Shown here: piece by piece, positions 1 through 22,073 of the stretch | Layout of the letters: each line of letters opens with the position of its first letter | Position numbering within the stretch: position 1 is the first letter of the stretch | Virus record (IMG/VR): IMGVR_UViG_3300025732_000296 | Location: 1-22,073 of that record | Direction: 5' to 3' (one strand) | Length of the DNA stretch: 22,073 nt | Source: a virus | Position numbers and translations under genes: made by a program | The notes under the pieces: model-generated | What the model was told of the DNA's origin: nothing | The model's database searches: none | Seen by the model: the letters and a program-made list of their open reading frames with translations, nothing else

Positions 1-162
1 ATGTGGAATGATCTTCGTGGTGAGAAACATGGGCTACTAGTTGATACAATAGACTATATCGGTCTTGGAGAGCGCAAGGACGTTATGGCGTACGTTTTAA
101 TCTGTGACAAGTTTATGCACTTTGAGTGGGAAGACATTGAGGTCCTCCATGAAGAAGGGTGA
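1..162 (+). CDS. small acidic protein, possible SH3-like fold
   Basis: An open frame of 53 residues runs from ATG at base 1 to TGA at 160-162. It may begin upstream of the window, so the N-terminus is not certain. The protein is rich in Asp, Glu and aromatic residues and contains the segment GLLVDTIDYIGLGERKD followed by a Glu/Trp-rich end. The pattern of a short beta-strand, a Gly turn and a closing 'FEWEDIEVL' resembles the small SH3-like barrel proteins encoded next door (149-379) and elsewhere in the window. Its stop overlaps the start of the next gene by 14 bases, the packed arrangement of phage operons. No function can be assigned. Confidence 0.5.
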   Translation: MWNDLRGEKHGLLVDTIDYIGLGERKDVMAYVLICDKFMHFEWEDIEVLHEEG

Positions 163-379
163 CCTTGTCATGTGGAAGTCATACATGCGCTCTACAGAGG
201 AGTACGGCGTTGTAATTGATGTGGCAGACCACCAAGGAGTCTTTGCTGAAGAGGTGCTTGTGAAGTTTCCCCTCGACGGCTCCGAGGGTTGGTATCTCAG
301 TGATAGTCTCGTACCAATGGAGAACAAGAATGAGCAAAGTGGACCATCCAAGTCACTATCGCAAGGACACGGGATTTGA
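149..379 (+). CDS. small SH3/KOW-like protein
   Basis: A 76-residue protein starting at ATG 149, chosen because it opens with the KKGDLVMW box typical of these small barrels; a longer reading from 104 would only add residues lying over the previous gene. The box 'GDLV', the strand 'YGVVIDV' and the closing 'GWYLSDSLVPM' match the general pattern of SH3-like domains common in marine phages. Similar patterns occur at 7260-7469, 7466-7741 and 19749-20018. The C-terminal 25 residues are Ser/Gln-rich and look disordered. The end overlaps the DUF3310 gene by 50 bases. Role unknown. Confidence 0.6.
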   Translation: MKKGDLVMWKSYMRSTEEYGVVIDVADHQGVFAEEVLVKFPLDGSEGWYLSDSLVPMENKNEQSGPSKSLSQGHGI

Positions 380-548
380 GGTCATTGATGTTATCGATGC
401 CTGGGGGCTCGATTTCTGTCTTGGTAATGCAGTGAAGTACATCGCACGTCAGGGACGCAAGGGTACCAACACAGCAGGTGAAGACCTTCGCAAGGCGATG
501 TGGTATATCGACCACTACATCAAGAATCTTGAGGAAACGAAAAAGTGA
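330..548 (+). CDS. DUF3310 family protein
   Basis: A 72-residue protein starting at ATG 330. It carries the DUF3310 signature in order: 'DHPSHYR' near the N-terminus, 'EVIDVIDAWGLDF', 'GNAVKYIARQGRK', and a C-terminal 'DLRKAMWYIDHYI' helix. The family is widespread in tailed phages, usually lies among nucleotide-metabolism or early genes, and has no firmly established reaction. The length is normal for the family. I chose ATG 330 over the upstream ATG 300 because the extra ten residues would lie inside the previous gene and have no family match. The gene overlaps both neighbours and is probably co-transcribed with them. Confidence 0.88.
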   Translation: MSKVDHPSHYRKDTGFEVIDVIDAWGLDFCLGNAVKYIARQGRKGTNTAGEDLRKAMWYIDHYIKNLEETKK

Positions 549-907
549 TTACCAATGAGATGTACTGGACGGTACTTTCACGAATTGACGAAACATCACG
601 TCGACTAATGAACAAGCGTAGCGAGAAGATCTCACATGGAAGTGAGAGAATGCTAGTCATTAGAGGCGAGATTCCCTACAACCCACTTCAGATCATGCGA
701 GAAGCGAGCAGAGTTGCAAAGATTGCAGGCATAGCCGAGGCTGAGCGCTGGTCGATTAGTGATGATGGTGCTCACCTTGGCAGTGACTACACGGCAAAGA
801 ACTTCTATGTTAGGAGACCAATAAGCGAGAGCAACGCTGACAGCGATAAGTACGTCGCACTTCTCGTTCTTGCTGAGGTCTGTGAGTATGCCCGTAGTAT
901 GAAGTGA
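545..907 (+). CDS. hypothetical protein
   Basis: A 120-residue protein whose likely start is GTG 545, giving a 4-base GTGA overlap with the DUF3310 stop; ATG 560 is an alternative. The sequence is a mix of charged helices with no signal peptide and no membrane segment. The C-terminal half contains 'KYVALLVLAEVCEYARSM', which is probably an amphipathic helix. I do not recognise the family. The coupling by overlap suggests co-expression with DUF3310. Confidence 0.65.
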   Translation: MITNEMYWTVLSRIDETSRRLMNKRSEKISHGSERMLVIRGEIPYNPLQIMREASRVAKIAGIAEAERWSISDDGAHLGSDYTAKNFYVRRPISESNADSDKYVALLVLAEVCEYARSMK

Positions 908-928
908 TACTTACATGTGGAGGCCACT

Positions 929-1630
929 ATGGCAGTCACACCTGATCAGAAGAGAGTTATCGACTGTGTCCTTTCGATCTTTGAAACGGGCAGAATTCCT
1001 ACACCCGCTGCATACTCAACATGCTCGATACTTGCTGATGGGGCAGGTATCTCATACGGTAAGCACCAAAGCACAGACAGGGGCGGCGCCCTTGACAAGA
1101 TAGTCGATCTTTATATCACAAAGAACGGAAAGCATGCTGAGGAGCTCAAGCAGTTTGTACCTAAGCTTGCCATGAACGAGTCGGCAAAGGTCGACCCAAA
1201 GAACGTACCATCCTGGGCAAAGTATCTCATCGGTGTTCTAAAGACAGCCGGTGTGGACCCTATAATGCAGGCCTGCCAGGATGAGGTTTTCGACTCAAAC
1301 TACTGGACGCCTGCAATGGGACACGTCCAGAAGATTGGCCTCCAGACCGGCCTTGGTGCCCTGGTGGTGTACGACACTTGCATTCACTCAGGCCCAGGCG
1401 GTGTTGCAATCATCCGCGCCAGGTTCCCTGAGCCTGCACCCTGCAATGGTGGTGATGAGAAGGCCTGGGTGACTGCCTATGTCAAGGCTCGCAGAGAGTG
1501 GCTTGCTGCGAACAAGAATTCACTTGTGCAGAAGACAGTTTATCGCATGGACGCATTCAGTGAGATCATCCGTTCGGGCAATTGGGAACTCACAACTCCT
1601 CTCACCGTCAGGGGCGTCAAGATCCCATGA
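929..1630 (+). CDS. endolysin, chitosanase (GH46)-like
   Basis: A 233-residue protein starting at ATG 929, behind a strong GGAGG at 918-922. The N-terminal helix is followed by 'ADGAGISYGKHQSTD' and 'GGALDKIVDLY', a pattern I associate with the GH46 chitosanase/lysozyme-like fold used by phages as peptidoglycan hydrolases. Later conserved-looking parts are 'ACQDEVFDSNYW', 'GALVVYDTCIHSG' and 'KARREWLA', matching the all-helical C-terminal lobe. The length is close to the usual 220-260 residues. There is no signal peptide, so a holin or membrane partner would be needed for export. The next gene starts inside its stop codon (ATGA) and encodes a membrane protein, which fits a lysis unit. The substrate is inferred from family and context. 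Confidence 0.72.
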   Translation: MAVTPDQKRVIDCVLSIFETGRIPTPAAYSTCSILADGAGISYGKHQSTDRGGALDKIVDLYITKNGKHAEELKQFVPKLAMNESAKVDPKNVPSWAKYLIGVLKTAGVDPIMQACQDEVFDSNYWTPAMGHVQKIGLQTGLGALVVYDTCIHSGPGGVAIIRARFPEPAPCNGGDEKAWVTAYVKARREWLAANKNSLVQKTVYRMDAFSEIIRSGNWELTTPLTVRGVKIP

Positions 1631-1995
1631 CAGGGTTACCTGTCTTCGTCGAGGACTCCAAGCTGCCTGTTCTCCTCTCAAAGCTCGCTCCCATAGAGAT
1701 ATGGGCGATCTCTTTGGGCTTCTTCGTCTTCTGTCGGGGGAAGCTGAGCCTGGGTGACAAGGTGCACGAGACCATTCACTACAGGCAGTGGATCGAGCTC
1801 GGCATCGTGGGATTCATGGTCCTCTATCCGGCCTTCTGGCTCCTCAATCTCGCAAGGGGAATGGGAGGCGAAGAGGCCTACAGAAAGATACCCTTTGAGG
1901 TGGAGGCCTATGAGAACGACAGTGACATCGGCTACATCTTTAGGAGGAAGCCTTATGCCTGGGCAAGAGTGGAAGGTCTACCTCCTAAAGTGTAG
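1627..1995 (+). CDS. membrane protein with HEXXH zinc-peptidase-like motif
   Basis: A 122-residue protein starting at ATG 1627, overlapping the endolysin stop by four bases. Two hydrophobic stretches are visible, around residues 20-38 and 57-77, flanking the motif H47-E-T-I-H51, the zinc-binding HEXXH signature of gluzincin peptidases. The downstream 'AYRKIPFEVEAYEND' (about residues 84-98) supplies Glu residues that could act as the third ligand; this combination of HExIH and FExEAY recurs in a family of small bacterial and phage membrane proteins. No substrate is known. Its position directly behind the endolysin suggests a part in lysis or envelope modification, but that is context only. 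Confidence 0.7.
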   Translation: MTGLPVFVEDSKLPVLLSKLAPIEIWAISLGFFVFCRGKLSLGDKVHETIHYRQWIELGIVGFMVLYPAFWLLNLARGMGGEEAYRKIPFEVEAYENDSDIGYIFRRKPYAWARVEGLPPKV

Positions 1996-2317
1996 GGATG
2001 ACTCTATCTACTGTGGTGTGACAACAGACCTACAGCGTAGGCTTTCTGAGCACAACTCCGGGAAGGGTGCAAAGTACACGAGGTCGAGGAGACCCTGTGA
2101 GGTTGTCGCCTGCTGGATTGTCAGTGATCGATCATTTGCTCAAAAGGTAGAGTATCGAATCAAGTCGATGTCACGTAGTGAGAAGCTTCTCCTCATTGGA
2201 GGCGGAGACATTGTCCTCCTTGCTGGGCTCGAACCACAAAAGTGTGTCCCAGTTCGTGTACCTGATGGTTATTTCCTCACCTACGGCAATGGGCTTCCTG
2301 GCCCTAATCTCAACTGA
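1955..2317 (+). CDS. GIY-YIG nuclease-domain protein (UPF0213-like)
   Basis: A 120-residue protein starting at ATG 1955, behind AGGAGGA at 1942-1948, and overlapping the previous gene by 41 bases. The first 80 residues form a compact GIY-YIG domain: 'VYLLKC' (Tyr9) in place of GIY, 'IYCGVT' (Tyr19, Gly21) in place of YIG, 'DLQRRLSEHN' with Arg28/29, 'GAKYTRSRRP', and Glu66 in 'KVEYRIKS' at the metal-binding position. This is the short UPF0213/YhbQ layout, without a DNA-binding extension. The last 40 residues have no family match and lie antisense to the core of the SET gene. Likely a structure-specific or homing-type nuclease; the target is unknown. Confidence 0.82.
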   Translation: MPGQEWKVYLLKCRDDSIYCGVTTDLQRRLSEHNSGKGAKYTRSRRPCEVVACWIVSDRSFAQKVEYRIKSMSRSEKLLLIGGGDIVLLAGLEPQKCVPVRVPDGYFLTYGNGLPGPNLN

Positions 2318-2593
2318 GGCTTCCTCATTTGAGACCTTCCAGTGAGAGTTGTTGTCAGACGAGTGGTTGTAGACTGAGGATAGGCCGAGACCAATGTGGG
2401 CAATTCCATTGTACGTAAAAACATAGTCGTGAAGTATTGTCCTGTGGTCATTGAGACTATAGAGTTCTTCAATGAGAGACACATCGCACGTTATTGTAGG
2501 TGATCGCTCTATGAGCTCATCCTTTGCATAGTTTCTCTTTGCAAAGACACCGCGTCCCCGACCAGGAGACTCTCGGACCTCAGCATCGGGCAT
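2171..2593 (-). CDS. SET-domain protein (protein lysine methyltransferase fold)
   Basis: A 140-residue protein from ATG 2593; an upstream GTG at 2623 would add ten residues, but the AAAGG just upstream of 2593 favours the shorter form. SET features appear in order: 'GRGRGVFAKRNYAKDELI' (residues 11-28, cofactor-binding start), 'SSVYNHSSDNN' with the N76-H77-S78 motif, 'RKPIAVGEEITIRYTNWD' with Tyr112 at the catalytic position. The size matches minimal viral and bacterial SET proteins. The family transfers methyl groups from S-adenosylmethionine to lysines; the substrate here is unknown. Its last 48 codons, including the 'GEEITIRY' core, are antisense to the GIY-YIG gene. Confidence 0.83.
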   Translation of the reverse strand: MPDAEVRESPGRGRGVFAKRNYAKDELIERSPTITCDVSLIEELYSLNDHRTILHDYVFTYNGIAHIGLGLSSVYNHSSDNNSHWKVSNEEASVEIRARKPIAVGEEITIRYTNWDTLLWFEPSKEDNVSASNEEKLLTT

Positions 2594-2668
2594 TATGTAG
2601 CCTTTCTTCTCAATCCTGAACACTTCTGCGCACTATCGTTATAGTTCATTATATTCCAAAGGAGTCCA

Positions 2669-3820
2669 ATGCTGGTAAACCTGCTTCTTATACTTGCCTG
2701 TAGTGATCAGACAATAACACCCATCAAGGATCCGCAGGATGAAGGGACACCACAAATCCAGGTCGATCCCAACCCAGTAGACTTTGGAATTGTCCCGGCA
2801 GGTGAGGCTTCCTCCCATGTCATCACAATGTCCTCCACAGGCGACCTCACCCTCAATGTCACAGCTATGCAGATTGGCGCTGGACGAGAGACATTCACCC
2901 TCCTTGAGCCGCTAATTGGTGCATATGAACCAGGCACCTCGGCAGACCTAACCATCACATACACGTCAGACGGAAGCGAGACAATCGGTGACCTTCAGAT
3001 CCTTTCTAACGATCCTGTTAGTCCTAACCTTACTGTGCCTCTTCTAGCTGGTGCTGAGGTCATTGTCGACACTGGAGACTCTGGGGACACGGACACATCA
3101 CTCTCCCAACCCGTAGCGGTGTGCTCTGTTGATCCAGCTGAGGTGCTTGCGATCCATGAGTCGGCTGATTGGATTGGTTCTTCATCCTACGATGACGGCT
3201 CCATCGTTTCTTACGACTGGACCCTAGTTTCCGCTCCGGCTGGTGCTACAGCAACTATGCCGGCTGGTCTTGCAAACCGTAGGGGCTTCACGCCAGACGT
3301 TGCCGGTGAGTACGTCGGTCAGCTGGTGGTCACTGACAACGATGGTCTCGTCTCTGAGCCCTGTCTCGCCACCCTCGAGGCAACAGCCGGAGACGGTCTG
3401 TGGGTGGAGATGTTCTGGGTGCATTCCGGCGACGACATGGACCTCCACCTCCTCAATGACGGTGGTGTGCTTGCGACAGACTCTGACTGCTACTACGCGA
3501 ACTGCACATGGGGCGGTCTCAACTGGGGTGGAGCAGGACCTTCCGATGACCCAATCCTCGACCTCGACGACATCCCTGGAACAGGTCCCGAGAACATCAA
3601 CATTGACTCACCTGCACGTGGAACATACACTGTCTACGTCCACGACTACCCAGGCTCTGTCTACACAGGACGCAACGACGTCACTGTGAACGTCTATCTG
3701 GCGGGCCGTCTGGTCTGGACTGACACTCGGAACGTCAACTCCGAGGGATGCTACGAGCCCTTCGTCGAGGTGACGGTGCCTGGCGGAGCTACGACCGACC
3801 TCACCGGCACTTGTCGCTGA
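2669..3820 (+). CDS. putative secreted lipoprotein, HYDIN/ASPM-like, PKD-like and DUF2135-like domains
   Basis: A 383-residue protein starting at ATG 2669 with AAAGGAG just upstream. A very short hydrophobic leader ends in 'LLILACSD', a lipobox with Cys11; unusually there is no Lys or Arg in front of it. Domain order: about residues 28-125, a beta-sandwich with 'VDPNPVDFGIVPAGE' typical of choice-of-anchor D/HYDIN domains; 133-145, an acidic Asp-Thr-Gly linker; 147-245, a PKD/REJ-like domain; 246-383, 'DMDLHLLND' through 'GTYTVYVHDY', like DUF2135/YfaP domains. This architecture is typical of Myxococcota-type outer-membrane lipoproteins rather than phage proteins. It may alter the host surface, for instance to exclude other phages; that is inference. 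Confidence 0.75.
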   Translation: MLVNLLLILACSDQTITPIKDPQDEGTPQIQVDPNPVDFGIVPAGEASSHVITMSSTGDLTLNVTAMQIGAGRETFTLLEPLIGAYEPGTSADLTITYTSDGSETIGDLQILSNDPVSPNLTVPLLAGAEVIVDTGDSGDTDTSLSQPVAVCSVDPAEVLAIHESADWIGSSSYDDGSIVSYDWTLVSAPAGATATMPAGLANRRGFTPDVAGEYVGQLVVTDNDGLVSEPCLATLEATAGDGLWVEMFWVHSGDDMDLHLLNDGGVLATDSDCYYANCTWGGLNWGGAGPSDDPILDLDDIPGTGPENINIDSPARGTYTVYVHDYPGSVYTGRNDVTVNVYLAGRLVWTDTRNVNSEGCYEPFVEVTVPGGATTDLTGTCR

Positions 3821-3960
3821 TATACGATCTTGTCGATGGAGCATTCCAAGTCTTCATGTGGATGCTCCTCGACCCTAATGGTAGGGTTGCATTCTGGTTC
3901 CTGAATGCAACCGTTATTATGTCATGCTTGTGCTTTCTGTGGAGGGCACGAGAAGACTAG
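3811..3960 (+). CDS. small predicted membrane protein, start uncertain
   Basis: An open frame continues past the lipoprotein stop to TAG at 3958-3960. Possible starts are TTG 3811, CTG 3817 or ATG 3856; none has a well-spaced ribosome site. The product of 34 to 49 residues holds one clear hydrophobic segment, 'VAFWFLNATVIMSCLCFLW', ending in a positively charged tail, as in a single-pass membrane protein. It ends four bases into the convergent gene at 3957. It may be a small partner of the lipoprotein or chance; I give it low confidence. Confidence 0.35.
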   Translation: MSLIYDLVDGAFQVFMWMLLDPNGRVAFWFLNATVIMSCLCFLWRARED

Positions 3961-6464
3961 TCAATAAGGCCTGCAAGCTTTTGCCATCTTTCCATTATGT
4001 GAAGATCTGATGACGCTCTTGTGCTTTCGGTCTTTGCCTCATCGGCAGTTGCTATCCCCATGTCAATGAGAAATGACTTGAAGTCTTTCTTGTAACTGTC
4101 GGGAACCTTTGCCGTTATCTCGCTGTATGCATCAAGCTTGGGAGCTCCCGCGGGGTTTTGTGCGTATATCTTTAGTATTTTTTTGACCTGATCTTCATCT
4201 AGTTCAAACACGACCTTAAGCATCTCATGCTCTTTGTCGTTGAATGTAAGCACAACATTTCCGCTCTTAGACTTCTTTTTGAGGAAGTCGAAACCCTTTT
4301 TGACGCCATCGTCACCTGGCGAATCCTTCTGTGTAAAGTCTTGTTGCGCTAGTCCAAGCTTGCCTTTGATAACAGCCATCTCTTCTGCATTTGTATCGTC
4401 AAGAACAGGCAAACTAGAAGGATCAGTCTTCAACTTCTTCTTGAAATCTTTCAAAGCCTTCGAAGCCGTTGCAGTTGACCTTGTCGGCGTCCTGATGTGA
4501 GCGTCTTCGAACATGAGGTTTGTTAGAGACGGGACGTAGCTGTCTTTGATTGAAATAATGGTCACAGGCCCCTTGCCAGGAGTCGTTGAACTTCCCCTTT
4601 CCTTCTTTTGCCTCTTGTCATCAATCTCAAATGTCATCTTTTTGACATCATCTATCGTTACCCCGTCTGCAAAGTCAAAGTACTTTCCTTGGACCGTTTC
4701 CATCCACTTGATGATTGCCGCCTGTATCTTTGGTTTGTCACCGACAGGTGCGAATTTCCTTGGAATCATTGGCGCAATTATGAAACCACCCTGCTTGACG
4801 ACCTTGGTCTCACACTTCACAAGAGCCTGATCGTCTGAGGGGATTTCGACTACGATAGTCTCAGGCTTTCCTACAGGAGGCTCCTCAGTCGGACCTTCCT
4901 GTGCAATCTCCTGTACGACCTCATCAGGCTTGATGTCCTTAAACTGATCTATTGCTGCCTGAAAGTATGAAGTCCTGCTGTTCTTTGCACCATAGCTTCT
5001 AAGAGATTTTATTGCAGCAGCGGAAGCAATTAGTCCCACACCAATGCCGACACCCCACGGTCCAAGAGCAGTGAGTTTTGCCGCTATTGGACCCTGCACT
5101 AACTTGGTCACGCCCGCTTTTGCTGCGGCCGTCTGCACACTTGTCACAATTGGGCCAACATCAAGTTGCAATTTATCGAGTGGCAACTTATGTGTTCCAC
5201 TGCTCTTCATCACGCTTGTCAGTGCCGCAATGTTCTTGGGCCCGTTTCCTGCTGCGATGGCCTTCGCAACTCCTGCAAAGGCCTGGTCAACACCTGGGAC
5301 ACCCTTGCCAAGGACACCGCTGCTGTGCATTGCCTTGAAGACCTCAAGCCCGCCTTCTACGGTGGGCTTACCATTCAAGGCACCGTAAGCCTTAAAGAGA
5401 TCCTCGGCGCTTGAGTTCCAAGTAACTCCTGCTTTAGGATTCAAGTTTTGAATAAGTGCGACCATGCCTTTGTCGCCGTTCTGACTCGTGACATTTCCAA
5501 GAGCCTTTGTTGCAAACTGAGCAGCCTGGCCTGGTTCCTGAGACAAAGTACTTGTCATCTTGATAAACCAGTCTGAGCTGGTTATGAGGCCTGCCGCTGT
5601 TGCACCAAGGCCAAGTCCTGCAAGTATGCCCACAGCAACGTTACTCTTGAGCCCCTTCATTGAAGATGTCGTGCGACCTTCAGCACCTACGTCATCTTCT
5701 TCTACTTCGCTGAGCATTGACTCTGCAAGCGTGGGCATGTGGCTTGCCCTACTCTCTAAGTTGTAAGTGTAACGATCCTTGAGCTCTCTATCAAAGAACT
5801 GCATTGCCTTGCGAAGCTTTTTGATGATGACATTGGCATCTTCAACGCTGATTTTCGGTTTGTCATTCTTGGGAGGTTCACTTCCATCAATGCCGGGAGC
5901 ACCTGCTGCCTTCCTAACACTGTCATAGTACTGTGTGAATTTTGTCATTGCATCGGTGAACTGTATCGTTTCACCGCCATTGGGCCAATCCGGAATCGCT
6001 TCCTTGACCTGGTCAATGAGTTCTTTGACAGTTTGATTTCCAAGCTTTGCAAAGAGCTCCTGATTGTCACTTATGGCATCCTCATATGCTTGCCTGTACT
6101 TTGCGCTTTCCTTCTCTCCACCACCGCCAAAGATCCACCAGTTTCTCGACTTTGTGCCACCAAAGATCTTGCCAAACGTCTTTGCAAGTCCTCCACCAAC
6201 AAGGTCTGCGAGACCGCTAAAGAACCCCTCGTTGAGTTGGTCAGGTGATTCAACCAAGAGCAGCCTTACATTGCCCATCTGCGACCTGAAGCATGCTTCG
6301 CTTAGCGTGGTCTTTTTACCTGCAATGTGTTCCTTGAGTATGTCAATTGCGACCCTACGCCAGATCCTTCTTTCTGCGTCATTTGACCAAACGTAGTCCT
6401 GACCCTCACGGATCATATTCTCAAGGAACTGGATTCGCTCTTCTCTTCTCATGTGGTTGCCCAT
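3957..6464 (-). CDS. large probable virion or ejected protein
   Basis: An 835-residue protein starting at ATG 6464 with GGAG seven bases upstream. The N-terminus is a charged helix, 'RIQFLENMIREGQDYVW', resembling the terminal tag seen on other proteins here. About residues 85-115 are Gly-rich. Two hydrophobic, Gly/Ala-rich stretches, near 278-297 ('VAVGILAGLGLGATAAG') and 472-492 ('GPWGVGIGVGLIASAAA'), could cross or insert in a membrane, with a low-complexity helical region between them. The rest is charged and Lys-rich. The C-terminus ends 'IMERWQKLAGLID', nearly matching the end of the HAD protein at 11776-12699. Size, tags and membrane-like segments suggest an internal virion or ejection protein, but no family was recognised. 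Confidence 0.72.
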   Translation of the reverse strand: MGNHMRREERIQFLENMIREGQDYVWSNDAERRIWRRVAIDILKEHIAGKKTTLSEACFRSQMGNVRLLLVESPDQLNEGFFSGLADLVGGGLAKTFGKIFGGTKSRNWWIFGGGGEKESAKYRQAYEDAISDNQELFAKLGNQTVKELIDQVKEAIPDWPNGGETIQFTDAMTKFTQYYDSVRKAAGAPGIDGSEPPKNDKPKISVEDANVIIKKLRKAMQFFDRELKDRYTYNLESRASHMPTLAESMLSEVEEDDVGAEGRTTSSMKGLKSNVAVGILAGLGLGATAAGLITSSDWFIKMTSTLSQEPGQAAQFATKALGNVTSQNGDKGMVALIQNLNPKAGVTWNSSAEDLFKAYGALNGKPTVEGGLEVFKAMHSSGVLGKGVPGVDQAFAGVAKAIAAGNGPKNIAALTSVMKSSGTHKLPLDKLQLDVGPIVTSVQTAAAKAGVTKLVQGPIAAKLTALGPWGVGIGVGLIASAAAIKSLRSYGAKNSRTSYFQAAIDQFKDIKPDEVVQEIAQEGPTEEPPVGKPETIVVEIPSDDQALVKCETKVVKQGGFIIAPMIPRKFAPVGDKPKIQAAIIKWMETVQGKYFDFADGVTIDDVKKMTFEIDDKRQKKERGSSTTPGKGPVTIISIKDSYVPSLTNLMFEDAHIRTPTRSTATASKALKDFKKKLKTDPSSLPVLDDTNAEEMAVIKGKLGLAQQDFTQKDSPGDDGVKKGFDFLKKKSKSGNVVLTFNDKEHEMLKVVFELDEDQVKKILKIYAQNPAGAPKLDAYSEITAKVPDSYKKDFKSFLIDMGIATADEAKTESTRASSDLHIMERWQKLAGLID

Positions 6465-6479
6465 TCGAAGCTCCGTTCA

Positions 6480-6531
6480 ATAACTATTCATCGCTATTGT
6501 CTACAGTTATCTGTTTCACAGTTCATAGTTA
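6480..6531. promoter_or_regulatory. divergent promoter region with inverted ATAACTAT / ATAGTTA
   Basis: The gap between divergent genes (6465-6536) holds ATAACTAT at 6480-6487 and the inverted copy ATAGTTA at 6525-6531. The same pair occurs in the other divergent gap at 10500-10530. On the minus strand the first copy reads ATAGTTAT and lies 16 bases before the 835-residue gene's start, at the right distance for a T4-style late-promoter element with a very short leader. The role as a phage late promoter is inference. Confidence 0.4.
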
Positions 6532-6536
6532 GCATC

Positions 6537-6767
6537 ATGCCAAGATGGAGAAAACAGGGGGATCCGGCTGCGCCCGGCCATGACACTACTTCGAAGGATG
6601 TGAGGAAGAGGAAGGGTCACGATAGGACTTATGGCAAACAGGATGATATGCTTGACAGGCCAGGTGTCATCGTTGAGCCAGACGTTCGCAAGAAGGTGTC
6701 CGACTATCTCAGCACCATGGGACTTCGTGAATGGGTGAGAGAAATTCTTTTGACGATGAACAAATAG
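6537..6767 (+). CDS. small basic protein with C-terminal helix tag
   Basis: A 76-residue protein starting at ATG 6537. The N-terminal half is strongly basic and polar ('PRWRKQGDPAAPGHD', 'VRKRKGHDR') and is probably disordered or nucleic-acid binding. The C-terminus, 'GLREWVREILLTMNK', is an amphipathic helix of the same LRxxIRxxL type seen at the ends of other proteins in the window. There is no clear Shine-Dalgarno, and the possible promoter element ATAGTTA ends only five bases before the ATG, so translation may be leaderless or the start may differ. Function unknown. Confidence 0.6.
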   Translation: MPRWRKQGDPAAPGHDTTSKDVRKRKGHDRTYGKQDDMLDRPGVIVEPDVRKKVSDYLSTMGLREWVREILLTMNK

Positions 6768-6770
6768 CTA

Positions 6771-6799
6771 TTCCATTTTGTGATTCCTTGTGGTACTAT
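6771..6799 (+). promoter_or_regulatory. sigma70-like promoter TTCCAT-17-TACTAT
   Basis: TTCCAT at 6771-6776 and TACTAT at 6794-6799 are separated by exactly 17 bases, with TGTGG immediately before the -10. The same -35, spacer length and TGTGG appear at 13982-14010. It would drive the gene at 6823. Confidence 0.65.
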
Positions 6800-6822
6800 T
6801 AAAATGTAAGGAGGACCAAAGG

Positions 6823-7260
6823 ATGGAATACGACCACACCAACCCCTGGCACCGACAGTTCCTCGCCACCCACCTCCGCGAGGCCCTCTCCACCTCGGGT
6901 TTCACTCTCCAGCCTACACGTCGTGCAGGTGAGGAGGAAGTCTGGGCCCGTCCGGTGGAAGGCACCAAGTTCAAGATCACGGTCTACACCACCATCGTCG
7001 GCGATCAGGTCCGCTCGGTCGGCACCGACGCCATCCGCGTGGTCGGCCTCTACGAGAACGGTGGCAAGGTGAAGGCGAAGGTCGGTCGTTCCTCCACCCA
7101 CCGCCGCGGCAAGGTGGATGCGATCAAGAATCGCATGCTTGACAAGGCGCGGTTCACCTGGAAGGAGTGTCGTAGCGGTGGAAAGTGCCACTGTGGTGCA
7201 CCCACTCTCACCTCTAAGAAGGGGAATGCCTACTGTGCCGACCTCTGCTGGAAGGCCTGA
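6823..7260 (+). CDS. hypothetical protein with C-terminal zinc-binding motif
   Basis: A 145-residue protein starting at ATG 6823 behind GGAGG at 6810-6814; an upstream in-frame codon at 6790 lies before the ribosome site and is rejected. The middle reads as a beta-rich domain ('KFKITVYTTIVGDQVRSVG', 'AIRVVGLYENGGKV'), followed by a basic stretch and a Cys cluster: 'KCHCGAPTL' and 'YCADLCWKA', enough for one zinc ion. Codons end mostly in C or G, as in the ligase gene and unlike many neighbours, which suggests strong expression. It has its own promoter. Family not recognised. Confidence 0.75.
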   Translation: MEYDHTNPWHRQFLATHLREALSTSGFTLQPTRRAGEEEVWARPVEGTKFKITVYTTIVGDQVRSVGTDAIRVVGLYENGGKVKAKVGRSSTHRRGKVDAIKNRMLDKARFTWKECRSGGKCHCGAPTLTSKKGNAYCADLCWKA

Positions 7261-7469
7261 TGCCGGTCTATGAGATTGGTGATCTGGTCCAACCAAAGAA
7301 CAATCCCTTTATTGAAGAGGAAAATCCGAACGCTGTGGGAATCATCTTCGAGCTTCGGTCCATGACAGGTAAGCCTCCCGAGGCCAGGGTCCTGTGGAAC
7401 GACATGCTAGAACGAGGCCCCAAGTGGACCTTTATCATGGACATCAAGCCGATCGAGAAACCCAAGTGA
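7260..7469 (+). CDS. small SH3/KOW-like protein
   Basis: A 69-residue protein; ATG 7260 overlaps the previous stop by one base (TGATG). It begins 'YEIGDLVQPKNNP', then 'AVGIIFELRSM', 'EARVLWNDM' and ends 'TFIMDIKPIEK'. This strand order, with a GDLV box, a G-I-I strand and a V-x-W strand, is the SH3-like pattern repeated several times in the window. Translationally coupled to both neighbours. Role unknown. Confidence 0.7.
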   Translation: MPVYEIGDLVQPKNNPFIEEENPNAVGIIFELRSMTGKPPEARVLWNDMLERGPKWTFIMDIKPIEKPK

Positions 7470-7741
7470 CTGAGACGAAGTTCAAGAAGGGAGACCTTGT
7501 TCTCGTCAAGCACCTCTTCAATGAGACGATCTTTAATCATGATGAAGAGTTTAGGCACGGCCTTGTGTTGGACGTTCGCAATTTTGTTCTCGGTGGAACT
7601 GGGGTAAAGTCATGGCGTGGAGGCTGGGAGATCACGTACGAGGAGAAACGTAGTGAGTACCTCGTCATCTCTCCAAGCGGTGAGTTCGAATCATGGTTCG
7701 ACGAGAAGAACATCCAGGGAGTGGAAAATGAACCAGAGTGA
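7466..7741 (+). CDS. small SH3/KOW-like protein
   Basis: A 91-residue protein starting at GTG 7466, sharing GTGA with the previous stop. An upstream ATG at 7394 would run through the previous gene and is rejected because the recognisable part begins 'KFKKGDLVLVKHLF'. Further strands are 'RHGLVLDVRNFV', 'WEITYEEKRSEYLVI' and 'SWFDEKNI', again the SH3-like order but with a longer insertion. It is a probable paralogue of the gene directly upstream. Function unknown. Confidence 0.68.
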   Translation: MTETKFKKGDLVLVKHLFNETIFNHDEEFRHGLVLDVRNFVLGGTGVKSWRGGWEITYEEKRSEYLVISPSGEFESWFDEKNIQGVENEPE

Positions 7742-7886
7742 CAGAGTTTACGTTGAGAAGCTTTACGTCGCAATCAAGAAGCTTCGACCCATAATCAGGG
7801 CCATCACTGCCTTTGATCGAGATTTGGGATTACGCCTGAGCCGTCACCTCGATGCCCTCGATGCCGATGTCAGGTCCTCACTTTAG
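7728..7886 (+). CDS. small helical protein
   Basis: A 52-residue protein starting at ATG 7728 and overlapping the previous gene by 14 bases. It is basic and wholly helical in appearance, with 'LYVAIKKLRPIIRAITAF' as an amphipathic helix and a second helix 'LRLSRHLDALDADV'. GGGAGTGG lies upstream as a plausible ribosome site. It ends the short operon that began at 6823. No family recognised. Confidence 0.58.
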   Translation: MNQSDRVYVEKLYVAIKKLRPIIRAITAFDRDLGLRLSRHLDALDADVRSSL

Positions 7887-7888
7887 TA

Positions 7889-7937
7889 AAATGAAAGTGA
7901 ACTAAAGTGTGTTCTCCTGGTCAGAAGTGATTATATT
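7889..7937 (+). promoter_or_regulatory. promoter region with AAAGTG boxes, TATATT -10
   Basis: Upstream of the ligase there are two AAAGTG boxes (7894-7899 and 7904-7909), then CTCCTGGTC and a TATATT at 7932-7937. A closely similar array precedes the gene at 13757. No good -35 is seen 17 bases before TATATT, so the boxes may be the recognition element for a phage-modified or activator-dependent polymerase. Confidence 0.45.
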
Positions 7938-7954
7938 CTATTCCTGGAGGCCAA

Positions 7955-9271
7955 ATGGAAAACGTTATCGACATCCTGGAAGCCCTCGAGGCGGACAACT
8001 CCCGCCTCTACAAGGAGGCGATCCTCCTACCGCGCAAGGGTGACAATACCCTGCAACGCTTCTTCGCGCTCGCCTTCGACCCCTGGAAGAACTGGGGTGT
8101 GGCCAAGTACGATCGTCCCAAGTCCCCTGGCCCCCGTGGCCACGGCGATGACCTCACCCTGGAGTTCCTCGACCTCCTGGTTCGTCTCGACAAGCGTGAG
8201 CTCAAGGGCAATGCCGCCAAGAAGGCTGTCTCTGAACTGATCGCTTCCGGCGATGGCCTCGCCCAAAAGTGGCTGGAGCGTCTCCTCTGGCGCAACCTCC
8301 GCTGTGGCGTCTCCTCCACCACCGTCAACAAGATGTGGCCTGGCACAGTGGTCCCATTCGCTGTGGCCTTGGCCGGCACCCTCCCCACCAAGGGCGTCAA
8401 CGGCAACTTCGTCTTCTCCGAGCCGGTGGCTTACCCGGTCCGCGTGGAGGCCAAGCTGGATGGTCTCCGTGTGGTGGCGGTGAAGTCCAAGGGCGAGGTC
8501 ACCCTCTACACTCGCAATGGCACTGTCCTCGAGACCCTTCCCCGCATCAAGGCGGCCATCGAGGCACTCTCCTCCGATGACTTTGTCCTCGATGGTGAGG
8601 CAATGGGCGAGGACTGGAATGAGTCGGCCTCCGTGGTGATGTCGGCCAAGTCCAAGAAGGACGACTCGACCATGTGCTATCATGTGTTCGATTGCGTCCC
8701 GCTGGCCGATTGGCAGGCGCAGAAGTCCGAGCTTCACTATCGAGCCCGACTCCTTGACCTTCAGACGATTGTCGGTGACACCACAGGCACCCCCTTCCGG
8801 TACGTCAAGTCCACAATGGCCAATAACGAGGCCGAGCTTCGTGCCTTCTACGAGGAGTGCCTTGATGAATCCTACGAGGGTGTGATGCTCAAGGACCTCA
8901 AGGCTGTCTACCAGTGGAAGCGCTCCTCAGCCATTCTCAAGCTCAAGCCGGTGGCCACCGAGGAGGGTGTGGTGGTCGGCTGGTACGAGGCCTCCAAGGC
9001 TACCAAGCGAGCCGGCCAGTTCGGTGGCTTCAAGGTCCTCACTCCCAATGGTGTGGTCACCCGGGTGGGTGGTGGCTACTCCGACAAGCTGAAGAACGAG
9101 GTCAATGCGGACCCGAACTCCTACATCGGCCGGATTGTGGAGTGTGAACACCAGCCTCCCTTCACCCCGGACGGTAAGCTTCGTTTCCCGGTATTCTGCC
9201 GTCTTCGTGATCCCTCCGATGTGGACCCCAAGGTCCTCACCGCCTACGACAACTGGAAGGAGAATGCATGA
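7955..9271 (+). CDS. ATP-dependent DNA ligase
   Basis: A 438-residue protein starting at ATG 7955 with TGGAGG at 7945-7950. It seals nicks in duplex DNA in phage replication and repair. After a helical N-terminal domain come the nucleotidyltransferase motifs: motif I 'EAKLDGLRV' with Lys167 for AMP, 'RNG' (motif Ia), 'VLDGEAMGE' (motif III region), 'YEGVMLK' (motif IV) and 'AILKLKP' (motif V), followed by an OB-fold domain with 'GRIVECEHQPPF'. The length suits T4/T7-class ligases. It has its own promoter region and strong C/G-ending codon use, suggesting high expression. The next gene overlaps its stop (ATGA). Confidence 0.93.
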   Translation: MENVIDILEALEADNSRLYKEAILLPRKGDNTLQRFFALAFDPWKNWGVAKYDRPKSPGPRGHGDDLTLEFLDLLVRLDKRELKGNAAKKAVSELIASGDGLAQKWLERLLWRNLRCGVSSTTVNKMWPGTVVPFAVALAGTLPTKGVNGNFVFSEPVAYPVRVEAKLDGLRVVAVKSKGEVTLYTRNGTVLETLPRIKAAIEALSSDDFVLDGEAMGEDWNESASVVMSAKSKKDDSTMCYHVFDCVPLADWQAQKSELHYRARLLDLQTIVGDTTGTPFRYVKSTMANNEAELRAFYEECLDESYEGVMLKDLKAVYQWKRSSAILKLKPVATEEGVVVGWYEASKATKRAGQFGGFKVLTPNGVVTRVGGGYSDKLKNEVNADPNSYIGRIVECEHQPPFTPDGKLRFPVFCRLRDPSDVDPKVLTAYDNWKENA

Positions 9272-9558
9272 TTGACAGATTCATTACTTTCAAGGAGCCC
9301 ACTATTGTCGAGGATGAGTTCGATGGTAGTAATCTCGTGAGGAAGGGCGGCATCATCTTCCGAAGTCATGTTGTCATGACGGACGGTAAGCACTTTGCAA
9401 TATCCGACGCACAGCATGGCCACGGCATGTTTGCCATCAATGAGACCCTAGTGTTTCCCTGTGACGAGGATGGCAACGTCACCGATTGGACAGAAGAACC
9501 GTGGGGAGGACGTGATGTAAGAACTGAAGAGGTTGTCAGCCAGATGAACCGAGGCTAA
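9268..9558 (+). CDS. hypothetical beta-rich protein
   Basis: A 96-residue protein starting at ATG 9268 inside the ligase stop codon, so it is probably translationally coupled to the ligase. The sequence is acidic with several short strands ('GIIFRSHVVMTDG', 'FAINETLVFPCDEDG'), and no motif I recognise. It ends four bases into the convergent gene at 9555. Its codon use is less biased than that of the ligase. Confidence 0.65.
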   Translation: MIDRFITFKEPTIVEDEFDGSNLVRKGGIIFRSHVVMTDGKHFAISDAQHGHGMFAINETLVFPCDEDGNVTDWTEEPWGGRDVRTEEVVSQMNRG

Positions 9559-10478
9559 CCATCACGCTGCTCAACTCCCTGCTTTTGTGCTGGGGCATCT
9601 TCTGATCCTGAGCCTGTCGTGAGGGCAACTGCAAGTCCTGCCACTTGTGCTGCCTTCTTTGTGACACTCACGCCCTGCATGATTGCATCCTTGATGCCTT
9701 CAAAGAAGGAAGATGCCTTCTTCATCAGGTCAGAGATAAGGGCAGCGGCAACACCAGCCTCGGCAAGTGTTCTTGCGAGTGCCCTTGATACCTCAGCGAT
9801 CGCCTCACCAACCGCAGTGCCAATGTGTGCACCCTTTACAGCTGATAAAACCCCTTCAGTTGCTGCAAGTCCTGCATGTGCACTCTGGATTGAAGCGATT
9901 GCACCTTTCACACTGTATACAGCAAGGATGCAGGTCACAGCAAGGTCGATGACTTTTGCAATCTTCAGGAAAGCATCCTCACCCTTGGAAGAATCTGCAT
10001 ATGCCTTGTATGCATCCATTCCATCCGGATCACCCATTGCACAGAGAATCAGGAAGAGAACCTTTACTATCTTAGCATATGTGTTCTCAATCATGTGATG
10101 ACCCTTCTGATAGAAGGCGTCACCTGCTGCCTCGACCTTCTTTGCCCAAGCAAGCTTGTCAGACTGATCTGCTTTGCTGAACTTTGATGCGAGCGCTACA
10201 TAGCCCTTTACGATGAGAGCAATGGCTTTCGTTGCCCATTTCCCAAGTGTTGGCAGTGAAAGACCGAATCCAAGTACAAGCGCTGTGAGGGCTTCGTTCT
10301 TCTCCTCAATCTTGTCTTCAATCTTGTCAAGAGCTGAGTCAAGTTGGCTCTCAAGAGATTCGAGTCCGCTTAGTGCAGTCGCAGCACTTGCACCTGCCTT
10401 TGAACCGTCCTCCGTTGCCTGTTCAATGATGAGCCATTCCCTGATCAGGCTTCTGACGACAATCTCATTGCTTCTCAT
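9555..10478 (-). CDS. helical, membrane-active-looking protein with N-terminal tag
   Basis: A 307-residue protein starting at ATG 10478 with AGGAAA upstream. It opens with 'VVRSLIREWLIIEQ', the best example of the LRxxIRxxL-ΦxE tag, which would be cut after IIE if a T4-type prohead protease acts on it. A coiled-coil-like stretch follows (about residues 40-65), then several Ala/Gly/Val-rich helices (about 66-95, 136-150, 166-186, 212-245, 276-292) that could associate with membranes, and a Gln/Asp-rich tail. There is no signal peptide. The pattern fits an internal virion protein released into the cell envelope at infection, similar in character to the 835-residue protein at 3957. Family not recognised. 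Confidence 0.7.
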   Translation of the reverse strand: MRSNEIVVRSLIREWLIIEQATEDGSKAGASAATALSGLESLESQLDSALDKIEDKIEEKNEALTALVLGFGLSLPTLGKWATKAIALIVKGYVALASKFSKADQSDKLAWAKKVEAAGDAFYQKGHHMIENTYAKIVKVLFLILCAMGDPDGMDAYKAYADSSKGEDAFLKIAKVIDLAVTCILAVYSVKGAIASIQSAHAGLAATEGVLSAVKGAHIGTAVGEAIAEVSRALARTLAEAGVAAALISDLMKKASSFFEGIKDAIMQGVSVTKKAAQVAGLAVALTTGSGSEDAPAQKQGVEQRDG

Positions 10479-10499
10479 TCATCACCGTTTCCTGTGTTG

Positions 10500-10530
10500 A
10501 TAACTATACCTCTCTGAGAGTGATAGTTAT
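10500..10530. promoter_or_regulatory. palindrome in divergent promoter region
   Basis: ATAACTAT (10500-10507) and ATAGTTAT (10523-10530) form perfect 8-base arms, with TCTC/GAGA near the centre also paired, giving an almost continuous inverted repeat. It lies between the divergent genes starting at 10478 and 10573. It could be an operator or two back-to-back late-type promoters; the same arms occur at 6480-6531. Confidence 0.5.
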
Positions 10531-10572
10531 TACGGGACTGTGGAAACCCCACTCCCGGAGGAGGACTCAAAC

Positions 10573-10761
10573 ATGGCAGGATTGACACCCGATGAGCTAG
10601 TCATACTGGCTCCAGATGCGGTTGAGCTCGTTAAGGAGATAACCGCTGCACTTCGTAAGGACGAGGACGGCAAGGTGAGAGTGACTAAGACTGAGGCCAA
10701 GGCTATCAGGGCACTAGTTTTCAAGCTGGCTGTCAATGTCGCGCAGCAGGCAATCGACTGA
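10573..10761 (+). CDS. small hypothetical protein
   Basis: A 62-residue protein starting at ATG 10573 behind GGAGGAGG at 10557-10564; an upstream GTG at 10540 precedes this ribosome site and is rejected. It is almost entirely helical: 'ELVILAPDAVELVKEITAAL' is followed by 'KAIRALVFKLAVNVAQQ'. No family recognised. A strong hairpin follows ten bases after the stop. Confidence 0.65.
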   Translation: MAGLTPDELVILAPDAVELVKEITAALRKDEDGKVRVTKTEAKAIRALVFKLAVNVAQQAID

Positions 10762-10770
10762 TTGTCCTCC

Positions 10771-10796
10771 GGGTGCCCCGCAAGGGGCACCCCTTT
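10771..10796 (+). terminator. strong GNRA hairpin, terminator-like
   Basis: GGGTGCCCC (10771-10779) and GGGGCACCC (10784-10792) form a perfect 9-bp stem closed by a GCAA tetraloop, followed by CTTTA. Only three T residues follow, so termination may be weak. The ribosome site AGGAG of the next gene begins at 10797, right after the hairpin, so it may instead protect or regulate that message. Confidence 0.55.
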
Positions 10797-10806
10797 AGGA
10801 GAAAAG

Positions 10807-11073
10807 ATGAGCACCGTATTGAGAATCATCCTTACTGCCTTTCTCTTGCTGCTTTCCGGTCATGCATGGGCAGGAGATGAAGAAGAAAGCCGACAGGTCG
10901 TCTACAAGCAGAAGACCGAGATTGACTTTGAGGACCTTGAAATTGAGGGCATTCTACAGAAGCCCCAGTCTGCCCTAGTCCTTGAACGCAAGAAGGCAAA
11001 CTTCAATCCCTTAATCAAGCTTCGAACAGACTGGAACGACAAGCTTGATGAATCTGTGGATGAAATCAAGTGA
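10807..11073 (+). CDS. small secreted protein, resembles gliding-motility protein CglF
   Basis: An 88-residue protein starting at ATG 10807 with AGGAG upstream. A clear Sec signal peptide is visible, 'RIILTAFLLLLSGHAWA' with cleavage expected after AWA near residue 22. The mature part contains 'VVYKQKTEIDFEDLEIEG', 'LERKKANFNPLIKLR' and 'DKLDESVDEIK'. From memory this order closely resembles CglF-type proteins of the myxobacterial adventurous-gliding apparatus, which are also about 90 residues and exported. No database search was possible, so the assignment is tentative. If right, it is a host-type envelope gene in a phage. The next gene starts at its stop (GTGA). Confidence 0.6.
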   Translation: MSTVLRIILTAFLLLLSGHAWAGDEEESRQVVYKQKTEIDFEDLEIEGILQKPQSALVLERKKANFNPLIKLRTDWNDKLDESVDEIK

Positions 11074-11576
11074 GCATTCAAGAACTCGATGAGCTTCGTC
11101 GACTGGAGAATGAACTTCAGTCAGGACTTGACTTTTATAGCAAGTTCGTTGGCACAGCCAACCCAAAGCACAAGGGCATTCCGTATATGGCTGCTGCAGA
11201 TACTTTCTCGACAAGCACACTTCATGCTTATGGGAAATTTTGGAGACTCTTCAAGCAAGTGTGCCAAAAGTCGGGATTGACTTCTACTTGGGATAAAGCC
11301 ACGGGTTACGGTGGCTGGATCTACCATCATAGGCGCGCTATGGGAATTCTCTTTCCTCGAGCGCCTGGCATCACAAAGATCGTCGATGGTTACCCAACGA
11401 TAGTTCCTGATAAGACTGTTAAGGATCCTGAACGTGCCTCAAAGGCACTACCTCACCTTCAAAAGATGCTTGATCTGATCAATCGTGAGCTCATAAACAT
11501 TGAAGGAACTCTTACCGATGATCCACAATTCGCCTCGGTTGAGGAAGCAGTCATACGGAGACTTTTCAAGCTATGA
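11070..11576 (+). CDS. hypothetical protein
   Basis: A 168-residue protein starting at GTG 11070 in a four-base overlap with the preceding stop. It is mixed helical and Trp/Tyr-rich in the middle ('YGKFWRLFKQVCQK', 'TGYGGWIYHHRRAMG'), with no signal peptide or membrane segment. The C-terminus 'ASVEEAVIRRLFKL' is an amphipathic helix, a weak version of the terminal tag. It sits between a secreted protein and a pilin-like protein, which may hint at a link to the host surface, but nothing in it shows that. Confidence 0.65.
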   Translation: MSIQELDELRRLENELQSGLDFYSKFVGTANPKHKGIPYMAAADTFSTSTLHAYGKFWRLFKQVCQKSGLTSTWDKATGYGGWIYHHRRAMGILFPRAPGITKIVDGYPTIVPDKTVKDPERASKALPHLQKMLDLINRELINIEGTLTDDPQFASVEEAVIRRLFKL

Positions 11577-11779
11577 ATACAATAATGAGTTTTCTGCAAG
11601 AGGAAGAGGGCCAGTCCACAGTCGAGTACATGCTGCTCATTAGCGTGATCGTTATTGCGATTGTTGCAGCGGCCTACGTCTTCATCGATCCCTTCAAGCA
11701 GGGCGTTCTTGATCTTGCAAACGACGTGAAGAGGATACTTAGTGATGGAAAGATTGGTCGTGTAGGGACAACGAGATGA
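11573..11779 (+). CDS. Flp-type (class III signal peptide) pilin-like protein
   Basis: A 68-residue protein starting at ATG 11573, overlapping the previous stop by four bases. The N-terminus 'EEEGQSTVEYMLLISVIVIA' is the type IVb/Flp pilin signature: a charged leader ending in Gly, then a Glu at position +5 next to Tyr, then a long hydrophobic helix through 'VAAAYVF'. Prepilin peptidase would cut after Gly13. The remaining 35 residues are short, as in Flp pilins. Many Myxococcota genomes carry proteins of this exact layout. In a phage operon it could be a captured host gene acting as a decoy pilin or altering pili; that is inference. The HAD gene follows with an ATGA overlap. Confidence 0.78.
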   Translation: MNTIMSFLQEEEGQSTVEYMLLISVIVIAIVAAAYVFIDPFKQGVLDLANDVKRILSDGKIGRVGTTR

Positions 11780-12699
11780 AGAAAATGAGACTCAGTGAGC
11801 TCCTCTTCGAGGATACAATACCCGGGAATGCACCCGCAGAAAAACAGGTGCACGTCTTTGACTTCGATGACACTCTTGGCGAGACTTCAAATGCCAATGG
11901 AGTGATGCTTTACAAGGACGGAAAGCCTGCGCACAAGACCCAAAAGGAAGTAAGAGACTGGTTGCAGTCATTAGGCGTCTCTGCAAAGGACATCCTAGAG
12001 CCCGGCATTGTCTCGATTAAAGAGAGAGAAGGTGGCATGGCTGTTTACCTCTCCTCACTTGGTCTTGCTAGAATACAGAAGAACTTTCCATCGGCAAAGC
12101 AGGGTGTGACGACCGGATTCGCCGATAAGGTCAATCAGCCCGGTGAGACGATACTCATCGACTTCACACCGTCATCCAGCACAGATGTAAAGACTACAAA
12201 GCCCATCAAGTCGACCATCGATAAGATGAAGAGGGCGAAAGATAGTGGCTCTGATACGATCGTCATCACTGCAAGAAAGGCAACGGGCACAGGAATTGAC
12301 TTTCACGGCAATCCTGTCGACGCCACTAATGCAGAGGACATGGAAGAGTTCCTTGCTGACAAGGGGGCAAGGCCTACTGACGGAGTGATGGGAGTGACCG
12401 GACAGAACAAGGGCCATGCCATCATCAACAAGTACGTCAAGGCAGGCGAGGGGGCGCCAGAGGAGATTCACTTCTACGACGACCTACAGAAGAACACAGA
12501 CGAGGTCGAGGATGCGGTTGCCGAGAAGGTCCCATCGGAGCTCTATATCTATGGGCCTGGAGAGTTTGCACATGGTGGTGCAGACCCAGAGAGGCCGAAC
12601 AAGGCGTTCCCTCCTGCAAAGACCAAGGCTGAGTCGCGCAGAAGGCAGGACCACCGTATTGTCGAAAGATGGGTCTACCTAGCAGGAATAAACAGATGA
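11776..12699 (+). CDS. HAD-superfamily phosphatase with terminal tags
   Basis: A 307-residue protein starting at ATG 11776 in the stop of the pilin-like gene. HAD motifs are visible: motif I 'VFDFDDTLGE' (nucleophile Asp29, Asp31), motif II 'IVITARKA', Lys in 'QNKGHAIINKY', and motif IV 'IHFYDDLQKN'. The family includes phage phosphatases and 3'-phosphatase domains of polynucleotide kinase; no kinase domain is present. A long insertion separates motifs I and II. The N-terminus 'MRLSELLFED' fits the tag with a LFE cut site, and the C-terminus 'IVERWVYLAGINR' nearly repeats the end of the 835-residue protein. Substrate unknown. It may be packaged. Confidence 0.82.
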   Translation: MKKMRLSELLFEDTIPGNAPAEKQVHVFDFDDTLGETSNANGVMLYKDGKPAHKTQKEVRDWLQSLGVSAKDILEPGIVSIKEREGGMAVYLSSLGLARIQKNFPSAKQGVTTGFADKVNQPGETILIDFTPSSSTDVKTTKPIKSTIDKMKRAKDSGSDTIVITARKATGTGIDFHGNPVDATNAEDMEEFLADKGARPTDGVMGVTGQNKGHAIINKYVKAGEGAPEEIHFYDDLQKNTDEVEDAVAEKVPSELYIYGPGEFAHGGADPERPNKAFPPAKTKAESRRRQDHRIVERWVYLAGINR

Positions 12700-13583
12700 G
12701 AAACTACGAGAAGCACCTGAGAAACGTGATCAGGGAGAGTTTGTTGAACGAGTGGGACATCATGCATGCGCTGATGATGTCACCAGAAAACTCTATCCAG
12801 GGACTCTACCAGTTCTTTAGGGACGATGTTTTTGGACCAACGCAGCAGGAAAGATTGAAACGTACAGGCGACGATAAGATCATCGACAGGTACCACACGT
12901 TCCTTGGCACTCTCCACCTGACGCCTGAATACAAGCTCGTCTGGGAGAACTACAAGAAGGCGCAACGTCTTCATGCAAGCATGGACAGCGAATTTGATCG
13001 TGCCCGAGACATTCAGCATCCTGTTGGAAGGGCCTTCAGCAAGCTGAAGAACAAGGTGATGATGAAGCTTGATGAGATGGAGAAGACGTTATCTCCTGAG
13101 AACCGTGACCTCTGGAAGTCCAGCATTGACCAGGAGAGGAAGAGCTTCGAGAAGATATTCAGCAACTGGTATGCAGGAAAGATGACGACCGGAAGAGTTC
13201 TCGGTCTTCTCGATCCTCGTGGCATCGTTGAGTCACGGAAGCGTGGGCGGAGGATCTCAGAGGCTGCAGAGATGTTCGCAGGCAGGGACCTGGAGCAGCT
13301 CAAGATGAGTGAGTTCCTCGCAGCCCTTGAGACAGCCGACATGGATCTCGAGGATGCCGGTTGTCCTGCTGAGTCTGATGCTAGGGCCATGCTTGAGGAG
13401 CTGATGTCTATGATTGACAGCGGCCGAGAGAGACCGGACTTCAACGTGTCCTCATTCACCTCATTTGCGGAAAATGTCATACAGGCTGTGAGGTCATGCC
13501 GTCACATCGACAGGAGCGTTGGCCATAGGGTCGCTGCTGATCTTGAGCTTGCCTTGTCTCAAGCAGGCGAGATTGATAGATAG
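12696..13583 (+). CDS. hypothetical helical protein with N-terminal tag
   Basis: A 295-residue protein starting at ATG 12696, overlapping the HAD stop by four bases; an earlier ATG at 12669 lies inside the HAD gene. It opens 'EKHLRNVIRESLLNEW', a clear LRxxIRxxL tag with an LNE site. The body is charged and helical, with a likely coiled coil around residues 90-160 ('KLKNKVMMKLDEMEKTL'). No catalytic motif recognised. It closes the 10573-13583 operon. A structural or packaged role is suggested by the tag only. Confidence 0.72.
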   Translation: MRNYEKHLRNVIRESLLNEWDIMHALMMSPENSIQGLYQFFRDDVFGPTQQERLKRTGDDKIIDRYHTFLGTLHLTPEYKLVWENYKKAQRLHASMDSEFDRARDIQHPVGRAFSKLKNKVMMKLDEMEKTLSPENRDLWKSSIDQERKSFEKIFSNWYAGKMTTGRVLGLLDPRGIVESRKRGRRISEAAEMFAGRDLEQLKMSEFLAALETADMDLEDAGCPAESDARAMLEELMSMIDSGRERPDFNVSSFTSFAENVIQAVRSCRHIDRSVGHRVAADLELALSQAGEIDR

Positions 13584-13590
13584 TGATAGT

Positions 13591-13680
13591 GGCATCCACC
13601 CATCGCTGATATTCGCAAGCTCCGACAAAGTGCTGTAGTTCACCAAGGGAAGACGCGGTTCACGGATGGGTCAGATGTCC
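13591..13680 (+). ncRNA. predicted structured RNA in 174-base gap
   Basis: The gap 13584-13756 has no gene. GGCATC (13591-13596) pairs with GATGTCC (13674-13680, one bulged T), and ACCCATC (13598-13604) pairs with GATGGGT (13665-13671), making a 13-bp interrupted stem around a 60-base interior that holds smaller possible pairings and two GTTCAC repeats. It is not a canonical tRNA. It lies after an operon end and before the 13757 promoter, and may be a 3' element or a small RNA. Confidence 0.4.
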
Positions 13681-13688
13681 ACTTTCAT

Positions 13689-13734
13689 AAAAGTGACAAT
13701 AAAAGTGTCCTCTTGATCCAAAATGAATTAAATG
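13689..13734 (+). promoter_or_regulatory. AAAGTG-box promoter region
   Basis: Two AAAGTG boxes (13690-13695 and 13702-13707) are followed by CTCTTGATC, in the same order and nearly the same spacing as upstream of the ligase (7889-7937). An AT-rich AATTAAAT near 13726-13733 could serve as the -10. GGAGG at 13741-13745 precedes the gene at 13757. Confidence 0.45.
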
Positions 13735-13756
13735 GAAACAGGAGGCAAAGGTTCCA

Positions 13757-13975
13757 ATGTCAAATCAGCACTGGCTGCACGATAAGACGAATGATGTCTA
13801 CTATCGTGTGACCCCTTTCAAGCACACGACAGGGCGACTTATGGAAGAGTGGTACTGCTCCAATGGGGACAGATGGTACCTCAGCCCTGGCATCACACGC
13901 AAGACTGTCCTTCATGACTGTGTGCTGGTGCCTTGTGAACCCATTCCCGGCATGCTCTCTATCACATTCGACTAA
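13757..13975 (+). CDS. small hypothetical protein
   Basis: A 72-residue protein starting at ATG 13757 with AGGAGG upstream. It is Trp- and His-rich, with alternating short strands ('DVYYRVTPF', 'WYCSNGDRWYLS', 'CVLVPCEPI'), and looks like a small beta-barrel, possibly another SH3-like protein although the GDLV box is absent. It stands alone between two promoters, suggesting its own transcript. No function recognised. Confidence 0.65.
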   Translation: MSNQHWLHDKTNDVYYRVTPFKHTTGRLMEEWYCSNGDRWYLSPGITRKTVLHDCVLVPCEPIPGMLSITFD

Positions 13976-13981
13976 AAAGTA

Positions 13982-14010
13982 TTCCATTCCGAAAACACCT
14001 GTGGTATAAT
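13982..14010 (+). promoter_or_regulatory. sigma70-like promoter TTCCAT-17-TATAAT
   Basis: TTCCAT at 13982-13987 and a consensus TATAAT at 14005-14010 are separated by 17 bases, with TGTGG just before the -10. It matches the promoter at 6771-6799 in -35, spacing and extended element. It would drive the gene at 14033. Confidence 0.72.
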
Positions 14011-14032
14011 GAATCATAAGGAAGGATTAGGA

Positions 14033-14827
14033 ATGTTCGATCTCGACAAGGTCCGCTCCCTCTCCCAGGCCTACAAGGATGCCGGTCTCGGTAACACCTG
14101 GCCTGGCGGCTTCCTCAACTCTCTTGCGACGGAGGGCAAGCCCCCACGTGGCAACGGAGTCAACATCCTCAATGACCTCCTCGCGAAGGGTGAGCCCAAC
14201 ACCTGGCCCTCCTGGCAGAAGGCGAAGGACTACCTCATCGCTGCCGAAAGTTGCATTCGCAAGGATGAGGCTGACACCCTCAAGAGCTTTGCAGCGCAGG
14301 TCTTTCAGGGAAGGGAGCTCACCGACCGCCAGAAGGCATACGCCGAGCGCATCATGGCAGGCGCCCAGCGGCCTATCAACTCGGTGGCAGTGGACGATGA
14401 GCTCAAGGCTCTCGCCAATGGCCTCTACCGCCGCAAGGTCAACATGTCCCAGTACTACTGGGGCAACAAGCCTGCGACCTCCAATCGCATCGATCGAATC
14501 ATCAACAAGGTCAACCAGCAGAATGAGGTCGAGGTAGAGGACGTGGAGTTCCTGAAGTCCCAGTTCAAGAATGTGGTTGCCCTCTGGGACTCCATTCCTG
14601 AGAAGGTCGGTTCACTCAGTCAGATCCGACCCTGGCATTTGGACGCCCGAGGCTACAAGAACAGTGAAGATCCGACTACCACCGACGTCCTCGTCCTCGG
14701 GAATCGATCCTTCTCCAGTCACGGGATGGTCATGGTCGACATCCTCTTCGAGGGTACAGTGATCTCTGTTGGTGCCGAGAAGCTCATCTTTCCCAAGGTC
14801 AGGAAGTCTCGCAAGAAGTCGGTGTAA
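14033..14827 (+). CDS. hypothetical protein, probably highly expressed
   Basis: A 264-residue protein starting at ATG 14033 behind AAGGAAGGA; an in-frame ATG at 14009 overlaps the -10 of the promoter and is rejected. The N-terminal half contains Trp/Gly/Asn-rich loops ('GNTWPGGFLNSLA', 'NTWPSWQKAKDYL') and 'DRQKAYAERIMAGAQ'; the C-terminal half ends in a beta-rich part ('VMVDILFEGTVISVGA') and a basic tail. The codon choice is strongly biased to C/G endings at first, as in the ligase gene. No family recognised; a consensus promoter and strong ribosome site suggest abundant early product. Confidence 0.75.
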   Translation: MFDLDKVRSLSQAYKDAGLGNTWPGGFLNSLATEGKPPRGNGVNILNDLLAKGEPNTWPSWQKAKDYLIAAESCIRKDEADTLKSFAAQVFQGRELTDRQKAYAERIMAGAQRPINSVAVDDELKALANGLYRRKVNMSQYYWGNKPATSNRIDRIINKVNQQNEVEVEDVEFLKSQFKNVVALWDSIPEKVGSLSQIRPWHLDARGYKNSEDPTTTDVLVLGNRSFSSHGMVMVDILFEGTVISVGAEKLIFPKVRKSRKKSV

Positions 14828-14865
14828 AGTCACCAAATTGTTGTACCATTCTAACTGGAGTTCAA

Positions 14866-15069
14866 ATGAAGGTTCCAATCCGCGTTGAGAGTGTCGAGGA
14901 GCTGCCTGATGGTTCAGTGAAGCTGAACATTGAGTACGATGACGAGACGAAGGCTCTTCTCATGAAGGCATGGGGACTCACTGAGTGGGACGAGGAAGTT
15001 GCACAACGTGAGTTCATCAAGGCAATCCGTGAGGGTCTCAAGGAGAAGTCGAATGCCCAGGAAGGCTAG
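14866..15069 (+). CDS. small acidic protein
   Basis: A 67-residue protein starting at ATG 14866 with TGGAG upstream. A short beta-hairpin ('PIRVESVEELPDGSVKLNI') is followed by an amphipathic helix 'FIKAIREGLKEK'. It is unrecognised but such small 'IxVExxEELPDGSA' proteins are common in marine phages. It overlaps the next gene by 17 bases. A TGTTGTACCAT just upstream of the gene recalls the -10 region of the 6771 promoter without its -35. Confidence 0.65.
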   Translation: MKVPIRVESVEELPDGSVKLNIEYDDETKALLMKAWGLTEWDEEVAQREFIKAIREGLKEKSNAQEG

Positions 15070-15568
15070 CCTCAAGAAGAAGGAGACCGTTGAGGTCATC
15101 GATGCGCCTTCCGAGGCTGCAACCGAGCCTGTGCAGTTTGTCACAATTCAAGAGCTCATGCAGCAGAGTGGCATGGCATTTGCACTAAGTGAGGATGTTG
15201 AGAGTCCTGGGCTTGAACCTGAGGTCGATGAGTCTCCTACGTGGACTGTGAAGATCGACGGGCTCCAGGAGATGGAGGCAGGTGGAACCAAGTTCTCTGT
15301 CTTCACGCCAGGAGAGGCATCATCCGGCCAGATGGTGATTGAGTTCTTGACAAAGTCTGGTGTCAATAAGGGACTGTTCGCTTGGATGACCAAGCCATCC
15401 GAACGCCAGGTCCAGATGTCAGTCAGCGATCACGATGGCAATGCCATTGAGACGTGGCGGATGAAGGGTGTCCCTGTCGCACTGGCAGTTGATGAGCTTG
15501 ACCGTGAATCAAAGGACCCATGGTACACAACCCTTCAACTTGCAGTGCGTGAGATCCAGATCACCTGA
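15053..15568 (+). CDS. hypothetical protein, acidic N-terminus and beta-rich domain
   Basis: A 171-residue protein starting at ATG 15053, behind AAGGAG near 15040; a longer reading from 14999 lies within the previous gene. A basic start 'PRKASLKKKETVEV' is followed by an acidic linker to about residue 60, then a beta-rich domain to the end: 'WTVKIDGLQEM', 'SGQMVIEFLTKSG', 'QVQMSVSDHDGNAIETWRM', 'TLQLAVREIQIT'. The domain's strand order recalls tail-tube-like folds, but I would not assign that. Its 3' end overlaps the convergent gene at 15561 by eight bases. Confidence 0.65.
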   Translation: MPRKASLKKKETVEVIDAPSEAATEPVQFVTIQELMQQSGMAFALSEDVESPGLEPEVDESPTWTVKIDGLQEMEAGGTKFSVFTPGEASSGQMVIEFLTKSGVNKGLFAWMTKPSERQVQMSVSDHDGNAIETWRMKGVPVALAVDELDRESKDPWYTTLQLAVREIQIT

Positions 15569-16370
15569 GCGTGAGCCTGACTATCCTACGCAGGGCCTCT
15601 CTGAGGCCCGTTGCACTTTTAAGAGCGGCAATCGCCTTGGCAGCCTCCACGGCAGTGTGCGGGTCCTGGAGGTACCTTGCGATGTACTCCTCGAATCCCG
15701 AGAGTCTTCCTGAGACATCCTGCACACCTGCCAATATGGATACTAAGTCCTCGAAAGTGGTGATCTCAGAGGGATTCGCAGGGATACCGAGGGTGGAAAC
15801 GATGACATTCGCGTCCTCAGTTCTTGGTACGGTAACCACACCGTCCTCGGTCACCTGGATGCCACCAGGATAGGAGATGGTGATCTTCGTGCCGGGTCTC
15901 TGTTCAGACCGGATCTTCGCGAGGTAGGCAAGGAGAAGGTTGCGGTAGACACCCTTCACCCCGGACCCTGTCCCCGACATCAGCCAGCCGGTCTTCTCGG
16001 GGTCACCGGAAAGCATGAGGTCGACCTGAACGAACCTGTCCTGTGATCCCATGATTGGAATCATGAGAGCAATGTTCTGACCGACGAGCTTTGCCTTATC
16101 AGGACCGATGATTCCCTGGATGTTTCTCAGGAGACCGTCCTTGATCGCCTTGAGGGCCTTTGGGTCGTCCATCGGGACTGGTCCTACGGCGATGTCGAGG
16201 TCACCGGACATCTCTTTCTTGCCGGTGGAACCGAGTGGCACGAATGCATCAATTCCGACGGGCTTCAGGATCTCGTGAAGGAGGGCATACAGGGTCGGCC
16301 CGACCTCGTCCTTCCTGATTCCTGTCGTAAGTGGGGCGCCGTCTGGTCCCTTGAATGCCTCTCCTCCCAT
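15561..16370 (-). CDS. nucleotidyltransferase (Pol-beta superfamily)
   Basis: A 269-residue protein whose ATG 16370 shares a base with the preceding stop (TAATG). The superfamily signature is clear: 'PLGSTGKKEMSGDLDIAVG' with G47-S48 and metal-binding Asp57 and Asp59, and a third acidic residue Asp117 in 'FVQVDLML'. Such enzymes move a nucleotide onto RNA, protein or small molecules; the substrate is not evident. The C-terminus 'TGLREALRRIVRLTLR' has the LRxxIRxxL tag form. It is last in a four-gene operon with a ligase-like and a cytidylyltransferase-like gene. Confidence 0.8.
   Translation of the reverse strand: MGGEAFKGPDGAPLTTGIRKDEVGPTLYALLHEILKPVGIDAFVPLGSTGKKEMSGDLDIAVGPVPMDDPKALKAIKDGLLRNIQGIIGPDKAKLVGQNIALMIPIMGSQDRFVQVDLMLSGDPEKTGWLMSGTGSGVKGVYRNLLLAYLAKIRSEQRPGTKITISYPGGIQVTEDGVVTVPRTEDANVIVSTLGIPANPSEITTFEDLVSILAGVQDVSGRLSGFEEYIARYLQDPHTAVEAAKAIAALKSATGLREALRRIVRLTLR
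15593..15609 (+). terminator. hairpin at convergent gene ends
   Basis: GGGCCTC (15593-15599) and GAGGCCC (15603-15609) form a 7-bp perfect stem with a 3-base loop, followed on the plus strand by TTGCACTTTT. It lies 25 bases after the plus-strand gene ends, within the last codons of the minus-strand gene. It could terminate plus-strand transcripts. Confidence 0.45.
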
Positions 16371-16588
16371 TACCTGTACTCCTCAACGAACCCCATCATC
16401 TCGTTCTGAAGCTCGATTAGCGCCTGTTCGTGGTCGCTCTGGTTGGCCATCTCAGAGTAGAACTCATGCATTGCATTGTGCAGGTTCTCCTGTGCTGACA
16501 TCAGCGACTCGTTGACTCTCTTGCCTCTCTTGAACTTCTTGGCCTCGTCTGCGATGATGCGACGGAGGTGTGACTCTGTGATTCTCAT
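16370..16588 (-). CDS. small helical protein with N-terminal tag
   Basis: A 72-residue protein; ATG 16588 shares a base with the preceding stop and its own stop overlaps the next start, so translation is coupled on both sides. It begins 'RITESHLRRIIADEAKKF', the tag form, followed by 'RVNESLMSAQENLHNAMHEF' and a long acidic helix. Nothing catalytic is visible. It may be an adaptor for the neighbouring enzymes or a packaged peptide. Confidence 0.68.
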   Translation of the reverse strand: MRITESHLRRIIADEAKKFKRGKRVNESLMSAQENLHNAMHEFYSEMANQSDHEQALIELQNEMMGFVEEYR

Positions 16589-17865
16589 TATCCAATCCTT
16601 CCGAATGGTAAGTATCTCTTTCGAGACTCATTCTGCGATATCCTCGCTGGGGTCTTACCGTAGGCGAAGAATCCGCGGAGCTTGTTGATGGGAGTGAAGA
16701 GTCCGGTGAGCTTCCGGGTCTTTCCCTTCCACCGGAAGACGATTCCCTCAACCGCCTTCTCGAATGCCGCCTCGTCACCGATCCTCTCGAGTGCAACCCT
16801 GATGGACTCGGTCTGGGATGGGTCGGCGATGAGCCTTCCACCCCTCACTGCGTCTCGGGTCTGCCGGACGAAGGATCGAAGTGCGTCACCTGACTCGGTG
16901 CGGTTGGAGGAGAGGACGAACTCCAGGTTGCGGAAGACCTGGACGGCGAGCTTCTGGAGGATCCTCTCGATGGGGATGATGGCCTCGTCTACGTATGGGC
17001 CGGACTCCATTCCCTGGACCTTCTCCCAGACGCCAGGGCCCACTGCCTTCGCATCCTTCGCGGAGAACGCCGCCTTCTCACCGCGGCCGAGTCGAATTGC
17101 GACCCTTGCGGCGACATCCGGACTCATCCCATCGGATTCCAGACGGGTCTTCACGAGTCCCACGATGAGGTCACCCATGGTGGAGGAATCTCCCACACCG
17201 GCCTCTGCCATGAGGGCATCTAGCTCAGATTCGAGAGAGGATGCGACCTGGTCGGAGTTGAGGACCTTCTGCAGCTTAAGAATGGGAACCTCACCCATCG
17301 GGACTGCAACGTCAAGGGAGGAAGCCGAGCCCAGGAACTGCCGATAGGCCTCCTGGTCCACCTGACCGCCGAGTGCCGGATCCATCGGGTAGGCCCTCAC
17401 GAATCGGATGGTAGGCCTGTCATAGACGATGGTGTTGGGGTTCTCTGGGAGCATCATGAGTGACTCCACCACCACACCACCGTCCCTGAAGAGCCGGGAG
17501 GTGAGACCCGGATCCACGTCTGCCGCTGCCTGGAGGGAGGCGTACGCCCTCTTGAACGCGTCCCTCACCTGTGGGCGGTCGGCGTACTGTGCCTCGTAGT
17601 CGGCGATCTTCTTGCCACCGCGCTGGACGGATGCCCAGGAGGCTCCCTTGGAGAACGTCTCCACCTCTCCGTTCCTCACGGTGAATGTGAGGTTCTGCCC
17701 GTCCATCTTCTCCTCGACATCCTCCACCTGGGCATCGAGGAGTGCCCTGATGGCCTCCTTGAACTCCGAGAGGGGCATGTCGAGGTCCTCGTAGAAGTTG
17801 AGGATGTGGGCCTCGGGACCGTTCTCCAGCATGAGCATCTCACGGATAAGCTGTCTGATCATCAT
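16588..17865 (-). CDS. ligase-like covalent nucleotidyltransferase
   Basis: A 425-residue protein starting at ATG 17865 and overlapping the upstream stop by four bases. It opens with the tag 'IRQLIREMLMLENG'. Motif I of the DNA/RNA ligase and capping-enzyme superfamily is seen as 'EEKMDGQNLTF' with Lys53, followed by 'RNGEVETFSKG'. Near the end 'EGIVFRWKGKTRKLTGLF' (Glu373, Lys385) matches motifs IV and V. Related phage proteins have an unresolved role, and DUF6267-type proteins share the KxDG box. It probably forms a Lys-NMP intermediate; the substrate is unknown. No OB domain follows, and a basic tail ends the protein. Confidence 0.72.
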   Translation of the reverse strand: MMIRQLIREMLMLENGPEAHILNFYEDLDMPLSEFKEAIRALLDAQVEDVEEKMDGQNLTFTVRNGEVETFSKGASWASVQRGGKKIADYEAQYADRPQVRDAFKRAYASLQAAADVDPGLTSRLFRDGGVVVESLMMLPENPNTIVYDRPTIRFVRAYPMDPALGGQVDQEAYRQFLGSASSLDVAVPMGEVPILKLQKVLNSDQVASSLESELDALMAEAGVGDSSTMGDLIVGLVKTRLESDGMSPDVAARVAIRLGRGEKAAFSAKDAKAVGPGVWEKVQGMESGPYVDEAIIPIERILQKLAVQVFRNLEFVLSSNRTESGDALRSFVRQTRDAVRGGRLIADPSQTESIRVALERIGDEAAFEKAVEGIVFRWKGKTRKLTGLFTPINKLRGFFAYGKTPARISQNESRKRYLPFGRIG

Positions 17866-18596
17866 CCCACCAGTATCATGGTTCTGATTGTCTTGCGAAG
17901 GGTGGACTCACAGAGCCCCCTGTAGAGGATGTCTATCACCGCCGCCTTCTCCTCAGGGCTGTAGATGGGTGGGAGGAAGCGAGTGATCGCCTCTGGGTTG
18001 CGGGATGCGATGGAAGCCCGAACCTCGGAGCCTCGGACAAGGTTTCTTGCCCTCACCTCTTCTCGACTGCAACCCGGGTGGAAGGACTGGACTGCGTTGA
18101 TGATTCTCGCATCATCGCCATCCGCCATACCCGTGTCGAAATGGAGGGTCCCGTCCTGTAGAGTCGTGCCATAGTACCTCGGTCCCTTCACAGGGTCATC
18201 GGCATAAGCCAGATACTCTCCCACCGTCTCCTGGTCACCGTAGAGAGTCACCTCGTCGATGCTGTTCACGTCGATTCCATAGTCGGAGTAGCGAAAGAAC
18301 CTGGGAGCGTCGAGAACTCCCGCAAACGTCTGTATGGCTTCGAAAGCCATCACAATGGGTGTCGGCCTCGCCTTGATGACATTGACGTTAGGCATCTCCC
18401 TCTCGATGGCACCCTTTGCGATCTCGAAGACCTGTTCTGCCATCTCCTTCGTGTAGAGGTAGTCTGAGCCCTTCTTTCTCTCGGCGATGCCGTAGAAGAG
18501 GAGGACCTCATCGTTCTCTGCCGAGGCTAGTGCGAGCTTTGAGAAGTGACCTGATGTGAACGGCTTGAATCCGCCGCCGAAGATTCCAATACGCAT
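17862..18596 (-). CDS. cytidylyltransferase / nicotinamide-nucleotide adenylyltransferase-like enzyme
   Basis: A 244-residue protein starting at ATG 18596 with TTAAGG upstream. The N-terminus 'RIGIFGGGFKPFTSGHF' is the nucleotide-binding loop of the HxGH nucleotidylyltransferase family, with TSGH in place of HxGH. A Rossmann fold continues through 'NDEVLLFYG' and 'NVNVIKARPTPIV'; 'GSEVRASIASR' near residue 193 fits the second nucleotide-binding motif. Such phage enzymes often serve NAD salvage or sugar-nucleotide synthesis, which cannot be told apart here. The C-terminus 'CESTLRKTIRTMILVG' is a tag-like helix. It heads the operon that runs down to 15561. Confidence 0.8.
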   Translation of the reverse strand: MRIGIFGGGFKPFTSGHFSKLALASAENDEVLLFYGIAERKKGSDYLYTKEMAEQVFEIAKGAIEREMPNVNVIKARPTPIVMAFEAIQTFAGVLDAPRFFRYSDYGIDVNSIDEVTLYGDQETVGEYLAYADDPVKGPRYYGTTLQDGTLHFDTGMADGDDARIINAVQSFHPGCSREEVRARNLVRGSEVRASIASRNPEAITRFLPPIYSPEEKAAVIDILYRGLCESTLRKTIRTMILVG

Positions 18597-18666
18597 GCCT
18601 TAAAGTATACTCAATGACGACATTGAACAATCACTTGCATCAGAATATGATGATTCAGGAGACAAA

Positions 18667-19005
18667 ATGAGCACTCGTTGCACCATTGCGTACGACCAGA
18701 ATGACTTTCATCTCTATCAGGAGTGCTTCGAGAACGACAATGTCTACCTCCAGCTCGACGGTGGTGGGTGGGCAGCGAGCCTCGACACTGCCAATGTCGA
18801 CTGGCGGGAGGACACAGGGTCTCGACCAAAGCTTGGGCTTCGGATCGATGTCACCCTCTGGCGTAAGATCGTTGAGGGCTGGTTGGTGTCGCAGTGGGCG
18901 AACGATCCCTCCCGTGATCACAAGAAGGAAGAGTGGGACCCCGAGGCTTTCAACGCCTGGATCGAGTCCATCAAGCTAAAGAAAGAGGAGAAGAACAATG
19001 AGTGA
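18667..19005 (+). CDS. hypothetical protein
   Basis: A 112-residue protein starting at ATG 18667 with CAGGAG upstream. It is acidic, with a beta-rich first half ('CTIAYDQNDFHLYQECF', 'NVYLQLDGG') and a helical second half with several Trp residues. It ends in a Lys/Glu tail. The first half recalls small proteins that respond to 'RCNIVVxDG'-type phage families, in which a similar 'xTRCxIxxxDxxFHLYxE' start is common, but function is unknown. The region 18601-18666 between the divergent genes holds AGTATACT at 18605-18612. Confidence 0.66.
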   Translation: MSTRCTIAYDQNDFHLYQECFENDNVYLQLDGGGWAASLDTANVDWREDTGSRPKLGLRIDVTLWRKIVEGWLVSQWANDPSRDHKKEEWDPEAFNAWIESIKLKKEEKNNE

Positions 19006-19333
19006 CGTTCTACCAAAGTGGCTTCATCACATCGACGAGGCCGACATCACACGCCTTCTGCAATCGGAGAAGGGAATCATCAGGCAGTTCGCGCAGTGGG
19101 TGAGTGAGCCCAATCGAGTGCAAGCTCTACAGAATGAGGTCACCCGCCTCGCACAAGAGAACCTGCGGCTCCGAACTGTGATGATGGCTGCACACCAGGA
19201 GATTGTCGAGCACTGGGAATCCCACTGCGATGATGAGGGATACGGTCCCCAGAATCTTGTCAGGAACCTGAAGGATGGGACCGGATACTATCCTGGTTAC
19301 GCTGAAGAGATCTCCAAACAGAGGGAGGACTAG
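18998..19333 (+). CDS. hypothetical coiled-coil protein
   Basis: A 111-residue protein starting at ATG 18998 and overlapping the previous gene by eight bases. Residues 45-70 ('ALQNEVTRLAQENLRLRTV') form a leucine-zipper-like coiled coil, so it is probably a dimer. The C-terminal part is rich in Gly and Tyr. No catalytic motif is visible. It is coupled to the next gene, whose GTG start shares the last base of its stop. Confidence 0.66.
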   Translation: MSDVLPKWLHHIDEADITRLLQSEKGIIRQFAQWVSEPNRVQALQNEVTRLAQENLRLRTVMMAAHQEIVEHWESHCDDEGYGPQNLVRNLKDGTGYYPGYAEEISKQRED

Positions 19334-19752
19334 TGTCGCCAGAACTCGAGAACAAACTCATCGAGAAGTACCCTGAGATTTTCACCCGAAAGAATGAGAG
19401 TGGTGAACGTGAGGTTGTCAGCTACGGTGTCTCTGTCGGAGACGGTTGGTACAACATCATTGACTGCCTCTGCTCCAGCGTGCAGAACCACCTCAACCAC
19501 CACAGGTCAAGGGGACACCTCACGCCCGCCGAATTCGAGGAGCAGGTCCAGACGAAGGCAGCGCAGGTGAAGGAGAAGTTCGGGGGACTCCGCTTCTACG
19601 TGGACAACTCTGATGAGTATGTTAGGGGAATCATCCAGATGGCAGAGGCAATGTCTGTCAGAACATGTGAGGAGTGTGGTAACCCTGGCAACCCTGTTAA
19701 GGGTGGTTGGGTGAAGACCCTCTGTGTTCCCTGTGGTGGGAACAGGAAGTGA
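19333..19752 (+). CDS. zinc-ribbon phage protein of unknown function
   Basis: A 139-residue protein starting at GTG 19333. It has the pattern of a common phage family: 'LIEKYPEIF', 'GDGWYNIIDCLCSSVQ', 'QVKEKFGGLRFYVDN', 'IIQMAEAMSVRTCEECG', ending with a zinc ribbon 'CEECGNPG' and 'TLCVPCGG' (two CxxC pairs). The length is usual. The family often lies among small early genes and its role is not established. It overlaps its neighbours on both sides. Confidence 0.75.
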   Translation: MSPELENKLIEKYPEIFTRKNESGEREVVSYGVSVGDGWYNIIDCLCSSVQNHLNHHRSRGHLTPAEFEEQVQTKAAQVKEKFGGLRFYVDNSDEYVRGIIQMAEAMSVRTCEECGNPGNPVKGGWVKTLCVPCGGNRK

Positions 19753-20018
19753 AGATCGAAGTCGGGGTCCTCGTGTCATTCTGTCCCGTAGAGACGTCAG
19801 TCGACCTCACGTTCGCTGAGGGTCTCATCTCTCGAAATCTCATGGACAGGATCATGCCTGGGAAGGGATACTTTCCCCAACAGGGTGAGGTCGGACTCAT
19901 AGTAGGCGGCCCCGAGAAGGACACGGGTGGCAGGTTCACCATGTGGGAGGTCTACGTGGGAGGACGCAACCTGTGGTTCACCGAGGACCACCTGGTGCCG
20001 AAAGATCTGAATAGTTAA
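19749..20018 (+). CDS. small SH3/KOW-like protein
   Basis: An 89-residue protein starting at GTG 19749, sharing GTGA with the previous stop; an upstream ATG at 19707 lies within the zinc-ribbon gene. It reads 'KIEVGVLVSFCPVE', 'QGEVGLIVGGPEK', 'RFTMWEVYVGGRNLWF' and ends 'EDHLVPKDL', again the strand order of the small barrels in this window, with an inserted helix. Role unknown. Confidence 0.66.
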   Translation: MKIEVGVLVSFCPVETSVDLTFAEGLISRNLMDRIMPGKGYFPQQGEVGLIVGGPEKDTGGRFTMWEVYVGGRNLWFTEDHLVPKDLNS

Positions 20019-20039
20019 CACTCCGATTGGAGAGAGATC

Positions 20040-20270
20040 ATGATTACCACAAAGCCCCTGCTCGCAAAGCCCTCTAAGCTGGGCCACAAGGGGTTCCAGT
20101 ACCCCGACTTCACAAGCACAGGCGTCCTCATTCCCAAGGAGACTCCGCTCACACAGCTTCCCTGGATTCCCAGTCTGGGTTGGACTGCATGGGCCTGGGC
20201 TGATGATCGAGGGACCCGGGTCGTGTGGCTCAAGGATGACAACAAAGTGAAAGAAGTATTGTCAACCTGA
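20040..20270 (+). CDS. small hypothetical protein
   Basis: A 76-residue protein starting at ATG 20040 behind GGAGAGAG. It is Pro- and Trp-rich, with 'DFTSTGVLIPKE' and 'GWTAWAWADDRGTRVVWLK', suggesting a small beta-barrel. Its stop lies in a short hairpin CAACC/GGTTG (20263-20279), and the promoter for the tRNA genes starts within its last codons. Confidence 0.6.
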   Translation: MITTKPLLAKPSKLGHKGFQYPDFTSTGVLIPKETPLTQLPWIPSLGWTAWAWADDRGTRVVWLKDDNKVKEVLST

Positions 20271-20287
20271 TACGGGTTGATTATATT
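20259..20287 (+). promoter_or_regulatory. sigma70-like promoter upstream of tRNA-Arg
   Basis: TTGTCA at 20259-20264 and TATATT at 20282-20287 are 17 bases apart, a good match to the bacterial consensus. The tRNA-Arg begins 41 bases after the -10. Confidence 0.62.
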
Positions 20288-20307
20288 ACTAATGTTGGTT
20301 GGAACAA
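20276..20307 (+). repeat. tRNA-leader repeat, copy 1
   Basis: About 32 bases beginning GTTGATTATATT and ending GTTGGTTGGAACAA nearly match 21953-21985, with three substitutions and one inserted A. Both copies lie 20-25 bases before a tRNA, so this is a shared tRNA promoter and leader. Confidence 0.75.
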
Positions 20308-20327
20308 AACGAATCAACCAACGAAAT

Positions 20328-20404
20328 GTCCTCGTAGCTCAGCTGGATAGAGCAATTCTTTCCTAAAGAATAGGCCGCCTGTTCGAACCAGGCCGAGGAC
20401 GCCA
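20328..20404 (+). tRNA. tRNA-Arg (anticodon CCT)
   Basis: A complete cloverleaf: acceptor GTCCTCG/CGAGGAC, D arm with GCTCAGCTGGATAGAGC, anticodon stem ATTCT/AGAAT around a loop with CCT at 20362-20364, T stem GCCTG/CAGGC with TTCGAAC, then discriminator G and an encoded CCA (20402-20404). It reads AGG codons. Confidence 0.93.
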
Positions 20405-20408
20405 TCTT

Positions 20409-20503
20409 GAACATGGACGGCGGGTGTACAGTATCCCATGCAAATGGGGAGCACAGCCGAACCGGGAAGGCAGACGCTGTACGAGCTCCGGGTCTCCATG
20501 TTC
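20409..20503 (+). ncRNA. predicted structured RNA between two tRNAs
   Basis: GAACATGGA (20409-20417) pairs perfectly with TCCATGTTC (20495-20503), a 9-bp outer stem starting four bases after tRNA-Arg ends. Inside, CCCAT/ATGGG (20435-20448) closes a GCAA tetraloop, and GAGCACAGC (20449-20457) pairs with GCTGT and GCTC (20476-20488) in a second hairpin. GTACAG (20426-20431) can instead pair with CTGTAC (20477-20482), which would form an alternative fold. It lacks the tRNA T loop. The function is unknown; possibilities are a processing element or a decayed tRNA. Confidence 0.55.
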
Positions 20504-20512
20504 TTTCAAATC

Positions 20513-20586
20513 GCGGGCATGGCATATGGGTTGTGCACCAGCCTTCCAAGCTGGATAACCGGGTTCGAATCCCGGTGCCCGCTCCA
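20513..20586 (+). tRNA. tRNA-Gly (anticodon TCC)
   Basis: A complete cloverleaf: acceptor GCGGGCA/TGCCCGC, D stem GCAT/GTGC, anticodon stem CCAGC/GCTGG with TCC at 20545-20547, T stem CCGGG/CCCGG with TTCGAAT, then T plus an encoded CCA (20584-20586). It reads GGA. Confidence 0.94.
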
Positions 20587-20593
20587 AAATAAA

Positions 20594-20614
20594 TCCAGCA
20601 TATGTACTGCTGGA
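20594..20614 (+). promoter_or_regulatory. hairpin covering a ribosome binding site
   Basis: TCCAGCA (20594-20600) and TGCTGGA (20608-20614) form a 7-bp stem with a 7-base loop. The GGAGG at 20612-20616 that serves the ATG at 20622 is partly inside the stem, so the hairpin could limit translation. It begins eight bases after tRNA-Gly. Confidence 0.5.
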
Positions 20615-20621
20615 GGTTGAT

Positions 20622-20933
20622 ATGAAGACATCTGAGTCACTATTGCGAAACATCATCCGTCAGGAGCTGAAGAACGAAATGGCTACCCGCGGTCCACTCA
20701 CACCAGAGCAGAAGGCACAGAGAGCCGCAAACAAGCTACGAAGGGAAGAGGAGATGAATGCATGGCGTGCCGAGAGTGATGCACGCCAGGCCGCACTGGA
20801 TGCTGTTCCCATGGAGAAGCGCCGGTACGGTTACGGCAACGAGGAGATCTCCTACGAGGAGTATATCAACCACCTCCGCAACGGTGATCCCTACGCATTC
20901 CGTGACGACACCGGTAAGCGCTTTACTCGCTAA
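20622..20933 (+). CDS. small charged protein with N-terminal tag
   Basis: A 103-residue protein starting at ATG 20622 behind GGAGG. The N-terminus 'SESLLRNIIRQELKNEM' is the terminal tag in a clear form. The rest is a long charged helix ('QKAQRAANKLRREEEMNAW') and a Tyr-rich end 'YEEYINHLRNGDPYAF'. No enzyme motif is visible. It lies between tRNA genes, which is unusual for a protein that may be packaged. Confidence 0.68.
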   Translation: MKTSESLLRNIIRQELKNEMATRGPLTPEQKAQRAANKLRREEEMNAWRAESDARQAALDAVPMEKRRYGYGNEEISYEEYINHLRNGDPYAFRDDTGKRFTR

Positions 20934-20942
20934 TAGTTTCAT

Positions 20943-20981
20943 TCCCGATTAGCTCAGTTGGTTAGAGCAATGGACTGTATA
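20943..20981 (+). pseudogene. 5' half of a tRNA (Tyr-like, GTA), 3' half missing
   Basis: TCCCGAT, TA, then GCTCAGTTGGTTAGAGC gives a full acceptor 5' strand and D arm, almost identical in the D arm to tRNA-Asn at 21533. It continues ATGGA-CTGTA, the 5' anticodon stem and loop with GTA at 20977-20979. The expected TCCAT, T arm and ATCGGGA never follow; the endonuclease gene starts 25 bases later. The tRNA appears broken at the anticodon loop. Confidence 0.7.
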
Positions 20982-21005
20982 GTTAATCGATAGAGGTTCA
21001 TTGCT

Positions 21006-21542
21006 ATGAGAAAATGCAAGTTTTGTGGTAAAGAGTTCGAACCGAGAAAGCTCGGTGGACATACTACCGGCTGTGATTTGAACCCAAGCAAATCCTCGAC
21101 TAGAGAGAAGATACTCTCTAAGCAAAAAGGAAGACCGCTGAGTGAAAAACACAGAAGCAGCATCTCTTCATCTGTCAACAAACGAGTAGAGAATGATTCT
21201 TGGCACCTTTCATTCTCAAAATCAAGAACTCATGAATACAAGGGAGTCAAATTCCACGGTCTTTGGGAAGTCAAGTTTGCGATGCACCTTGATGACAAAA
21301 ACGTTGAATGGAGACGTCCAACAGAAAAGTTTCAATATGAGTTTGAAGGTAAGCGCAGAAACTACACCCCAGACTTCTGGGTCCCTGAGTTGGATTCCTA
21401 TGTCGAGATCAAAGGATACCCAACCTCCAAGGACGAAGCAAAGTGGAAGCAGTTTCCGCTAAAATTAATCGTTCTCAAGGGTGAAGACCTTGTACGATTC
21501 GGCATTTTGAATGATAATGAAGTAAAGAAATTGACCGCGTAG
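21006..21542 (+). CDS. homing-type endonuclease, zinc finger + NUMOD3-like + PD-(D/E)XK
   Basis: A 178-residue protein starting at ATG 21006. A zinc finger opens it (Cys4, Cys7, His19, Cys23), then 'REKILSKQKGRPLSEKHRSSI' elements of NUMOD3 type (residues 33-53), then a nuclease core: Glu88 in 'LWEVKFAMHL', 'YTPDFWVP' with Asp123, and Glu134-Ile-Lys136 in 'YVEIKGY', the PD-(D/E)XK layout. This matches free-standing phage homing endonucleases that cut and invade neighbouring loci. The gene is visibly richer in A and T than its neighbours, a sign of transfer. It lies next to a broken tRNA and its stop codon sits inside tRNA-Asn. Confidence 0.8.
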   Translation: MRKCKFCGKEFEPRKLGGHTTGCDLNPSKSSTREKILSKQKGRPLSEKHRSSISSSVNKRVENDSWHLSFSKSRTHEYKGVKFHGLWEVKFAMHLDDKNVEWRRPTEKFQYEFEGKRRNYTPDFWVPELDSYVEIKGYPTSKDEAKWKQFPLKLIVLKGEDLVRFGILNDNEVKKLTA

Positions 21543-21609
21543 CTCAGTTGGTTAGAGCACTTCGCTGTTAACGAAGGGGTCGTGTGTTCAAGTCACACCG
21601 CGGTCGCCA
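21533..21609 (+). tRNA. tRNA-Asn (anticodon GTT)
   Basis: A complete cloverleaf: acceptor GACCGCG/CGCGGTC, D arm GCTCAGTTGGTTAGAGC, anticodon stem CTTCG/CGAAG with GTT at 21567-21569, T stem GTGTG/CACAC with TTCAAGT, then G and an encoded CCA (21607-21609). Its first ten bases encode the end of the endonuclease. Confidence 0.93.
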
Positions 21610-21628
21610 TCTCAACAACAGGACACAC

Positions 21629-21940
21629 ATGCTCACCCGAAATGACGACAACATCCAGGAACTCATCGACGGCAACACCCACGTGATCGTCCAGTTCGGT
21701 GCCACCTGGTGCATGCCCTGCAAGGTCCTCAAGCCGAAGGCAGAGAAGATCTCCTTCGAGACTCCGGACATCGTCTTCGCCTACGTCGACATCGAGGGCG
21801 GTGAGCAGTTCTCCCAGAAGATGAAGGTGCAGGCCGTTCCCACCGTCATCGGGTTCCACAATGGCAAGGTGGTCGACACACTGGTCGGTGCCACCGAGGC
21901 CGGAGTGAAGGGTCTCGTCGAAAAGTTGCGGAGCCTTTGA
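21629..21940 (+). CDS. thioredoxin
   Basis: A 103-residue protein starting at ATG 21629, only 20 bases after tRNA-Asn; a reading from 21584 would begin inside the tRNA and is rejected. The active site is 'ATWCMPCK' with Cys28 and Cys31; Met replaces the usual Gly, and the cis-proline loop is seen as 'VQAVPTVIGF'. The length is typical. It reduces disulfides and may serve a phage ribonucleotide reductase or polymerase as in other phages, though neither gene is in the window. Codon use is strongly C/G-ending, like the ligase gene. It probably shares a transcript with the tRNA. Confidence 0.92.
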   Translation: MLTRNDDNIQELIDGNTHVIVQFGATWCMPCKVLKPKAEKISFETPDIVFAYVDIEGGEQFSQKMKVQAVPTVIGFHNGKVVDTLVGATEAGVKGLVEKLRSL

Positions 21941-21964
21941 ACAACTTGTCCTGTTGATTACAGT
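21937..21964 (+). promoter_or_regulatory. promoter upstream of tRNA-Ile
   Basis: TTGAAC (21937-21942) and TACAGT (21959-21964) are 16 bases apart. The -35 overlaps the thioredoxin stop codon, and the -10 lies in the second copy of the tRNA-leader repeat. Confidence 0.5.
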
Positions 21965-21985
21965 CCTAATGTTGGTTGGAAACAA
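21953..21985 (+). repeat. tRNA-leader repeat, copy 2
   Basis: This stretch, from GTTGATTACAGT through GTTGGTTGGAAACAA, nearly matches 20276-20307. It lies about 21 bases before the tRNA at the end of the window. Confidence 0.75.
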
Positions 21986-22006
21986 CTGTCGCTACTTTGA
22001 AAATTC

Positions 22007-22073
22007 CGGGGATGGGTGAGCTGGTTGACCACATGGAGCTTATATCTCCACATTGCAGAGTTCAATTCTCTGA
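22007..22073 (+). tRNA. tRNA-Ile (anticodon TAT), cut by window end
   Basis: Most of a tRNA is present: a probable acceptor strand CGGGGAT at 22007-22013, a short D arm with GCTGGTT, anticodon stem TGGAG/CTCCA with TAT at 22041-22043, and a T stem CAGAG/CTCTG with TTCAATT. The 3' acceptor is outside the window. The D arm is irregular (three pairs and no T at position 8), so the 5' end is approximate. TAT would read AUA. Confidence 0.72.

Follow-up and report, generated by a model that had tools for sequence, protein, structure and literature searches.

Matching end peptides on unrelated phage proteins suggest that RNA-repair-type enzymes are loaded into the head

The window, that is, the whole stretch of 22,073 nucleotides of viral DNA analysed here, encodes proteins that carry two distinct terminal tags. 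Tag 1 is a helix with the consensus [IL][TS]E.xLRxIIREEL..., usually with Phi-x-E at its end, which stands at the N-terminus (N-tag) or the C-terminus (C-tag) of a protein. Tag 2 is the peptide [DE]RWxxLAG[IL], which typifies the C-terminus of gp22-type scaffolds. The tagged genes are as follows, with a slash at the putative Phi-x-E site and all tags read from the DNA.

3957–6464, minus strand: 835-aa protein; scaffold-type C-terminal peptide HIMERWQKLAGLID at 3960–4001
6537–6767, plus strand: 76-aa protein; C-tag GLREWVREILLTMNK at 6720–6764
9555–10478, minus strand: 307-aa protein with hydrophobic segments; N-tag MRSNEIVVRSLIREWLIIEQ, with its site VVRSLIREWLIIE/Q at 10419–10460
11776–12699, plus strand: HAD-type phosphatase (PNK-like), 307 aa (PHROG polynucleotide kinase, 1.3e-6; DUF2608); N-terminal leader MKKMRLSELLFE/D at 11776–11814; scaffold-type C-terminal peptide RIVERWVYLAGINR at 12655–12696
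12696–13583, plus strand: protein without assigned function, starting at 12696 and not at 12669; N-tag MRNYEKHLRNVIRESLLNEW (18 bits), with its site HLRNVIRESLLNE/W at 12714–12755
15561–16370, minus strand: Pol-beta-type nucleotidyltransferase, 269 aa; C-tag GLREALRRIVRLTLR; tag-like helix TGLREALRRIVRLTLR at 15564–15611
16370–16588, minus strand: 72-aa protein; N-tag MRITESHLRRIIADEAKKF (22 bits) at 16532–16588
16588–17865, minus strand: RNA-ligase-like protein, 425 aa; N-tag MMIRQLIREMLMLENG; MMIRQLIREMLMLE at 17824–17865
17862–18596, minus strand: NMNAT/cytidylyltransferase-like protein, 244 aa; C-tag GLCE/STLRKTIRTMILVG at 17865–17918
20622–20933, plus strand: 103-aa protein; N-tag MKTSESLLRNIIRQELKNEM (29 bits) at 20622–20681

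The eight copies of the helix named in the initial annotation were all found as described, and each of the four genes in the 15561–18596 operon has one. That annotation had also seen looser forms of the same motif on the 835-aa and HAD proteins; terminal tags do exist on both, but they are of the Tag 2 type, which it had not listed as a separate tag, and not LRxxIRxxL. Several of these proteins recur in the closest relatives: the G001 orthologue of the hydrophobic 307-aa protein bears the same tag, the 76-aa protein has a G003 orthologue that terminates in KLREWVRLILRES, the 72-aa protein has orthologues in G002 and G003, and both ends of the HAD protein are conserved in G001 and G003. The gene at 12696–13583, whose ATG overlaps the stop codon of the HAD gene, has orthologues in G001 and G003 with longer N-termini, and the alignment begins only from residues 42–49 on.

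An 18-column profile of the N-tag was trained with the window sequences excluded and applied at a threshold of at least 10 bits, with the expectation taken from internal positions. It found three tagged N-termini in the window against 0.08 expected, more than chance would give. The same profile gave 27 N-tags against 1.7 in LR756508, a 484-kb relative, and 10 against 0.35 in G008. The core helix at most 22 residues from the C-terminus occurred 16 times against 2.7 expected among 2,032 proteins, and 3 of the 16 are window proteins. The [IL][TS]E that precedes LR is kept in N- and C-terminal forms alike, and a search of T4, two cyanophages and XacN1 for Tag 1 gave no match. Helical termini are common, and the tags might be amphipathic helices that converged with no common function; the strong enrichment over internal positions, the absence of the tag from those other phages and the shared flanking residues make such a coincidence scarcely credible. 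A tblastn search of the phage collection with the 23-residue consensus tag gave no match, which we attribute to the shortness of the query; a DNA pattern for MKITxxLRxIIREE hit 0 contigs in IMG/VR, but since a looser pattern does match the fetched loci, this zero was given no weight.

The distribution over gene classes is uneven. The initial annotation had held that equal frequency of the motif on replication proteins would speak against its idea, but of 132 homologues of conserved proteins for replication, metabolism, shell and tail, 0 bore a tag, whereas 109 of the 2,022 other genes did (p = 0.0015). As for how the copies arose, identical tag residues in G003 use the same codon at a rate of 0.58 against 0.37 expected, and because this is commoner than expected, some copies there spread as DNA. 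Taken further, this could mean that whole 5′ ends were spread by recombination as an expression or gene-swapping module, with the peptide itself inert. The corresponding rates in LR756508 (0.47 against 0.395) and G008 (0.41 against 0.36) are, however, near expectation, the module is also found at C-termini and inside a fusion, and the upstream sequences of the tagged genes that were inspected look unrelated, so that an inert peptide seems extremely unlikely.

Of 65 IMG/VR contigs, 61 have Tag 2 at the end of the ORF that lies upstream of gp23. Its strict form, R[WMI]..LA[GD][ILV], has 0 internal matches at 381,531 positions in 2,154 proteins, while it is present at the C-termini of all five scaffolds, of the 835-aa and HAD proteins of the window, and of the HAD orthologues. 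The 835-aa protein ends in ERWQKLAGLID and the HAD protein in ERWVYLAGINR, so that in both the match to [DE]RWxxLAG[IL] falls inside the final 15 residues. The two were considered as gp22 scaffolds themselves and rejected, as neither is the ORF directly upstream of gp23; no gp23 gene adjoins them in the window, and they carry only the scaffold peptide. A tblastn search of annotated phages with these two proteins found no relatives, and the IMG/VR scan gave none for the 835-aa protein; one surfaced only after the gp23 scan, a 753-aa protein (locus L188) with 24.6% identity over 411 aa (E 1.7e-10), which ends in ELNRWAVLAGIK and is encoded just upstream of scaffold and gp23 genes. Some proteins (L145:3933, L148:8011 and L211:14755) bear both tags at once.

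The relatives also show where the helix has its counterpart among head genes. A conserved gene that lies there between those of the prohead protease and the scaffold begins with Tag 1, and in many gp23 contigs the N-tag opens a small, conserved gene which precedes that of the scaffold (MAKLSRTALKGLVKECLVEILAE/G, MKLSRTELKQIIKECLVEILAE/G). In LR756508 it also stands on a core gene between portal and protease, and 24 of the 27 N-tags there lie in 90 kb around the protease, scaffold and major capsid protein (MCP) genes (Fisher p = 9e-19). The initial annotation had suggested looking for a gp21-like protease; a gp21-type S77 protease is encoded by all six fuller relatives that were searched (Mel-JY01, immuto, RM378, LR756500, LR756508 and LR756511) and by G007, and gp23 is encoded in relatives as well. 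Neither was found in the window or in its closest relatives G001–G003, all of which are fragments. G018, which has gp23 and comes from the metagenome that also yielded G001 (3300025872), was tried as a possible head-bearing part of the window's group and rejected: it had no gene in common with the window or G001–G003 at a threshold of E 1e-5 and therefore leaves the missing head genes unsupplied.

Some locations are less favourable. Most of the tags in G034 are far from the MCP gene, which we counted against head targeting, and the LKKLIKEAV/IRAVIREEI helices of gp156 of the cultured Flavobacterium phage immuto and of WWT39506 of the cultured Microcystis phage Mel-JY01 adjoin baseplate or tail-lysozyme genes. 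Both observations would suit targeting to the tail or baseplate and not to the head core. The best archetypes of the tags are nevertheless head genes, the C-terminal tag is a scaffold terminus, Phi-x-E is a prohead protease signature, and the homologues of sheath, tube and baseplate-wedge proteins are without the tag, and we regard a tail destination as very unlikely.

Predicted Phi-x-E sites part tag from body at either end of the protein. Such a site follows 75% of 83 N-tags, compared with 47 ± 5% in shuffles, and precedes 10 of 16 C-tags, compared with a background of 8.7% (p = 1e-7); the propeptides of the MCP in the same phages end at like sites (QLLRE/Q, QIVSE/A, QLLKE/A, QLISE/A). For two of the five N-tags in the window, those of the 72-aa and 103-aa proteins, Phi-x-E is missing from its usual register. 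Together with the protease of the relatives, the untagged replication, metabolic, shell and tail homologues and the head-core archetypes of both tags, the enrichment of the site supports the analogy with T4 capsid targeting drawn in the initial annotation.

The enzymes of the operon form a cassette that is conserved across relatives as neighbours or fusions. The 425-aa protein has the features of an ATP-dependent RNA ligase: a KxDG motif I (KMDG), an EGxV motif IV (EGIVF...KLTG, motif IV/V) and a ligase fold. It matches Pfam RNA_ligase below the cut-off, and its model is of middling confidence (residues 1–25 with pLDDT < 50, the body mostly higher); in the fold search RNA ligases including T4 Rnl1 came out on top by E-value, with TM-scores of only ~0.2. 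Its leader is swapped for unrelated ones in relatives, after which Phi-x-E still precedes the body (G004, G006, G007, Mel-JY01, LR756500), and in G034 the helix is at the C-terminus of the ligase instead of the N-terminus. The C-tag of the NMNAT-like protein is kept in G002, G003, G006, G007 and G034 and lost in G005 and G008. The nucleotidyltransferase (AF2 model, pLDDT 88.5) has Pol lambda/beta as its best fold matches; membership of RlaP was considered and not supported, as only the Pol-beta/lambda fold, and no Pfam or PHROG match, was found. Its C-tag has no preceding Phi-x-E and forms the last part of a long helix predicted at 240–268, continuous with the body, making it the weakest case of a tag. 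PDB sequence searches with alignments of the three enzymes gave nothing usable.

In G004, three of the enzymes are fused, with predicted Phi-x-E sites at the domain junctions (LVTE/GLEAH and SLSE/GGNAF) and the Tag 1 helix at the junction of the NMNAT-like and ligase parts. This arrangement, the conservation of the cassette and the continuous helix of the nucleotidyltransferase could also be understood if the helices served to dock a cytoplasmic RNA-repair complex, in which the C-terminal helix of NMNAT and the N-terminal helix of the ligase would pair with each other and with partners as an echo of an ancestral fusion, with no role in the head. Such docking is unlikely, because the same helix opens a conserved head-core gene and occurs on ~25 small proteins around the head genes of LR756508, Phi-x-E lies between tag and body, and the scaffold-type C-termini would be left unexplained. 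Two further observations were counted against head targeting: orthologues of the enzymes in G005, G008, G020 and G024 have no tag, and in G006 a DnaQ/RNase_T-like exonuclease bears one.

From sequence, the matching end pieces suggest that the head takes up the enzymes, that they are then cut from their tags and that infection probably delivers them into the cell. Most probably, by analogy, the end pieces constitute a two-ended prohead-targeting system that resembles the T4 capsid-targeting sequence (CTS) in principle but differs in sequence and brings RNA-repair-type cargo into the prohead. Part of this explanation is that the phage belongs to the T4-like lineage or shares its logic of head assembly, with a gp21-type protease, a gp22-type scaffold and a gp23-type shell. 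Two end peptides of core proteins, the N-helix of the small core protein and the C-peptide of the scaffold, would also be borne by otherwise unrelated proteins and during assembly would draw them into the prohead core. The protease would then probably cleave behind Phi-x-E and so part each tag from its body; the freed bodies would lie loose inside the head and be ejected along with the DNA. The putative passengers are the RNA ligase, the Pol-beta nucleotidyltransferase, the NMNAT-like adenylyltransferase, the HAD phosphatase and several proteins without assigned function; given these kinds of enzyme, their likely role would be to give the cell, from time zero, RNA-repair and nucleotide-handling functions that counter defences which cut tRNA or deplete NAD. 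What the sequences show are the tags and their statistics, the agreement of the tags with head-core termini, the sites that part tag from body, and the protease of the relatives. Virion proteomics of these viruses, immuto included, was not found in the literature searched, and packaging, cleavage, injection and the role of the tagged proteins are therefore what we infer from the tags.

We also lean, if only slightly, toward a broader proposal, in which a large T4-like lineage loads RNA-repair and nucleotide enzymes through interchangeable tags at the N- or C-terminus that were copied from proteins of the core and the scaffold, in some members of the lineage as one polyprotein that the prohead protease would cut into separate enzymes, and thereby counters host RNA and NAD damage before phage expression. 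In relatives, a kinase and a Nudix hydrolase would then also belong to the cargo. Few parts of large phage virions are as poorly understood as the internal proteins, which have only a short leader in common. Such a readable and statistically testable tag would allow sequence alone to give a list of candidates for injection in uncultured T4-like phages, ~25–30 in a 484-kb genome by the present counts. If the proposal is true, RNA-repair-type enzymes, usually seen as early-expressed counter-defence, would arrive ready made, and scaffold C-termini could serve as portable cargo tags.

Phage RNA-repair and NAD systems contain the same kinds of enzyme (RNA ligase, RlaP Pol-beta nucleotidyltransferase, PNK-HAD, NadM/NadR) (PMC7824862, PMC9503650). 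The review suggests that ARTs, Macro, NADAR and Nudix proteins are packaged in the head; the part consulted reports no targeting tag on an RNA ligase, nucleotidyltransferase or NMNAT. In phiKZ and SPN3US, too, many different ejection proteins, made with propeptides, enter the head and undergo processing by a gp21-like protease (PMC9026906), as is predicted here, but the phiKZ site is S/A-x-E, unlike the Phi-x-E of this phage. The gp22-type scaffolds of T4-like phages share [DE]RWxxLAG[IL] at the extreme C-terminus (the XacN1 scaffold ends in MMKLAGIKG and T4 gp22 in VYAKVASRF), whereas here the peptide caps two non-scaffold proteins, the HAD phosphatase and the 835-aa protein. In T4, the CTS confers core affinity and is removed by cleavage at L/I-x-E, while Alt undergoes cleavage at each of its ends (PMC9026906). 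As with the CTS of IPI, IPII, IPIII and Alt, a short end peptide ending in L/I-x-E is common to unrelated proteins, is swapped among accessory proteins and occurs in a phage group with a gp21-type protease (PMC9026906, PMC12373910). The tag here is, in contrast, a ~20-residue LRxxIREEL helix and not MKTYQEFIAE, to which only the LR756500 ligase leader MKFLKSYEEFLNE (KSYEEFLNE) and, loosely, the HAD leader are similar; it also occurs at C-termini, it is accompanied by a second tag that is the C-terminus of the scaffold, and its cargo would be RNA-repair-type enzymes, whereas that of T4 consists of small restriction inhibitors.

All eight of the helix tags (LRxxIRxxL-type, often ending in Φ-x-E) that the initial annotation had described are present in the window, a viral fragment of 22,073 bases. 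The enrichment at protein ends was also borne out by scanning the 30 N-terminal positions of each gene with an 18-column profile, which was trained on the tags of other contigs with the window sequences left out, against a background of internal positions of the same proteins: at a score of at least 10 bits, three genes of the window carry an N-terminal tag, compared with 0.08 expected. The closest IMG/VR relatives of the window are G001 (43.7 kb), G002 (32.7 kb), and G003 (38.7 kb), whose RNA-ligase-like gene is 97-98% identical to that of the window; the more distant G004-G008 were reached via the adenylyltransferase gene, and distant ligase homologues exist in the huge phages LR756500 and LR756508 and in the Microcystis phage Mel-JY01. 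The same scan gave 5 tagged genes versus 0.16 expected in G003, 10 versus 0.35 in G008, and 27 versus 1.7 in LR756508, and the window provides the independent figure because the training set holds tags from these other contigs. A shorter core helix lies close to C-termini 16 times, compared with 2.7 expected, while T4, MED4-213, ACG-2014b, and XacN1 gave no match to the helix tag. Gene calls throughout followed a simple ORF rule, and several tag counts contain orthologues. Moreover, the tag copies are not all independent because some in G003 spread as DNA copies (codon identity 0.58 versus 0.37 expected). The tag module is more than just a helix, as the flank [IL][TS]E[SN] ahead of LR is kept in many N- and C-terminal forms (MRITE-SxLR, GLSE-NTLR).

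Equal frequency of the motif in cytoplasmic replication proteins had been named in advance as evidence against packaging. With gene names carried over from the Flavobacterium phage immuto and Mel-JY01 by BLASTP (E 1e-8), none of 132 homologues of named replication, nucleotide-metabolism, chaperone, shell, and tail proteins was tagged, versus 109 of 2,022 other genes (Fisher p = 0.0015). The tagged protein nearest to an exception is a DnaQ-like exonuclease of G006.

What had been read as "looser forms" of the helix, in the 835-aa protein and the HAD protein, is in fact a different tag, a scaffold-type C-terminus, [DE]RWxxLAG[IL]. These proteins end in IMERWQKLAGLID and IVERWVYLAGINR, respectively, and the gp22-type scaffold of G007, encoded directly upstream of gp23, ends in EVNRWAVLAGINNE.

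Scaffold C-termini (ORF directly upstream of gp23) in named phages
immuto: SRWQKLAGIIK
Mel-JY01: ERMKKLAGIVK
LR756508: SRMQKLADIS
RM378: ERIKRLAGL

In its strict form, R[WMI]..LA[GD][ILV], the signature had no internal match at 381,531 positions of 2,154 proteins. An IMG/VR scan with four gp23 queries yielded 80 loci, 65 of them with a readable upstream ORF; the signature terminates that ORF in 61, and the remaining 4 are near variants. The 835-aa protein has a 753-aa homologue in locus L188 (24.6% identity over 411 aa, E 1.7e-10); this homologue ends in ELNRWAVLAGIKPLLRG, and its gene lies slightly upstream of those for scaffold and gp23. Proteins bearing both tags exist near gp23 (L145:3933, L148:8011) and in G034 (L211:14755). 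A conserved protein of ~346 aa is encoded directly downstream of gp23 (L145:3933-4976, L176:7955-8992); its L145 form carries the N-terminal tag and the scaffold-type C-terminus, and the protein may well be a general internal protein.

The helix tag also occurs among head genes. G007 encodes a T4-like terminase, portal, S77 prohead protease (E 2.6e-26), and gp23 (E 1.4e-65), and the S77 protease is found in all six of Mel-JY01, immuto, RM378, LR756500, LR756508, and LR756511. In the window and G001-G003, all of them fragments, neither the protease nor gp23 was found. In ~20 gp23 contigs, a small gene slightly upstream of the scaffold starts with the tag form M.KLSRxxLKxLVKECLVEILAE/G; that of G007 (20081-20587) sits between the protease and scaffold genes. 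In LR756508, the core gene that precedes the protease begins with MNKEKLKDVIRKEVKSALNE/ISQTGNVAGYQTPFAF; immuto and Mel-JY01 have related genes, located between those for portal and protease. The LR756508 protease gene itself (L052:4571-6295) is apparently split by an intein containing a LAGLIDADG endonuclease. In LR756508, 24 of the 27 N-terminal tags lie at 135-225 kb, the region of the protease, scaffold, and gp23 genes, but such clustering is not general because most tags of G034 (267 kb) lie at 180-204 kb, far from gp23 at 32-46 kb. Just upstream of the immuto terminase, the neighbours gp193 and gp194 (L049:10730-12030) share another N-terminus, NFxLxxFLxENKLTxNxxxLKE, which is perhaps another targeting leader.

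Several tagged proteins are enzymes. The genes for the NMNAT-like, ligase-like, and nucleotidyltransferase proteins make up a cassette. They are three separate genes in the window and in its close relatives; G006 and G007 have a ligase-nucleotidyltransferase fusion, and G004 has all three in one 933-aa fusion. Top fold matches of the ligase model are RNA ligases (archaeal RNA ligase, T4 Rnl1, Naegleria ligase), with low TM-scores; for the nucleotidyltransferase model (pLDDT 88.5) they are Pol lambda and beta, and the HAD protein matches a polynucleotide-kinase family. A Nudix hydrolase in G001, an RNase_T-type exonuclease in G006, and a zeta-toxin/kinase-like protein in G008 are also tagged. 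Comparison of ligases indicates that tags or leaders and bodies vary independently.

Leader/start of the conserved ligase body
Window: MMIRQLIREMLMLE/NGPEAHILNFYED
Inside the G004 fusion: LLRNLIRESLVTE/GLEAHILNFYED
G006: KKVATLSE/QAELESHILNFYED
G007: AKKFITE/QDEPDLTKHIWHFYED
Mel-JY01: INNNIIAE/GGLGGHMNHPFDD
LR756500: MKFLKSYEEFLNENLILE/GGSYGHLNHPFED

In the AlphaFold2 model of the window ligase, residues 1-25 have pLDDT <50, and most of the body 60-90. In the G034 ligase, the helix is C-terminal instead (NESLLRNYVREFVGGMG), and the ligases of G005, G008, G020, and G024 have neither leader tag nor C-terminal helix. The LRxxIREEL tag was not found in LR756500 (462 kb), whose ligase leader resembles MKTYQEFIAE of T4; six of its proteins have a T4-like start versus 1.3 expected, albeit in small numbers, and several N-termini (L098-L121) read MK(F/Y)hKxYEEFLNE, close to the T4 capsid targeting sequence.

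T4 gp21 cleaves after L/I-x-E (PMC9026906), and the gp23 propeptides of the tagged-phage group, read from the conserved site, appear to end QLLRE/Q, QIVSE/A, QLLKE/A, and QLISE/A. Φ-x-E follows 75% of 83 N-terminal tags at offsets 9-23, compared with 47% after shuffling (sd 5, maximum 60, 500 shuffles). It precedes 10 of 16 C-terminal tags, some of them orthologues, versus 8.7% of other proteins when a comparable distance from the C-terminus is considered (p about 1e-7). This enrichment is somewhat weaker as evidence because a helix capping residue would likewise favour T/S-E there. The G004 fusion (L007:10001-12799; G004 64942-67743), with NMNAT-like, RNA-ligase-like, and Pol-beta nucleotidyltransferase domains, has Φ-x-E at each of its two junctions; one junction and the C-terminus also bear a tag. 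It is a candidate polyprotein substrate of the prohead protease.

Other genes of the window include a 68-aa protein with a Flp/TadE-type pilin look (11573-11779, plus strand; MNTIMSFLQEEEGQSTVEYMLLISVIVIAIVAAAYVFIDPF...), with a relative at the same place in G003, and a SET-domain-like protein (2171-2623, minus strand; RGVFAKRNYAKDELIERSP...YNHSSDNNSHW), with a similar frame at G003 32465-32734. Three tRNA genes (Arg-CCT, Gly-TCC, Asn-GTT; 20328-21609) lie near those for a thioredoxin and the tagged 103-aa protein; the proximity of phage tRNAs to an RNA-repair cassette would agree with a defence against tRNA cleavage.

In T4, the capsid targeting propeptides show affinity to the core, and gp21 removes them (PMC9026906). 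By analogy, we infer binding partners, cleavage, packaging, and injection as follows: the scaffold core would be the binding site of the helix tag, and the RWxxLAGI tail would share the partner of the scaffold tail, perhaps the gp23 inner face or a different core component. Cleavage at Φ-x-E by the protease would follow, freeing the passengers before DNA entry, and fused cassettes like the one in G004 would be split into separate enzymes inside the head. Such enzyme sets have been described for phage NAD and RNA-repair systems, and head transport of some NAD-processing proteins is proposed in reviews of these systems (PMC9503650, PMC7824862). The internal proteins of T4 block restriction enzymes (PMC12373910); the putative passengers here point to a role in protecting or repairing RNA and NAD as infection begins.
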